Shown: positions 1-64,000 of the stretch, in pieces
Layout of the letters: each line of letters starts with the position of its first letter
Position numbering within the stretch: position 1 is the stretch's first letter
NCBI RefSeq assembly: GCF_000255455.1
Contig: NZ_JH621258.1
Coordinates: 1-64,000 of the forward strand
Reading direction: 5' to 3'
Source: Aquimarina agarilytica ZC1
Lineage (GTDB): Bacteria; Bacteroidota; Bacteroidia; Flavobacteriales; Flavobacteriaceae
Length of the DNA: 64,000 nt
Made by a program: the position numbers and the translations under genes
Notes under the pieces: model-generated
Told to the model about the DNA's origin: nothing
Database searches by the model: none
The model's input: the letters and a program-made list of their open reading frames with translations, nothing else

Positions 1-3000
1 CTTCTGTGACATCTGGTAATCCATCATTATCACTATCTAAATCTAAGTGGTTAGGAACTCCATCGCCATCGGTATCGAAGCTATCTACTACTCCGTCTCC
101 ATTTGCGTCTGGTCCGATATCCGTATCTAAATAATCTGGTATCCCATCGCCATCGGTATCTGCATTTGGATCTACATTGCCTGGTGTTTCCTCTGTATCT
201 GGAATACCATCATTGTCATCATCTAAATCAACAGTATCAGGAATGCCATCCATGTCATTATCTGGAAACTCTCTCCAATTTGGCTCATTTCCTACAATAA
301 ATGTATCAGGGAAACTTGTAGCAGTCTGACTATTATTTGTTGGATTGGTTATAGAGTTAACCGCTAAATCAACTGTATCATAAGGATCTAATAATCCATC
401 TCCATCAGCGTCAGTAGCACCTATAGGAGTATCAATAACCCCATCATCATTCGTATCATATGCTTCTAAATTATCCGATTCACCATCACCATCACTATCT
501 GTATCCAAATAATCAGGAATAGTATCCGAGTTTGCAAGTGTAGCATCCGTATTTGTTGGAACTATAGCTGTCCCTGTTCCTGCCACTGGAGTAGAAATAT
601 CAGTATCATCAACTGGATCATAGCGATCATCAATACCATCACCATCCGTATCTACACCTAAAGGTGCTTGATATCCTGTGGTAGTCTGTGCTTCTATATT
701 ATCAACTATACCATCATCATCCGCATCAATATCTACATAATCTGCCCCATCGGTACCAAAACTATTTACTGGTGTTGTTGCCGTTGCTGTTAACGAATCA
801 TCATCACTATCAACCTCATCGGGTATCCCATTTAAACCTACTGAAACTGTCCCGCCTGTGTCAATTCTACCATCACTGTCGCTGTCTGTTGCTGCTGGGT
901 TTCCACTTTCGACAACATCATAAATACCATCATTATCACTATCTAAATCTAAATGATTTGGGATACCATCTCCATCCGTATCAACTACAGTACAGCTAAA
1001 ATTAATAGCAATTCTAGAAATTGGATTCCCGCCTGCAGTCTGTTCTATTGTTAAACTATCTGTTAAGGTTGTTATTGACCATGTAGCCGTTGCTTGATTT
1101 CCTGCATCTATAGTCAAACCTTGAATTCTAATAGAGAATGGTGATACTGTTGTTACATTTAATTGACCGTCAGGATCATTCACTATAAATGTCCCATTAG
1201 TAGTTAAAACTAAGGTTTCCAAATCAAAGAAACCAAGTCCTCCTACCGTTCCATTCAGTGTATTTAATGTAAACAGAGTAGGTTCAGTTGTTGTAATTCG
1301 AAAGCTATCTCCATCATTTAAACTTCCAACAATAGGGCCAACTGGATCTCCTACTAAACTTCCTGTCAATACTTCGACTGAAGCGGAAGCTATATTATTT
1401 GTAAGCTCATTAAAGAAATCTATTGGACCATATGATCCCCCAGAAATAGTTGAAAAATCAAAATTATTACATACCAAACCTTCAACGCTGTCTAAAATAC
1501 CATCATTATCATCATCCAGATCTACCGTATCTGGTATTCCATCGCCATCTGTATCTAATGGCTCTTTTGGATCTCGATAATCAACATCTGTATCTGTTTG
1601 TGTTACATCTGTAGTATCTGTATTTGGCGTATCTACTGATCCATTATCTAAATTGTTATTTACATCACTAACAGTATTATCTGCATCAAACGCATCTAAC
1701 AATCCGTCCATATCGGTATCATTAAAATTATTCGGTATATCTAAACCTGCTTCAGCTGTATCCAATAATCCATCATTGTCACTATCTGTATCTTTATAAT
1801 CTGGTATACCATCAGGTATAGTCTCACTATCTTCTGGAATAGCTATTCCTTCGTCACCTACACCTTCGTAAGCTTCATTTAATCCATCTCCATCTGTATC
1901 AGATTCATTTATTAACGGAGTTAATGGATCATCTTCTATTGGTGCAATGTAACCAACAGTAGGTTGTGCCTCCACATTATCGGGAATACCATCGTTATCT
2001 GAATCTATATCTAAATGACTTGGAATACCATCGCCATCTGGATCAATATCAGCTGGGTCACCTGTATTTGGATCATTATCACCATCAATATTTGGATCCT
2101 CTACTGTATCTAAAATACCATCATTATCATCATCTAAATCTGCACTATCTGGAATACCATCGCCATCAGTATCATTCCCTTCTCTCCAATCAGGTTCTGC
2201 TCCTGGCATATCTACGTCTGGGAATGGATTTGTTGCTGTTTGCCCTCCATTAGTAGGGTTTGTACTCGTTGTTCCTGTTCCTAAAGTAACTTCATCAAAA
2301 TTATCATCCAATCCATCACCATCTGCATCAGCATTTGCTGGTACTGTATCTGCTACTCCATCTTGATTGGTATCATAGGCTTCGATAGTATCACTCTCTG
2401 CATCACCATCACTATCTAAATCTAAATAATCTGGAATGGTATCACTATTGGTAAAAGTAGCATCAGTATTTGTTGGAACTATAGCTGTTCCTACCCCTGC
2501 CACTGGAGTTGAAATATCAGTATCATCAACTGGATCATACACATCATCGATCCCATCTCCGTCACTATCCGTTCCGCTAGGTGCTACATAAGCTGCAGTA
2601 GTCTGTGCTTCTATATTATCTACTATTCCATCATCATCCGCATCAATATCTACATAATCTGCCCCATCGGTACCAAAACTATTCATTGGTGTTGTTCCAG
2701 TTGCCGAAAAAGCATCATCATCACTATCTACTTCATTTGGTATACCATTTGCGCCCACTGCAACAGTACCTCCTGTATCTATACGTCCATCATTATCTGT
2801 ATCTGTTGCCAACGGATTACCACTTTCAACTACATCATAAATACCATCATTATCACTATCTAAATCAACACTATTTGGAATACCATCCCCATCAAAATCT
2901 GATTCTGTACATAATAAACTTCTGAAAGCAATATTATCTATAGTTATCGAACCTGCATTTGGTGCTGGATTATTATATAGATAAAGTCTAATCTTATAAA

Positions 3001-6000
3001 AGGTATTTGGAATCAACTGTAAATTTGTAGTTGCTGGTACTCTGAAAGATGAAGTTGGTGGTGACAGCGTCGCTTCATCAAACAACACTACACTACTTGC
3101 AAAATTATCTCCAGATATTTCTACTTGGTATTGATACCCTGATCTGAAATCTACTGCAGGAACCCCTACTGGTTCAGCAAAAAAGAATAATTGTGAAATT
3201 GAATAAGGATCACTACCCGTAGTAAAATTTATCTCTAAATAATCATTATCGGCAACGGCACTTGCTAAATCGGGTTGATCTACGCCTTGCAAATCAATAT
3301 AACCTCCAGCTACATTGTTAGGATCTTCGGTATAACTCACTCCCGAACCAAATATTTGTGAAGATGCACTTACTATAAAATCATTTCCTACTGTAGTAGG
3401 TGAAAAATCCCCTCCAGCATTGTCATATAATAACATTAATGGTGAAGGACCCGGAGTTGCATTTGGTGCACATTGTCCTTCTTCTACATCTAAAATACCA
3501 TCATTATCATCATCTAAATCTGTTACATCTGGAATACCGTCCCCATCTGTATCTATAGGCTCTAACGGATCTCTATAATCCACATCCGTATCTGTTTGTG
3601 TTGGATCGGTGGTATCGGTATTTGGTGTATCCACAGAACCGTTATCTAAATTATTATTTACATCATTTGAACTATTATCAGCATCAAATGCATCTAATAA
3701 TCCATCCATGTCAATATCATTTGTATTGGCTGGCATTGCTAAGCCTGCCTCAGTAGTATCTAATAAACCATCATTATCACTATCTGTATCTAAATAATCT
3801 GGAATGGTATCCGTATCTGAATTTTCTGGAGTTCCTAAACCTAGTGTTTGGTCATATACTAATGGTATACCTGTTGTTCCAACATCACCTGGCGCTACCA
3901 CTCCATTAGTTCCAGGAGCTGTATAACCAACCGTAGGCTGGGCTTCTACATTATCTGGAATTCCGTCATTATCTGCATCAATATCTAAATGATTTGGTAT
4001 TCCATCTCCATCTGGATCAATATCAGCTGGGTCACCTGTATTAGGATCACCATCTCCATCTTGATTTGGATCTTCATCTGTATCTAAAATACCATCATTA
4101 TCATCATCTAAATCCGCACTATCTGGAATACCATCTCCATCGGTATCATTCCCTTCTCTCCAATCAGGTTCTGCACCTGGCATATCTGCATCTGGGAACG
4201 GGTTTGTTGCTGTTTGCCCTCCATTAGTTGGGTTTGTAGTTACTGTCCCTGCTCCTAAAGTTATTCCATCAAAATTATCATCTAATCCATCTCCATCAGC
4301 GTCAGCATTTGCTGGTACTGTATCTGCGACTCCATCTTGATTTGTATCATAAGCTTCTATGGTGTCACTCTCCGCGTCACCATCACTATCTAAGTCTAAA
4401 TAATCTGGAATGGTATCACTATTGGTAAAAGTAGCATCCGTATTTGTTGGAACAATAGCTGTTCCTAACCCTGCAACTGGATTTAATATATCAGTATCAT
4501 CAACTGGATCATACACATCATCAATACCATCTCCATCACTATCTATTCCACTAGGCCCAACATAAGCTCCAGTAGTTTGAGCTTCTATATTATCTACTAT
4601 TCCGTCATCATCTGCATCAATATCTACATAATCTGCCCCATCGGTACCAAAACTATTTACTGGTGTTGTTGCCGTTGCTGTTAACGAATCATCATCACTA
4701 TCAACCTCATCGGGTATCCCATTTAAACCTACTGAAACTGTGCCGCCTGTGTCAATTCTACCATCACTGTCGCTGTCTGTTGCTGCTGGGTTTCCACTTT
4801 CGACAACATCATAAATACCATCATTATCACTATCTAAATCTAAATGATTTGGGATACCATCTCCATCCGTATCAACTACAGTACAGCTAAAATTAATAGC
4901 AATTCTAGAAATTGGATTTCCGCCTGCAGTCTGTTCTATTGTTAAACTATCTGTTAAAGTTGTTATTGACCATGTCGCCGTTGCTTGATTTCCAGCATCT
5001 CCAGTCAAACCTTGAATACTAATAGAAAATGGTGATAGTGTAGTAACATTTAATTGACCGTCAGGATCATTCACTATAAATGTCCCATTAGCAGTAAAAA
5101 CTAAGGTTTCCAAATCAAAGAAACCAAGTCCTCCTACCGTTCCATTCAGTGTATTTAATGTAAACTGAGTAGGTTCAGTTGTTGTAATTCGAAAACTATC
5201 TCCATCATTTAAACTTCCAACTATAGGAAGGACTGGATCTGCTACTAAACTTCCTGTCAATACTTCGACTGAAGCGGAAGCTATATTATTTGTAAGCTCA
5301 TTAAAGAAATCTATTGGACCATATGATCCCCCAGAAATAGTTGAAAAATCAAAATTATTACATACCAAACCTTCAACGCTGTCTAAAATACCATCATTAT
5401 CATCATCCAGATCTACCGTATCTGGTATTCCATCGCCATCAGTATCAAATGGCTCTTTTGGATCACGATAATCAACATCTATATCTGTTTGTGTTGCATC
5501 CGTTGTATCTGTATTTGGCGTATCTACTGATCCATTATCTAAATTGTTGTTTACATCACTAACAGTATTATCTGCATCAAACGCATCTAACAATCCGTCC
5601 ATATCGGTATCGTTAAAATTATTTGGTATATCTAAACCTGCCTCAGCTGTATCCAATAATCCATCATTGTCACTATCTGTATCTAAATAATCTGGAATGG
5701 TATCCGTATCTGAATTTTCTGGTGTTCCTAAACCTAGTGTTTGGTCATATACTAATGGGATACCTGTTGTTCCAACATCACCTGGCGCTACCACTCCATT
5801 AGTTCCAGGAGCTGTATAACCAACTGTAGGCTGGGCTTCTACATTATCTGGAATTCCATCATTATCCGAATCAATATCTAAATGATTGGGTATTCCATCT
5901 CCATCTGGATCAATATCTGCTGGATCACCTGTATTAGGATCACCATCTCCATCTATATTAGGATCTTCATCTGTATCTAAAATACCATCATTATCATCAT

Positions 6001-9000
6001 CTAAATCCGCACTATCTGGCACTCCATCATTATCAGAATCATTACTTTCTCTCCAATCTGGTTCCATTCCTGGCATATCAGCATCCGGGAACGGGTTTGC
6101 TGCTGTTTGACCTCCATTGGTTGAGTTTGTTGTAGGTACAGTAGCTAAATCTACCAAATCAAAATTATCATCTAAACCATCTCCATCCGCATCAGCATTT
6201 GCCGGTCCAACTTCGGGTATTCCGTCTTGATTGGTATCATAAGCTTCTATGGTATCACTTTCTGTATCTCCATCACTATCTAAATCCAAATAATCGGGAA
6301 TGGTATCGCTATTTACAAAGGTAGCATCGGTATTAGTTGGTGTAATTGCTGTTCCTCCATTATCTGGATCATAACGATCATCAACACCATCCATATCTGT
6401 ATCCACACCTAACGGCGATTGATATCCCCCTGTAGTTTGCGCTTCGATATTATCTACTATACCATCATCATCTGCATCAATATCTAAGAAATCTTGAGCA
6501 TTATCTGCATTAAAAGTATCAACAGGAACTGGTACAACTCCATTATCTGGTGCTCCTTCTACCACATCTGGAATACCATTTGTTCCAACATCTGCCGGAC
6601 TAACAGTTATTCTTCCATCATTATCTGGATCTACTGCATTAGGATCTCCACTTTCAATTACATCATAAATACCATCATTATCACTATCTAAGTCTACACT
6701 ATTTGGAATACCATCTCCATCAAAATCTACTATTGGGCAAGTACTCGTTTGAATTGCAAAATTATCAAAGGTGGCAAAACCATTAGCTGCTTGTGAAGCA
6801 TAAATATAAATACGAACTCTATAAAAAGTATTTTCTGCAATAGGAAAAGCGTTGGTACCTAAATTTACAAACTCCGAAGTATCAGCATTTGGTGGTCCAC
6901 TAAATGTTCCAGTAGTTAAACGTGTTGTTGTTCTATTTGATACTAATACATTCGACGAGTTAAAGTTATCTCCACTAATCTCTACTTGAAATGTATAATC
7001 AGAATAAATTGGATTCAGAACAGGGTCATCTCCTAAATTTGCACCTAAAGTAGCACTGTATGTTCCATTTATAAAAGAAGGAACATCATGAATAGAAACC
7101 GAACGAATGGCTGTTGCTACATCTGCTAAAGATGTAAAAGCATATTCTATATAATCCCCATTAGTTTTTGCCGTAGTTATATCCGCTGCATCCGCTCCAC
7201 TAACATAATAATACCCTTCGCCTTGTACGTTATTAGGTACATTTAATGTTGACTCATCAACTAAACCAGCTCCAAAAGTTGCAGAGACTGCATTTAATTG
7301 AAATGAAGCACTCTCTACTATATTAGGTTCATATCGATCAACTTTCGCTGCTCCTGTATTTCCATTCAAAGTACCTCTGTTTGAATCCCAAACTAAACCA
7401 GGAACACGTGGACCATTAAGATCACAAACAGCTTCATCAACATCTCTAATCCCATCATTATCATCGTCTAAATCAACCGCATCGATAATTCCATCCATGT
7501 CAGAATCTAAAGGTTCTAATAAATCTCTAAAATCAACATCCGTATCTGTTTGGCTAGGGTTACCTGTATCTGTATTTGGTGTATCAACTGCCCCTCCATC
7601 TAAATCATCATTCACATCAAAAGGATCTCCTGCAGGAGTATTTACATCATCATAAGCATCTAACAATCCATCACCATCAATATCATTCGTATTTGTTGCA
7701 GGTGTTTGCCCTGCTTCTACTACATCTAATAAACCGTCATCATCTGAATCTGTATCTAAATAATCAGGAATCGTATCTGTATCTGAATTTTCAGGAGTGG
7801 TTATCGGTGTACTCCCTCCAAAATCTGGATCGTATTGGTCATCCAATCCGTCCATATCCGTATCATTATTCAATGGAGGTTGATATCCTGCAGTACTTTG
7901 TGCCTCTACATTATCTGGAATACCATCATTATCTGAATCAATATCTAAATTATCTGGAATACCATCACCATCTGTATCTGGACATGCTAGACCTGTTAGA
8001 GAAATATTTATATCAAAATTATTAGTTGTATCTGCTGAAGTAGTTGTAATTGTTAGACTATCTAAAACTTGAGGATCTACGAAATTAGCAAGCGTTACAT
8101 TACTTTCTGTAGTAGTAACTGTAATAGTTAAACCATCGGGAGAAATCGTTGTTCCCCCATCAGCCACAAATGTTGCAGTATCTACTTGCGCACTTAAAGC
8201 GTAAGTACCAATAGGTAAGCCTGAAAGTGTCAAATTAGCATTTTCTGCCTGTACTGAGAATTGTGTATTTTGATTAAAAACTAAATTACTTGGAGAATCC
8301 CCTGGTGTTGTAGTTATGCCCCCAGCACCTGATGTTGCTGTTCCTCCAGCATCATTATAAGTTACACTAAATACCTCATCGCCATCTGTATTATTTTGTA
8401 CCCCAGCTATTGCATTACCAGCTCCTGAAAAAGTAGGATTACCTGTGTATGATGTACATTCTATACTATCAGGAATACCATCATTATCATCATCTATATC
8501 AACTAAATCTGGTAATAAATCATTATCTGTATTATCTGCTACAGCCGGTCCAGTAGGATCTAAAATTTCTGCTCCAGTTAATGAGTCATCTCCAAGAAGA
8601 CCATCAGTCAATTGATATTCTACCGTATATACTTGTGCTCCATTTACGGTTTCTATGGCTTCAGTAATAAGAAAATTTCTATAAATTTTATCTACAATAC
8701 CAAAAACTCTATCTCCATATTTTCTGTAAGCATCTCTTTGTTCTATGGCTGTAAGTCCATACCAATAAAATTTTACTGTAGCCGATTGGCCTGCTAATCC
8801 ACATTCTAATGTAAAATCCACTAAACCAAATGGGTATTCATAAGCTTCATCTTCAATACCCCCATTGGATACAATTTCAGACTCTTGAACAATTTGCATG
8901 TTTGTAATTTGACTACAATCCCCGGTAACAGCCAAAGTTACATAACTCCCTGTTCCACTTCCGTCAGGTATTGAAGCTACATCTGGTTGTAAACTATCAA

Positions 9001-10732
9001 GAGTACCATCATTATTTCCATCTCCGCCATTTGGCGCCCCATCCTCAACAGCAACATCCACATTATCATCATCATCACAATTTTGCATTGTTGCATCTTG
9101 TGAAATGTTAAGCGCCTGCATTTCTCCAGCAGGGCTACCCGTAGTAATCACCAAACCATCTGCTGTTACAATTCCGTTTGCTACGGGATCGGGATCTGTT
9201 ATAATTCCAGTCAAGTTTGTTACTACTCCCCCGACCATTGGGTCACCAGTAAAAGTCCCTCCTGTATTTCCTCCGCTAAGGCTAGAAGTTTGTAAATCCG
9301 TTTCTATAAAACCTGAATCACCTTCAACAGCATCTGCACAACCATCACCATCACTATCTAAATCCAATTGATTGATAATACCATCCATATCCAGATCCGC
9401 ATCTGGACAATCACTTATATTTAATCTGAAATTATCAAAGGTCGCATACCCATTCGAAGTTATATCTTGCGCATTATAGATATATAGCCTTACTTTATAA
9501 GTTACACTAGGCGTTAATGCAAAAGGTGTAAAACCAACTGACTCTTCGAATTGGAAGAAGTTTGGATCTGATGCTGGCAAAGAAGCATCATCAAATGAAT
9601 TGGTAAAAGCTGAACCATCAGCTCTACGATTGGTAGTTTTACCTGTTAAAAGAACTGTTGATGTCACAAAATTATCCGTACTTATCTCTATATCATATGT
9701 AAAATCGGCATATTGTGGTCTGTCATCTGGGTTTCCTTGGTTAGCACTTAAATTAGTCCCTATAGCCCCGTAAATACCAGGCATAAAAGTAACTACATCT
9801 TGCAAATTGTAGGAACGTAAAATAACAGTCCTATCTGACAGCATAGTAAACCCGTATTCTAAATAATCATTATCTGCTTTTGCCGCCGCAACATCTACTT
9901 CATCGGCACCACTCACAAAATAATATCCTTGCACCTCTACTGTATTTACTGGATCTAAAGACTCATCAACCAAACCTGAACCGAAAATCACATTTGGCAC
10001 ATTATTTTCTACAAAACTTACCGGAAGACCAAAAGCAGGATCGAATTGAGAAGGCTCATATCGTGTATTTTTAGGATTTCCTGTATTAAAGTTTGTTCTA
10101 GAGCTCACTTCGGTAGCCGGATCAATATTGGGATCCCAAATTAATCCTAATGATGTAGCTCCTGATAGATTACAGTTACTTTCTACTACATCAATAATCC
10201 CATCATTGTCATCATCTAAATCCACTACATCATTCACATTATCGCCATCTGTATCAATGAACACTGGATTAACTTGAATTTGCACTGGCCCTTCAATGGC
10301 ATTACAAAGTCCTGTTTCAACAATGGAAAGATTACTCCCCACTACTAATGTTGTAGGCACAACAGTTCCATCAAATGACAACATGTATACAAAATATTGA
10401 CCTGGTATGTATTGTCCTAAATTAATAGTTCCTGTATTTGGAAAAGGAGAAACAATCCCATATATATTTAAGCCTACATCAGTAACAACATATACATTAT
10501 TCTGACCTAAATTTGTCATAGCATCAGTTGTAGCTACCACTGTAAGATCTTGATTAGTCAAGAAATTACTATCGGGAACAAAAGGACTAGGCACTATTGG
10601 TTCCACAGGAAATTGCGCTAAAGCAACTATACTGTAAAACCAAAAAAGTAATACTGTTAGACCTTTCCCTGTAAGGAAGGATTCTTTTTTATGACAAATA
10701 CTAAAAAAAGAGGTTGAAGTAATTTTTTTCAT
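1..10732 (-). CDS. Giant secreted thrombospondin type 3 repeat protein (3' end beyond window)
   Basis: The minus-strand frame opens with ATG at 10732 and stays open to the window edge, giving at least 3577 codons; the C-terminus is not visible. Codon phase checked at about 7978, 5998, 2134 and 4 is the same, so no frameshift is apparent. The N-terminus has a long, basic Sec-type signal peptide ending near ALAQ (about residue 40). The body is dominated by TSP3 calcium-binding motifs of the type DxDxDGxxD, often LDLDSDNDGI or DLDDDNDGILD. Inserted modules of about 200 residues occur near residues 200-440, 1110-1330 and 2415-2605 and share a Y(R/K/T)VRxYxY signature. A higher-order repeat of about 650 residues recurs, see the repeat entries. 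The start MKKITSTSFF is paralogous to the MDKITQTSFF start of the 1447-residue gene in the same array, which supports the chosen ATG. Likely an extracellular or cell-surface calcium-stabilised adhesin or matrix protein; the function is inferred, not shown. Confidence 0.9.
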   Translation of the reverse strand, partial: MKKITSTSFFSICHKKESFLTGKGLTVLLFWFYSIVALAQFPVEPIVPSPFVPDSNFLTNQDLTVVATTDAMTNLGQNNVYVVTDVGLNIYGIVSPFPNTGTINLGQYIPGQYFVYMLSFDGTVVPTTLVVGSNLSIVETGLCNAIEGPVQIQVNPVFIDTDGDNVNDVVDLDDDNDGIIDVVESNCNLSGATSLGLIWDPNIDPATEVSSRTNFNTGNPKNTRYEPSQFDPAFGLPVSFVENNVPNVIFGSGLVDESLDPVNTVEVQGYYFVSGADEVDVAAAKADNDYLEYGFTMLSDRTVILRSYNLQDVVTFMPGIYGAIGTNLSANQGNPDDRPQYADFTYDIEISTDNFVTSTVLLTGKTTNRRADGSAFTNSFDDASLPASDPNFFQFEESVGFTPFALTPSVTYKVRLYIYNAQDITSNGYATFDNFRLNISDCPDADLDMDGIINQLDLDSDGDGCADAVEGDSGFIETDLQTSSLSGGNTGGTFTGDPMVGGVVTNLTGIITDPDPVANGIVTADGLVITTGSPAGEMQALNISQDATMQNCDDDDNVDVAVEDGAPNGGDGNNDGTLDSLQPDVASIPDGSGTGSYVTLAVTGDCSQITNMQIVQESEIVSNGGIEDEAYEYPFGLVDFTLECGLAGQSATVKFYWYGLTAIEQRDAYRKYGDRVFGIVDKIYRNFLITEAIETVNGAQVYTVEYQLTDGLLGDDSLTGAEILDPTGPAVADNTDNDLLPDLVDIDDDNDGIPDSIECTSYTGNPTFSGAGNAIAGVQNNTDGDEVFSVTYNDAGGTATSGAGGITTTPGDSPSNLVFNQNTQFSVQAENANLTLSGLPIGTYALSAQVDTATFVADGGTTISPDGLTITVTTTESNVTLANFVDPQVLDSLTITTTSADTTNNFDINISLTGLACPDTDGDGIPDNLDIDSDNDGIPDNVEAQSTAGYQPPLNNDTDMDGLDDQYDPDFGGSTPITTPENSDTDTIPDYLDTDSDDDGLLDVVEAGQTPATNTNDIDGDGLLDAYDDVNTPAGDPFDVNDDLDGGAVDTPNTDTGNPSQTDTDVDFRDLLEPLDSDMDGIIDAVDLDDDNDGIRDVDEAVCDLNGPRVPGLVWDSNRGTLNGNTGAAKVDRYEPNIVESASFQLNAVSATFGAGLVDESTLNVPNNVQGEGYYYVSGADAADITTAKTNGDYIEYAFTSLADVATAIRSVSIHDVPSFINGTYSATLGANLGDDPVLNPIYSDYTFQVEISGDNFNSSNVLVSNRTTTRLTTGTFSGPPNADTSEFVNLGTNAFPIAENTFYRVRIYIYASQAANGFATFDNFAIQTSTCPIVDFDGDGIPNSVDLDSDNDGIYDVIESGDPNAVDPDNDGRITVSPADVGTNGIPDVVEGAPDNGVVPVPVDTFNADNAQDFLDIDADDDGIVDNIEAQTTGGYQSPLGVDTDMDGVDDRYDPDNGGTAITPTNTDATFVNSDTIPDYLDLDSDGDTESDTIEAYDTNQDGIPEVGPANADADGDGLDDNFDLVDLATVPTTNSTNGGQTAANPFPDADMPGMEPDWRESNDSDNDGVPDSADLDDDNDGILDTDEDPNIDGDGDPNTGDPADIDPDGDGIPNHLDIDSDNDGIPDNVEAQPTVGYTAPGTNGVVAPGDVGTTGIPLVYDQTLGLGTPENSDTDTIPDYLDTDSDNDGLLDTAEAGLDIPNNFNDTDMDGLLDAFDADNTVSDVNNNLDNGSVDTPNTDTTDATQTDIDVDYRDPKEPFDTDGDGIPDTVDLDDDNDGILDSVEGLVCNNFDFSTISGGSYGPIDFFNELTNNIASASVEVLTGSLVADPVLPIVGSLNDGDSFRITTTEPTQFTLNTLNGTVGGLGFFDLETLVFTANGTFIVNDPDGQLNVTTLSPFSISIQGLTGDAGNQATATWSITTLTDSLTIEQTAGGNPISRIAINFSCTVVDTDGDGIPNHLDLDSDNDGIYDVVESGNPAATDSDSDGRIDTGGTVSVGLNGIPDEVDSDDDSLTATATTPVNSFGTDGADYVDIDADDDGIVDNIEAQTTGAYVGPSGIDSDGDGIDDVYDPVDDTDILNPVAGLGTAIVPTNTDATFTNSDTIPDYLDLDSDGDAESDTIEAYDTNQDGVADTVPANADADGDGLDDNFDGITLGAGTVTTNPTNGGQTATNPFPDADMPGAEPDWREGNDTDGDGIPDSADLDDDNDGILDTDEDPNQDGDGDPNTGDPADIDPDGDGIPNHLDIDADNDGIPDNVEAQPTVGYTAPGTNGVVAPGDVGTTGIPLVYDQTLGLGTPENSDTDTIPDYLDTDSDNDGLLDTTEAGLAMPANTNDIDMDGLLDAFDADNSSNDVNNNLDNGSVDTPNTDTTDPTQTDTDVDYRDPLEPIDTDGDGIPDVTDLDDDNDGILDVEEGQCAPNATPGPSPLMLLYDNAGGDFSPTTVGNDFIVSASSQIFGSGVSYTEDPNNVAGGYIDLQGVDQPDLASAVADNDYLEINFTTGSDPYSISQLFFFAEPVGVPAVDFRSGYQYQVEISGDNFASSVVLFDEATLSPPTSSFRVPATTNLQLIPNTFYKIRLYLYNNPAPNAGSITIDNIAFRSLLCTESDFDGDGIPNSVDLDSDNDGIYDVVESGNPLATDTDNDGRIDTGGTVAVGANGIPNEVDSDDDAFSATGTTPMNSFGTDGADYVDIDADDDGIVDNIEAQTTAAYVAPSGTDSDGDGIDDVYDPVDDTDISTPVAGVGTAIVPTNTDATFTNSDTIPDYLDLDSDGDAESDTIEAYDTNQDGVADTVPANADADGDGLDDNFDEVTLGTGTTSTNPTNGGQTATNPFPDVDMPGAEPDWREGNDTDGDGIPDSADLDDDNDGILDTVEDPNIDGDNDPNTGDPADIDPDGDGIPSHLDIDSDNDGIPDNVEAQPTVGYIAPIEDDPLTPLINESDTDGDGLNEAYEGVGDEGIAIPEDSETIPDGIPDYKDTDSDNDGLLDTAEAGLDIPNNFNDTDMDGLLDAFDADNTVSDVNNNLDNGSVDTPNTDTTDVTQTDTDVDYRDPKEPLDTDGDGIPDTVDLDDDNDGILDSVEGLVCNNFDFSTISGGSYGPIDFFNELTNNIASASVEVLTGSLVGDPVGPIVGSLNDGDSFRITTTEPTLFTLNTLNGTVGGLGFFDLETLVLTTNGTFIVNDPDGQLNVTTVSPFSIRIQGLTIDAGNQATATWSITTLTDSLTIEQTAGGNPISRIAINFSCTVVDTDGDGIPNHLDLDSDNDGIYDVVESGNPAATDSDSDGRIDTGGTVSVGLNGIPDEVDSDDDSLTATATTPVNSFGTDGADYVDIDADDDGIVDNIEAQTTTGYQAPLGVDTDGDGIDDRYDPVDDTDISTPVAGTGTAIVPTNTDATLANSDTIPDYLDTDSDGDGESDNLEAYDTNDDGVIDTPIGATDADGDGLLDPYDTVDLAVNSITNPTNNSQTATSFPDTFIVGNEPNWREFPDNDMDGIPDTVDLDDDNDGIPDTEETPGNVDPNADTDGDGIPDYLDTDIGPDANGDGVVDSFDTDGDGVPNHLDLDSDNDGLPDVTE
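725..1790 (-). repeat. Near-identical intragenic direct repeat, copy 2 in coding order
   Basis: About 1065 bp that matches 4616-5681 almost base for base at a constant offset of 3891 bp (1297 codons, in frame). Anchors read at 790/4681, 1021/4912 and 1441/5332 all give the same offset. It encodes TSP3 repeats plus one complete non-TSP3 module. Similarity falls abruptly just outside both ends. Confidence 0.85.
4616..5681 (-). repeat. Near-identical intragenic direct repeat, copy 1 in coding order
   Basis: Partner of 725-1790 at an offset of 3891 bp. Just past its end (about 5683-5890) the best match switches to 3790-4000 at an offset of 1893 bp. Another block pairs 2177 with 4151 at an offset of 1974 bp. 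The gene is therefore a mosaic of higher-order units of about 1.9 kb, all in frame. Confidence 0.85.
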
Positions 10733-11110
10733 AATCCTAAGATTTTTATTCAAACTGCTGATTAAGCTATGTTTCCTATCAAAAGTTAAATGTTTAAAAA
10801 CAAACACTTTATAAATTTAACGTTTCTTTTCTTATTGAAAATCAGTTATTTATATTTTTTTATTATTTTTCGATAACCCGTTATTTAATACCGCTATAAT
10901 ACCTAAAAAATCGTTTAAGCGCACTTATTAATAAGCAACAAATAACTGAATATCAAACACTTAATTCTAATCAAACTACTGTTTTTTCAATTTTATATAT
11001 AGCCTGTTAGTTGTCACTCTGTAACTAGGTTAAATTTTCTATAAAAGACAAAATATTATGGTTTCTTATTCATTCATTACAAATAAGATGATATCCTATT
11101 TAGCTTACTT
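10733..11110. other. AT-rich intergenic region upstream of the leftmost giant gene
   Basis: The gap between the 3847-residue gene (stop at 11362) and the start at 10732 is 629 bp. I see no credible coding frame here and no clear TAnnTTTG promoter. The stretch should hold the promoter of the gene that starts at 10732. The right part of the gap (11111-11296) is a repeated element listed separately. Confidence 0.5.
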
Positions 11111-11296
11111 GCAATACGATTTGCTAACAAAAATTTCGCATAACTGTGGTTTCTTTCTCTACTATTCTTGCATTAAAAAAGCAACCCCTAGCTAAGACTA
11201 TATTTTTTTTTCCTCCAAGCACCAACTGACTCATCACTATCATGTTGCCCTACATTAGACTAGTGAGAAATAAATCAACCTATTAACACGAAATTC
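11111..11296 (+). repeat. Unidentified ~185-bp intergenic element, copy 1 (inverted relative to copy 2)
   Basis: Read on the minus strand, this stretch aligns along its length with the plus strand of 23419-23592. Well conserved blocks include AATAGGTTGATTTATTT, a CTTGGAgGAAAAA core, CAAGAATA.TAGA.AAAGAAAC and a terminal AAATCGTATT. I judge the overall identity at roughly 70-75 percent by eye. No open reading frame is conserved between the copies. The two copies lie in opposite orientation on either side of the 11.5-kb gene at 11362-22905. It could be a degraded insertion element, a structured RNA or a regulatory module; I do not recognise it. Confidence 0.6.
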
Positions 11297-11361
11297 TTAT
11301 CAGTAAATCGTATGAGACTTTAAATTGATTTAAGAACAACTCATTTTAGAGCATACTCAAA

Positions 11362-14300
11362 TTAATTTGGAGCAATTGTAGGTGGTATAATATCACAACA
11401 ACCACTATCTGTATTTACATCTTGACTATCCCCTATGCTCTGCGTATTTGGAGTATTTGCCAGCGTTGACAAGGGTACTCCGTAAGTTGGAGATGTAGGA
11501 TCTGTATCTACGGTAGTTCCTAAATTAAATAACACACTTTCGGTAGTGCTTCCTAGATAACCTGTTGAAATGCTACCATCATTATTATTGTTATTGGGTT
11601 GATTTAATAAAGTCGCTGAAGCATCACTTAAATCGGTTTGCGCAAAACTTAAATCCCCTTCTACGGCATCGGGACATCCATCTCCGTCGCTGTCTAGGTC
11701 TAGACTGTTTATGATTCCATCATTGTCAGTATCTGATAAACATTCAAAATCTAGAATGAGTGCATCTAAATCTCCACTTCCTCCTCCAACTCCGTAAGGG
11801 TAAAACCTCATAACGTAGTTTTGATTCGGTTGTAACACGAAATCAGGAATAATATCATAATCCACTACTACTCCCAATCCTGAAGTAATACCTTCAATAT
11901 TACTTAAAATAGTAAAAGTTGTAAAAGCAGCATCTGTATCAATCAGTAATGCTCCATTTTCAATAATATCTGTTCCGTTAATTTGAGAAAATGTTCCCCA
12001 ACTAATAATTTTTTGCAACACTGTCGAGGTAAACGTGAATTCTACATACTCATTATTAGTAATCGCTTCTGCAAGTGTAATGGCAGAAAGTCCTGAAAAA
12101 TTCCATTGATTATCATTTGATGGACCACTAATTGATAGTGTTAAACCACTTCCCGCACTAAAAGCAGAAAGAGCACTAAGATCTCCATTTGAATTATCAG
12201 ACCTAACCGTCCCTGGAAAAGTAGCACCTCCATCTACATCATAGAATTGCTCGTATGCCGTTCCACATATATCTTCACTTATATCCAAAATCCCATCATT
12301 ATCATCATCCACATCAAAAACATCGGCAATTAAATCACCATCAGAATCTAAACAAGCATTAACAGTACTATCTGATGCAAAAGTGGTATATGTTGATGTA
12401 TATTCGGGTGTTCCATCTAGAGTTCCTGTACCCCCGTTATCGTCTATACTATCTAATAATCCGTCACCATTACTATCATTCGTCGCATTAGATGTAAATC
12501 CAAACTGTGCATCAGCCGTGCTAGTCGTAGTATTTGTCACTCCATCTCCATTGATCACATCCCCATTTCCAATACCTGTAGTTGGAGCGACTCCTGCTTC
12601 TACCGCATCTGGGCATCCATCTCCATCACTATCTAAATCCAAATGATCCAAAATTCCGTCTCCATCTAAATCTTCAGTACACGTAGTTCGTGGGTACAAT
12701 GAAGCTTGGTAATTATTCAAGGTAAAAGTTACTTCGTTGATAAACCCATTACTCCAAGTACTTCCTGCATCTCCTTGTAATCTATAAAAACGATACGATC
12801 CTGAATTTTGAGTAATCGCAACATTTACTTCCAAATCTGCTTCTGCTTGACCATAGGCCGTACTTAAGGATAGATCTGTCCAATTATTACCGTCATTCGA
12901 ACCTTGTACTGTAGCACTCACTCCATTTAACAAGAAACTATTTGAATTCAGCAATTGGAAAATAATTTCACTAATATCTAAACCATTAGTAAACTCAAAT
13001 TGCATAATTGTATTTCCCGTAACCGGTAATACATTAGTAAAACGTGCTTGATTCACCGCTACATTGGCTGTCTCTCCGTCTACAGTATTATCTAATGCAT
13101 AAGAAGCATTAATCATAGTTAAATCAGAGGTCACTGTAATATCAGCTGTACGATCTCCTGTAGTCCAAACGGTCTCAGGAATAAAACATGTCGGAGACTC
13201 ATCACTATTGATAATCCCATCATTGTCCGCATCTACATCGAATAAATCAGGTATATCATCATTATCTGTATCAGAACATGCATTTAACACCTCTGACAAT
13301 GCAAAATTGTTATATGTAGAAGTATATTCAGGAACACCATCTAAACTTCCACTTCCTCCATTATTATCAACAGTATCAATCAATCCATCATTATTGGTAT
13401 CAGGATCACTGTTTCCGGCATCTTGTGTAAAGCTAAAGAAAGCATCCGCGATACTAGTTGTAGAAGTTACTGCTCCTCCTGTCCCATTTTCAACATCTCC
13501 ATTTCCAATACCCGTCGTAGGTGCTACTCCAGCTTCTACAGCATCTGGACAGCCATCTCCATCACTATCCAAATCTAGACTATTGATAATTCCATCATCA
13601 TCACTATCCTGTGAACAAGGTATTTCTAAAGTAAACTGGAATCTTAACGAAGGAAAAGAACTCCATGTCAAGGGGTTAATGCGTAACCCTATCCAATCTT
13701 CATCTGAATTACTTACGGTATTAAATACTTGAGTAGTATTATTTGTATTGGCAGTAAAAGTACCTATAGAAACCCAACTAGTTCCATCTTTAGTTCCTTC
13801 TAATTGATAACTCGTCACCCATTGTCCTGCATTACCTCGCCCTGCTGTAGTCACTCCTATAATTCGTCGTGCTCCACCAAATAACATTCCAACAAATTGA
13901 TTCGTATCCGTATTATTTACTCCTGACCAACTTGTTCCAGAAGTTAGCTGGGGTGCATTCAAGCCACCGAAATTCCCACTGTTCACATAATCTCCACTAG
14001 CAGGATCTGGATCTAACAATTCTTCTGCACAAAGAACGCGTTCATCTACGTCCAAAATCCCATCATTATCATCATCAATATCTACTAAATCTCCGATGCC
14101 ATCATTATCTGTATCAATACATCCGTTTCTAGTTGCATCTAAAGCATTTTCATTATAAGTAGAACTATATTCTGTTGTCCCGTTTAAAGGTAACGTAGCT
14201 CCCGAATTACTATCTAAACTATCCCGTAACCCATCATCATTCGTATCATCATTTCCTCCATTTGTAGTTTGATCAAAACTAAATTGAGCATCATCTATAT

Positions 14301-17300
14301 TTGGTGTTGTTGTGGTTACTGCTCCACCTGTACCATTTTCAATTGTTCCTTGTCCCAGACCTACTATTGGACTTACATTTGCTTCGACTGCATCTGGACA
14401 ATCATCTCCATCACTGTCTAAATCTAAATGATTTAAAACTCCATCATCATCTAAGTCTTCAGTACATGTTGCTTTAAAATATTTAGAGGCTACATAATTC
14501 GTTAAATTAAAAGTCACCTCATTGATAAATCCATTACTCCAAGTACTTCCTGCATCTCCTTGTAATCTATAAAAACGATACAATCCTACATTTTGAGTAA
14601 TTACCACATTCACTTCTAAATCTGCTTCTGCTTGACCATAAGCTGTACTTACCGATAAATCTGTCCAATTCGTTCCGTCATTAGAACCTTGCACGGTGGC
14701 ACTTACCCCATTTAACAAGAAACTATTCGAGTTTTGTAATTGGAAAATAATCTCATTTAACTCGATAGCATTGATAAACTCAAACTGCATAATCGTATTT
14801 CCCGTAACAGGAAGTACATTAGTAAAACGTGCTTGATCCACAGCCACATTCGCTGTAGCTCCATCGACTACATTATCCAATGTGTATGAAGCATTGATCA
14901 TCGTCAAATCAGAGGTTACAGTAATTAACGAGGTACGATCTCCTGCGGTCCACTCCGTTTCTGCAAAGAAACAGCTAGGTGATTCTTCTGCATCTACTAT
15001 ACCGTCATTATCATCATCAATATCCACTAAGTCCCCAATGCCATCGTTATCGGAATCAGCACAACCATCTAGGGTATCTGATAGGGCAATTAAACTGTAG
15101 GTTGAAGTATAATCGGGTATTCCATCACCATTAGTATCTACACTATCGTTTAATCCATCTTCAGGAGCTGAATCGGTACCTGTGGTATCTAATTGTGCAT
15201 TGATTATAGTTGTAGTCGTGTTTGCTGTAGCGTCTGTACCATTTCCATTAGTAACTAAAGCAGAAACTAAATCTGCATTTCCTAAGGGTACTCCTGCTTC
15301 CACAGCATCTGGACAACCATCTCCGTCACTATCTAAATCCAAACTATTTACAATACCATCATTATCGGTATCTAATAGGGAACAAACACTGGCATTAAAT
15401 CCATAGGATTCTAAGCCAATAGCATTAGCCGTAGCATGATCATGAGACGTTGTCAAATTGAAACTGGTTAATAAATTCACATTAAATTCTATTCTCCAAG
15501 TAGCCGCCCCGTCAAATTGATCTGCTATTTGTGAAATCGTAGTTCCCGAAGTGATTTCTGTACCATCTGCAACATCTAATTGATTATCGGGATCTACCAC
15601 TGTGGCAACCACTGCGGGTACCCAATTTAATAAAATGCTTTGCGCATCATTATCTCTACTCGTCGCTGTAACTGGATTGTTATTGGTTTGAGGTCCGTAC
15701 GTCACTGTATTTAATACGCTAGTACCCGTTGTCGTTATTGCAATGATTTCTCCAAAATCTCCATCGGCATCATTATCATTTAATAAATAATGTACGCCAT
15801 CACCAACAATCACACTCGCAGCAGAAAATGCTACATTCACATCCGTAAAGTCAATTGTATAATCTGCAACCGCACTTCCATTCGTAAATTGACCTGTTAC
15901 ACTTTGAGCATTTGCTGTATTCGTTTGTGCGGTGTTACTTGAAGTTCCAAAACCACAGCCTAATTCTACCGTATCTAACACCCCATCGTTATCATCATCA
16001 AGATCTATTAGATCGCCAACACCATCGGTATCAGAATCCGCACAGGCATCTAAACTAGATGATTGTGCTAAATAATAAGTATTCGTATATTCTGGGGAAC
16101 TATCTATAGTTGCACCGTCTGCTCCATCAAATAATCCATCTCTATTGATATCATTGGTGGGTGCTGTAAACACAAATCGTGCATTGGCAACTCCTGTGGT
16201 TGTTCCACCGCTATTTACTAAGTCTCCTGTAGTAAGACCAGCGATTCCTAATACGCCTCCCTCTTCTGCATCAGGACAACCATCTCCATCGCTATCTAAA
16301 TCTAAATGTGGTGCTATCCCATCACCATCGATATCTGGGTCTTCACACAATTCTACCACTAACGAATATCCGTCTTGACCGAAGTTTGCGGTATCTGTGT
16401 GATCCGTAGTTAAGGTAAATACGCTCATAGTAGAATTGATAGGAAATTCTAGATACCAAGTTCCAGTTCCATTTACATGATCTAATAATTGTACAATACT
16501 GTCTCCTGAAAAAATTTGTGTACCATCTGCAATACTTAATTGATTATCTGGATCTCGAACATATCCTAAAACTGCTGGAGTCCAGCTTACCTCAATCGTC
16601 TGTGAATTGTTATCGTATTGGGCATCATTAACTTCTAACAAATCTGGCCCCCAACGTATTACATTAACAAAGCTATTTGCTGCCGGAGTTACCGTAATGG
16701 TACTGCTAAAATTCATAGCCCCATCATTCCATAAATAAGATACACCTTGACCATCAAACTGATCAGCTGTTGTTAATGCTAAGCTTGCATCCGAAAGATC
16801 AATCACATAACCCGCATTTGCCCCTCCATCTGTAAATGCCCCACTCACTTCTTGTGAACCTATAGTGGTTACAGGAGCATTATTTGCGGCTGTAGTTTGG
16901 AAATCACAACCTAATTCTACTACATCTAAAATACCATCGTTATCATCATCTAAATCCACTAAATCTGGCACACCATCATTATCAAAATCTGGTGCCGTAC
17001 ACCCGTCTTGTGTAGCATCGGTAACTAAATAATAAGTAGGGGCATAACTTACTTCTCCGTCATTTGGCGCAGCCTGTTCGACGATATCTGCTAAACCATT
17101 CCCGTTAGTATCTTCTCCATTAACTAAGGTGTTTGTAAATTGAAAATTTGCTGTAGTCGATGAAGTTGCATTCGCTTCTTTGGCATCACTACAGCCATCG
17201 TTATCGCTATCTACATCTAAGTAATCTGGAATGGCATCATTCGCACTATCGGTATTGATTAGTTCACAAACACTGGCATTAAATCCATAAGACTCCGTAC

Positions 17301-20300
17301 CTATTGCGTTTGCTGTAGCATGATCATGAGCCGCTGTAAGATTAAAACTCGTCAACAAATTCACATTAAATTCTATTCTCCAAGTAGCTGCTCCGTCAAA
17401 TTGATCTGCCGTTTGGGTAATGGTAGTCCCCGAGGTAATTTCCATTCCATCAGCTATATCTAATTGATTATCGGGATCGATTACAGTGGCTACTACTGCA
17501 GGTATCCAATTCAATAAAATCGTTTGTTGATCGTTATCTCTACTCGTGGCTGTAACTGGGTTATTATTCGTTTGAGCTCCGTAAGTAACTGTATTTAAAA
17601 CACTCGTTCCTGAAGTAGTAATAGTGATATCTTCACTAAAATCTCCATCTGCATCATTGTCATTCAATAAGTAATGCACTCCGTCTCCAACAATTACACT
17701 GGTTCCTCCAAAGGCCACATTCACATCTGTAAAGTTTACCGTATAATCTGCAACTGCACTTCCGTTTGTAAATTGACCAGCAACACTTTGTGCATTAGCC
17801 GTATTGGTTTGTGCTGTATTGTTAGAGATCCCAAAACCACAACCTAATTCTACCGTATCTAAAATACCATCATTATCATCATCAAGATCTACTAAATCTC
17901 CTACACCATCATTATCAAAATCTGCACAGGCATCTAAAACGGCTGACTGTGCTAAATAATACGTATTCGTATATTCTGGAGTACTATCAATCGTTGCTCC
18001 ATCGGCACCATCAAACAATCCATCTCTGTTAACATCATTGGTAGGTGCTGTAAATACAAATCTAGAATTCGCAACTCCAGTGGTCGTTCCTCCACTATTT
18101 ACTAAATCGCCTGTGGTTAAACCTGTAATATTCAACACTCCTCCTTCTTCCGCATCGGGACAACCATCGCCGTCACTATCTAAATCTAAGTGTGGTGCTA
18201 TCCCATCACCATCGATATCTGGGTCTTCGCACAATTCTACCACTAACGAATATCCATCTTGACCAAAGTTTGCGGTATCCGTGTGATCCGTAGTTAAGGT
18301 AAATACGCTCATAGTAGAATTGATAGGAAATTCTAGATACCAAGTTCCAGTTCCATTTACATGATCTAATAATTGTAAAATACTGTCTCCTGAAAAAATT
18401 TGTGTACCATCGGCAATACTTAATTGATTATCTGGATCTCGAACATATCCTAAAACTGCTGGAGTCCAGCTTACCTCAATCGTCTGTGAATTGTTATCGT
18501 ATTGGGCATCATTAACTTCTAACAAATCGGGTCCCCAACGCACTACATTTACAAAGCTGTTGGCCCCTGGAGTTACCGTAATCGTACTACTAAAATTCTG
18601 AGTGCCATCATTCCATAAATAAGATACTCCTTGACCATCAAACTGATCAGCTGTCGTTAGGGCAACACTAGCATCCGAAAGATCAATCACATAACCCGCA
18701 TTTGCCCCTCCATCTGTAAATACCCCACTCACTTCTTGTGAACCTACAATAGTTACAGGAGCATTATTTGCGGCTGTAGTTTGGAAATCACAACCTAATT
18801 CTACTACATCTAAAATACCATCATTATCATCATCTAAATCCACTAAATCTGGCACACCATCATTATCAAAATCTGGTGCCGTACACCCGTCTTGTGTAGC
18901 ATCGGTAACTAAATAATAAGTAGGGGCATAACTTACTTCTCCGTCATTTGGCGCAGCCTGTTCGACGATATCTGCTAAACCATTTCCATTAGCGTCTTCT
19001 CCATTCAGCAAGGTATTGGTAAACTGAAAATTTGCTGTAGTCGATGAAGTTGCATTCGCTTCTTTGGCATCACTACAGCCATCGTTATCGCTATCTACAT
19101 CTAAGTAATCTGGAATGGCATCATTCGCACTATCGGTATTGATTAGTTCACAAACACTGGCATTAAATCCATAAGACTCCGTACCTATTGCGTTTGCTGT
19201 AGCATGATCATGAGTCGCTGTAAGATTAAAACTCGCCAACAAATTCACATTAAATTCAATCCTCCAAGTAGCCGCCCCGTCAAATTGATCTGCTGTTTGA
19301 TTTATGGTAGTTCCCGAAGTAATTTCTATACCATCAGCAACATCTAATTGATTATCGGGATCTACCACTGTGGCAACCACTGCGGGTACCCAATTTAATA
19401 AAATGCTTTGCGCATCATTATCTCTACTTGTCGCTGTAACTGGATTGTTATTGGTTTGAGGTCCGTACGTCACTGTATTTAATACGCTAGTACCCGTTGC
19501 CGTTATTGCAATGATTTCTCCAAAATCTCCATCGGCATCATTATCATTTAATAAATAATGTACGCCATCACCAACAATCACACTCGCAGCAGAAAATGCT
19601 ACATTCACATCCGTAAAGTCAATTGTATAATCTGCAACCGCACTTCCGTTAGTAATTTGCCCAGCAACACTCTGTGCATTGGCGGTATTGGTTTGAGCCG
19701 TATTGCTTGAAATTCCAACCCCGCAACCTAATTCTACGGTATCTAAAATTCCATCATTATCATCATCGATATCTACTAAATCACCAACCCCATCATTATC
19801 TAAATCTGCACAGGCATCTAAAACGGCAGAGGCTGCCAGATAATAAGTATTGGTATACTCTGGACTTCCATCTATGGTACTACCATCAGCTCCATCAAAT
19901 AATCCATCTCCATTATTATCGTTAGCTGGACTCACAAATACAAACCTCGAATTCGCTACGCCTGCCGTTGTACCACCTGTATTTACTAAGTCTCCTGTGG
20001 TTAACCCCGTAATATTTAACACACCACCTTCTTCTGCATCTGGACAACCATCACCATCACTATCTAGATCTAAATGATTATAAATACCATCACTGTCAAT
20101 ATCGTCGGTACACACTTGTTTTGGATTCAAGCTAGGGTCATAAGACAATGCCCCTTTAGTAGTTTGTATTTCTTGAATGATATATCCTGAATTTGTAGAA
20201 CCTGCGGTTTCTGCAACTATGCTATAAAATGAATACGTATCTATATTCTGGTCGATAGTAAACACTCTTGCATTGTTTATACTCCCTGTTACAGCCGTTG

Positions 20301-22905
20301 TGGTTACTTCTTGGTAATTCACCCCATCTTTTGACGCTTCTAATTGATAAGTTCCATTGGCAAAACGATTTAGTACCGTCAACGTTCCTAAATCAACTGG
20401 GGTTGGAAATTGTATCGTAAATAATACATCCCCAATATTTATCGTTTGGGCATTTACAAAGTTAAATGTTGCCGTTGTGGCTCCATCAAATAAGAGACTC
20501 GTATCTTCCCCTGGTTGAATATCAAATGGAGTTGTGATTCCTGAAATTTGTATGGCCTCTTCTTCTGTTAAGAAACAATTTGGACTTTCAAGGGCATCTG
20601 GAATACCATCATTATCATCATCAATATCTACTAAATCGCCTACATCATCATTATCACTATCGGCACATAAATTTAATGCTGCTGAGGTTGCGAATCTAAA
20701 ATATGTAGAAGCATAATTAATTTGCCCATCATTCACAGCATCTTCTACCGTATCTGCTAGTCCATTTCCATTGGTATCTTCTCCATTAATAGTCGTATTC
20801 GTAAAAGCAAAAGTAGCGGATTGATCTGTTGTAGCTCCTGCTTCGTAACCATCACCACAACCATCTCCATCGCTATCGGGATCCAGATGATTCACAAATG
20901 CATCTCCATCGGTGTTATCCGTACAAGTATTTTTAGGATGTTCACTGGCATTATAATTGGCAACATTGATCGTCGGAATAACTTCCGCGGTATTTCCTGT
21001 AGTGGTATTCGCTGTAGCTACTCCAAGTATTCTAAAGTATTTGTAACTCCCTGCATTTTGGTCTACGGTAAATATTTTATCGGCATTGGTAGCAATCGAT
21101 ACTGCTGTAGAAGTTAAATCTACCCAATTGACTCCATTTACAGAACCTTGCATAATGGCAGTTCCTCCTGTTCCGTAGGAACCATTACTATCTAATAATA
21201 ATTCTGTTAATTCTACTTGATCTGGAAAAACTATCGTAAAAATATTAGCCCCTGCTAAGGGTTGACCGCTATTGAAATTATAGGTAAAAGAACTGATCTC
21301 GTCCGTAAGTACACTTACATTATCTGGACTCGTTAAACTAGAAAACACATTGGCTATCGAAGTAAATTCATCTAAACTTAAAAAACAATTTGGTGACTCC
21401 GTAGCATCTAATACTCCATCATTATCGTCATCAATATCTGTTAAGTCTGGCTCTCCATCGGTATCCGAATCGATTACGGTACAACGACTATTAAAAGCGT
21501 TATAAGCCACATCAGAAAAAGTATAATTAATCAAACCACTATCGCTTGGTGATTCTACACTATCCGCTAAACCATTTGCCCCCACATTTAATGAAGTTCC
21601 TACGGTCATTGTCGATACTATTGCCCCTGTAACATTTGCCTCATAGGCATCTGGACACCCATCTCCGTCACTATCTAAATCCAAATAATTAGGATCAGGG
21701 TCTGTATCAGAATTTAAAGGGGTTAAACCAGGATCCCACACATCATATAACCCATCGAAGTTGTCATCCACTAAGGCTGGCCCTATAATTAGATTAGGAT
21801 CTTGTGCTTCTATGTAATCGGGTATACCATCATTATCCGCATCTATATCCAAACTATTTGGAATTAAATCAGTGTCAAAATCTGTAGTTCCTTCTACCGT
21901 ATCTAGTATCCCATCATTATCGTCATCTACATCTTCTGCATCTACAATACCATCATTATCCGTATCGGTGCGACCATCATAAATACAAAATGATATGGGC
22001 GGTGTTGTATTCCCATTACTGGGGGTTACTGTACCTGTCCAGGTAGCAATCCCAGTCCAATTCGTTGGTAACGTTGGTGTAATATCACTAAGGGTATTAT
22101 TATCATCTAAAATAACAGTGTATGTGGCAGTTGAATTACTGGGTAATAGCAAACTAAAACTACCGTTAGCTAATACTTGACTGGCAATTGTGGCTGCTGA
22201 CCCTCCATTAGGTATTAATTTCACAAACATTGTAGTTGGAATACCTACCGAAGATTCTTGTCCATCTTCGGTACAGTTCCCTTTAACTCCCCCTAAAAAG
22301 CCATTGTCGTTAAAAACAGCACCCGCTGGGCCAGTAAGTACACAAGGTACTTGATAAGTAATACTCGTAGCTACCCCCCAATCATCCCCTGGTGAATTCG
22401 ATACAAAGCGTAACTGGTAACTTCCCCCTGGTCTATTCCAAGGAATGCGAATAGAAACATTTGTTAATGCAAAAGGGGTATTTCCATGATTCCAAGAGGA
22501 GGGCCCTGCGACAATCTGAGCGCCGCCGAAGAGTTGAGTGGTTACTGTTATCCCACTAGACGGGTTATTCCAGATGGTGTAAGTCGTTCCCCCAAAGCTC
22601 ATGATTAACTGCCCTGTTCTCCCTTGAGCTCCATTAAAGTCTCCTGTCCCAATTCGAAAATTAAATCGAATTTCATCGACACCTGTGGGCATGTTAATAT
22701 TAGTAGTTAATAAATCTCCACTGGCATTATCATTAAAGTTTGTACTTGGATTTCCTACAGACCATCCTCCTGTATATCCCCAATTACCTGGACTTAATGT
22801 TATTGTGCCACACTGCGAAAAAACAGATAATACATTAAAAAAAAGCAACCAAATAGTTACTCCTAATATTCTTTTGAAACTGATCCTATTATTAACTTGC
22901 CCCAT
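11362..22905 (-). CDS. Giant TSP3-repeat surface protein, 3847 aa
   Basis: ATG at 22905 begins a hydrophobic signal peptide ending near VFSQ. Residues about 30-190 form an unrecognised globular domain. TSP3 blocks (for example LDLDSDGDGCPDAVE) then alternate with other modules. F5/8 (discoidin)-like segments with a QGSNDGTNW...YRFYRLQGD pattern lie near residues 505-660, 780-930, 2640-2815, 2955-3095 and 3230-3410. Two alternating modules A and B lie near residues 1050-2510 (A-B-A-B-A), carried on 1884-bp repeats. Each TSP3 block is bracketed by Cys residues, suggesting disulfides. The C-terminal tail of about 120 residues is nearly identical to those of two downstream-listed paralogues and ends CCDIIPPTIAPN-stop. 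No type IX secretion C-terminal domain, no LPXTG and no transmembrane anchor are visible. Role in adhesion or extracellular matrix is inferred from domain content. Confidence 0.92.
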   Translation of the reverse strand: MGQVNNRISFKRILGVTIWLLFFNVLSVFSQCGTITLSPGNWGYTGGWSVGNPSTNFNDNASGDLLTTNINMPTGVDEIRFNFRIGTGDFNGAQGRTGQLIMSFGGTTYTIWNNPSSGITVTTQLFGGAQIVAGPSSWNHGNTPFALTNVSIRIPWNRPGGSYQLRFVSNSPGDDWGVATSITYQVPCVLTGPAGAVFNDNGFLGGVKGNCTEDGQESSVGIPTTMFVKLIPNGGSAATIASQVLANGSFSLLLPSNSTATYTVILDDNNTLSDITPTLPTNWTGIATWTGTVTPSNGNTTPPISFCIYDGRTDTDNDGIVDAEDVDDDNDGILDTVEGTTDFDTDLIPNSLDIDADNDGIPDYIEAQDPNLIIGPALVDDNFDGLYDVWDPGLTPLNSDTDPDPNYLDLDSDGDGCPDAYEANVTGAIVSTMTVGTSLNVGANGLADSVESPSDSGLINYTFSDVAYNAFNSRCTVIDSDTDGEPDLTDIDDDNDGVLDATESPNCFLSLDEFTSIANVFSSLTSPDNVSVLTDEISSFTYNFNSGQPLAGANIFTIVFPDQVELTELLLDSNGSYGTGGTAIMQGSVNGVNWVDLTSTAVSIATNADKIFTVDQNAGSYKYFRILGVATANTTTGNTAEVIPTINVANYNASEHPKNTCTDNTDGDAFVNHLDPDSDGDGCGDGYEAGATTDQSATFAFTNTTINGEDTNGNGLADTVEDAVNDGQINYASTYFRFATSAALNLCADSDNDDVGDLVDIDDDNDGIPDALESPNCFLTEEEAIQISGITTPFDIQPGEDTSLLFDGATTATFNFVNAQTINIGDVLFTIQFPTPVDLGTLTVLNRFANGTYQLEASKDGVNYQEVTTTAVTGSINNARVFTIDQNIDTYSFYSIVAETAGSTNSGYIIQEIQTTKGALSYDPSLNPKQVCTDDIDSDGIYNHLDLDSDGDGCPDAEEGGVLNITGLTTGDLVNTGGTTAGVANSRFVFVSPANDNNGDGLFDGADGSTIDGSPEYTNTYYLAASAVLDACADLDNDGVGDLVDIDDDNDGILDTVELGCGVGISSNTAQTNTANAQSVAGQITNGSAVADYTIDFTDVNVAFSAASVIVGDGVHYLLNDNDADGDFGEIIAITATGTSVLNTVTYGPQTNNNPVTATSRDNDAQSILLNWVPAVVATVVDPDNQLDVADGIEITSGTTINQTADQFDGAATWRIEFNVNLLASFNLTATHDHATANAIGTESYGFNASVCELINTDSANDAIPDYLDVDSDNDGCSDAKEANATSSTTANFQFTNTLLNGEDANGNGLADIVEQAAPNDGEVSYAPTYYLVTDATQDGCTAPDFDNDGVPDLVDLDDDNDGILDVVELGCDFQTTAANNAPVTIVGSQEVSGVFTDGGANAGYVIDLSDASVALTTADQFDGQGVSYLWNDGTQNFSSTITVTPGANSFVNVVRWGPDLLEVNDAQYDNNSQTIEVSWTPAVLGYVRDPDNQLSIADGTQIFSGDSILQLLDHVNGTGTWYLEFPINSTMSVFTLTTDHTDTANFGQDGYSLVVELCEDPDIDGDGIAPHLDLDSDGDGCPDAEEGGVLNITGLTTGDLVNSGGTTTGVANSRFVFTAPTNDVNRDGLFDGADGATIDSTPEYTNTYYLAQSAVLDACADFDNDGVGDLVDLDDDNDGILDTVELGCGFGISNNTAQTNTANAQSVAGQFTNGSAVADYTVNFTDVNVAFGGTSVIVGDGVHYLLNDNDADGDFSEDITITTSGTSVLNTVTYGAQTNNNPVTATSRDNDQQTILLNWIPAVVATVIDPDNQLDIADGMEITSGTTITQTADQFDGAATWRIEFNVNLLTSFNLTAAHDHATANAIGTESYGFNASVCELINTDSANDAIPDYLDVDSDNDGCSDAKEANATSSTTANFQFTNTLVNGEDTNGNGLADIVEQAAPNDGEVSYAPTYYLVTDATQDGCTAPDFDNDGVPDLVDLDDDNDGILDVVELGCDFQTTAANNAPVTTIGSQEVSGAFTDGGANAGYVIDLSDASLALTTADQFDGQGVSYLWNDGAMNFSSTITVTPAANSFVNVIRWGPDLLEVNDAQYDNNSQTIEVSWTPAVLGYVRDPDNQLSIADGTQIFSGDSIVQLLDHVNGTGTWYLEFPINSTMSVFTLTTDHTDTANFGQDGYSLVVELCEDPDIDGDGIAPHLDLDSDGDGCPDAEEGGVLGIAGLTTGDLVNSGGTTTGVANARFVFTAPTNDINRDGLFDGADGATIDSSPEYTNTYYLAQSSSLDACADSDTDGVGDLIDLDDDNDGVLDTVELGCGFGTSSNTAQTNTANAQSVTGQFTNGSAVADYTIDFTDVNVAFSAASVIVGDGVHYLLNDNDADGDFGEIIAITTTGTSVLNTVTYGPQTNNNPVTATSRDNDAQSILLNWVPAVVATVVDPDNQLDVADGTEITSGTTISQIADQFDGAATWRIEFNVNLLTSFNLTTSHDHATANAIGLESYGFNASVCSLLDTDNDGIVNSLDLDSDGDGCPDAVEAGVPLGNADLVSALVTNGNGTDATANTTTTIINAQLDTTGTDSAPEDGLNDSVDTNGDGIPDYTSTYSLIALSDTLDGCADSDNDGIGDLVDIDDDNDGIVDAEESPSCFFAETEWTAGDRTSLITVTSDLTMINASYTLDNVVDGATANVAVDQARFTNVLPVTGNTIMQFEFINAIELNEIIFQLQNSNSFLLNGVSATVQGSNDGTNWTDLSVSTAYGQAEADLEVNVVITQNVGLYRFYRLQGDAGSTWSNGFINEVTFNLTNYVASKYFKATCTEDLDDDGVLNHLDLDSDGDDCPDAVEANVSPIVGLGQGTIENGTGGAVTTTTPNIDDAQFSFDQTTNGGNDDTNDDGLRDSLDSNSGATLPLNGTTEYSSTYNENALDATRNGCIDTDNDGIGDLVDIDDDNDGILDVDERVLCAEELLDPDPASGDYVNSGNFGGLNAPQLTSGTSWSGVNNTDTNQFVGMLFGGARRIIGVTTAGRGNAGQWVTSYQLEGTKDGTSWVSIGTFTANTNNTTQVFNTVSNSDEDWIGLRINPLTWSSFPSLRFQFTLEIPCSQDSDDDGIINSLDLDSDGDGCPDAVEAGVAPTTGIGNGDVENGTGGAVTSTTSIADAFFSFTQDAGNSDPDTNNDGLIDTVDNNGGSGSLDGVPEYTSTYNNFALSEVLNACSDTDNDDIPDLFDVDADNDGIINSDESPTCFIPETVWTTGDRTADITVTSDLTMINASYALDNTVDGETANVAVNQARFTNVLPVTGNTIMQFEFTNGLDISEIIFQLLNSNSFLLNGVSATVQGSNDGNNWTDLSLSTAYGQAEADLEVNVAITQNSGSYRFYRLQGDAGSTWSNGFINEVTFTLNNYQASLYPRTTCTEDLDGDGILDHLDLDSDGDGCPDAVEAGVAPTTGIGNGDVINGDGVTNTTTSTADAQFGFTSNATNDSNGDGLLDSIDDNGGTGTLDGTPEYTSTYTTFASDSTVNACLDSDGDLIADVFDVDDDNDGILDISEDICGTAYEQFYDVDGGATFPGTVRSDNSNGDLSALSAFSAGSGLTLSISGPSNDNQWNFSGLSAITLAEAITNNEYVEFTFTSTVLQKIISWGTFSQINGTDIIENGALLIDTDAAFTTFTILSNIEGITSGLGVVVDYDIIPDFVLQPNQNYVMRFYPYGVGGGSGDLDALILDFECLSDTDNDGIINSLDLDSDGDGCPDAVEGDLSFAQTDLSDASATLLNQPNNNNNDGSISTGYLGSTTESVLFNLGTTVDTDPTSPTYGVPLSTLANTPNTQSIGDSQDVNTDSGCCDIIPPTIAPN
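15370..19740 (-). repeat. 1884-bp higher-order tandem repeat (~2.3 copies, A-B-A-B-A modules)
   Basis: Anchors at 15511, 17395 and 19279 (module A) and at 16321 and 18205 (module B) all give a period of 1884 bp (628 codons). The outer A copies (15601 and 19369, offset 3768 bp) differ at only a couple of positions over about 270 bp, whereas the middle A copy is clearly more diverged. The two B copies and their flanks (about 16315-17345 and 18199-19229) are nearly identical to each other. The pattern points to gene conversion or unequal crossing-over within the gene. Confidence 0.88.
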
Positions 22906-23418
22906 TGTTTAAAACTTAATCGCTTTAAAACATATAAAACATGATTACTTTAAAATCCTTAACTTTTTAATTACAGTTAACCATTAAATTTCAAATAATA
23001 AAGCATATCGCTTTCATTAAAAGAAAACCATGATTTCTATTTATTTCAAATTCAATAAATAATATTAAGTTAAAAAAAACATAAAAGTAAAAGTGCTACA
23101 TATATTAAAAAAGTAAATTACTGACAACCAAGTTAATAACTTTTTATGTATTTTTCAACTTGTTGATTTACAAATAATTAAATTTTAAACAAAAACAACT
23201 TTAAATAAGATAAAACATAAAAAAAATCGACAAAATACACAAATATTAGACTAAGGTTTTTTATTTAATTAGCATATAAGATCATTACGTTGTTACACCT
23301 AAAAAATGAGACTCTATTTTTTTTATAATTTTATCAGTAATCATTTTTTGTTAATTTTAAGAAGCTATTATAAAAAATAGTATTTCATAAATTTTTATAT
23401 TATTCAATTTGCTTGTTA
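22906..23418. other. Very AT-rich intergenic region upstream of the 3847-aa gene
   Basis: Part of a 685-bp gap between the stop at 23591 and the start at 22905. It is dominated by A/T runs and carries no convincing coding frame. It must contain the promoter of the gene starting at 22905, but no clean TTG-N19-TAnnTTTG site stands out. Confidence 0.45.
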
Positions 23419-23592
23419 GGGTTTCGTATAAATAGGTTGATTTATTTTTCATTAGGTTAAGGCAGGTTAACACGACAGTGATAAACCTGTTGATACTTGG
23501 AAGAAAAAGTATAACCTCAGCTACTTATTTAACACAAGAATAATAGAAAAAGAAACGATATATATGCTAATTTTTTATTAATAAATCGTATT
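23419..23592 (-). repeat. Unidentified ~175-bp element, copy 2 (inverted relative to copy 1)
   Basis: Homologous to the minus strand of 11111-11296. It abuts, and overlaps by two bases, the stop codon of the upstream giant gene. A local hairpin with arms CAGGTT and AACCTG is seen in this copy (about 23463-23489) but is not kept in copy 1. No conserved frame is visible. Confidence 0.6.
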
Positions 23593-26500
23593 AATTCGGC
23601 GCAATCATTGGTGGTACAATATCACAACAAGCAGTATCATCATTGACATCTTGGCTACCCCCTATACCTTGAGTGTTGGGTGTGTTTGCCAAAGTTGACA
23701 ATGGCACTCCATACGTTGGTGACGTAGGATCAGTATCTACAGTTGTTCCTAAATTAAATAACACACTTTCGGTAGTGCTTCCTAAATAACCTGTTGAAAT
23801 GCTACCATCATTATTATTGTTATTAGGTTGATTTAATAAAGTTGTAGAAGCATCGCTTAAATCTGACTGCTCAAAACTTAAATCCCCTTCGACTGCGTCA
23901 GGACAACCGTCGCCGTCACTGTCTAGATCTAAACTGTTAATGATACCATCCATATCGGTATCTGTTATACAATCTGTGATACTCGATAAATCAAAACCTA
24001 AAGCGACTCCTTGAAAGCCACCAGAATTAATTGAAATGTTTAATAGTGTAGCATTTTCTGTTATAAAAGTTTCCCCTCCAGCTGTCGTATTCGTATAATT
24101 TACAGTGTCAGTTCCTAATCCTGTTTGCGCACCTCCATTTCCATAAGACTCGAAACTTGTATAAACAGAACCATTTGTAGTAACTCTCACAAATTCTCCT
24201 GAACCATTGGTTGACTCACCATCACCTACTATCATAGGAGGAACTGGAACTGTTGAACCATTTCGTGTCGCACTAATGTTCAAGTCTAGCATATAAGTAC
24301 CCGTACCGTTAAAGAAAATACGATCTCTATCCGTAGAGGGATCATATAACTGTCCAAGTGGTCCAACAAAAATATCTGAAAAATCATTTGCTTCTATCAC
24401 TCGACTTGCAATACTTTTTACAATATTGTTAAAAGTAAAATTGATAATAGTTCCATCAGCTAAAGTTTCTGAGTGCGTATCACCATTTTGAATATCATCA
24501 GAAGTTATGGATGGGTCATCCCAAACCACCCATTGTATATCAGCAGCTCTAGTTCCTGTACCTGCAACAACTTGGGTTGATACAATTCTACACTCATCCA
24601 CATCCAAAATCCCATCATTATCATCATCTACATCAAAAACGTCAGGTATTCCGTCTAAATCTGAGTCTAAACAAGCATCAATTGTATCATCCAATGCAAA
24701 CGTGTTATACGCTGAAGTATATTCGGGTGTTCCATCCAATGTTCCACTACCTCCGTTATCATCAACACTATCTAATAATCCGTCACCATTGCTATCTGTA
24801 GTAGCATTGGAAACAAATGTAAATACTGCATCATCTACATTTGGAGTGGTTGTGGTCACGCTTCCACCACTACCATTTTCAATGGTACCTTGTCCTCTTC
24901 CTGTAGTTGGGCTTACATTCGCTTCTACCGAATCTGGACATCCATCGCCATCACTGTCTAAATCTAAACTGTTGATAATTCCATCATTATCACTATCCTG
25001 CGAGCAAGAATTCTCCAAAGTAAACTGGAATCTCATCGAAGGGAAACCAACCCAAGTCTCAGGGTTAATCCGTAATCCTGTCCAATCCTCATCAGTATTT
25101 GTTACCATATTAAATACCTGTCCTGAATTATTAGTATTTCCTGTAAAAGTTCCTATGGATATCCAATTTGTTCCATCTTTAGTCCCTTCTAATTCATAAC
25201 TAGTTACATATTGATTGGCATTACCTCTTCCAGAAGTGGTTACTCCAATGATTCTCCGTGTTCCACCAAAAAGCATACCTACAAATTCATTAGCATTAGC
25301 AGAAGTAGGTGCCCAAGAAGTGGTCGAAGTTAATTGAGGTGCATTTAATCCAAAACCTGTAGAACTCAACACATAATTACCACTTGTAGGATCAGGATCT
25401 AGTAATTCCTGTGGACAAACAACAGCTTCATCTACATCTAAAATTCCATCATTGTCATCATCTATGTCAAAAACATTAGGTATCCCATCCAAGTCTGTAT
25501 CTAAACAAGCATCTATATTACTATCCAAAGCAAACGTATTGAAAGTAGAAGTATATTCTGTACTCCCATTGACAGTAACACCATCAATACTATCTAATAA
25601 ACCATCACTATTACTATCGTTAGTCATGTCCGAAACAAAAGTAAATTGCGCATCATCAACATTAGGCGTAGTTGTGGTCACACTTCCTCCACTACCGTTA
25701 TCTAGGGTCCCTTGTCCTCTTCCTGTGGTTGGGCTTACATTGGCTTCTACTGAATCTGGACATCCATCGCCATCGCTATCTAAATCTAAGTGATTTAATA
25801 GCCCATCATCGTCTGAATCTTCGGTACACGTAGCTTTGAAATATTTGGAAGCTAAATAATTGTTAAAGTTGAAAGTAACTTCATTAACAATACCGTTTTG
25901 AGTGGTTGTACCAGCATCTCCTTGTAAACGATAAAAACGATACAAATCTGCATTTTGAGTTACCACTACATTGACTTCGTTATCAGATTCTGTTACTTGG
26001 TAATCAAAACTAGTCGTTAAATCTGTCCAATTAGTACCATCGTTTGAACCTTGTAGGGTAGCAAACACCGTAGTATTCATAAAACTACTGGTAGACTGTA
26101 ACTGGAAAATAATTTCGTTGATATTAACCGCTCTTTCAAATTCAAATTGAATAATAGTATTCCCTGTAACGGCTTGCCCATTTTGATAACGGGCTTGATT
26201 GGCTTGAGCATTCGCTGTTTCGCCATCTACCATATTTTCGTAAGTATATGTTGTATTAAAACTATTAATATCGGAAGTTACCGTAATCAAAGTTGTACGA
26301 TCACCCTCTGTCCATTCGGTTTCTAAAAAGAAACAACTTGGAGATTCTTCGGCATCTACAATACCATCATTATCATCATCAATATCAACTAAATCTCCAA
26401 CACCATCATTATCGAAATCAGCACAACCGTCTAAGGTATCTGACAACGCAATTAATGCATATGTTGAATTATAGTCAGGTATTCCATCGCCATTTGTATC

Positions 26501-29500
26501 AACACTATCATTTAGACCATCTTGTGGGGTGGTATCAACACCACTGGTATCTAGTTGTGCATTTGCTGCATTAATAGTAGAGGTAACTACTCCTCCGCTT
26601 CCATTTTCAACATCGGCATTTCCTAAATCTCCATTAGTCAATGGCAATCCAGCTTCTACGGAGTCTGGACAACCGTCTCCGTCACTATCCAGATCTAATC
26701 TATTTGGAATACCGTCATTATCTGTATCTATATCTGATCCGCAGGGTACAAATTTTGATAATAAGAATCCATAATTATCTGCATTGGTTGCTCCTCTGTC
26801 TCTAGCAATAATATCAGTAGACTGCCCAGGCTGTAATGTTATGGTGTAATTTACTGAATAACCAATTGATTGTGCTGTATTCCCACTTTGTCCTATAATT
26901 CCTGAAATTCCATTGGTTACTGTAAATGAACCACCACTTGTCAAGCTTACCGTTTCTGCCCCCCCAGTAAAACCAGAAGTATGCAATGAAGTTACAGGAT
27001 CAAACAAAGTAGGATTATTATAATCTGTAACCGTAGTACTCACTATAGTATCATCAAAAGTTATATCGATGGTACTAGGAGCTTTATTGTGATTTATACC
27101 AAGGTTTTGGTTTGGAATTTCTGAGGCATTAGACACATATGAAAGTGTAAAAGTTTGTTCAGAAGTAGAAGTGTTTTCCACCGTAGCTTTATACTCCACA
27201 AACATAAGGGTACCAGGTACAAATATTGCTCCTACCACTACATTATTAATTCCACCGCCAAAATCATCAGCAATGGTTTCTGCATCTGAACTATTTAATA
27301 ATGATACTGGAAAATTACCGCAAGTACTACAAAGTGCTCCGTAAGACCCTGGAGTCCCATTTTGTAACGCTGTAAAAAACAGTCTCCCTATTTGATCTGC
27401 TCCATCCATAATATCAGCTTGCCAAGCTGCGTTTTGTAACGCAACACCTTCATTAGAATTTGCCGCTAAATTGGCATAACTTAACGGAAATTCTAAAAAC
27501 CCTTCGTCTTCGCAAAAATTAGCTTCATCAGTATCTAAAATTCCATCATTATCATCGTCTATATCGACTACATCCGGTACGCCGTCTAAGTCTGTATCCG
27601 TGCAACTTTCTTGATTATTATCTTGTGAGAATCCATTACTTTGGCTTACAGGTGCCGAAAGTATCGCAGTACCATCTTGAAATTCTAATACTCGACCTTC
27701 ATTATCTACAAAACCATCGGTAAGCGGATCGGTAGATCCTCCATAATTCCCTGTTAAGTTATTTGTAACCGAAGCTGCCGTACCGCTAAAGGTACCTGCA
27801 CCTGCGCTGTTATTGTTGGCACTTATTTCTCCTACACCTGTAGCGTCAGCTAATTGGGTTTGGGTAAAACTTCCACCACCCTCTACCGCGTCAGGACAAC
27901 CATCGCCATCACTATCGAGATCTAAGGTATTGTCAATACCATCACCATCTAAATCATCACAAGCCGTTAAAGTTTCAATGGTGATTCCAAAATTACGCTC
28001 GCTACCTGCGCCTTCTGCTATCGTCATAATTAAAGTGTCAATAGGACCATCAAGATTTAAAGTTACTCGTTGATTGGCTCCGGAATCAAAATTATTGGTG
28101 AGTGCTGTACCTATATAGATACCTGATCCTGCTCCGTTGAATTCTGTTACGTTTGCCCCTAAGGTGATATTACTAGCCAAGGTAATTGGAACCTCTACTC
28201 CTCCGTAACTCGCTTCGAAAGCAACAATTTCATCGTTATCTAAATCGTATACTACAAATTCTAAATTTGAAATGGGCGCATTGAAACTAAACTCATGTGG
28301 CACTCCATCCCCTGAATTGATGGTAGTTCTCAATACATCAATTCCCCCTAAATTCTGTGAATCTAAAATGATCGCCCCATTGCCGCTAGGACTAAGATTG
28401 GCTGTTAAATCAACCGAAGTGGTAGTTACTAAAATGGAAATGTTATTTTGAGAAAGCACATCTGTTGAAGGATTTCCTGATGGAGCAACCACTTGTGTTA
28501 TCCCTGTAAAATCTACAGGACCACTTGATTTTTCATCTACATCTAAAATTCCATCATTATCATCATCTAAATCATCAATATCCGCAATACCGTCTCCGTC
28601 GGTATCCGTACAAGTATTTACAGACAAAGCCTGAGCGAAACTGACTGCTTGATCTACTGGTGGTACTGTGTTTCCATCCACTTCGGTGACTTGACCATTA
28701 GCATCTACCGTGTTACCTAAATTTATTAACACACCACTAGCGGTTCCATTAAAACTTCCTCCCGTATTACCTGCTTGTATGCTACCCCCAGCAGTTACTA
28801 CATCATCATCTAAAAAATTCCCATCTCCTTCATTGGCATCTGGGCATCCATCACCATCAGCATCTAAATCTAAATAATCTGGTAATCCATCTTGATCCGT
28901 ATCACAGTAAATTAAATTCCCTGCAAAGCTTTCTAAACTAACTTGATGCCTGTTACGCAAACCGCCAGTGGAAGAAGATAACCCGAAATATGCTGCCGTA
29001 GCCCCACCAAATCGTAACGTAGGAACATCTTCAACTAGTGTTCCAACTACAATACCATTGAAAGACCAAGTCAACGTTGTTGTTGAAACATCCCAACTGA
29101 CTGATACAGGATAAAAAGTACCATCTTCAATTTCACCTAAATCAGTAACTCCTGTTCCTGGTAATTGAACAAATGGCCCTCCGTCATCTGTGTCCCAAAT
29201 CGATGTATGATCAAACCTTAAATTTACAGGGCCTGCTATTGCATTTTCATTTCCTCCAAAAAGCGTATTATCAAAAGTATCAAACTCTATGGCTATACCA
29301 TTAATAATACCAGCTGCTCCTATTCCTGCTCCTGCTACTCCTACCGTTTCTGATCCATTAGGATCGTTATGAAATATCACTGTAATTCCATCTGCACCTC
29401 CTGCTCCTATACCTGTTGCATTTCCATCGGCGTCATTGGTATCATTATTAGTTCCAAAATTTAGTTCATACTCTATAGTAAAATCTTGTGTAAAATCTAT

Positions 29501-30490
29501 TCTAGTGATAGACATTGCCGTACCTGCTTGGCTATTTAAATCTGGTGTTAACTCTATCGTATCTGAATTCAAAGGATCGTAAGAGGCACTACCACTAATA
29601 ATCGCTACTCTAGAAATATCTAGAGGTAAGTTTCCGAGACTAGGATCACCACATTCTATATGATCTAAAATTCCGTCATTATCATCATCTAAATCTACAC
29701 TATCAGGAATATTATCTCCATCAGTATCTGTACAATTTTCTAAATATACATTTTGACCACTTCCTAAGCTTTGAGTTACTGTAGCATCGGTTCCTGGAGC
29801 GGTATTTGTTGCTGTAGTAATGGTTACTCGACCTTGTGTATCTACATAATTAGCAGCTACTGGATCTAATGCTCCTCCATAGTTTCCCGTTAGGTTTGTT
29901 GTAACACCAGAGCTAGCTGTTCCATTAAAACCTCCTCCTGTATTCCCTCCATCTATAGCTCCTATACCATTAGCATCTGTTAAATTTCCTATGATAAAAC
30001 TACCGCCTCCTTCTACGGCATCAGGACACCCATCGCCATCACTATCTAAATCTAGATTATTATCTACCCCATCATTGTCGCTATCACAAGGAGATAAGGC
30101 AAACCATGAATAAGCAATAAAATCTCCACTAAACCCAGTAGAATTAATTTCAACACTAGAAATTAGTATATTACTATGTCCCTTAAAAACCAAATTTTGA
30201 TTATCTACCGTACCATTAAGTGTGATTGCTCCATTAGCAGTATTGTAGTTAAGTACACCTAGCGCTTTTTGAAATGCACCGTTTGGTGTATTTCCCCCAT
30301 TAATTGTCACTGTATAAGCTGCCGTTGGTGGCAGACCTATGGTAGTTGGATCTACATCTAATATCCAAAATGCTATTTCATTTGCAGGTACAGCTGGCGA
30401 AAATGCAATGGAGAAATTTACATCACCTGATCTTGCTACCCGAGGTTCTCCTCCATTAGTTTCTATATTGTAGTTTACTTGCCCATCATT
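23591..30490 (-). CDS. Giant TSP3-repeat protein, main (3') part of a frameshifted gene
   Basis: This frame encodes 2299 residues and continues the signal-peptide-bearing frame at 30475-31242; joined by a -1 shift the product would be about 2550 residues. Its own first ATG (30601) lies inside the upstream frame and begins with junk-like sequence, so an independent start is unlikely. Domains: a choice-of-anchor-like region first; an L-type (legume-like) lectin domain at about 29640-28915, with a GADGITVIFHNDP stretch, an EFDTF stretch and VSWDVSTTTLTWSFNG; F5/8-like modules at about 26340-25820 and 25420-25010; and TSP3 blocks throughout. The tail ends CCDIVPPMIAPN-stop, as in its paralogues. 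Probably a secreted glycan-binding adhesin, by inference from the lectin and discoidin-like modules. Confidence 0.85.
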   Translation of the reverse strand, partial: NDGQVNYNIETNGGEPRVARSGDVNFSIAFSPAVPANEIAFWILDVDPTTIGLPPTAAYTVTINGGNTPNGAFQKALGVLNYNTANGAITLNGTVDNQNLVFKGHSNILISSVEINSTGFSGDFIAYSWFALSPCDSDNDGVDNNLDLDSDGDGCPDAVEGGGSFIIGNLTDANGIGAIDGGNTGGGFNGTASSGVTTNLTGNYGGALDPVAANYVDTQGRVTITTATNTAPGTDATVTQSLGSGQNVYLENCTDTDGDNIPDSVDLDDDNDGILDHIECGDPSLGNLPLDISRVAIISGSASYDPLNSDTIELTPDLNSQAGTAMSITRIDFTQDFTIEYELNFGTNNDTNDADGNATGIGAGGADGITVIFHNDPNGSETVGVAGAGIGAAGIINGIAIEFDTFDNTLFGGNENAIAGPVNLRFDHTSIWDTDDGGPFVQLPGTGVTDLGEIEDGTFYPVSVSWDVSTTTLTWSFNGIVVGTLVEDVPTLRFGGATAAYFGLSSSTGGLRNRHQVSLESFAGNLIYCDTDQDGLPDYLDLDADGDGCPDANEGDGNFLDDDVVTAGGSIQAGNTGGSFNGTASGVLINLGNTVDANGQVTEVDGNTVPPVDQAVSFAQALSVNTCTDTDGDGIADIDDLDDDNDGILDVDEKSSGPVDFTGITQVVAPSGNPSTDVLSQNNISILVTTTSVDLTANLSPSGNGAIILDSQNLGGIDVLRTTINSGDGVPHEFSFNAPISNLEFVVYDLDNDEIVAFEASYGGVEVPITLASNITLGANVTEFNGAGSGIYIGTALTNNFDSGANQRVTLNLDGPIDTLIMTIAEGAGSERNFGITIETLTACDDLDGDGIDNTLDLDSDGDGCPDAVEGGGSFTQTQLADATGVGEISANNNSAGAGTFSGTAASVTNNLTGNYGGSTDPLTDGFVDNEGRVLEFQDGTAILSAPVSQSNGFSQDNNQESCTDTDLDGVPDVVDIDDDNDGILDTDEANFCEDEGFLEFPLSYANLAANSNEGVALQNAAWQADIMDGADQIGRLFFTALQNGTPGSYGALCSTCGNFPVSLLNSSDAETIADDFGGGINNVVVGAIFVPGTLMFVEYKATVENTSTSEQTFTLSYVSNASEIPNQNLGINHNKAPSTIDITFDDTIVSTTVTDYNNPTLFDPVTSLHTSGFTGGAETVSLTSGGSFTVTNGISGIIGQSGNTAQSIGYSVNYTITLQPGQSTDIIARDRGATNADNYGFLLSKFVPCGSDIDTDNDGIPNRLDLDSDGDGCPDSVEAGLPLTNGDLGNADVENGSGGVVTSTINAANAQLDTSGVDTTPQDGLNDSVDTNGDGIPDYNSTYALIALSDTLDGCADFDNDGVGDLVDIDDDNDGIVDAEESPSCFFLETEWTEGDRTTLITVTSDINSFNTTYTYENMVDGETANAQANQARYQNGQAVTGNTIIQFEFERAVNINEIIFQLQSTSSFMNTTVFATLQGSNDGTNWTDLTTSFDYQVTESDNEVNVVVTQNADLYRFYRLQGDAGTTTQNGIVNEVTFNFNNYLASKYFKATCTEDSDDDGLLNHLDLDSDGDGCPDSVEANVSPTTGRGQGTLDNGSGGSVTTTTPNVDDAQFTFVSDMTNDSNSDGLLDSIDGVTVNGSTEYTSTFNTFALDSNIDACLDTDLDGIPNVFDIDDDNDGILDVDEAVVCPQELLDPDPTSGNYVLSSTGFGLNAPQLTSTTSWAPTSANANEFVGMLFGGTRRIIGVTTSGRGNANQYVTSYELEGTKDGTNWISIGTFTGNTNNSGQVFNMVTNTDEDWTGLRINPETWVGFPSMRFQFTLENSCSQDSDNDGIINSLDLDSDGDGCPDSVEANVSPTTGRGQGTIENGSGGSVTTTTPNVDDAVFTFVSNATTDSNGDGLLDSVDDNGGSGTLDGTPEYTSAYNTFALDDTIDACLDSDLDGIPDVFDVDDDNDGILDVDECRIVSTQVVAGTGTRAADIQWVVWDDPSITSDDIQNGDTHSETLADGTIINFTFNNIVKSIASRVIEANDFSDIFVGPLGQLYDPSTDRDRIFFNGTGTYMLDLNISATRNGSTVPVPPMIVGDGESTNGSGEFVRVTTNGSVYTSFESYGNGGAQTGLGTDTVNYTNTTAGGETFITENATLLNISINSGGFQGVALGFDLSSITDCITDTDMDGIINSLDLDSDGDGCPDAVEGDLSFEQSDLSDASTTLLNQPNNNNNDGSISTGYLGSTTESVLFNLGTTVDTDPTSPTYGVPLSTLANTPNTQGIGGSQDVNDDTACCDIVPPMIAPN

Positions 30491-31242
30491 AAAAAAACTG
30501 CAGCTGACTGTGTACCTGAACCCTGAAAATCTACCGTTACAGTTGAAGAAGTTCTCCCTTTCCATGTACCATTTGTATTTTGTGACAAAAAACCTATACA
30601 TTCGTTTCGATCTAATACTCCATCATTATCATCATCAAAATCATCTATATCTGCTACTGAATCGCCATCAGTGTCTAAACAACTTACGGAGCTTCCCACA
30701 CATACATCTGCATTGCCTGGACCATTACCTACATAACTTTGAAATAAACCTACGGTAAAAGTGCCTCCCATATCATCTTGTAATGTTAAAGGCGTTTCGG
30801 GTAGAATACTTACTATACCTGACGAACAGGTATTTGTTAATTCAAAAGAAAATAACGGATTTGGTACACCAGCGGTCATTGGAAAAGCTACATTGGCTGA
30901 AGTATATCCCCAAGTTGTCACTTCATTAATGGTTTGCCCATTGGGTATAAAGGTATTTCCTTGCGTATAAGAAACTGCTGAAGCGAGATTTGTAAAATTG
31001 GTAACGGTACCTGCTGTTACTGGATAGCTTACACTTATTTGGCTAGATACCAAATTTTCGAGAAATGCGCTTCCTCTGTCTGCATCCGATGTTACTGTCA
31101 CCGTATATACGCCTGCGCCGTCTCTAGTTACTGAAAACTCGAACTCGCATTGTGCAAAAGCACCTGTTGACAGCAAACACCAAAAAATAAAAACTTTTAA
31201 AAGAATACTGTTAATTTTTTTACAATGTAATTTTAGCCCCAT
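30475..31242 (-). CDS. 5' part of frameshifted giant TSP3 gene, with signal peptide
   Basis: ATG at 31242 was chosen over an in-frame TTG at 31320 because it places a normal signal peptide (MGLKLHCKKINSILLKVF... ending GAFAQ) at the N-terminus. The mature part begins CEFEFSVTRDG. A TSP3 block (DTDGDSVADIDDFDDDNDG) follows at about residues 188-210. The frame stops at 30475, about 16 nt beyond a run of seven T (minus strand). The sequence homologous to the rest of the family continues in the -1 frame. Either a disrupted gene, a base-call or assembly error in a homopolymer, or a real recoding site. Confidence 0.8.
   Translation of the reverse strand: MGLKLHCKKINSILLKVFIFWCLLSTGAFAQCEFEFSVTRDGAGVYTVTVTSDADRGSAFLENLVSSQISVSYPVTAGTVTNFTNLASAVSYTQGNTFIPNGQTINEVTTWGYTSANVAFPMTAGVPNPLFSFELTNTCSSGIVSILPETPLTLQDDMGGTFTVGLFQSYVGNGPGNADVCVGSSVSCLDTDGDSVADIDDFDDDNDGVLDRNECIGFLSQNTNGTWKGRTSSTVTVDFQGSGTQSAAVFLMMGK
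30490..30498 (-). other. Frame-change site: T_TTT_TTA slippery heptamer in a T7 run
   Basis: In the upstream frame the codons are GCA GTT TTT TTA ATG. The heptamer T_TTT_TTA is in the canonical X_XXY_YYZ phase. A -1 slip gives ...F-F/L-N-D-G-Q-V-N-Y, which joins exactly into the long downstream frame. One extra T in the run would do the same. A genuine recoding site would usually have a downstream stem or pseudoknot, which I did not identify. Confidence 0.7.
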
Positions 31243-31256
31243 AACGATTATATTAA

Positions 31257-31365
31257 CAAAAATACAATTCACTGATTTACTGTGTTTTATATATAAAGTT
31301 AATTTTTTAATACAATACAACAGCTTGAATTACAGTAAATTAGATAAAATACATACTTTTAAGAT
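31257..31365 (-). promoter_or_regulatory. Upstream region of the split giant gene, with boxes shared with a paralogue
   Basis: Box 1 (31258-31293, plus-strand core AAAAATACAATTCACTGATT) and box 2 (from 31341, TAGATAAAATAC) recur upstream of the 1447-residue gene at 36025-36060 and from 36076, in the same order and orientation. Within box 1 the minus strand reads TATTTTTG (31264-31257), which fits the Bacteroidota -7 consensus TAnnTTTG, about 15 nt before the ATG. No good -33 TTG is seen. Confidence 0.45.
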
Positions 31366-31555
31366 GAAAGTTAATTTTTTATAGACCAAATACACAAGTT
31401 TATGATTTTACATATAATTAAACTTAGCTGTCTTTATAAAATTTTAACTATGAAATTATGGGTTAGTTAATTTTCAATAAAATTTACAACGTATTTCAAT
31501 TTTTTAGTTGTCAAAAAAATCAACATTGAGCTATAAAATTATTTGATAAAATAGC

Positions 31556-31580
31556 CCCTCTCTAACATCTTTAGAGAGGG
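31556..31580 (-). terminator. Hairpin terminator after the 1447-aa gene
   Basis: Perfect 10-bp stem CCCTCTCTAA / TTAGAGAGGG with a 5-nt loop. It is followed on the minus strand by a T-rich stretch (GCTATTTTAT). It lies 30 bp past the stop at 31610, as expected for the terminator of that gene. Confidence 0.65.
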
Positions 31581-31609
31581 ATCTATATTTACGTAATCAC
31601 CTAAAAATA

Positions 31610-34600
31610 TTAGTTTGGAGCAATCATTGGTGGTACAATATCACAACAAGCGGTATCATCATTGACATCTTGGCTACCCCCTATACCTTGAGTGTTGGGT
31701 GTATTTGCTAAAGTAGATAATGGTACTCCATACGTTGGTGACATTGGATCGGTATCTACAGTTGTTCCTAAATTAAATAACACACTTTCGGTAGTGCTTC
31801 CTAAATAACCTGTTGAAATGCTACCATCATTATTATTGTTATTAGGCTGATTTAATAATGTTGTCGAAGCATCGCTTAAATCTGACTGTTCAAAACTTAA
31901 ATCACCTTCTACCGCATCTGGACAACCGTCACCGTCACTGTCTAAGTCTAAGTTATTTGGAATTCCGTCGTTATCCGTATCTGTAATACATAGATTAGAG
32001 GTATCAATCAAACTTATATCATCAATAGCAAAATCATTACCATTTATACCAGTTGAAATATTAAAAACCTCTATCGTATAATCTGTTTGAGAACCTGTAT
32101 TGAAAGTAGCACTTGCTTCTACCCAAATATGTTGAATGGTTAATTGACCTGTACTTGCTGATGCAACAACGTTATTACCACTATTCAGAACTCTTATACC
32201 TACTTCAGCAGGAAAAGAAGCCGTATCAGGGGCTAAAACAGCATTTGCACCCCATAAAGACAATGTAAAATCCGAATTGACAGGAAGTGTAACTGATTGA
32301 CTGTAAAATATCCCAACATTATTAGATCCATTTACTGCTAGATAAGCATCATCATCTAAACCAGTGGTATGACCTGCTAAATCTTCCCAAAATGGAGCTG
32401 TGCTCCATCCTGTTGTTGCTTTACTTATTATCGCATATTGACCAGCAGCATTATTCAAAGATGCAAACGAATAACCATTAGATGTTATTGGTGTTTCTAA
32501 ATTTCTAGATCCACTTGAAAGCAGACCAAATGAACCATCGTTCTCCGTTGGAACAAATTGAGAAGAACATTCATCTACATCCAAAATTCCATCATTATCA
32601 TCATCTAAATCAAATACATCGGCAATAGAATCCCCATCTGAATCTAAGCAAGCATTTACAGTCGAATCAGATGCAAAAGTACTGTAGCTTGATGTATATT
32701 CTGGTGTACCATCTAGCATTCCTGTACCTCCATTATCATCAATGCTATCTAACAATCCATCACCATTGTTATCTGTAGTAGCATCTGAAATAAAAGTAAA
32801 CTGGGCATTATCTACATTGGGTGTGGTTGTAATCACAACTCCACCTGTTCCGTTTTCAATTGTTCCTTGACCAATTCCTGTAGTTGGTGCTACCCCTGCT
32901 TCTACTAAATCTGGACAACCATCACCGTCTGAGTCGAGGTCAAGGTGATTCAGAACACCATCGTTGTCGTTATCGCTTCCTAAACAATAATCAAAGAATA
33001 AACCTGGATCGTCTAAAATAACATTTCCTGCGGCAGCTTCTACATCATAGAAATAAAGCCTAACCGTATATGTTGTACTAGCTTGAAGGGGATAATTTGC
33101 TATTTCAGTAGGTTGCGAACCATTAGGAAAACCTGCTGAACCCCCACTAGCTGTGAAAATAGTACCTAAATCGGTAAAATTTGTACCATCATTTGATATG
33201 GAATAGGTAGTTGTGAAACTTAAAGTAGGGTCAACTTGTCTGAATTTATAAATATAATCTATACTCCCATTGATAATATTATCTACTGTGGTAAAAGTAT
33301 AGGTTAAATATTCATCTTTGCTCTTTGCATCAGCCAAATCAGTTGCTGTAATATTTTCAATAAAAGCATACTGTGGTTGATTATTTATCGTAATGTTATT
33401 AGCACTAATAATTATCGAACCTGGATTCAAAAAAGGAGCGTTCGTAGTTGTAGAGAAAACATCATTAAATGTAGTCGTAGTAGTAAAACCATGCATTAAT
33501 CTATAGGAATCGACGGGTATAGCTTCTCCTGAATTAAAAATAGGTGAATCAAAACACCTCAAACCCTCACCTGTATCCAATACCCCATCATTATCGTCAT
33601 CGATATCTGTAACGTCTGGTACGCCATCTAGATCTGAATCGGTACAGTTTTCAACTCCTGCATCCAGATAACCTGCCGTAGCATTCTGCGTTGTTTGACT
33701 TCCGCCAGGACCATCCAAAGGAACTCCAGTACCGTCCACATCTCCTTCATCGGCATCTGCCAAATTATTGCTTGAGGTTAAGTCTGTTGGTCTGAAATCA
33801 CCAGAAGCTTCTACAGCATCAGGACAGCCATCACCATCACTATCTGTGTTTTTTGAGTTGGTACATAAACTATCGGTACTAAAAGAGAATTGATCAAAGC
33901 CGTGAGGATCGCGTACGGCGTTAAAATTAGTTCCTCCACTCATAAAAGGTCCTAAAAAACCCTGAACAATACGGTGGCGTATAGCAACTGTTGAAACAGG
34001 ATTAGGTGTCAAAAATGAAATAGTAGTTTCAATATTTTGTCCCGAACCAATGTTCCCTCTCAAGGTACCTACTGCATCATAAATATCTACAGTCCCCACA
34101 GTATCATCACCTGTAGGTTCATCCCTTAAAAAAGCTATTAATTTCCCTCCTGCAATTATTTCATACTGGAGCATTAGATCAGATGGATTGGGGGGATTTC
34201 CAAACGTATCAAAAATATCTACGATATCTACGCTAAACAAAGTTACCGGAGTGGTGAAATTATAAGATACCGTGTATTCATCATCAACCCCTCCATTAAA
34301 TTCCGATTCCACATACACTCCACTACCAGTATCACCCGATATAAATCCGCCTGCTGTTGTAGTACGTAATTCGGCTTGCGCATCTGCTGCATAAGTATCC
34401 GAATAGGTAATGGTTCCGTTTGAAAATGTAATAACACTAGTATCTGCAGTTCCGCCTCCTACACTTCCTGTAGAGGTATAATCGGATGCACTACTCAACG
34501 TACTAATATTGATACCTTCTCGTATCACTGCTTGCTCAAAACCATTATCCAAAGCTCCGGTAGCGTCTGTATTTCCTCCTACGGTAAAAATTCGAAAGCC

Positions 34601-35953
34601 TCCTGCTTCCCAATTTACTGCTGTTCCAATAGGATCTGTAGTGCTTGTCGAAATATTACACACATCTAACTCATCTAAAATTCCATCATTATCATCATCT
34701 AAATCTACTTCATCGGGTACGCCATCTTCATCAAAATCATCACAGTAATTAATGCCATCTTTTGTATTCCCGAGTACCTGCCCTGCTCCTGCTATATTAG
34801 GAACACCAGCTAGAGTAGCTCCTACTGTATTTCCTAAGTTTTGAGTTACTATGCCTCCATTTCCATCGGAAAGGCTTCCCATAGCAGTTGTTCCATTGTC
34901 AACTACTGTAAAGTTACCTCCTCCCTCTTCCAAGTCAGCACAACCATCATTATCACTATCCAGATCATACATATCGACAATACCATCATTATCTGTATCT
35001 CCCGTTGTACAATCACTCACATTTAGTCTAAAATTATCGAAAGAAACCCTTCCCAATCCTCCTTGATCCTCGGAAGCATAGACATACAAACGCACGGTAT
35101 ACAATTGGCCCGGGTGTAACTGATATTGTGGAAACACCCCAAATTCCTCATAATCAAATGCCGCTGGCACCTCAAATTGCTCATCCAGAGAATTGGTAAA
35201 TGAAAGCCCGTTTTGTCTACGCACTGTTGTGGTGCTAGGAATTAACACTGTAGACGTTGTAAAGCTATCGGTACTAATTTCAATTTGATAGGTAAAATCT
35301 ACATATAACGGAAAGACTGGATCTGTAGGTGCTGTAAAACTTTGACGTAAATCTACTCCTCTTGCAGTTTCGTAAACTCCGGGGATAAATGTGGGTACAT
35401 CCTGAAGGTTAAAAAAACGTAATAAAACCGATTTATCCGTCAATGTTGTAAACGAAAATTCTAAATAATCATTATTTGTTTTTGCTCCTGTAACATCTGT
35501 TTCTGTGGCTCCACTCAAAAAATAATACCCCGAAACCTCCACTTCATTGCTTGGATCTAAGGATTCATCAACCAAGCCCGAACCAAAACTTACATTAGAT
35601 ACTGTTGGTTGCACAAAATCTACAGGAAACCCAAACACAGGATCAAACTGAGAGGGCTCATAACGATCAACTTTAGGATTCCCAGTATTAAAGTTTGTCC
35701 TTGAAAATGCATCTGTACTTGCATCAATATTTGGATCCCATATTAATCCTAATCCTGTAGTTGCTGCTGGATCACACCCACTCTCTACGGCATCTAATAT
35801 TCCATCATTATCATCATCTAAATCCAATTGGTTGGTAACTGTATCTCCATCGATATCTTGGGCGTAAGTTGTTTGAAAAGCACCAATAGTAAAACAGATT
35901 AATATCAATAATAACTTATTGTAAAAAAATGAGGTTTGAGTAATTTTATCCAT
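31610..35953 (-). CDS. TSP3-repeat surface protein, 1447 aa
   Basis: ATG at 35953 (MDKITQTSFF) is preferred to the ATG two codons earlier because it aligns with the MKKITSTSFF start of the leftmost giant gene. The signal peptide ends near TTYAQ. The first TSP3 block is at residues about 33-58, followed by a ~200-residue insert (about residues 65-290) paralogous to the first insert of the leftmost gene; both have a YEPSQFDP stretch and YTVRLYVY-type signature. A second such insert lies near residues 800-990. The tail is almost identical at DNA level to those of two other array members and ends CCDIVPPMIAPN-stop. No membrane anchor or type IX secretion domain is visible. Likely exported, calcium-binding surface or matrix protein by inference. 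Confidence 0.9.
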   Translation of the reverse strand: MDKITQTSFFYNKLLLILICFTIGAFQTTYAQDIDGDTVTNQLDLDDDNDGILDAVESGCDPAATTGLGLIWDPNIDASTDAFSRTNFNTGNPKVDRYEPSQFDPVFGFPVDFVQPTVSNVSFGSGLVDESLDPSNEVEVSGYYFLSGATETDVTGAKTNNDYLEFSFTTLTDKSVLLRFFNLQDVPTFIPGVYETARGVDLRQSFTAPTDPVFPLYVDFTYQIEISTDSFTTSTVLIPSTTTVRRQNGLSFTNSLDEQFEVPAAFDYEEFGVFPQYQLHPGQLYTVRLYVYASEDQGGLGRVSFDNFRLNVSDCTTGDTDNDGIVDMYDLDSDNDGCADLEEGGGNFTVVDNGTTAMGSLSDGNGGIVTQNLGNTVGATLAGVPNIAGAGQVLGNTKDGINYCDDFDEDGVPDEVDLDDDNDGILDELDVCNISTSTTDPIGTAVNWEAGGFRIFTVGGNTDATGALDNGFEQAVIREGINISTLSSASDYTSTGSVGGGTADTSVITFSNGTITYSDTYAADAQAELRTTTAGGFISGDTGSGVYVESEFNGGVDDEYTVSYNFTTPVTLFSVDIVDIFDTFGNPPNPSDLMLQYEIIAGGKLIAFLRDEPTGDDTVGTVDIYDAVGTLRGNIGSGQNIETTISFLTPNPVSTVAIRHRIVQGFLGPFMSGGTNFNAVRDPHGFDQFSFSTDSLCTNSKNTDSDGDGCPDAVEASGDFRPTDLTSSNNLADADEGDVDGTGVPLDGPGGSQTTQNATAGYLDAGVENCTDSDLDGVPDVTDIDDDNDGVLDTGEGLRCFDSPIFNSGEAIPVDSYRLMHGFTTTTTFNDVFSTTTNAPFLNPGSIIISANNITINNQPQYAFIENITATDLADAKSKDEYLTYTFTTVDNIINGSIDYIYKFRQVDPTLSFTTTYSISNDGTNFTDLGTIFTASGGSAGFPNGSQPTEIANYPLQASTTYTVRLYFYDVEAAAGNVILDDPGLFFDYCLGSDNDNDGVLNHLDLDSDGDGCPDLVEAGVAPTTGIGQGTIENGTGGVVITTTPNVDNAQFTFISDATTDNNGDGLLDSIDDNGGTGMLDGTPEYTSSYSTFASDSTVNACLDSDGDSIADVFDLDDDNDGILDVDECSSQFVPTENDGSFGLLSSGSRNLETPITSNGYSFASLNNAAGQYAIISKATTGWSTAPFWEDLAGHTTGLDDDAYLAVNGSNNVGIFYSQSVTLPVNSDFTLSLWGANAVLAPDTASFPAEVGIRVLNSGNNVVASASTGQLTIQHIWVEASATFNTGSQTDYTIEVFNISTGINGNDFAIDDISLIDTSNLCITDTDNDGIPNNLDLDSDGDGCPDAVEGDLSFEQSDLSDASTTLLNQPNNNNNDGSISTGYLGSTTESVLFNLGTTVDTDPMSPTYGVPLSTLANTPNTQGIGGSQDVNDDTACCDIVPPMIAPN

Positions 35954-36024
35954 AATCATCTTATTTTAAAAAAATCGTAATATGCTCTAAAGCAGATTTT
36001 TAGAACATTAAATTACAATTCTTT

Positions 36025-36099
36025 AAAAATACAATTAACTGATTAACAGTATTTTAGATAAAAAGATGATTTTAATAGATAAAATACTCGTTTTAACGA
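36025..36099 (-). promoter_or_regulatory. Upstream region of the 1447-aa gene, with boxes shared with a paralogue
   Basis: The plus strand carries AAAAATACAATTAACTGATT (36025-36044) and TAGATAAAATAC (from 36076), matching the two boxes before the split giant gene in order and approximate spacing. They may be inherited promoter or operator sequence kept after gene duplication, or simply residual homology. Confidence 0.4.
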
Positions 36100-36232
36100 T
36101 AAAAAACATTGACATTTATAGCATATAGTTTTTGAACAGTCTTTTTTTGTATTTTCATAAATAGAGAGACTTACTAATATCAAAAAACACGGTTCTTATA
36201 TAGCTCTAGAGTAAAGATTTTAAGCGTTTAAA

Positions 36233-38749
36233 TTAATTAGGCATAATAATCAAAGGTACAATTTGACAACAATCTGCATCGGTTGTAGCGTTTTGACTTT
36301 CCCCTAAACTTTGTTGTACTGCAGCAACTGTATTTCCATCAACTAGGGTTACGCTACCTGTGCTATCTATAATACCATCAGCAACAGGGTCTGCACTAGT
36401 AATTACTCCTGTTAAATTTTCTTGAATGGATTGCCCTGAAGGGGTTCCAACATTCCCACCATCCATATTAGATGTTAACAATACAGGCTGAATAATTGCA
36501 TCCCCTCCTTCAACAGCATCAGGACAACCATCACCATCACTATCTAAATCGAGATAATTAGGAATCGTATCTAAATCTGTATCTGTAGTCCCTTCAATTA
36601 TATCTAAAATTCCGTCATTATCATCATCTACATCTACTAAGTCACTAACACCATCTCCATCACTATCAAGTAAAGGAGGACAATTACTTAACACATAACT
36701 CCCTGTTGTTCCGCATATTGCAGAACAATCAGGTGTAGATACTTCATAAAAAATAGTTTGTCCATTAATAGGAAGCACTGGTGGTTCTGGAAGTAAATAA
36801 CTCATTCCTCCATCACCTGAATAACGTACAACTGCATTTCCACAAACTGTGACCAAATTTAATTCACAGTTTGCTACATTAGGTAATGTAAAGTCCACTC
36901 CTTGTACAGGTGCATTACATACACGAAGGCCTGTAACCAAATTTGGTCCATTAGGATTATTCACTGTTGTTACTGGTGTACTGGCTATGGGAGCTGGAGT
37001 AGAAATATTTACGGCATCGACAATGGAATAATCCGTAAAATTAACTCCTGTACCTGGTGGTAAAAAATAATTTACTCTTAATAATGCATAATTTAATACA
37101 CCTTCCGTATTCCCTCCGTTATCTAAAAAAGTATCATAGGTACATATTTGCCATAGTCCCGAAGCTGGTGTTGTTGAATTAATTCCTCCCAAATCATTAG
37201 TTGCTACAGTAGGCGGGATTAATAATGTACCTGCACCATTTCCGGGCCCACCAAAACACGTAGTGTTTCCTATTACAGCTGCTGGTCCTACTGGGCATCC
37301 TCCATTGGTAGCCCAATAAGGGTGGCAGAAAGGTCCTTCGGTTGAAGAGACAGGTTTTTTTACATTAACTACTGCCTCACATATCCAACTATTGCCAAAT
37401 GGTGGTCCCGATGACACCCTAAATTGATAATCAAAACTTTCTGCAATAGCTGCTGCGGGCACACTACTTAAATCTAAATTAATGCAGGTTTCCGCAGCTG
37501 CATTATAAGTAGCTATTAAAGTATTACCCGCTGGTACATTTACTTGCGTTCCCCCAACAGCACTATTCCCTTGGTTTAATTCATCTGATGTTTTACAATA
37601 TAATCTAGCAGTAAATACCTGATCTTCAAAACCACAAGCTGCTATTCCTCCTGCTAAATTTAACGTATGTACGTAGACTAAGGCTGTTGTAGGGTCATCG
37701 GCTGTACCAAAAACACCATCTAGTCCTACGGTTGAAGCTGCATTAGTACTAATTGGTATTCCATTCTGTAACCACTCAATATAATAATCTTGTCCTTCGA
37801 TACCTGTATCTACTTCTGCCCGTAATGTTACCGTATCAGCACCACAGGTATCCTTTTCAACTGTAGCTTTAACTATTTTTGGACAAAAAGCACAAGTATA
37901 TCCTGGACTAGTAACTGAAAATTCACAATCAGAAACAACATTATCTCCTAAAATAAAAACATTATAGGCCGATCCATCGGGTATATTATTAATGAGTATA
38001 GAGCCATTAGCTACTAAATTAGGATCATCACCTGCTAGAACCCCTACATCATTATTGATCGCATATGTCCCAGCTCCTTGCCCACCATTGGTGTAAGCTA
38101 TTTCTAAATTATATGTACCATTCATTGCTGAACAATCTACTGCTGCAGTAGCCAATTGAAGCTCACAAGGTGCAGGTACCCAATGTGGGGCAAAACAAGG
38201 TTCTGAAACTAAAGAACAAGTTCCCGATACCGTGACATCATAACATAATTCATAAGTTGTATTTGGGCTTACTTGCCAAATAGGTCTACCTATATTAGCA
38301 GGCAAATTAGGCTCATTAGTTACTCTTCCCGTAGCTGTGACTGGTGAACACCCATTGAAAAACTGCCAATTATTGATGTTAGACACGGTACAACCAGCAT
38401 TAGTAGTTGGTGTTGCCCCTAAAAAACTAATAAAATTCTCTTCCAACACTGCTGGAGTAGTAAATGTCGCACAAAAGGTCACCGTATCCCCTGAAGTTAC
38501 TATTTCAAAAACATCTGGGTGACACAATTGATCTGTACCTACTCCATCAACATTATTAAAAACACTAATTTGATCTGTTATTGGTGCCGTACCACAAGTT
38601 GCTGTTGCACAAGATCTGCATGGATCTATTGGTGGCATTATAACTGCATCTAAAAAAAACATTCCAGTTGTTGCCTGCGTATAATGTACCATTAACAATA
38701 TACAAAATAGAACTACTATTTTATAACTCGAATCGTAGTATTGCCTCAT
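36233..38749 (-). CDS. Cys-rich secreted protein with TSP3 tail, 838 aa
   Basis: ATG at 38749 (MRQYYDSSYK) is used rather than a TTG two codons upstream; a signal peptide follows, ending near HYTQA. Unlike its neighbours, most of the protein (about residues 30-720) is not TSP3 but a Cys-rich, beta-type region with many Asn/Thr/Gly and unrecognised domains. A segment near residues 530-575 (SGLWQICTYDTF...GVLNYALLRVNY) loosely recalls a proprotein-convertase P-domain strand pattern, which is only a guess. TSP3 repeats occupy about residues 685-750. The tail ends CCQIVPLIIMPN-stop, a divergent version of the shared ending. Only about 90 bp separate it from the preceding 858-residue gene, so the two may be co-transcribed. 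Confidence 0.88.
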   Translation of the reverse strand: MRQYYDSSYKIVVLFCILLMVHYTQATTGMFFLDAVIMPPIDPCRSCATATCGTAPITDQISVFNNVDGVGTDQLCHPDVFEIVTSGDTVTFCATFTTPAVLEENFISFLGATPTTNAGCTVSNINNWQFFNGCSPVTATGRVTNEPNLPANIGRPIWQVSPNTTYELCYDVTVSGTCSLVSEPCFAPHWVPAPCELQLATAAVDCSAMNGTYNLEIAYTNGGQGAGTYAINNDVGVLAGDDPNLVANGSILINNIPDGSAYNVFILGDNVVSDCEFSVTSPGYTCAFCPKIVKATVEKDTCGADTVTLRAEVDTGIEGQDYYIEWLQNGIPISTNAASTVGLDGVFGTADDPTTALVYVHTLNLAGGIAACGFEDQVFTARLYCKTSDELNQGNSAVGGTQVNVPAGNTLIATYNAAAETCINLDLSSVPAAAIAESFDYQFRVSSGPPFGNSWICEAVVNVKKPVSSTEGPFCHPYWATNGGCPVGPAAVIGNTTCFGGPGNGAGTLLIPPTVATNDLGGINSTTPASGLWQICTYDTFLDNGGNTEGVLNYALLRVNYFLPPGTGVNFTDYSIVDAVNISTPAPIASTPVTTVNNPNGPNLVTGLRVCNAPVQGVDFTLPNVANCELNLVTVCGNAVVRYSGDGGMSYLLPEPPVLPINGQTIFYEVSTPDCSAICGTTGSYVLSNCPPLLDSDGDGVSDLVDVDDDNDGILDIIEGTTDTDLDTIPNYLDLDSDGDGCPDAVEGGDAIIQPVLLTSNMDGGNVGTPSGQSIQENLTGVITSADPVADGIIDSTGSVTLVDGNTVAAVQQSLGESQNATTDADCCQIVPLIIMPN

Positions 38750-38839
38750 ATCCAATAATTATTACTATATATATAAAAGTTAAGTTACCAAAAAAAAACA
38801 TAAAAATTTGAAAATCAATATTTTAATGTAAAATTAAAT

Positions 38840-41416
38840 CTAATTTGGAGAAAGTGTTGGTGGAATAATTTCGCAACATTGACTATTTTTTGTACCATCT
38901 TGACTCTCATCAATACCTTGTGTAACTGCTGTAGTGGCAGGACCTATTATAGGTACTCCAAAAGTTATACTACCAGGTGTGCTATCAACTGTACTTGGCA
39001 AATTCGATAAATTTTGATTTACTGTTGAGCCTACTCCACTCGATACTGTACCTGCGGCTGTTACCAGATCTACTTGCGCAAAGCCTCCTGCACCCTCAAC
39101 AGCATCGGCACAATTATCATTATCACTATCTAAATCCAAACAATTAGGAATACCATCACCATCAAAATCCTCGGCAATACTAATACGGATTTCATAAATG
39201 GCATTAGGCTGTGTTGGATTAGCAGTATCTTCGTCAGTCGTAATAACTTCAAAGCTTTGTACATTGGATATTTCCGATTCCCATATAAATGATGTTGACG
39301 TACTACTTGTTGAAGTATTCCGCTGTACTAAATATTTATTTCCATCTTGAATGTTTGAAAAACCGGTCGTTAAGCTACCCGAAAAGAAATAGGTAGTTCC
39401 ATCTACACTACGAATACCATCAAATGAAGTGTCTTGAGACAATACTGGATCGTGTATTAATTGTAAAAAAACCTGAGAGGTACCTGTAAAATCAAACCGA
39501 GAATATGCTGTAATAATTGCGGGGTTACCCGCCACAAATTCGCCACTGTTATTTGTGTAAATATTTTCTGCACTTATAACCACATTTCCATTTCCTAATC
39601 CAAATTTTGAGCTTACATCAACATTCACTACACTCACATTACTCTCATTACTACCCAAACCTAAATCAACTGCAGAAATTGTTAAAAAATTTCGAGGACA
39701 CTCCACCTCATCTAAAATAGCATCATTATCATCATCTAAGTCTAAATTATCGGTAATCCCATCACCATCGGCATCTCTAACTATATTTATTACCGTTGGA
39801 TCTGGGTTTGAAGCAGGTAGCGTCCTTGGGTCATCACTACTTATGGTTTGCGGACCAAAACTAACAAAACCAGTATTACTAAAACTGCCTACTTCTGCCG
39901 ATGAGCTTACGGCTATTTGCACATCAAAAGTGGTACTCCCAGCGGCAGGTACAATTATGTTTTCTATTTCTATACTATTAATAGTAAAATTAGTAATAGT
40001 ACCTCCTCCTGGATTTGCTGGCACTATAGAACCGGGTACAAAACTAAACTCTGAAGAAGTTAGTACATCAGAAAAACCTACGTTTGAAACTGTAGTTAAT
40101 GTATTTGAAATTTCAAAAGTATAAGTAAATGTTGATCCTGGAGCAAACGTAAAACCATTTGCCGATTTGGTAATTACAGGCGGGGTACATGCCGCTGCAT
40201 CAAAGTCCGAAAAAGGGGTTACTTCCCCTATTCTTTTGGCCACATTTGTGGTCACATTATAAAACAATATAACGTTTCCTGTAGTACCTCCATTTTTATA
40301 AAAATATACATTTCCATTAGCATCAGACCATGCACCTCCTGCACTACTTATAAGTGTATCCGAACTTGGATCAACAGTAATATCCAAAACTTCACCTGTA
40401 TTTGGATTATAGGATCGTATTGTTGTTCCATTAACACCGTAAAGTAAGCCTGTCTGATTTGAAAAGGCTACATCGGCGGGATTAATATTCCGATCTAATT
40501 GAACAAAAGAATATTCAAAGGCATTTAAATCTACTTTGGCAATATATCTGGTACCATCCACATTATCTTGTGCAAATGTCAAAAAGGTTTCGGTTTGTGA
40601 ATCAATTGTTCCTATAAAATTCCTGAGATTTAATTGCGAATTAGCCACATTACCGCTACCTGGCCAAGTAGGCATTAAAGCTGCTGTAGCAGCTGAATCG
40701 GCTACTGGTTTACCTAAACTTACCACCACTCCCGATGGAGATATGGTTACTAAATCACCTCGTCTGACTGTATCGGTAGTATCAAAATCTCGAGTTTGAA
40801 GCGCATATAATAAATTATTATTGGTATTAAAAGCTAAGGCATTATATGTCCCCGCTGCCGAAAGTGTAATTACTCCCGAGGGCGTTTCTGGTGCTTGTAA
40901 ATCTAATGCTCCTAAAGTAGATGACGTGGTATTATTAGGTGCGCTAATTACATAAGCTGTATTGGTACACACAAAATTTGTGTTAGTCATTATTGTTAAA
41001 TTCAATGTAGCACTGGCACATACATTTGGATTAGCAAGCGTATTGCATACTCGGTAATTAATAGAAACATTTGTTCCTGCTTCGCTAGTTAATGGAGTAT
41101 ACCTTAGTGTTCCTCTGTCTACATTAAATTTAACCGTTCCGCCTGCGGAACCAGTTCCTAAATCTGTTAATTCAATGAAACCTACAGATCGCACATCCGA
41201 ATTTCCAATAAAATCATCATTATCCAATATATACACTTCTGATACTGTTGCCAAAGGGATAGTCTGCATATCATTTACTGCAACAGCACTATTTACATTA
41301 GGGTCTACCGTATCTGGTGTACCATCATTATCAATATCTTGCGCACAAATAGCTGTTGATATTAAAAAAAAATTAATAGAAAAATATTTGCTAAATATTA
41401 CTTTTATATTCTCCAC
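38840..41416 (-). CDS. Secreted TSP3 protein with DUF6923-like and DUF11-like regions, 858 aa
   Basis: The start is GTG at 41416; there is no upstream in-frame ATG before a stop, and this start gives a signal peptide ending STAICAQ. The order of parts is: a short TSP3-like DxDxDGTPD segment; an Ig-like region (about residues 40-145); a propeller-like region resembling DUF6923 (about 150-410, with YNALAFNTNNNLLYAL and a VAFSNQTGLLYGV repeat); a DUF11/SdrD-like beta-sandwich (about 420-530); a TSP3 block; another insert; and a final TSP3 block with the family tail ending CCEIIPPTLSPN-stop. First gene of the array in the direction of transcription and the most distant from the near-identical members. 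Surface or matrix role inferred. Confidence 0.88.
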   Translation of the reverse strand: MENIKVIFSKYFSINFFLISTAICAQDIDNDGTPDTVDPNVNSAVAVNDMQTIPLATVSEVYILDNDDFIGNSDVRSVGFIELTDLGTGSAGGTVKFNVDRGTLRYTPLTSEAGTNVSINYRVCNTLANPNVCASATLNLTIMTNTNFVCTNTAYVISAPNNTTSSTLGALDLQAPETPSGVITLSAAGTYNALAFNTNNNLLYALQTRDFDTTDTVRRGDLVTISPSGVVVSLGKPVADSAATAALMPTWPGSGNVANSQLNLRNFIGTIDSQTETFLTFAQDNVDGTRYIAKVDLNAFEYSFVQLDRNINPADVAFSNQTGLLYGVNGTTIRSYNPNTGEVLDITVDPSSDTLISSAGGAWSDANGNVYFYKNGGTTGNVILFYNVTTNVAKRIGEVTPFSDFDAAACTPPVITKSANGFTFAPGSTFTYTFEISNTLTTVSNVGFSDVLTSSEFSFVPGSIVPANPGGGTITNFTINSIEIENIIVPAAGSTTFDVQIAVSSSAEVGSFSNTGFVSFGPQTISSDDPRTLPASNPDPTVINIVRDADGDGITDNLDLDDDNDAILDEVECPRNFLTISAVDLGLGSNESNVSVVNVDVSSKFGLGNGNVVISAENIYTNNSGEFVAGNPAIITAYSRFDFTGTSQVFLQLIHDPVLSQDTSFDGIRSVDGTTYFFSGSLTTGFSNIQDGNKYLVQRNTSTSSTSTSFIWESEISNVQSFEVITTDEDTANPTQPNAIYEIRISIAEDFDGDGIPNCLDLDSDNDNCADAVEGAGGFAQVDLVTAAGTVSSGVGSTVNQNLSNLPSTVDSTPGSITFGVPIIGPATTAVTQGIDESQDGTKNSQCCEIIPPTLSPN

Positions 41417-41613
41417 TCCTTATTTGTTTGCATTTATTAATCTAAATCTTACACGAATGTACACATATAACTGAATATTAGAAACTTATATGTAATATTC
41501 TTTTTTTAAAACTTTAAAAAGCAAATAAAATCGATTAAATACAATTATTATGCTTTTTTTTTAAAAGATAAAATAACTAAATTATACAATTGAAAATCAA
41601 TAATTTAAATACA

Positions 41614-42066
41614 ATGAATACATACTATAGCGCTATATATATTAGTAAAGCTATTATTCCTGTGACAGATATAGTAATAAATGATATTTTAACAAAAAGT
41701 AGGAGTAATAATCAACAAAAAGGAATTACTGGATATTTATATTACGAAGATGGATACTTTATGCAATACATAGAAGCCGACAAAGCGGATACGTTAGATA
41801 AACTAATTGCTGTGTTAGAAAAAGACCGAAGACATCAAATTGTTAATTGTTTTAATACTTCGCATACTGGAAACAAGCGTTTTTTTGATTGGAGCATGGG
41901 GCAAATTGATAAAAATCAATTAATTAATTTGAATTTGGAACAACAAATTATTAATTATATGAAATGGTTAAAAGGTTTGCACCAAAGTATTGATGTGAAC
42001 TCCTCAAAAATATGTAGTATGGTGGATTTACTTTCCTCCCACAAAGAAATCCTTCAATTATTATAA
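41614..42066 (+). CDS. BLUF-domain blue-light sensor, short form, 150 aa
   Basis: Residues 3-96 match the BLUF flavin-binding fold: AIYISKA with the conserved Tyr (Y9), SRSNNQQKGITG with the flavin-contacting Asn (N33), FMQYIEA with the key Gln (Q51) and FDWSMG with Trp/Met (W93, M95). BLUF proteins bind FAD and rearrange the Tyr-Gln hydrogen bonds after blue-light absorption. About 54 residues of probable helical C-terminal extension follow and no output domain is fused, so it should act through a partner protein. The ATG at 41614 is chosen; a TTG eight codons upstream is less likely. It converges with the response regulator and histidine kinase on the other strand, which are candidate partners by proximity only. 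Confidence 0.92.
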   Translation: MNTYYSAIYISKAIIPVTDIVINDILTKSRSNNQQKGITGYLYYEDGYFMQYIEADKADTLDKLIAVLEKDRRHQIVNCFNTSHTGNKRFFDWSMGQIDKNQLINLNLEQQIINYMKWLKGLHQSIDVNSSKICSMVDLLSSHKEILQLL

Positions 42067-42150
42067 TATGGAAGCCTGTATTACCTGTAATATTCTATAT
42101 GATCTTTTTTCATTTCCATAAAGTTGTTGTTGCATGTCTAATAATACAAT

Positions 42151-42573
42151 TTATACGGTATGAATTTGACTTTTATAAAATTCATATACATGCTGTACAT
42201 CTTTTTTAGCTAAAGGTTTTTCTATAAAATCAAAAATAAAATCGCACCTTTCTTTGGCCTTATCCATATCATTCTTCCAGTTTGAGGTAGTTAAAAGACT
42301 TATTAAAATATCGGCTCTAAATTGGTATGGAAATTTCATGTATTCCTCTAAAAATTCAAACCCATCCATTACAGGCATATTGATATCTAAAAAAATTACA
42401 TTAGGTTTTTTTTCATTCTTTATTTCACATGCTTTCAAAAAATGTAAGGCCTCCTCTCCATTATGAACTTCTACAATTTCTTTAGTAACATGACACGTAT
42501 TTAAAATTTTTTTGTTGTAAAAATTAGCTGTGATACTATCATCAACTAAAAGTACACAATCCATCTGTTCCAT
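42151..42573 (-). CDS. CheY/Rcp1-like single-domain response regulator
   Basis: A 140-residue stand-alone receiver domain. The acidic pocket is VDD (residues 10-12), the phospho-acceptor Asp lies in VIFLDINMPVMDG (about D63), and the conserved Lys is in FIEKPL near residue 118. No DNA-binding or enzymatic output domain is present. The type resembles the Rcp1-like regulators paired with SHDLKEPL-type histidine kinases. It lies 18 bp downstream of the histidine kinase stop on the same strand, so the two form a probable two-gene operon. Its output is presumably protein-protein contact. Confidence 0.93.
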   Translation of the reverse strand: MEQMDCVLLVDDSITANFYNKKILNTCHVTKEIVEVHNGEEALHFLKACEIKNEKKPNVIFLDINMPVMDGFEFLEEYMKFPYQFRADILISLLTTSNWKNDMDKAKERCDFIFDFIEKPLAKKDVQHVYEFYKSQIHTV

Positions 42574-42591
42574 AATCTTTATTTTTAAATT

Positions 42592-44892
42592 CTATTTAGG
42601 TAAAGTGAAATAAAAAGTTGTTCCACTATTTAATTCTGACGTTAACCATATATTACCATGATGATTATTTATAATTCTATTACAATTGGCTAAACCGATA
42701 CCATTCCCTTCATAATCTTCGGGTAGGTGTAAGCGCTTAAACACTTCGAATATGCGTTTATAATGTTTTTTATGTATCCCAATACCATTATCTTTTATAA
42801 AAAACTCATAAAATTCTTTCCGATCTACACACCCAATAGTTATTTTAGGTATGGTATTTTTACACTGATATTTTATGCTGTTTGTTATCAAATTTTGAAA
42901 AAGTTGACGTATTTGAGTACGATCACAAATGACCTCCTTTGGTAATTCCGATACACAAATTAATGCCCCCGAAACATGAATCGTTTTTTTTATATCATTC
43001 AAAACATCGGCAACAATCAAATTCAAATTATTCGCTTCTTGTTTAAGGGAAACATTCTCTAACTGCGAATATGCCAATAGATCTTTTATTAAACTCCCCA
43101 TTCGAATTGTAGCTCCTTCTATAAACTGTAAATACTGTTGCGCGTCGCTCTCTAAAGCTTCATAAAACTCTTCTTTAAATAAACCAATAAAGCTAGTTAT
43201 CGTATTTAGAGGTTCTTTCAAATCATGACTTGCCAAATATGCGAACCGCTCTAACTCTTCATTTAATTTTTTTAATTTATGCTCTGCTTGTTTTTTTTCA
43301 TGAATATACGTTAGCGTCCCTACAACTTTCTTTTGATTATCAATTTCACTTTCGTTTATTTTAGCGCTAATTCTAAACCATTTAAATTGCCTTTGCTTTG
43401 TTTTTATTCTTATATCTTTTTCGTAATGTTTATTTTCTTGAGAAAGTAACTTCAAGCTTTTTATGAATAGCTCCCTATCATCATTATGAATAAAGCCTAA
43501 CAATTGCCTGAATGAACTTCCAATTTCGCTACTACTCCACCCTATTAGGTCACATAATTCTTCGGGCCACCATGCCTTATTTTTTTGTCCACTTGACCAT
43601 TCCCAAATGGCAGACCTACTACATTTAAAAGCTGCCTGTACTCTTTCGGTAAAAACGGCTAATTCTTGTTTTATTTTTTTTGTATCATTTATATTTTGTG
43701 TGGAGGTTATTATTGACAACACCTCTCCTGCTGCACTACGTTGATAAACACTACTTGTTGCCAACAACCACACTGGTTTTTTTGTTTCTTTATGTAGTAT
43801 TCGGTATTCTATTTGTAATGGAATAGCTCCATTTTTTTGGGCTACATCATCATAATGTGCATTTAATAAAGAGATATCATTATTATAAATGATACTCATA
43901 AAAAAATCATTATTAAAAACCTCATTTTTTCTTTCTGTGTAACCTGCAAATCGAGCTATGTTAGAACTTACGTATGAAAATTGTTGTTTTTTGATATCAT
44001 ATGTTGTGATGACTGCGGGACTGGTTTTTACTAATTTCCCAAAAAAGTCGTTTACCTTTTTCCTTTCTATCAAGGCCACTTTATACTCGTGAATATTAAA
44101 AAAACTTAAAAGTAAGCCCATAGGCTGTCCTAAATCATCTTTATCCAATTGTATAGTGGCACTAAACCAAATTCCGTAATTATTTTGAACTTCAACTACA
44201 CAAAGTTCTCCTGTATTTATTACTTGTTTGCATAAGCTTTCAATATCATGACCAATAATCGCCTCAGAAAACTTTTTGATCATTTCTCTTGAATTTTCAA
44301 ACTCTATTCCAAAAAAATGGCTGATCTCCGATGCACAACTTAAAATGTTTAACTTTAAATCTAAAAAAATCCACCCCACTCCCGCACTATCAGCAAAAGT
44401 TTTAAATTTATTTTTATGCTTATAAAAATCATCTTTAATAGGTAAATTTCTTGGCGTATTTTCAAACGATCTTTCATTTAAAGCAATACTCAATTGCTCA
44501 TCATAATTTATATCGTACAATGCAGATATGACTTCATTCTGTAATTTTATCACATACAGTCTTTTACCACCCTGAAACTTAAGCGTTTTTCTTATTTCTA
44601 CGATAATACATTTCCGATCTTCAATATCATAAATAGTCGTTTTTAATATACTCGAATCCGAATGCTTAATTTGTTGAAAACATTTTAATAATTGTACTTC
44701 AATTTCTGGCAACAAGGTTCCTACTAAATTTGTTACCAATTCCTTTTTCACTATACAATACCGCTTATAGTCCCCCGAAATAAAATGGATGACACAATTT
44801 TCATCAACACAAATTATGGTCAAACCAATATCGACAAATAATTCTTCCGGTGTAGATTTTTTCAGACTACTAAAGGTTTGCTTTTTTATCAT
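42592..44892 (-). CDS. Cytoplasmic multi-PAS sensor histidine kinase, 766 aa
   Basis: No signal peptide or transmembrane segment is seen, so it is probably cytosolic. An N-terminal PAS-like segment (about residues 15-125, starting GLTIICVDENC) and about three more PAS domains (roughly 165-270, 285-405 and 415-540) precede the kinase core. The phospho-accepting His is in LASHDLKEPL (about H556). The HATPase domain shows the N box NLITNSIKYQ, G1 DNGIGI, the F box FEVFKRLH and G2 GNGIGLA. Conserved motifs look intact. It probably phosphorylates the adjacent Rcp1-like regulator. The sensed signal is unknown; PAS domains may bind a cofactor or receive input from another protein such as the neighbouring BLUF sensor (inference). 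Confidence 0.93.
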   Translation of the reverse strand: MIKKQTFSSLKKSTPEELFVDIGLTIICVDENCVIHFISGDYKRYCIVKKELVTNLVGTLLPEIEVQLLKCFQQIKHSDSSILKTTIYDIEDRKCIIVEIRKTLKFQGGKRLYVIKLQNEVISALYDINYDEQLSIALNERSFENTPRNLPIKDDFYKHKNKFKTFADSAGVGWIFLDLKLNILSCASEISHFFGIEFENSREMIKKFSEAIIGHDIESLCKQVINTGELCVVEVQNNYGIWFSATIQLDKDDLGQPMGLLLSFFNIHEYKVALIERKKVNDFFGKLVKTSPAVITTYDIKKQQFSYVSSNIARFAGYTERKNEVFNNDFFMSIIYNNDISLLNAHYDDVAQKNGAIPLQIEYRILHKETKKPVWLLATSSVYQRSAAGEVLSIITSTQNINDTKKIKQELAVFTERVQAAFKCSRSAIWEWSSGQKNKAWWPEELCDLIGWSSSEIGSSFRQLLGFIHNDDRELFIKSLKLLSQENKHYEKDIRIKTKQRQFKWFRISAKINESEIDNQKKVVGTLTYIHEKKQAEHKLKKLNEELERFAYLASHDLKEPLNTITSFIGLFKEEFYEALESDAQQYLQFIEGATIRMGSLIKDLLAYSQLENVSLKQEANNLNLIVADVLNDIKKTIHVSGALICVSELPKEVICDRTQIRQLFQNLITNSIKYQCKNTIPKITIGCVDRKEFYEFFIKDNGIGIHKKHYKRIFEVFKRLHLPEDYEGNGIGLANCNRIINNHHGNIWLTSELNSGTTFYFTLPK

Positions 44893-45125
44893 GTATAATT
44901 AAAAAAATCAGATAAACATATAACAATCTGTTTTTCAAGTTGTTAAGTGTGCAAATTACTATTTTTTTCAACAAAGAAATATGCATTTCAACGATTACTT
45001 GTCTATTTTTGACTAAAAAAATTGATTATTACTAATTTTTTTATAGGTTATGGATCACAGAAATTAAAAAGGTCCTCTAATTCAGTAAAACTGGTATGTC
45101 TCCTTCAAAAAAAATGAATGCTTCT

Positions 45126-45154
45126 TTGTATATAATCTTAATTTAATATTTTTA
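45126..45154 (+). promoter_or_regulatory. Candidate Bacteroidota sigma promoter of yebC
   Basis: TTG (45126-45128), an 18-nt spacer and TATTTTTA (45147-45154) approximate the TTG-N19-TAnnTTTG consensus, ending 29 nt before the ATG at 45184. Confidence 0.5.
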
Positions 45155-45183
45155 CGTCCGCATATAATTAAATCATTTATAAG

Positions 45184-45900
45184 ATGGGAAGAGCTTTTGA
45201 ATTTCGTAAAGCACGAAAAATGAAACGTTGGTCGGCAATGGCAAAAACGTTTACACGTATTGGTAAGGATATTGTAATGGCTGTTAAAGAAGGAGGTCCT
45301 GATCCTGCATCAAACTCTCGCCTACGTGCTGTTATTCAAAATGCAAAGGCAGCCAATATGCCTAAAGATAATGTTGAACGTGCTATAAAAAAAGCTTCGG
45401 ATAAAGACCAAGGTGATTATAAGGAGGTCCTTTTTGAAGGCTATGCACCGCATGGAATTGCTATCCTAGTTGAAACCGCTACAGATAACAATAACAGAAC
45501 TGTTGCAAATGTTAGGGCTGCATTTAATAAATGTAATGGAAATTTAGGTACTTCGGGGTCGGTTGAATTTATGTTTGATCATACGTGTAATTTCCGTATT
45601 AATGCTGATGGTATTGATGTAGAAGAATTAGAATTAGAATTTATTGACTTTGGTGCCGAAGAAATTTTTGAAGATGAAGATGGTGTGCTAATCTATGCCC
45701 CTTTTGGTAGCTTTGGAGCCATTCAAAAAGAATTAGAAAATAGAAATATCGAAATACTTTCGTCTGGATTTGAACGTATACCACAAGTGACCAAAGAATT
45801 AAGTGGTGACGCACTGGCCGACGTTGAAAAGTTACTCGAAAAATTAGAAGAAGATGACGATGTACAAAATGTATATCATTCCATGGTGGAGGCTTCATAA
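45184..45900 (+). CDS. yebC: YebC/PmpR (TACO1-like) family protein
   Basis: 238 residues, the full family length. It starts with the typical MGRAFEFRKARKMKRWS variant found in Bacteroidota and contains KTFTRIGKDIVMAVKEGGPDP, NMPKDNVERAIKKA and the FEGYAPHGIAILVE segment. Members bind DNA or act in translation, where TACO1/YebC helps ribosomes through difficult sequences; which role holds here cannot be told. Monocistronic, with a promoter-like site upstream. Confidence 0.95.
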   Translation: MGRAFEFRKARKMKRWSAMAKTFTRIGKDIVMAVKEGGPDPASNSRLRAVIQNAKAANMPKDNVERAIKKASDKDQGDYKEVLFEGYAPHGIAILVETATDNNNRTVANVRAAFNKCNGNLGTSGSVEFMFDHTCNFRINADGIDVEELELEFIDFGAEEIFEDEDGVLIYAPFGSFGAIQKELENRNIEILSSGFERIPQVTKELSGDALADVEKLLEKLEEDDDVQNVYHSMVEAS

Positions 45901-46034
45901 ATGGAATAGTTAATTTTATGTAAATCTATCTAGTCTCACTAATCAAGCTTTACACACTACAAAAACTGTTAATAAGTAGATTTTTTATACAGCTTTAAAG
46001 TTGTATTTTTACATTCCTAACCAAATCTAAATGC

Positions 46035-46799
46035 ATGGGAAAAATTATAGCGATAGCTAATCAAAAAGGAGGCGTAGGTAAGACCACAACTTCAGTGAAT
46101 TTAGCTGCTTCACTTGGTGTACTTGAAAAAAAGGTATTGCTTATTGATGCTGACCCACAAGCAAATGCTACCTCGGGATTAGGAATTGATGTTGAAAGTG
46201 TTGAGATAGGCACCTATCAATTATTGGAACATACAGCTGATATTAAAGATACTATTATTGAAACTACAGCTCCTAACGTTGATTTAGTACCTGCCCATAT
46301 TGATTTGGTCGCTATTGAAATTGAATTGGTAGATAAGGAGCAACGTGAATACATGCTAAAAAAAGCTGTGGTACCTATAGTTGACCAATATGATTATATT
46401 TTAATCGATTGTGCACCATCACTAGGGCTATTAACACTAAATGCTTTGACTGCTGCCAATTCTGTAGCCATACCAATTCAATGTGAATATTTTGCTTTGG
46501 AAGGCTTAGGAAAATTACTAAATACCATTAAAAGTGTTCAAAAAATACACAATCAAAATTTAGATATCGAAGGCTTATTACTTACCATGTACGATGCCCG
46601 TTTACGTTTATCTAATCAAGTTGTTGAAGAAGTACAAAAACACTTTAACGAAATGGTATTTAAAACAATCATTCAACGTAATGTACGTTTGAGTGAGGCT
46701 CCGAGTTATGGCGAAAGCATTATTAATTACGATGCTAGTAGTAAAGGAGCGGCTAACTATTTAAGTTTAGCCAATGAAATTATTGAAAAAAACAAATAG
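46035..46799 (+). CDS. parA: ParA/Soj chromosome-partitioning ATPase
   Basis: 254 residues with a deviant Walker A KGGVGKTT (about residues 11-18), Walker B-type LIDCAPS and the DADPQANAT signature. It forms ATP-dependent dimers on nucleoid DNA that move ParB-parS complexes. First gene of the compact block parA-parB-DUF5683-dapB-lepB-wbqC. The ATG at 46035 follows an AT-rich leader with a GTTGTATTTTTAC element about 30 nt upstream. Confidence 0.96.
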   Translation: MGKIIAIANQKGGVGKTTTSVNLAASLGVLEKKVLLIDADPQANATSGLGIDVESVEIGTYQLLEHTADIKDTIIETTAPNVDLVPAHIDLVAIEIELVDKEQREYMLKKAVVPIVDQYDYILIDCAPSLGLLTLNALTAANSVAIPIQCEYFALEGLGKLLNTIKSVQKIHNQNLDIEGLLLTMYDARLRLSNQVVEEVQKHFNEMVFKTIIQRNVRLSEAPSYGESIINYDASSKGAANYLSLANEIIEKNK

Positions 46800-46811
46800 A
46801 AATAGCTATTT

Positions 46812-47711
46812 ATGGCGAAAGCAACTAAAAAGCAAGCGCTAGGACGTGGATTATCTGCATTACTTAAAGATCCTGAAAATGACATTAAATCAGCAAATGA
46901 TAAAAATGCAGATCAGGTAGTAGGTAGTATTGTCGAATTGGATTTGGATGCCATTGAGGTAAATCCTTTTCAGCCACGTACTAGTTTTAATGAAGAAGCT
47001 TTAAATGAATTAGCTAGTTCTATTAAAGAATTAGGCTTAATACAGCCCATTACTGTTCGTAAACTTGGTTTTAACTCCTATCAATTAGTTAGTGGTGAAC
47101 GCCGTTACCGTGCAAGTAAAAAACTAGGTTTAAAAGCCATACCTGCCTATATCCGTATTGCCGATGATAATGAATCATTAGCTATGGCTTTGGTTGAAAA
47201 TATTCAACGTCAGGATTTAGACCCTATTGAAGTAGCACTTTCCTACCAGCGACTAATTGATGAAATCAATTTAACGCAAGAACAGATGAGCGAACGTGTA
47301 GGTAAAAAACGTTCCACCATAACCAATTACTTGCGTTTATTAAAATTAGATCCAATCATTCAAACGGGAATGCGTGATGGCTTTTTGAGTATGGGACATG
47401 GGCGTGCTTTAATTAATATTGAAGATCATGACACCCAAATTAGTGCTTATGAAAAGGTAATTAGTGATTCTTTGTCCGTGCGTGCAACAGAGGAACTTGT
47501 TCGCAGTCTTACAAATAAAGAAACTGCTGGCAATAAAAAGGCTACCAAACAAAATCCTTCATTTGTAACAGAGGTTCAAGACGAGTTTGCTGATTTTTTT
47601 GGTGCCAAAATAGACATTAAAGCTAGCAGTAATGGAAAAGGTAAAATATCCATTCCATTCTCGTCAAAAGAAGATTTTAATCGTATTTTGAAGTTACTAA
47701 AGCGTGGCTAA
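46812..47711 (+). CDS. parB: ParB/Spo0J chromosome-partitioning CTPase/DNA-binding protein
   Basis: 299 residues. The ParB N-domain shows NPFQPR, LGLIQPITVR and the CTP-binding SGERRYRASK stretch; the VENIQRQDLDPIEVA segment and a helix-turn-helix (ERVGKKRSTITNYLRL) follow, then a C-terminal dimerisation region. It starts 12 bp after parA and its end overlaps the next gene by 8 bp, supporting an operon. No obvious parS palindrome was noticed in the window. Confidence 0.96.
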   Translation: MAKATKKQALGRGLSALLKDPENDIKSANDKNADQVVGSIVELDLDAIEVNPFQPRTSFNEEALNELASSIKELGLIQPITVRKLGFNSYQLVSGERRYRASKKLGLKAIPAYIRIADDNESLAMALVENIQRQDLDPIEVALSYQRLIDEINLTQEQMSERVGKKRSTITNYLRLLKLDPIIQTGMRDGFLSMGHGRALINIEDHDTQISAYEKVISDSLSVRATEELVRSLTNKETAGNKKATKQNPSFVTEVQDEFADFFGAKIDIKASSNGKGKISIPFSSKEDFNRILKLLKRG

Positions 47712-48342
47712 ACAAGGGCTAATATTATTATTTTTATTTTTTTCAATCCAATTGCTTGCGCAAGAAAAAGATAGTTTAAGCATTGTATCTGTAGATTCAG
47801 TTGCCGTAAAAAAGAACTTAAAAAAGTTAGCACGTATCAAGCGTAGGAAAATTAGGCAACAAAAAAATATTCGCCCCTATAATGCCTTAGCCCCTTCTAA
47901 AGCTGCATTTTACTCTGCCGTACTTCCCGGTTTAGGACAAGCTTACACTGGCAAGTATTGGAAAATACCAATTGTTTATGGCGCCTTGGGAACAGGAATC
48001 GGAATTACCCTATGGAATAAAAATAATCACGATGAAATTCGAGATATTTTTAAAAATCGCTTGCGCGGAATTACTACTGATCGCTTTTATGATCAAGAAA
48101 ATGATCGAGCTATATTAAGCAACAACGGTCTAATTGAAGCCCAAAGGCAATTTCGAAAACAACAAGAATTATCCATACTGATTACCGTGGGCCTGTATGT
48201 ATTAAATATTGTAGATGCCAATGTAACAGCTCACCTACAACAATATAATCTAAATAAAAAACTAAGCTTTTCGCCTAAAATTGAGTTTGATACCCCAACA
48301 GCTCAAGCTAATTATGGAATGGTTTTACAATATAGTTTTTAA
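47704..48342 (+). CDS. DUF5683-family membrane protein
   Basis: 212 residues. The GTG start overlaps the end of parB. A signal peptide (LILLFLFFSIQLLAQ) is followed by a basic segment and the conserved AFYSAVLPGLGQAYTGKYWK motif, then hydrophobic stretches near residues 95-110 and 155-175. The family is found next to parB in many flavobacteria; its function is unknown. Probably an envelope protein translated with parB. Confidence 0.88.
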   Translation: MAKQGLILLFLFFSIQLLAQEKDSLSIVSVDSVAVKKNLKKLARIKRRKIRQQKNIRPYNALAPSKAAFYSAVLPGLGQAYTGKYWKIPIVYGALGTGIGITLWNKNNHDEIRDIFKNRLRGITTDRFYDQENDRAILSNNGLIEAQRQFRKQQELSILITVGLYVLNIVDANVTAHLQQYNLNKKLSFSPKIEFDTPTAQANYGMVLQYSF

Positions 48343-48450
48343 TTGCATACTATAAAGAAGTTGTATATTCGCCAACAAATTAATTTCTAGTTAAAAAATA
48401 ATTTACAAGACAGCGCTACATAGCATCGTTTCAAAAAGAAATCAAATAAA

Positions 48451-49152
48451 ATGAAAATAGCACTACTAGGATACGGACGCATGGGACAAGCAATTGAAAA
48501 AATTGCTTTAGAAAGAGGACATGAAATTGTACTTAAAGTTGACCAAAACACCACTACATATGATGTTTCTGTCGCAGATATAGCTATTGATTTTAGCATT
48601 CCAACCGCAGCTGTAGGTAACTTGACCAACTGTTTTAATGCTGGAGTTCCCGTAGTATCGGGTACTACAGGTTGGTTAGATCATTACGAAACTATGAAAA
48701 GCCTATGCATTGAAAAAGAAGGAAGCTTTATATACGCTTCTAACTTTAGTTTAGGGGTGAATCTATTTTTTGAATTAAATAAAAAAGTAGCGCAACTAAT
48801 GCATCCCATGCTTGGGAATTACGGCGTGACAACAGAAGAAATTCACCATACAAAAAAGCTTGATGCGCCTAGTGGTACAGCCATTACATTAGCCGAAGGT
48901 ATTATTGAAAATACTGATTTTGAAGGTTGGAAGCTATATGAAGGGGACAAAAAAAACCTTACCATTACGGCAAAACGTGTTGGCGATGTTCCTGGAACAC
49001 ACAGCATTACTTATCATTCTGAAGTGGATGAAATAGAAATTAAACACACAGCCTACAACAGACAGGGGTTTGCTCTAGGAGCTGTAGTTGCTTCGGAATG
49101 GTTGGTTGATAAAAAAGGAATTTATGGAATGAAAGACGTTTTAGGTCTTTAA
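48451..49152 (+). CDS. dapB: 4-hydroxy-tetrahydrodipicolinate reductase
   Basis: 233 residues. It has an N-terminal nucleotide-binding GYGRMGQAIE, VSGTTGW, and the catalytic EIHHTKKLDAPSGTA segment (His and Lys of the active site). It reduces HTPA with NAD(P)H in the diaminopimelate/lysine pathway, supplying peptidoglycan cross-links. The length is slightly short for the family, as is usual in Bacteroidota. A gap of 108 bp separates it from DUF5683. Confidence 0.95.
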   Translation: MKIALLGYGRMGQAIEKIALERGHEIVLKVDQNTTTYDVSVADIAIDFSIPTAAVGNLTNCFNAGVPVVSGTTGWLDHYETMKSLCIEKEGSFIYASNFSLGVNLFFELNKKVAQLMHPMLGNYGVTTEEIHHTKKLDAPSGTAITLAEGIIENTDFEGWKLYEGDKKNLTITAKRVGDVPGTHSITYHSEVDEIEIKHTAYNRQGFALGAVVASEWLVDKKGIYGMKDVLGL

Positions 49153-49251
49153 ATTCCAAAATAATGATGTATTATTTTTTTTAATACACACAATAAATAA
49201 TAGTTTGAAGTAAAATCATTTGCTTTAAATGCATTTATAAAACATACTATC

Positions 49252-50922
49252 ATGACACTAACACAGTGGTTTATATTTTTTTTAGTTATACAGGTGATTC
49301 ACTTTTTAGGAACCTGGAAATTATATGTTAAAGCTGGTTTTAAAGCCTGGGAAGCTGCCGTACCTGTTTACAATGCTTATATTTTAACCAAAATAATAAA
49401 CCGACACTGGTCATGGGTACTACTCCTATTTATCCCGGTAATAAATGTAATTATGCTCCCTATTTTTTGGGTAGAAACCATACGTAGTTTTGGTAAAAAT
49501 ACACCTACTGATACTTTTTTAGTAGTAGCCACTCTAGGTTTTTATATTTTTTATGTAAACTACTTTCTAGATGTTGAACATATTAAAGACCGTAGCTTAA
49601 CTCCAAAAACTGCCGCTGGTGAATGGGTCAGTTCCATTTTATTTGCTGTTGTTGCTGCTACTATTGTGCATACTTATGTGATGCAACCTTATAACATTCC
49701 AACCTCATCATTAGAAAAAACATTGCTTATCGGTGATTTTTTATTTGTGAGTAAATTTCATTATGGGGCACGTGCTCCTATGACAGCGGTATCATTTCCT
49801 ATGGTACATGATACGATTCCGGTTATAAAGAAGCGTTCGTATTTAAAAAAGCCACAGATTCCTTATTTTAGGTTACCCGGTTTTAGTAAAATTAAACGTA
49901 GCGATATAGTAGTGTTTAGCTGGCCCGTTGATACCGTAACCCAGTTTTTTACTCGTAATGGTATTAAAGTTACCAAACCTATTGACAAGAAAAGTAATTA
50001 CGTTAAACGTTGTGTTGGTGTCCCTGGAGATAACTTAACTATTGTAGATGGTAAAATTTTTATTGACGGAAAACCGCTTGACCTTCCTGAAAAAGCAAAA
50101 CCGCAGTACTCGTATAATGTACAAACTAAAAAGCCTAATGCTACCGTAAGTCTAAAATCATTTTATGAAAGATATGACATTACCGATCCTGTTGCTTTTC
50201 CAAATGGATTAGCTACAAGAGACAGGCAAACAGGACCTATCGCTTTAAAGTATGAGCAGGCTAAAGCTTTTGGAATTGCTAAATTTAAAAACTTAGGGAC
50301 CACTTACGATATTTCTGCCTTAACAGAAAAAGAGGCCAAACGATTTGCAAAACGTAAAGATGTGGCTTCAATTGAACGTATCATTAGTCCTAAAGGAGAA
50401 AAAGAACCCAAAATCTTCCCAAATAATGGTAAACTTGACTGGAATAAGGATCAAATGGGACCTATTTACATTCCCGAAGAAGGAAAATCTGTGAATTTAA
50501 CCCCTGAGAATATTGACTTTTACAAGCGTATTATCGAAGTCTACGAAGGTAAAGAAATGGGTATTGAAAATAAAGTAAGCCTTAACGGAAGTCAAGTACT
50601 AATCAATAATACACCAACTACTTCATACACCTTTAAACAAGATTACTATTGGATGATGGGTGACAACCGCCATAATAGTGAAGACAGTCGCTATTGGGGA
50701 TTTGTTCCTGAAAATCATGTAGTAGGAAAACCTGTATTTTTATTCATGAGTTGGGATACTAACGCCAAAGGTTTTTTCAACAAAATTCGTTGGAATCGAA
50801 TCATGACCACCGTGGGAGGTGATGGTAAGTTGGTTTCCTATCGCTATTTAGTTTTAGCACTTATATTAGCATATATGGGCATTAGCTTCTTCTTAAAAAA
50901 GCGAAAAGAAAAACAAGCATAA
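49252..50922 (+). CDS. lepB: Signal peptidase I, long Bacteroidota form
   Basis: 556 residues. The N-terminal portion (about 1-110) is hydrophobic and contains GFKAWEAAVPVYNAYIL, a region often annotated as DUF5684. The serine-lysine protease core shows the Ser box IPTSSLEKTLLIGDFLFVSK and the Lys box NYVKRCVGVPGD, a large insertion, and the late motif GDNRHNSEDSRYWGFVP. A C-terminal membrane helix ends in KKRKEK. It cleaves Sec signal peptides at the inner membrane, which is relevant to the many exported proteins in this window. Confidence 0.95.
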   Translation: MTLTQWFIFFLVIQVIHFLGTWKLYVKAGFKAWEAAVPVYNAYILTKIINRHWSWVLLLFIPVINVIMLPIFWVETIRSFGKNTPTDTFLVVATLGFYIFYVNYFLDVEHIKDRSLTPKTAAGEWVSSILFAVVAATIVHTYVMQPYNIPTSSLEKTLLIGDFLFVSKFHYGARAPMTAVSFPMVHDTIPVIKKRSYLKKPQIPYFRLPGFSKIKRSDIVVFSWPVDTVTQFFTRNGIKVTKPIDKKSNYVKRCVGVPGDNLTIVDGKIFIDGKPLDLPEKAKPQYSYNVQTKKPNATVSLKSFYERYDITDPVAFPNGLATRDRQTGPIALKYEQAKAFGIAKFKNLGTTYDISALTEKEAKRFAKRKDVASIERIISPKGEKEPKIFPNNGKLDWNKDQMGPIYIPEEGKSVNLTPENIDFYKRIIEVYEGKEMGIENKVSLNGSQVLINNTPTTSYTFKQDYYWMMGDNRHNSEDSRYWGFVPENHVVGKPVFLFMSWDTNAKGFFNKIRWNRIMTTVGGDGKLVSYRYLVLALILAYMGISFFLKKRKEKQA

Positions 50923-50945
50923 TACAAAAACGGAGTACTAATTAA

Positions 50946-51575
50946 ATGAGTCAAATAGTTACACACCCTAGTTATTTTGGTTCTATTGCACAATATGTAG
51001 CTATAGCTAAGGCGAAAAGTATTGTTTTTGAAGATTGTGATAATTATCAAAAACAGACTTTACGTAACCGTACTTATATTTATGGAGCCAATGGTATATT
51101 ACTTTTAAACCTGCCTATACTTCATTCTGGTGTAAAAGGAAATAAACGTTTATATAGGGATATTAAAATTGAGCATCAATTTAACAGCTTAAAAATTCAT
51201 TGGAAATCACTAGAAGCTGCATACAGAACTTCTCCTTACTTTGAATTTTACGAAGATGACATAGCTCCACTTTTTCAAGAAAAGCCAAAATTCCTTCTTG
51301 ATTTTAATCATAAAATTTCGGAATTTATTTTTGATTGCTTACAAATAGCTACACCACAAACAAAAACGACCGAATTTAATTTACAATCGCCACATGACAT
51401 TGCTGATTACAGATATCTTGTGAATCCAAAAGACAAAAACATTGGCGCCAACTTTGATAATTACATTCAAGTTTTTGAAAGTAAACACGGATTCATTCCC
51501 AACCTATCTATTTTAGATCTACTTTTTAACGAAGGTCCAAATGCTTTAACTTATTTAGAAAGTCAAGATTTGTAA
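50946..51575 (+). CDS. WbqC-like family protein
   Basis: 209 residues beginning MSQIVTHPSYFGSIAQYVAI, with YQKQTLRNRTYI and the LKIHWKSLEAAYRTSPYFEFY stretch split across the usual WbqC signature. The family is associated with polysaccharide or glycolipid gene sets, but the biochemical activity is not settled. Begins 23 bp after lepB; last gene of the block. Confidence 0.88.
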   Translation: MSQIVTHPSYFGSIAQYVAIAKAKSIVFEDCDNYQKQTLRNRTYIYGANGILLLNLPILHSGVKGNKRLYRDIKIEHQFNSLKIHWKSLEAAYRTSPYFEFYEDDIAPLFQEKPKFLLDFNHKISEFIFDCLQIATPQTKTTEFNLQSPHDIADYRYLVNPKDKNIGANFDNYIQVFESKHGFIPNLSILDLLFNEGPNALTYLESQDL

Positions 51576-51585
51576 CTAGCACCAG

Positions 51586-51724
51586 CACTTCTCGATACGA
51601 TTTGTTTCATTCCATTTCACAAATCACTCGAAGCCATACGAAGATTTATACTAAACTTGAATAAAACACGCTAATTGGTTCGAATATTTTCTCGTATTGA
51701 TAGTGAAGGGAAATGTATCGAGAA
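51586..51724. repeat. REP/MITE-like element, copy 1
   Basis: Bounded by inverted ends CTTCTCGATAC and GTATCGAGAA, with an internal AAATCACTCGAAG block and a TATTTTCTCGTA..GATAG.GAAGGGAAA block. It lies between the convergent wbqC-like gene and the DUF6122 gene. A second copy follows 23 bp later. Confidence 0.75.
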
Positions 51725-51747
51725 ATACGTTGCTATAAATCAACAGC

Positions 51748-51876
51748 CACTTCTCGATACAATTTACTCCATTTCATTACGTAAATCACTCGAAGTAATA
51801 TAAAGACTTAAATAATACACGATTACTGGTTCGAGTATTTTCTCGTAGCGATAGCGAAGGGAAAATGTATCGAGAA
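51748..51876. repeat. REP/MITE-like element, copy 2
   Basis: Same layout as 51586-51724, with the same inverted ends (TTCTCGATACA and TGTATCGAGAA) and internal AAATCACTCGAAG. It ends one base before the stop codon of the DUF6122 gene. No coding frame. May act as a bidirectional terminator or be a non-autonomous mobile repeat. Confidence 0.75.
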
Positions 51877-51877
51877 C

Positions 51878-52195
51878 TTACATCCACATACAATCTTGAT
51901 AATCCGTTAACATATGTAAAAGTAATCCCAATGCGACAACTCTTGTTTTAGGAATAAAAAAAAGCACAACATAAGCTCCAATAGCATAATAGGTATGTAA
52001 GGGATGAAAATTAATACTACATCGATTAGCTTCGAAAAAATCTGTAGCTAACAAATGATCCAAATCTACTAGCATAGTCAGTAGTAACAGTAACCACACT
52101 TTTTTCCATTGTTTTCTAAAAAAAACGTAAGCTATCACTCCTGGGAACAAAAAGTGTAACCCATAGTGGATAAAAAATCTCAATAGTTCCCACAT
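51878..52195 (-). CDS. DUF6122-like small integral membrane protein
   Basis: 105 residues, strongly hydrophobic, with about three to four membrane segments. Conserved-looking polar motifs are IHYGLHFLFPG, LVDLDHLLA and PLHTYYAIGAY; the His/Asp residues recall metal-dependent membrane hydrolases, but no activity is established. Its start is 3 bp from the stop of the EEP gene, so it belongs to the mutL operon. Confidence 0.82.
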   Translation of the reverse strand: MWELLRFFIHYGLHFLFPGVIAYVFFRKQWKKVWLLLLLTMLVDLDHLLATDFFEANRCSINFHPLHTYYAIGAYVVLFFIPKTRVVALGLLLHMLTDYQDCMWM

Positions 52196-52197
52196 GA

Positions 52198-53220
52198 CTA
52201 AAAACTTACTTTAGCGGTTATAGGAAAATGATCGGACCAAGCTTTGTGCGTATCAATTTTATGATAAAAAACCTGAGCAGATGTAGGCACAAAAATAAAA
52301 TCTATTCGTGTCGGAAAATAACTAAAATCATAAGTAGCTCCAAATCCATTGGCGGCTGCAACAAAAGTATCTTTAAAATCACTAGCATTAAACAGTTCTT
52401 TATATACATATGAAAATGCATTATTATTAAAATCCCCACCAATCACCACTGGGTAAGGACACTGCTTTATATGCGCTTTTATTTTCTCAACTTGTTTTTG
52501 CTGATATTTAAATACTTTACTAAAACGCTTCAAAATACTCTTCCCTCCTCTTTTTTGTAATTCCTCGGCTTTTTTTGAAAACTTATAAGAAGATAAATGA
52601 ATGCTATAAAAACGAATAGTATCATTTTCTATTTTCAAATCTGCAAAAGCCGCATCTCTACCCATCAGTCTATCGTCCCATCTAATTAATCCTTGATTTA
52701 CTATAGGATATTTTGAAACTATAAAATTAGATCCTTGTTTTGCTCCCTCCGCTTTTATAGAAACATAAGGATAGGCTTTGTTCAATTTTTTTATAGCACT
52801 AATTAATGTTTCTTGTACCATAAGTACATCTGGCAAATTCCCTTTATATGCATCAATAAATTCTTTATAAAAAACAGTATGCTCATCTGCCGAAGAAAAA
52901 TGACGTGAGTTATAAGACATAATACTTATGGGCTTTTTCACAACACTTACACTGGGTACTGTTTTAAAAAAACCAATTCCATATAAACGTGATAAACTAT
53001 TAGCACTCAATAGTAAAAAAACAATAGATAATAAACATTTTTTATTTAATTGAAGTAGCCAATACAATGCAAAAAAAACATTCGTTAACAACAGTGCTGG
53101 CATTAAAAGCGTGCAATAGTTAATAAAATGTAATTTTGTCGGTGGTATGTATGAGATCCCCCATGAACACAATGAAACAAAAACCAAAATGGAGTTTAAC
53201 AAAAAAAGAATACGCTTCAT
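52198..53220 (-). CDS. Endonuclease/exonuclease/phosphatase (EEP) family protein, membrane-anchored
   Basis: 340 residues. Two to three hydrophobic N-terminal segments (about residues 5-85) precede an EEP (DNase I-like) domain with IMSYNSRHF, VQETLI, the GGDFNNN metal site and the terminal SDHFPI motif, all intact. Such membrane-anchored EEP proteins in Bacteroidota are of unassigned substrate (nucleic acid, phospholipid or inositol phosphate). Located 10 bp after a rhomboid gene. Confidence 0.92.
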   Translation of the reverse strand: MKRILFLLNSILVFVSLCSWGISYIPPTKLHFINYCTLLMPALLLTNVFFALYWLLQLNKKCLLSIVFLLLSANSLSRLYGIGFFKTVPSVSVVKKPISIMSYNSRHFSSADEHTVFYKEFIDAYKGNLPDVLMVQETLISAIKKLNKAYPYVSIKAEGAKQGSNFIVSKYPIVNQGLIRWDDRLMGRDAAFADLKIENDTIRFYSIHLSSYKFSKKAEELQKRGGKSILKRFSKVFKYQQKQVEKIKAHIKQCPYPVVIGGDFNNNAFSYVYKELFNASDFKDTFVAAANGFGATYDFSYFPTRIDFIFVPTSAQVFYHKIDTHKAWSDHFPITAKVSF

Positions 53221-53229
53221 AAGTGCTTT

Positions 53230-54147
53230 CTAATTTTTACCTGCTTTGAACAAAAAATCTTTCTCACTTTTTGAAAGGCTCTCATACCCACTTTTACTTA
53301 TTTTATCCAAAATAGCATCAATCTGTTCTTGTGTGGGTGTTTTGGTTTGTCTGGATAGGGTAGTTTTACGTGTTGAAGCGGTATTCCTTGTGGTTGTCTT
53401 AGCTTTTTTTGCCTTGTGTACTGTTTTTAATACAACTTTTTCTTTAGGTTTTGTTAAGGCTACAACCCAATCCATAAAATTTTCGACAGGTTGTCCAATA
53501 TCATTCCCCTTTTGTAATTGCTTCATGTACAAATAACCGATTAGCGCTCCACCCAAATGTGCTAAATGTCCACCTGCATTTCCATTAGGAATATTAATTA
53601 CATCGAACAACAATAAAGCAACAGTGATCCACCATAATTTAAATGTAAAAGGAAGAAATAGCAATTTAAACGAATAATTCGGACTCTGTATAGTAGCAGC
53701 TACCATTACAGCATTTACCGCTGCAGAAGCACCTACTAATACCGAAGAAGACACTGATGAGAAAGCTGGAAATAAATTATAGGATAACATATATACCAAA
53801 GCTCCAACTATAATCCCTAAAAAATAAACATTCAAAAAACGACGCCCATTGTGTATATTCAAAAATATTTGTCCAAAAAAGTACAAATACAACATATTAA
53901 ACAACAAATGCCTAAATCCCGAATGTAAAAAGCCATAAGTTATTAATGTCCATGGCTTGTATACATAACTAAAAATATCATGCGGAAACGCAAACCAATT
54001 TTTAATAAATTCCAAGTCTGTTTTAAACAAAAAACCCAAGGTGTTTACCAATGGAAAAAATACAAAAACAAGTACATTAACAATAATCAGCTTATGTAAA
54101 ACTGAAGCTAGTAAAAAATGTTTCGTGTATGCTTCTTTAAAGTTCAT
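53230..54147 (-). CDS. Rhomboid-family intramembrane serine protease (with C-terminal tail)
   Basis: 305 residues from the ATG at 54147, which overlaps the preceding stop as TAATG; a TTG three codons upstream is rejected. About six membrane segments with HSGFRHLLFNMLYLYFFG, the catalytic-Ser region GASAAVNAV and the His helix GGHLAHLGGALIGY. The basic, Lys/Thr-rich C-terminal tail (about residues 225-305) resembles those of flavobacterial paralogues. The Ser motif is GASAA rather than GASGA. Confidence 0.92.
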   Translation of the reverse strand: MNFKEAYTKHFLLASVLHKLIIVNVLVFVFFPLVNTLGFLFKTDLEFIKNWFAFPHDIFSYVYKPWTLITYGFLHSGFRHLLFNMLYLYFFGQIFLNIHNGRRFLNVYFLGIIVGALVYMLSYNLFPAFSSVSSSVLVGASAAVNAVMVAATIQSPNYSFKLLFLPFTFKLWWITVALLLFDVINIPNGNAGGHLAHLGGALIGYLYMKQLQKGNDIGQPVENFMDWVVALTKPKEKVVLKTVHKAKKAKTTTRNTASTRKTTLSRQTKTPTQEQIDAILDKISKSGYESLSKSEKDFLFKAGKN

Positions 54148-54902
54148 TAATACCAACGTTTATCATTAAACGAATTCTTTTTCCAATACCATATAATTAT
54201 AAAACCAACCACTGCCCCACCTATGTGTGCCCAATTAGCTGTATTTGCTGGACCAATAATATTATTCCCCGTTAATGCTGCATATACGTCCAATAAAAAA
54301 TAACCACCTATTAAATATTTTGCTTTTATTGGTACGGGAATAAACATTAGCATTAATGGTAAATTAGGATACAAAACAGCAAACGCAACCAAAACTCCAA
54401 ATATTGCCCCAGATGCTCCAACCATTGGAATACTAAATGATTCAATCATTTTTCTTAATCCTGATTGAGTTAAACCATCATAATTAGTATACTGGCCCGT
54501 TTCTAAAATATTTTTAATAAATTCAACAACATTCACATCGGTTAAGCCATTATTTTTTAAAACAGCATACATGGGCATAAATTCATAATAGCCGAATAAA
54601 ATCTGTAATGCCGCAGCTCCAAAACCTGCTGAAAAGTATAAAAATATAAACTTTGATTTTCCTATTGCACGTTCAATATGACTACCAAACATATATAAAG
54701 CAAACATATTAAACAATAAATGAGTCGTACCTCCGTGCATAAACATATGCGTCAAAGGTTGCCAAATTTTAAAATTAGGATTTTTAGGAAACCACAGTGC
54801 AAATAAGGTATCTGCTATATTGGGAACCAAAAAATTACTCCCTATAAAAAACACTACATTTATGATCAATAAAGTTTTTACTGTATCTGTAATTCTATCC
54901 AT
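54147..54902 (-). CDS. Rhomboid-family intramembrane serine protease
   Basis: 251 residues, six membrane segments. Motifs include HGGTTHLLFNMFALYMFG, the catalytic Ser in GASGAIFG, and the His in ANWAHIGGAVVG. It lies 1 bp from the end of mutL and is coupled to the second rhomboid gene by TAATG. Two adjacent rhomboids after mutL is a common flavobacterial arrangement. Confidence 0.95.
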   Translation of the reverse strand: MDRITDTVKTLLIINVVFFIGSNFLVPNIADTLFALWFPKNPNFKIWQPLTHMFMHGGTTHLLFNMFALYMFGSHIERAIGKSKFIFLYFSAGFGAAALQILFGYYEFMPMYAVLKNNGLTDVNVVEFIKNILETGQYTNYDGLTQSGLRKMIESFSIPMVGASGAIFGVLVAFAVLYPNLPLMLMFIPVPIKAKYLIGGYFLLDVYAALTGNNIIGPANTANWAHIGGAVVGFIIIWYWKKNSFNDKRWY

Positions 54903-54903
54903 C

Positions 54904-56811
54904 CTAAAACTTTTTATCTAATTCGTCAACCCCTAATGTAATAAAAGTTGTTTTTCCATTTGGAGCGCGATTAGGTTCTTCGCAGGCAAATAATTGATTT
55001 ACCATATGTTTCTGTGCTTCGTTTTCCAATACAACTCCTGTTTTTACTGCTGCACTTTTTGCTAATGACTTTGCCATAACATCTATTTGAGAAAACCCAG
55101 TATCGGGTAATTCCTGCTCCATATCTGCAATAAGTTGTTCTAAGATAATAGACACCTCACTTTCGGTAATTACCGGTGGTATTCCCTGTATAGAAACTCC
55201 TTCTTCGGTAAATGTATTAAAATTAAAACCTGCGTGTTCTAAATGTGCTTCTAATGATTTTAATAACGCAATTTCTGTTGAAGAAAAAGTGAGTTCCAAC
55301 GGAAATAACAATTGCTGACTTACTGCATTTGACAAACTAATTTGTTTTCTAAATTCCTCATACAACACGCGTTGGTGTGCTCTATTTTGGTGCACCACTA
55401 CCAAACCACTTTTTATGGTGGTTATCAAATACTTTCGTTGCAACTGATAAACTGTTTGCGTTTTATCCGCTTCCGCTGAAGCTTTATCAAACATAGACAC
55501 CGTATTTGCAGAACTTTCAAATTCTAATTTAGAAAATTCCGTTGCAGGTTCAATAGTTTCAGTCGCTTTATTTAAGCCCGAATACAAGGCTTCCCAATCA
55601 TCTGTTTTTTTAGCCTTAAAATTAGACACAAATGTAGTATTACTACTTTTAGGTGTTTCGGTTTTGAGTGCTTTTAAACGCGGTGCTTCTTTTTCAAATT
55701 CAGTAGCAAAAGGATTAAAATCTCTATTCACTTCAATTTTAGGAACACTAATCGTCTTTTTCACTTGCTCGTATGGCAAATCCATACTTGCATCACGTTG
55801 AAAATCCAAGACAGGCGCAATATTAAACTGCCCTAAACTATGCTTTACAGTTGCTCGTAAAATTGCATATAGTGATTGTTCATTGTCAAACTTCACCTCT
55901 GTTTTTGTCGGATGTATATTGATATCTATTGATTTAGGATCAACACTCAAATACAAATAATAACTTGGATAACTCTTATCTTTTAACAAGCCTTCAAATG
56001 CAGAAATCACGGCATGATGTAAGTAAGGACTTTTCACAAAACGATCATTCACAAAAAAGAATTGTTCACCTCTTGTTTTTTTTGCAAAATCTGGCTTCCC
56101 TACAAAACCAGAAATAGTAACTAACTCGGTTTCTTCGGAAACGGGGACTAATTTTTCGTTTGTTTTACCTCCAAAAATATGCACCAATCGTTGGCGCGTA
56201 TTTGTTGCTGGCAAATTTAATACTTCATTCCCATTAGAATAAAACTCAAAATGCACATTACAATGCACCATAGCTACTCTATGAAATTCATCAATAATAT
56301 GACGTAACTCTACCGCATTAGATTTTAAAAAATTCCTACGAGCAGGCACATTAAAAAATAAATTTTTAACCCAAATAGTAGTTCCTTTTGGTGTGGCACA
56401 AGGCTCTTGCAAAATCACCTCACTCCCTTCTATTTTTATATGTGTCCCTAAATCTTGATTTTCTTGCTTTGTTTTTTGTTCTACATGCGCAATTGCTGCT
56501 ATAGAAGCCAAAGCTTCACCTCGGAAACCTTTTGTGGAAAGTGCAAATAAATCTTCGGCTGTTTTTATTTTTGAGGTGGCATGGCGCTCAAATGATAAGC
56601 GGGCATCGGTAGTACTCATACCCTTACCATTATCCACTACTTGAATAAGTGTTTTACCAGCCTCCTTTATAATTAAGTTGATATGTGTAGCTCCCGCATC
56701 AATAGCATTTTCCAATAATTCTTTCACTACCGATGCTGGACGTTGTACTACCTCACCTGCAGCTATTTGATTGGCTACATGATCAGGCAAAAGTTGAATA
56801 ATATCGGACAT
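54904..56811 (-). CDS. mutL: DNA mismatch repair protein MutL
   Basis: 635 residues. The GHKL ATPase motifs are intact: ELLENAIDAGA, VDNGKGM, FERHATSKI and GFRGEALASI. The transducer domain continues to about residue 330 and a low-conservation linker runs to about 460. In the C-terminal domain the usual DQHA(X)2E(X)4E endonuclease motif reads HQNRAHQRVLYE (about residues 470-482), with D, H and the first E changed; a FACEEPNRAPNGKTTF segment is at the end. The ATG overlaps the stop of the preceding small gene (TAATG). Relays MutS mismatch recognition to strand removal. Confidence 0.96.
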   Translation of the reverse strand: MSDIIQLLPDHVANQIAAGEVVQRPASVVKELLENAIDAGATHINLIIKEAGKTLIQVVDNGKGMSTTDARLSFERHATSKIKTAEDLFALSTKGFRGEALASIAAIAHVEQKTKQENQDLGTHIKIEGSEVILQEPCATPKGTTIWVKNLFFNVPARRNFLKSNAVELRHIIDEFHRVAMVHCNVHFEFYSNGNEVLNLPATNTRQRLVHIFGGKTNEKLVPVSEETELVTISGFVGKPDFAKKTRGEQFFFVNDRFVKSPYLHHAVISAFEGLLKDKSYPSYYLYLSVDPKSIDINIHPTKTEVKFDNEQSLYAILRATVKHSLGQFNIAPVLDFQRDASMDLPYEQVKKTISVPKIEVNRDFNPFATEFEKEAPRLKALKTETPKSSNTTFVSNFKAKKTDDWEALYSGLNKATETIEPATEFSKLEFESSANTVSMFDKASAEADKTQTVYQLQRKYLITTIKSGLVVVHQNRAHQRVLYEEFRKQISLSNAVSQQLLFPLELTFSSTEIALLKSLEAHLEHAGFNFNTFTEEGVSIQGIPPVITESEVSIILEQLIADMEQELPDTGFSQIDVMAKSLAKSAAVKTGVVLENEAQKHMVNQLFACEEPNRAPNGKTTFITLGVDELDKKF

Positions 56812-57098
56812 TAGCGTTTAAAAAATATGGATAGATCAAAATCTATAATAAATAAAAAAAGAACTAGTAGTACAATACAAATATATAAGACTCTTTTATT
56901 TGCACTACTCTTAGGATTACTTCGATATTCGTCCCATGCAGTTGAGAATTTACCTTTTAAACCCTTAGCGGGTTCTATGGTATTACGGTAGCTATCAAAT
57001 TTTTGATTAATTTCAAAGGGACTTCCCTCCTTTTCGTTTTTATAATAACGCGGGGTATAACTAAATTTTTTGTTTTTACGCCTTGTCAACAATCCCAT
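56811..57098 (-). CDS. Small membrane protein upstream of mutL
   Basis: 95 residues. A basic, Tyr-rich N-terminus (LLTRRKNKKFSYTPRYYKN) and one C-terminal membrane helix (YICIVLLVLFLFIIDFDL). Homologues are sometimes labelled riboflavin synthase subunit beta, apparently because ribH is often the next gene; nothing in this sequence supports an enzymatic role. Translationally coupled to mutL by TAATG. Confidence 0.85.
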   Translation of the reverse strand: MGLLTRRKNKKFSYTPRYYKNEKEGSPFEINQKFDSYRNTIEPAKGLKGKFSTAWDEYRSNPKSSANKRVLYICIVLLVLFLFIIDFDLSIFFKR

Positions 57099-57260
57099 AA
57101 ATATGAATTTCCTTCAAAATTAGACAACTACTATTCCTTTTTAACCTAAAGAATAAAATCTACAAAAATCAAGCCATTAGAAAAACAACTTCAAATTTTA
57201 GAGCGATTCTATTAAAAATGTAATCCCCAAATTTACTTAAAACCACGTAGAACAAAATAG

Positions 57261-57287
57261 AAAATGCCTCAAAATTAGAGGCATTTT
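57261..57287 (-). terminator. Rho-independent terminator of the OmpA/lipocalin operon
   Basis: Perfect 10-bp stem AAAATGCCTC / GAGGCATTTT with a 7-nt loop, whose arms provide A- and T-runs on both strands. It lies 40 bp past the stop of the OmpA gene (57327). Confidence 0.8.
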
Positions 57288-57326
57288 TCAACATAATTAT
57301 AAATAGGATACGTTTTAAATTACAAC

Positions 57327-58034
57327 CTATTGCTTTTTAGCTTCTTCTATAGCTTCTTTTTGCATTTTTTCATTAGCTACAATGCCTAACTCTACCCTTC
57401 TATTTTTGCTTCTCCCTTCTGCCGTACTGTTATCATATTTTGGCTTTGTTTCTCCATACCATTGCACACTAAAACGCAAAGGATCTAAGCCATGAGTTTT
57501 TAAATATGCAGCTACCGATTCTGCCCTGTTTTTTGACAATTGTAAGTTGTATGCCTCTGCTCCACTACTATCAGTATGACCCGATATAGAAATATTTGTG
57601 TCGGCATAATCCGCTAGTATCTTTTGTAAACGCTGTAAGGTTTGTTCAGATTTTGCATTGATGTTTGATTTTGAAGTATCAAAATAAATCCCACTTTCTT
57701 CATCAAAAATCACATTAATACTTTCGCCCACACGCTCTACAACTGCTCCTGGTATTTCTTCTTCTATACGCTCTGCTTGCTTATCCATTTTACGTCCAAT
57801 AATACCCCCAGCAACACCACCTACTACACCACCAAGTACTGCTCCTAGTTCCGAATTACCTCCTTTTCCTATATTATTCCCTAAAATACCTCCTAGTACA
57901 GCGCCTCCAACAGCTCCAATTCCAGCTCCTTTTTGTGTATTATTCGCATTTTGCACCGCTTTACAGCCTACTAACATGCTTGCCGAAATTAATACGACTC
58001 CTAATTTATTTAATATCATTCTCATCTTATTCAT
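57327..58034 (-). CDS. OmpA-family lipoprotein with glycine-zipper segment
   Basis: 235 residues. The lipoprotein signal ends ASMLVGC. Two Gly-rich hydrophobic stretches (about residues 35-85, e.g. GAVGGAVLGGILGNN) form a glycine-zipper. An OmpA C-terminal peptidoglycan-binding domain follows (about 115-220), with ISGHTDSSGAEAYNLQLS, RAESVAAYL and the NRRVEL ending. It likely links the outer membrane to peptidoglycan. The ATG at 58034 overlaps the preceding stop; an ATG three codons later avoids the overlap and is possible. Confidence 0.94.
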   Translation of the reverse strand: MNKMRMILNKLGVVLISASMLVGCKAVQNANNTQKGAGIGAVGGAVLGGILGNNIGKGGNSELGAVLGGVVGGVAGGIIGRKMDKQAERIEEEIPGAVVERVGESINVIFDEESGIYFDTSKSNINAKSEQTLQRLQKILADYADTNISISGHTDSSGAEAYNLQLSKNRAESVAAYLKTHGLDPLRFSVQWYGETKPKYDNSTAEGRSKNRRVELGIVANEKMQKEAIEEAKKQ

Positions 58035-58512
58035 TTTTTGTGAAATTCATAGTTATTTTAAAAGGTTTCCCCTCAAATTGTAATTTTTGAGACCAAATCA
58101 TTTGAGTTGCCCCCAAACTTTCTAAAGTTGTTCTAAAGCCTTTGTTCCCTTCAATACTTTTCTTTTTTACCGTGAGTGGTTTCATCATAAAACTATAGGT
58201 ATCTTGCGCCCCTTGCAATGGAATTGTCCATTTTATATTTTTTATAGAAGTATCACAGCCATCCGTAGAAAACTGATACGTTCCTGTATTATTATTTGGA
58301 ACAAATTGCCAAACACTCCCCTTAAAACAATTAGCACCTGCATCATTATATAATTTCACGTTAAAAGTTCCTGGTCTACTGTATGAAACATCGGTTAATG
58401 TCCAATTTCCTTTTAATGTTTTTTCAGCTTGCCGTATAGGCTGCGTACTCTTACATGCCAATGTAAGTAACAATAATGCCCCTAATATTCCTAATTTATT
58501 ATAAATATTCAT
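58027..58512 (-). CDS. Lipocalin-like lipoprotein
   Basis: 161 residues with a lipoprotein signal ending LLTLACKS. The mature part opens with LKGNWTLTDVSYS, a lipocalin-like-domain start, and has alternating beta-strand patterns ending FKITMNFTKNE. No ligand can be inferred. Adjacent to and overlapping the OmpA gene, a pairing common in flavobacteria. Confidence 0.88.
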   Translation of the reverse strand: MNIYNKLGILGALLLLTLACKSTQPIRQAEKTLKGNWTLTDVSYSRPGTFNVKLYNDAGANCFKGSVWQFVPNNNTGTYQFSTDGCDTSIKNIKWTIPLQGAQDTYSFMMKPLTVKKKSIEGNKGFRTTLESLGATQMIWSQKLQFEGKPFKITMNFTKNE

Positions 58513-58730
58513 AGATCAAATAGTATTTGTTAGCATATTCATTAGCTACAAATTACGATTAATAAACCTATATTCAAATAACATTAACAGTACCTCAACA
58601 TCATCAGCCAAAATATTAACCTGTCATTGGTCTTATTTATATCCATAAATTGGATTTTAAAATCTATAGCATAATTCGGATTTAAAAATGAAATAATAGT
58701 AATTTAGCAGTAGCTTAACGAATACTAATT

Positions 58731-59678
58731 ATGCATACGATTCCTAGTCTAGATCTGTCTCTATTTTTATCCAAAAACCCTTCAGAAAAACAACAATTTG
58801 TCACCCAATTGGGAAATGCCTTTGAAGAAATCGGTTTTATATCATTAAAAAATCATTTTCTTTCAGAAACACTAACTACTCAACTTTATAAAGAAATTAA
58901 AGCTTTTTTTGATTTACCTAAGGCTACTAAAAAAGCTTATGAAATCTCCAAACTCCACGGGCAACGTGGATACACTTCGTTTAGAAAAGAACAAGCTGTT
59001 GGCCACAAAAAAGCAGACTTAAAGGAGTTTTGGCATTTTGGACAGGAACCACAACCCGATCTTGAATATACTAAGGATTATCATAAAAACATCCAGGTTA
59101 CCGAACTTCCAAATTTTAATCAAATTGGAATGGAAGCTTTTAAAATGCTTGAAAAAACAGGCCAATATTTATTAAAAGCTATTGCTTTGTATTTAGAACT
59201 CCCGGAAACTTATTTTGATAAATGGAGCACCAACGGGAATAGTATTTTACGCCCTATTCACTACCCGCCTATTACCGAAGAACCTAAAGATGCTATTAGA
59301 GCTGGTGCCCATGGCGACATTAACCTGATTACACTTTTAATGGGGGCTTCCACTGGTGGTTTACAAGTATTAAATAAACAAGAACAATGGATTGATGCCG
59401 CACCTCATGAAAATGAATTAGTTATTAATGTTGGGGATATGTTAGAACGTTTGACAAATAACAAACTCCGATCAACCATACACAGGGTAATCAATCCTCC
59501 AAAAGAAAGTTGGCACGAACCGCGTTATTCTATTCCATTTTTTATGCATCCTCGCCTAGATATGCCTTTAAATTGTTTAGAAGCCTGTATTGACAAAACA
59601 CACCCTAAAGCGCATGATGATATTTTAGCTGGTGACTTTTTATACGAACGTTTAGTGGCTATTGGATTGATAAAGTAG
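58731..59678 (+). CDS. Isopenicillin N synthase-family 2-oxoglutarate/Fe(II) dioxygenase
   Basis: 315 residues. An N-terminal DIOX_N-like segment (IPSLDLSLFL, GNAFEEIGFISLKNH) precedes the jelly-roll core. The iron ligands appear as H and D in AHGDINLITLL and the distal H in STIHRV; the 2-oxoglutarate-binding R and S are in PRYSIPFFMHP. Substrate unknown. Stands alone, with divergent transcription from the lipocalin gene. Confidence 0.94.
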   Translation: MHTIPSLDLSLFLSKNPSEKQQFVTQLGNAFEEIGFISLKNHFLSETLTTQLYKEIKAFFDLPKATKKAYEISKLHGQRGYTSFRKEQAVGHKKADLKEFWHFGQEPQPDLEYTKDYHKNIQVTELPNFNQIGMEAFKMLEKTGQYLLKAIALYLELPETYFDKWSTNGNSILRPIHYPPITEEPKDAIRAGAHGDINLITLLMGASTGGLQVLNKQEQWIDAAPHENELVINVGDMLERLTNNKLRSTIHRVINPPKESWHEPRYSIPFFMHPRLDMPLNCLEACIDKTHPKAHDDILAGDFLYERLVAIGLIK

Positions 59679-59719
59679 TTGTGAGTTGTGAGTAAAAATA
59701 TTTTTTTCTAAAAAAAAAT

Positions 59720-59762
59720 AGAATGATTTTTAAATAAAAATTCATTCTTACTATTAACTTTG
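59720..59762 (+). promoter_or_regulatory. Near-palindrome and -7 element before the SUI1 gene
   Basis: A near-perfect palindrome built on AGAATGA...TCATTCT (59720-59748) may terminate the dioxygenase transcript. It is followed by TAACTTTG (59755-59762), an exact match to the Bacteroidota -7 consensus TAnnTTTG, 64 nt before the next ATG. No -33 TTG at the expected spacing. Confidence 0.4.
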
Positions 59763-59825
59763 TTTTATTCAAATAAATATAACAGACAACCGAAAACTGA
59801 CAACTCACCCCCCAACTAAAAAAAT

Positions 59826-60176
59826 ATGGCAAAAAAGAAAAAATTAGGTTTGGAAGATTTAGGTGGATTTGTATTTTCTACTAACGAGGATTTTGATTTT
59901 GAAACTGATGATAATCATGAAAATTTAGCCCCTAATGAACAATATTTAGAAGCACATTTTAGCAACAAAGGTAGAGGTGGTAAAACAGTTACTATTGTTA
60001 AAGGTTTTATTGGTAGTGAAGACGATTTAAAAATACTAGCCAAATTATTAAAAAAGAAATGTGGCGTAGGTGGCGCAGTCAAGGATGGAGAAATCATTAT
60101 TCAAGGAAATTACCGAGATAAGATTATGGAAATTCTGAAAAAAGAAAAATATAACGTAAAACGTGTTGGAGGCTAA
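59826..60176 (+). CDS. SUI1/eIF1-type translation initiation factor-like protein
   Basis: 116 residues. A short acidic N-terminus precedes an SUI1 domain (about residues 45-116) with VTIVKGF, the KKCGVGGAVKDGEI core and IIIQGNYRDKIMEIL. Bacterial members (YciH-like) affect initiation fidelity. The stop codon lies directly before the heptanucleotide tract. Confidence 0.93.
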   Translation: MAKKKKLGLEDLGGFVFSTNEDFDFETDDNHENLAPNEQYLEAHFSNKGRGGKTVTIVKGFIGSEDDLKILAKLLKKKCGVGGAVKDGEIIIQGNYRDKIMEILKKEKYNVKRVGG

Positions 60177-60178
60177 TA

Positions 60179-60768
60179 TTGGTAGTTGGTAGTTGGTAGT
60201 TGGTAGTTGGTAGTTGGTAGTTGGTAGTTGGTAGTTGGTAGTTGGTAGTTGGTAGTTGGTAGTTGGTAGTTGGTAGTTGGTAGTTGGTAGTTGGTAGTTG
60301 GTAGTTGGTAGTTGGTAGTTGGTAGTTGGTAGTTGGTAGTTGGTAGTTGGTAGTTGGTAGTTGGTAGTTGGTAGTTGGTAGTTGGTAGTTGGTAGTTGGT
60401 AGTTGGTAGTTGGTAGTTGGTAGTTGGTAGTTGGTAGTTGGTAGTTGGTAGTTGGTAGTTGGTAGTTGGTAGTTGGTAGTTGGTAGTTGGTAGTTGGTAG
60501 TTGGTAGTTGGTAGTTGGTAGTTGGTAGTTGGTAGTTGGTAGTTGGTAGTTGGTAGTTGGTAGTTGGTAGTTGGTAGTTGGTAGTTGGTAGTTGGTAGTT
60601 GGTAGTTGGTAGTTGGTAGTTGGTAGTTGGTAGTTGGTAGTTGGTAGTTGGTAGTTGGTAGTTGGTAGTTGGTAGTTGGTAGTTGGTAGTTGGTAGTTGG
60701 TAGTTGGTAGTTGGTAGTTGGTAGTTGGTAGTTGGTAGTTGGTAGTTGGTAGTTGGTAGTTGGTAGTT
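60179..60768. repeat. Perfect heptanucleotide microsatellite, (TTGGTAG) x ~84
   Basis: 590 bp of uninterrupted TTGGTAG units. The phase shift from line to line is exactly as expected for a 7-bp period, with no indel or substitution seen. Being 7 bp long, the unit keeps all minus-strand frames open as a TTNYQLP heptapeptide repeat, which is an artefact of the DNA repeat and not a gene. It follows the SUI1 stop by 2 bp and precedes the substrate-binding-protein gene by about 140 bp. Confidence 0.97.
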
Positions 60769-60911
60769 TCGGAAACAAAATCTGAATTAACTTATTGTTC
60801 TATCACATAATAATTATTAATAATCTCGAATGCTCTTATTTAACCTTACATACAACCCTCAACCCTAGCCGCATAAACAAGAAACATCTTTTCAATTAAT
60901 ATCAAAAACAA

Positions 60912-61763
60912 ATGAAAAAAATAAAAGTAGGTGGCGTACCAGAACATTTCAATTTACCTTGGCATTTATCTATCGAAAATGGAAATTTTTCAAAAGAAAA
61001 CCTAACAGTTACTTGGCAAGATTTCCCTGGAGGTACAGGAGCGATGTGTAAGGCTTTACGCGAAAAGGAAATTGATGTAGCCATTATACTTACCGAAGGT
61101 TTTGTAAAAGATAGTATCGCAGGAAATCCTTCTAAAATTGTACAAACTTACATTGAAACGCCACTAATTTGGGGGATTCATGTAGATGCCAAATCTAATT
61201 ATAAACAGATTACCGATATTCAAAATACAAAAGCAGCTATAAGTCGTTATGGATCTGGATCGCATTTAATGGCCTATGTAAACGCACAACAACAGGCTTG
61301 GAACACCAATGAACTTTCATTTGAGGTAGTGGGAAACTTAAATGGCGCTATAAAAAGTTTACATGAAGGAACTTCTGATTATTTTATGTGGGAACATTTT
61401 ACCACAAAACCTTTAGTAGATAACGGAACTTTCCGAAGAATTGGAGACTGTCCTACCCCATGGCCTTGTTTTGTGATTGCAGTTCGCGAAGAACTTTTAG
61501 AGCAAGAACCCGAAAGTATTCAAAAAATGCTTCAGGTAATTAATACCAAAACTACCACTTTTAAACAAAAAGAAAATATTGCAGAATTATTAGCCGAGCG
61601 TTACGAGCAAAAATTAGAAGACATTACAAAGTGGTTAAACATTACCGAATGGAGTCAACAACAAATTAGTAATGATACTTTAACTAAGATTCAAAACCAA
61701 TTATTTGATCTTGATATTATTGACAAAAAGGTAGATTATTCTTCTTTAGTTTATAATATGTAA
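60912..61763 (+). CDS. Cytosolic type-2 substrate-binding-protein-like protein
   Basis: 283 residues beginning MKKIKVGGVPEHFNLPW with no signal peptide. The fold pattern resembles ABC-type nitrate/sulfonate/thiamine-precursor (NMT1/THI5-like, Ca3427-like) binding proteins: ENGNFSKENL, GTGAMCKALREKEIDVAIIL, RYGSGSHLMAYV and a late TPWPCFVIAVREELL. No permease or ATPase genes adjoin it, so an enzyme- or sensor-like role is as likely as transport. It sits between two short-repeat tracts. Confidence 0.88.
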   Translation: MKKIKVGGVPEHFNLPWHLSIENGNFSKENLTVTWQDFPGGTGAMCKALREKEIDVAIILTEGFVKDSIAGNPSKIVQTYIETPLIWGIHVDAKSNYKQITDIQNTKAAISRYGSGSHLMAYVNAQQQAWNTNELSFEVVGNLNGAIKSLHEGTSDYFMWEHFTTKPLVDNGTFRRIGDCPTPWPCFVIAVREELLEQEPESIQKMLQVINTKTTTFKQKENIAELLAERYEQKLEDITKWLNITEWSQQQISNDTLTKIQNQLFDLDIIDKKVDYSSLVYNM

Positions 61764-61831
61764 ATTCAAATAATAAACATTTAAAAGATATTTTTATCAA
61801 AGTGGTTAACCGATTTTGAGGATGCACATTG

Positions 61832-61887
61832 GGCTTTTGGCTTTTGGCTTTTGGCTTTTGGCTTTTGGCTTTTGGCTTTTGGCTTTT
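61832..61887. repeat. Heptanucleotide repeat, (GGCTTTT) x 8
   Basis: Eight perfect 7-bp units, again giving a false minus-strand peptide repeat (KAKSQKP). The 461-bp gap from 61764 to 62224 otherwise holds AT-rich sequence, the degenerate tract at 62000-62054 and the leader of the next gene. Confidence 0.93.
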
Positions 61888-61999
61888 AAAAATAGCTTTG
61901 AGAATGAAATTAAATTTCAAAAAAAGAAAAAACTTATTGATACTATTTTTAACAACAAAAAAAATAATTAATAAAACTGTCAATCTTATTTAGGTATAT

Positions 62000-62054
62000 A
62001 CAACTGATAACCGACAACTCAAAACTAACAACTGACAACTCAAAACTGAAAACC
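62000..62054. repeat. Degenerate short-repeat tract (ACAACTGA/ CAAAACT type)
   Basis: Imperfect reiterations of ACAACT, CTGA and CAAAACT. A related stretch occurs at about 59783-59817, before the SUI1 gene. Confidence 0.6.
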
Positions 62055-62183
62055 ATTAAATTAACCTTCATCACATTTACCTAACATCACTACTTCAATA
62101 AATAATTTTTTATTTACAATTTCATAAAAAACACTTCTTAAAAAATATACTTAAGTAGTTTTTATTTGTAGTTCATTAACATT

Positions 62184-62209
62184 CCTTTTAGAAAACAACC
62201 TCTAAAAGG
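62184..62209 (+). promoter_or_regulatory. Leader hairpin before the choice-of-anchor I gene
   Basis: Perfect 9-bp inverted repeat CCTTTTAGA / TCTAAAAGG with an 8-nt loop. The 3' arm runs into AAAAGGAG, a Shine-Dalgarno-like sequence 15 nt before the ATG. May mask the ribosome site or protect the mRNA end; no U-tract, so not a terminator. Confidence 0.4.
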
Positions 62210-62224
62210 AGTAACACAACTACT

Positions 62225-63778
62225 ATGAAACTAATCTATAAATCTATTGTTTTTGCAACGGTTACCACGGTGCTTTCATGTAAAAATGATGATATCGCTG
62301 GTCTGCCTCCTGCAGAAAATCCATTTGAAACCGAATTCACTAAAATATCTAGCATTCAAGTATCCAATCAAGGAGTTCCAGAAATTAGTGCTTATGACAA
62401 AGTAACTCAGCAAGTTTTTTCAACAAACACTGAGGCCAAGCTAGTAGAGGTTATTGATATTTCAGACGTTAGTTCCCCTAAGCTAGCAGGAAACATAGAC
62501 ATCAGCATTTATGGAAAAAACCTAAATAGTGTAGCTGTACAAAATGGAATGCTTGCGGTAGCAATTGAAGGCAAGGACAAAAATGCCGACGAAGGAAGTA
62601 TTGTTGTTTTTGACACCAAAGACTTAACTACGCCAATAATTAATGTAAAAGCTGGTTTTTTGCCTGATATGGTTACCTTTTCTCCAGATGGAACATATAT
62701 ATTATCTGCCAATGAAGGGGAGCCTAATGATGAAAACACCATAGATCCTAAAGGTTCTATAAGCATTATAACTATTGCTAACAAAACAATTAAAACTTTA
62801 GATTTCACTGCTTTTAATAGTCAAGAGGCTAACTTAGAAGAAAAAGGTTTTAGGGTTTTTGGTGAAACTAACGGAAAAATAAACGAACTTGATGTTGATG
62901 TAGAACCAGAATATATTGCTGTTGCCGATGACTCTAAAACAGCATATGTCGCTTTACAGGAAAACAATGGTATTGCTGTTGTTGATTTAACTACACAAAC
63001 TATTACAGACATTTTACCTTTAGGAACTAAAGATTTTAATGATCTTGCGAACGCCTATGATGTTAGCGATAAAGATGATGCCTTTTCTCCAGCCAACTGG
63101 AATGTAAAAAGTTTTTATATGCCAGATGCTATTGATTATTTTACTGCAAATGGTGTGGGATATATCATTACAGCCAATGAAGGTGATGCCAGAGATTATG
63201 ATGGATTTAGTGAAGAAGTAAGAGTTAAAGATTTGGTTTTAGATGAAACTGTATACCCTGATGCCGAAACATTACAAAAAAATGAAAACTTAGGGAGGTT
63301 AAAAGTAACTACCGCTAATGGTGATGCAGACGGTGATGGTAAATTTGAGCAGATTTTTGCTTACGGTGGACGTTCCTTTTCAATTTGGACTACCGATGGA
63401 TCCCTAGTTTATGATAGTGGAAATTCATTAGCCCAAAAAACAGTAGAATTAGGAACCTACCCAGAAAGTAGAAGTGATGATAAAGGCACCGAACCAGAAG
63501 CTGTAGTTACCTACACTATAGGCAACTTTACTTATGCTTTTGTAGGTTTAGAAAGAAGTGGAAATGTATTTGTTTACGATATTTCAAATCCCACAGCTCC
63601 TGTATTTTTACAAAACTTACCAAACACTTCACCGGAGGGATTAACTGTGGTTCCTGCCATGGATAGCCCAAATGGAAAAGACTTATTAATTGTAAGTAAT
63701 GAATTTCCCGATAAGGAATTTGTAATTGAAGATGCTAATGGTGGTGATTTCGGTAAACTTGTTATTTTTTCAAAATAG
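62225..63778 (+). CDS. Choice-of-anchor I family lipoprotein
   Basis: 517 residues. The lipobox TTVLSC puts the lipidated Cys at residue 19, followed by KNDD; acidic residues just after the Cys resemble the lipoprotein export signal described in flavobacteria and suggest surface exposure (inference). The body is a propeller-like domain of the choice-of-anchor I family: VVDLTTQTITDILPLGTKDF, the FYMPDAIDYFTANG stretch, ITANEGDARDYDGFSEE, and a late NTSPEGLTVVPA. Homologues are often described near alkaline-phosphatase-like proteins. The DGDGKFEQ segment may bind calcium. Confidence 0.93.
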   Translation: MKLIYKSIVFATVTTVLSCKNDDIAGLPPAENPFETEFTKISSIQVSNQGVPEISAYDKVTQQVFSTNTEAKLVEVIDISDVSSPKLAGNIDISIYGKNLNSVAVQNGMLAVAIEGKDKNADEGSIVVFDTKDLTTPIINVKAGFLPDMVTFSPDGTYILSANEGEPNDENTIDPKGSISIITIANKTIKTLDFTAFNSQEANLEEKGFRVFGETNGKINELDVDVEPEYIAVADDSKTAYVALQENNGIAVVDLTTQTITDILPLGTKDFNDLANAYDVSDKDDAFSPANWNVKSFYMPDAIDYFTANGVGYIITANEGDARDYDGFSEEVRVKDLVLDETVYPDAETLQKNENLGRLKVTTANGDADGDGKFEQIFAYGGRSFSIWTTDGSLVYDSGNSLAQKTVELGTYPESRSDDKGTEPEAVVTYTIGNFTYAFVGLERSGNVFVYDISNPTAPVFLQNLPNTSPEGLTVVPAMDSPNGKDLLIVSNEFPDKEFVIEDANGGDFGKLVIFSK

Positions 63779-63826
63779 ATTTTACGATTTACAACCAACT
63801 TAACCCAAAACTTTCTCTTGAGTTTT

Positions 63827-63861
63827 AAAACGGTAACTAACTTCAATAGTTACCGTTTTTT
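63827..63861 (+). terminator. Rho-independent terminator after choice-of-anchor I gene
   Basis: Stem CGGTAACT / AGTTACCG with a 9-nt loop, flanked by AAAA on the left and TTTTTT on the right, 48 bp past the stop. The A-run also allows termination from the opposite strand. Confidence 0.88.
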
Positions 63862-64000
63862 ACTGTAAATTCATCATTCATGTCATTAAATTTATCCTAT
63901 AATTCACACTAAAAGTCAAAAACAAAATCGTTTTAGAGGAAAAATCTTTCAATTGCAACCATATCTGCACTATTTATACATAATTACCATGCTAAAAAAG
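63862..64000. other. Terminal intergenic stretch
   Basis: AT-rich, without a recognisable gene or signal in the visible part. Confidence 0.4.

Follow-up and report, generated by a model that had tools for sequence, protein, structure and literature searches.

The DNA analysed here (hereafter the window, 64 kb in full) comprises bases 1-64000 of contig C13; the contig belongs to a draft Aquimarina assembly of 89 contigs and 4.25 Mb. The window raises the question whether a row of giant repeat genes is a family of interchangeable paralogues or a set of unlike parts that act together. The row consists of six consecutive head-to-tail genes on the minus strand, which occupy 41.4 of the 64 kb and which we name A to F in the order of transcription. 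An earlier note on this DNA had described six consecutive same-strand genes, and in this it was correct: the array of about 41 kb recurs with the same genes, order and flanks in the assemblies of other isolates. The note had also treated the six as equivalent paralogues, and here our analysis leads to a different picture in which F would probably be a type-B substrate of type IX secretion (T9SS), whereas A to E carry no recognised T9SS domain and end in a twin-cysteine tail.

Each of the six genes has a signal-like hydrophobic N-terminus as judged by eye. Gene A (38840-41416, 858 residues) continues with a unique head containing DUF6923, a DUF11-like stretch, two TSP3-like cores and the twin-cysteine tail, and gene B (36233-38755, 838-840 residues) with a unique cysteine-rich head, two TSP3-like cores and the tail. 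Gene C (31610-35959, 1447-1449 residues) is built from modules common to D, E and F and closes with the tail; in gene E (11362-22905, 3847 residues) TSP3-like cores alternate with insert domains and spacers, among them a 628-residue internal repeat and an F5/8 type C domain, before the tail is reached. Gene F (1-10732) contributes at least 3577 N-terminal residues, namely a head with one lone cysteine and a TSP3-rich stalk, and leaves the window at base 1, which is also base 1 of contig C13, so that it is cut by the contig end. The sizes previously given for these five genes agree with ours, but gene D (23591-31320), put at about 2550 residues, consists of two overlapping frames, 30475-31320 (281 residues) and 23591-30601 (2336 residues), the latter ending in the tail. 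The frame changes where seven T follow one another (about 30491-30497), owing either to a sequencing error or to a real break in the gene. In isolate 640, gene B likewise changes frame at a T-rich run near its start (L174 near 10300), and changes of this kind in two array genes of two isolates may reflect either draft sequencing error or slippage-type variation. Counted from the outermost start codons the intergenic gaps measure 84, 273, 289, 685 and 554 bp; with later ATG starts the previously reported 90, 279, 367, 685 and 629 bp are reproduced.

Upstream of the array lie a response-regulator-like gene (42151-42573, minus strand, by resemblance), a histidine kinase with a PAS domain (42592-44892, minus strand, Pfam) and, divergent from gene A, a BLUF blue-light sensor protein (41590-42066, plus strand, Pfam); look-alikes of the three, again by resemblance, adjoin the array in 640, 3-767-J and A. 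agarivorans HQM9. Farther along the window, about 84 perfect copies of the 7-bp unit TTGGTAG (60179-60768) read as a repetitive frame of 201 residues, and eight copies of a second 7-bp unit, GGCTTTT, stand at 61832-61887; both repeats are possibly slippage-prone or assembly-sensitive.

The family label TSP3 is a motif call on D-x-D-x-D-G. The motif is abundant in C to F, but A and B have only two cores each (C has 5, D 12, E 23 and the window part of F 27), a search of contig C13 with Pfam TSP_3 (PF02412) at E <= 1e-3 gave nothing, and a Pfam scan covering A, B, C, E and the window part of F returned no TSP3-type family. Calcium binding is a property of the TSP_3 family that the array proteins may share. 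Membership in the BamM (NF053691) and MtsC (NF047638) families was rejected: both match partially over TSP3-like stretches, and the scores are far below the family cut-offs (for BamM 17-110 bits over partial stretches against a cut-off of 315 bits across the protein). One of the insert types in E matches the F5/8 type C family (PF00754, E 2.8e-19), whose fold is often ligand-binding. The E-type insert is predicted to form a beta-sandwich whose strands span residues 38-227, in a model with an overall mean pLDDT of 60.7; compared with the PDB, the model reached TM-scores of at most 0.43 among the 50 matches listed, from which no family could be named, and sequence searches of the PDB gave nothing for the insert alignment or for gene A.

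How the genes differ from each other became clear when the proteins of six assemblies were cut at their TSP3-like cores into 366 pieces and clustered (few-motif proteins without the tail were omitted, and two overlapping loci of 528 contribute one stretch twice). The heads of A, B, D and E do not cluster together, and C opens almost directly with a core. After the heads follow inserts, in clusters of about 160-640 residues, and spacers of 67-114 residues, and the same kind of last module closes A to E. The sharing of modules that had been proposed for the array extends to inserts, spacers and the last module; it does not extend to the heads. F is a gene of another kind, made up for the most part of short pieces rich in TSP3 motifs.

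These modules come and go between close isolates. The window array and that of 640 are 86-92% identical over long DNA matches, and E and its 640 counterpart share 91% protein identity over 3824 residues; yet 640 E carries a 313-residue insertion, absent here, that corresponds to one whole core-insert-core-spacer unit, and the two proteins carry different last inserts, the 640 version being common to 528. Within E, the 628-residue unit is repeated at 85-86% DNA identity. In place of C and D, 640 has a single gene of 3225 residues with parts common to both. HQM9 has one tail gene and F, and the tail genes of 745 and 528 adjoin a MazG-like gene, not the kinase, regulator and BLUF genes. From these comparisons we conclude with high confidence that modules have been gained and lost and genes turned over in the array, and the expansion proposed earlier, through growth of internal repeats, is supported along with gene turnover: the 628-residue repeat, the 313-residue module and the 3225-residue gene of 640 all attest to these processes. 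At the DNA level, 90% identity between the C and D tails (C/E 82%, D/E 84%) fits recent copying between genes. A homogenisation of the tails is only suggested by the sequences, because a tree of tails leaves the C/D/E group without clear inner order. In this tree of 18 tails, from which two short contig-cut tails of 745 were omitted, A and B form separate branches, each found in three assemblies, and the rest form one branch whose inner order is mostly unclear, the three tails of 528 grouping weakly (22/63).

The tail itself is the feature that unites A to E. Tails had been thought common to all six genes; this is true of A (38840-39169), B (36233-36583), C (31610-31978), D (23591-23959) and E (11362-11730), all on the minus strand, and the end of F is outside the window. 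In 5/5 genes the proteins end ...SQ[DN]...CC[DEQ]I[IV]P...PN-stop, with the layout and the exact end alike, even though, in the pairs compared, the tails of A and B show only 38-56% identity with each other and with those of C, D and E. Neither TIGR04131 (type-B) nor TIGR04183 (type-A, for which 150 of 174 candidates were scored) matches A to E, and a Pfam/NCBIfam scan of A, B, C and E, as well as an NCBIfam scan of the larger D frame, found no T9SS sorting domain. In the genome at large there are 143 type-A matches among the candidates scored and 17 type-B matches, 14 of them over the cut-off. Two further giant frames elsewhere in the genome, L076:1158-17993 (5611 residues) and L075:589-8019 (2476 residues), end in type-B domains, and each is followed by a very similar gene of 314 residues, a likely duplication. 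A sorting domain hidden by read-through beyond the tails was considered and rejected: stops soon follow in three frames after the complete genes, and the gap between A and B measures 84 bp. An AlphaFold model of the tail was uninformative (mean pLDDT 46).

The tail was found only in Aquimarina, in six assemblies and as one relic. Among 52 genomes of the genus the tail model has matches in five, namely the genome of the window, 3-767-J, 745, HQM9 and G062, the last with a relic only; 13 of the 14 matches, in four genomes including our own, reach the last position of the model, and the fourteenth is the relic. This headless relic (L206:400-600, minus strand) adjoins a MazG-like gene, the kind of neighbour that the tail genes have in 745 and 528. 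A scan of one genome per species (84,980 species, among which the window's own genome may be omitted) gave 12 tail loci, all in Aquimarina, from five assemblies and matched to the last residue, and among 397 genomes of the family the tail forms a protein end only in that of the window. The 25 matches outside the genus are internal or unlike the tail, and 0/25 have the Aquimarina-type end. Fourteen of them (13 in G124 and one in G462, genomes of two other genera) do have twin cysteines, six as CC and eight as CxxC, and in all 14 a third cysteine follows in the next core, some 20 residues farther along the chain. One match, in a glycosyltransferase-like protein of G429, was set aside as a chance hit. 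The G124 copies include those of an open frame of 11,610 codons (G124:C31) in this other genus of the family. By sequence, the Aquimarina tail looks like a module of other genera cut off after the twin cysteines. The chain stops there, and therefore one of its cysteines should lack a partner within the module, if pairing follows the internal copies. In the open-licence literature, covered through titles and the openings of abstracts, we found no report on the array locus or on twin-cysteine tails of adhesins.

Gene F differs from the other five in its probable end. Contig C8 starts inside a TSP3-rich, F-like frame of 1409 residues (best blastp E 2e-46; at most 56% identity over 168 columns) that ends in a T9SS type-B/CHU_C domain (PF13585, E 5.8e-24; TIGR04131, 37.9 bits in the genome search and 34.2 against a cut-off of 35 in a separate scan) and is followed directly by a PorP/SprF-family gene (TIGR03519, 274 bits) and then by an OmpA-family gene. 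The order TSP3-rich frame, PorP, OmpA-like gene is found in 6/6 assemblies (own C8, 640 C61, 3-767-J C94, HQM9 C155, 745 C27 and 528 C15), in the other five by homology or resemblance. In 6/6 assemblies the F-like C-terminal half runs off its contig, the N-terminal half of F is cut in 5/5 readable assemblies, and the ends of C13 and C8 share no overlap of 8 to 150 bases. Because contigs break within F in each assembly and no overlap exists, F and C8 are joined by elimination and resemblance. On this footing F very likely continues on C8 and ends in the type-B domain, and it is probably a stalk anchored by the T9SS. Farther downstream on C8, behind the PorP-OmpA pair, three genes at L074:7521-11830 read as photolyase/cryptochrome-like; light-related genes stand on both sides of the supposed locus.

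The distribution of F follows that of the tail. Counting matches from query residue 1-2, the full F head is present in 3/52 genomes of the genus (our own, 745 and HQM9, all tail carriers) and also in 640 and 528, that is in 5/5 tail carriers where this part is readable, and in 0/48 genus genomes without an intact tail, with only part of the candidates scored in several genomes (42/135 in G010 being the extreme). In 528, the N-terminal half of F follows genes that read as nusB-like and DUF1573-like, and no tail gene is found within the 20 kb read; therefore the co-occurrence of F and tail does not come from linkage alone.

Cysteine counts point in the same direction. In A to E the cysteines of the module parts stand at module starts and ends, mostly as an opener and a closer (a pattern that is not assignable in the B head), the last module has DGDGC and CC, and CC is found nowhere else in the array proteins examined. 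After removal of the signal-like N-termini, with cleavage sites set by eye, the mature cysteine count is odd in 14/15 tail proteins, or in 14/16 when D is added, the even ones being 640 E and D here (34, that is 5 + 29 over two frames); for 640 B, whose signal-like region is in a different frame, the count began at the frame start. Orthologues are not independent, and parity was therefore recounted per orthologous set, with E of the two isolates kept apart: 10/12 are odd (about 0.02, one-sided). For comparison, odd counts were obtained in 3/7 other large secreted-looking proteins, which mostly have T9SS-type ends; an eighth, with an unclear start, was omitted. The readable N-terminal part of F also has an odd count in 5/5 strains (17, 15, 17, 13 and 19 cysteines). 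Its first cysteine is the sole head cysteine and is aligned in 5/5 strains, the remaining ones look regularly paired in four strains and irregularly in 528, and the ends of F have no cysteine in 6/6 assemblies. With an unpartnered cysteine in the tail and a lone cysteine in the F head, the simplest use of the two would be a bond between them.

Combining the module comparisons with the distribution and cysteine data, we suggest that the array is a fast-evolving modular surface-adhesin locus with one anchored stalk, F, and exchangeable arms, A to E, perhaps disulphide-linked from tail to head, a reading to which we give, as a whole, slightly less than an even chance. In this proposal, (i) the C-terminus of F, through the type-B domain and its own PorP/SprF-family shuttle, would anchor the protein at the outer membrane, with the head presumably pointing outward, (ii) an A-E arm would be joined to F by a disulphide bond from tail to head, so that different arms could be shown on one stalk, the CC pair perhaps acting as the donor disulphide in the manner reported for the SprF-GldK pair, and (iii) the gain, loss and exchange of whole modules would keep altering the arms. 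The partnership of A to E with F is supported by the data and we consider it somewhat probable that they act together; the disulphide bond from the tail to the F head is put forward more tentatively than the proposal in its entirety. A surface role had been suggested for the array before, and it fits both the F5/8 type C domain of E and the probably anchored partner F. Nothing in the data accounts for a passage of A to E across the outer membrane, which weighs against the proposal. They could hitch-hike, being bonded to the F head in the periplasm and carried with F through the T9SS translocon, an idea that we regard as quite unlikely.

Alternatively, the CC...PN tail could itself be an unrecognised third type of T9SS sorting signal, with which A to E would be exported and anchored on their own. 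The tail is C-terminal, kept to the last residue and common to otherwise different proteins in which neither a type-A nor a type-B domain was detected, as this explanation would have it. However, the models of the known domains, with 72 and 85 positions, describe larger units, only about ten residues are specific to the tail beyond the module that is internal in other genera, and the co-occurrence of F and tail would be left without an explanation; we therefore hold a sorting signal to be unlikely.

The tails might also pair with one another, giving disulphide homodimers or chains of A to E that are independent of F. Mostly odd cysteine counts and a C-terminal cysteine without its usual partner agree with such pairing as well as with a bond to F, but it would account neither for the lone cysteine of the F head nor for the co-occurrence, and it appears distinctly unlikely to us.

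In a third scenario, A to E are truncated type-B adhesins that have lost their sorting domain, and the tail has no role. Two module-sharing giants of G124 end, by eye, in a type-B-like domain, and the tail resembles an internal module cut short; indeed, the internal CC copies of G124 with their third cysteine support this scenario and the unpaired cysteine alike. The ...PN end recalls ...SPNGDG over a few residues, which would allow the idea that the tail is the start of a truncated type-B domain. Decay could be read from the frameshift in D here, from the frame change near the start of 640 B, where the signal-like start lies in another frame, and from the relic in G062. Against this, 14/20 tail-bearing frames in six assemblies are complete with a signal-like start (the other six being 640 B with its start out of frame, D with its frame change and four that are cut by contig or region ends), and the end of the tail has been kept although the rest of it has diverged widely between A, B and the C/D/E group. 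Loss of function of this kind is very unlikely.

The earlier note had seen genes growing in size along the row, sharing upstream boxes in part and perhaps being used one by one at different times. Sizes do rise overall, with A and B, nearly equal, out of order; for an order with at most one neighbour out of place the chance is 6/720, for a pattern chosen after it had been seen. The trend returns in 640 (858, 833 in frame, 3225 and 4163 residues, then F) and in 3-767-J (862, 850, 2004 and 3136), which share ancestry with the window's array (orthologues of A and B are present in both, that of A in 3-767-J at 91% identity), so that it may only reflect the repeat content of shared ancestors. The kinase, the response-regulator-like gene and the light sensor upstream would suit timed use, but the gaps contain no tandem repeat and the boxes barely match, the longest notable similarities, in AT-rich DNA, linking gaps B-C and C-D over 30-35 bp with 80-83% identity. 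We consider it highly improbable that a size-graded series is used member by member at different times. Finally, an assembly artefact with collapsed or mis-joined repeats is hardly conceivable, for although these are draft genomes with contigs that break inside F in each assembly and with T runs at which the frame shifts, the genes recur in the same order and between the same flanks in assemblies of other isolates.

Under our preferred reading of one stalk with exchangeable arms, a tail that fastens A to E to F would allow display on a T9SS-anchored stalk of proteins without a sorting domain of their own, and it would extend the use of intermolecular disulphides in the Bacteroidota envelope, reported recently for motors, to surface adhesins. 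If the hitch-hiking idea were true, these would be covalently mounted, exchangeable tip adhesins on one stalk. Irrespective of the bond, the locus lends itself to comparisons between close isolates in which the gain, loss and swapping of whole modules by giant repeat proteins can be followed.

Two known systems invite comparison. Type-B T9SS substrates depend on cognate PorP/SprF shuttles (PMC12618676), and the probable end of F, a type-B/CHU_C domain with a PorP/SprF-family gene directly behind it, is alike in this respect; what differs from the substrates described there is the presence of five upstream partner genes that have no such domain and end in a twin-cysteine tail. In gliding motility, the twin-cysteine C-tail of SprF is reported to bond to one cysteine of GldK (PMC12635249), which provides a precedent within this phylum. 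The array resembles this arrangement in having a twin-cysteine C-tail for which a bond to one partner cysteine is proposed. In SprF, however, a C-x-C pair is carried by the shuttle and lies in the periplasm (PMC12635249), whereas in the array an adjacent CC is carried by giant proteins that read as secreted. The PorP protein behind the F-like frame has no cysteine beyond residue 26 in 6/6 assemblies, and thus lacks the cysteines of the SprF C-tail; compared with the SprB/SprF system, the twin cysteines of this locus stand on the putative arms and not on the shuttle.
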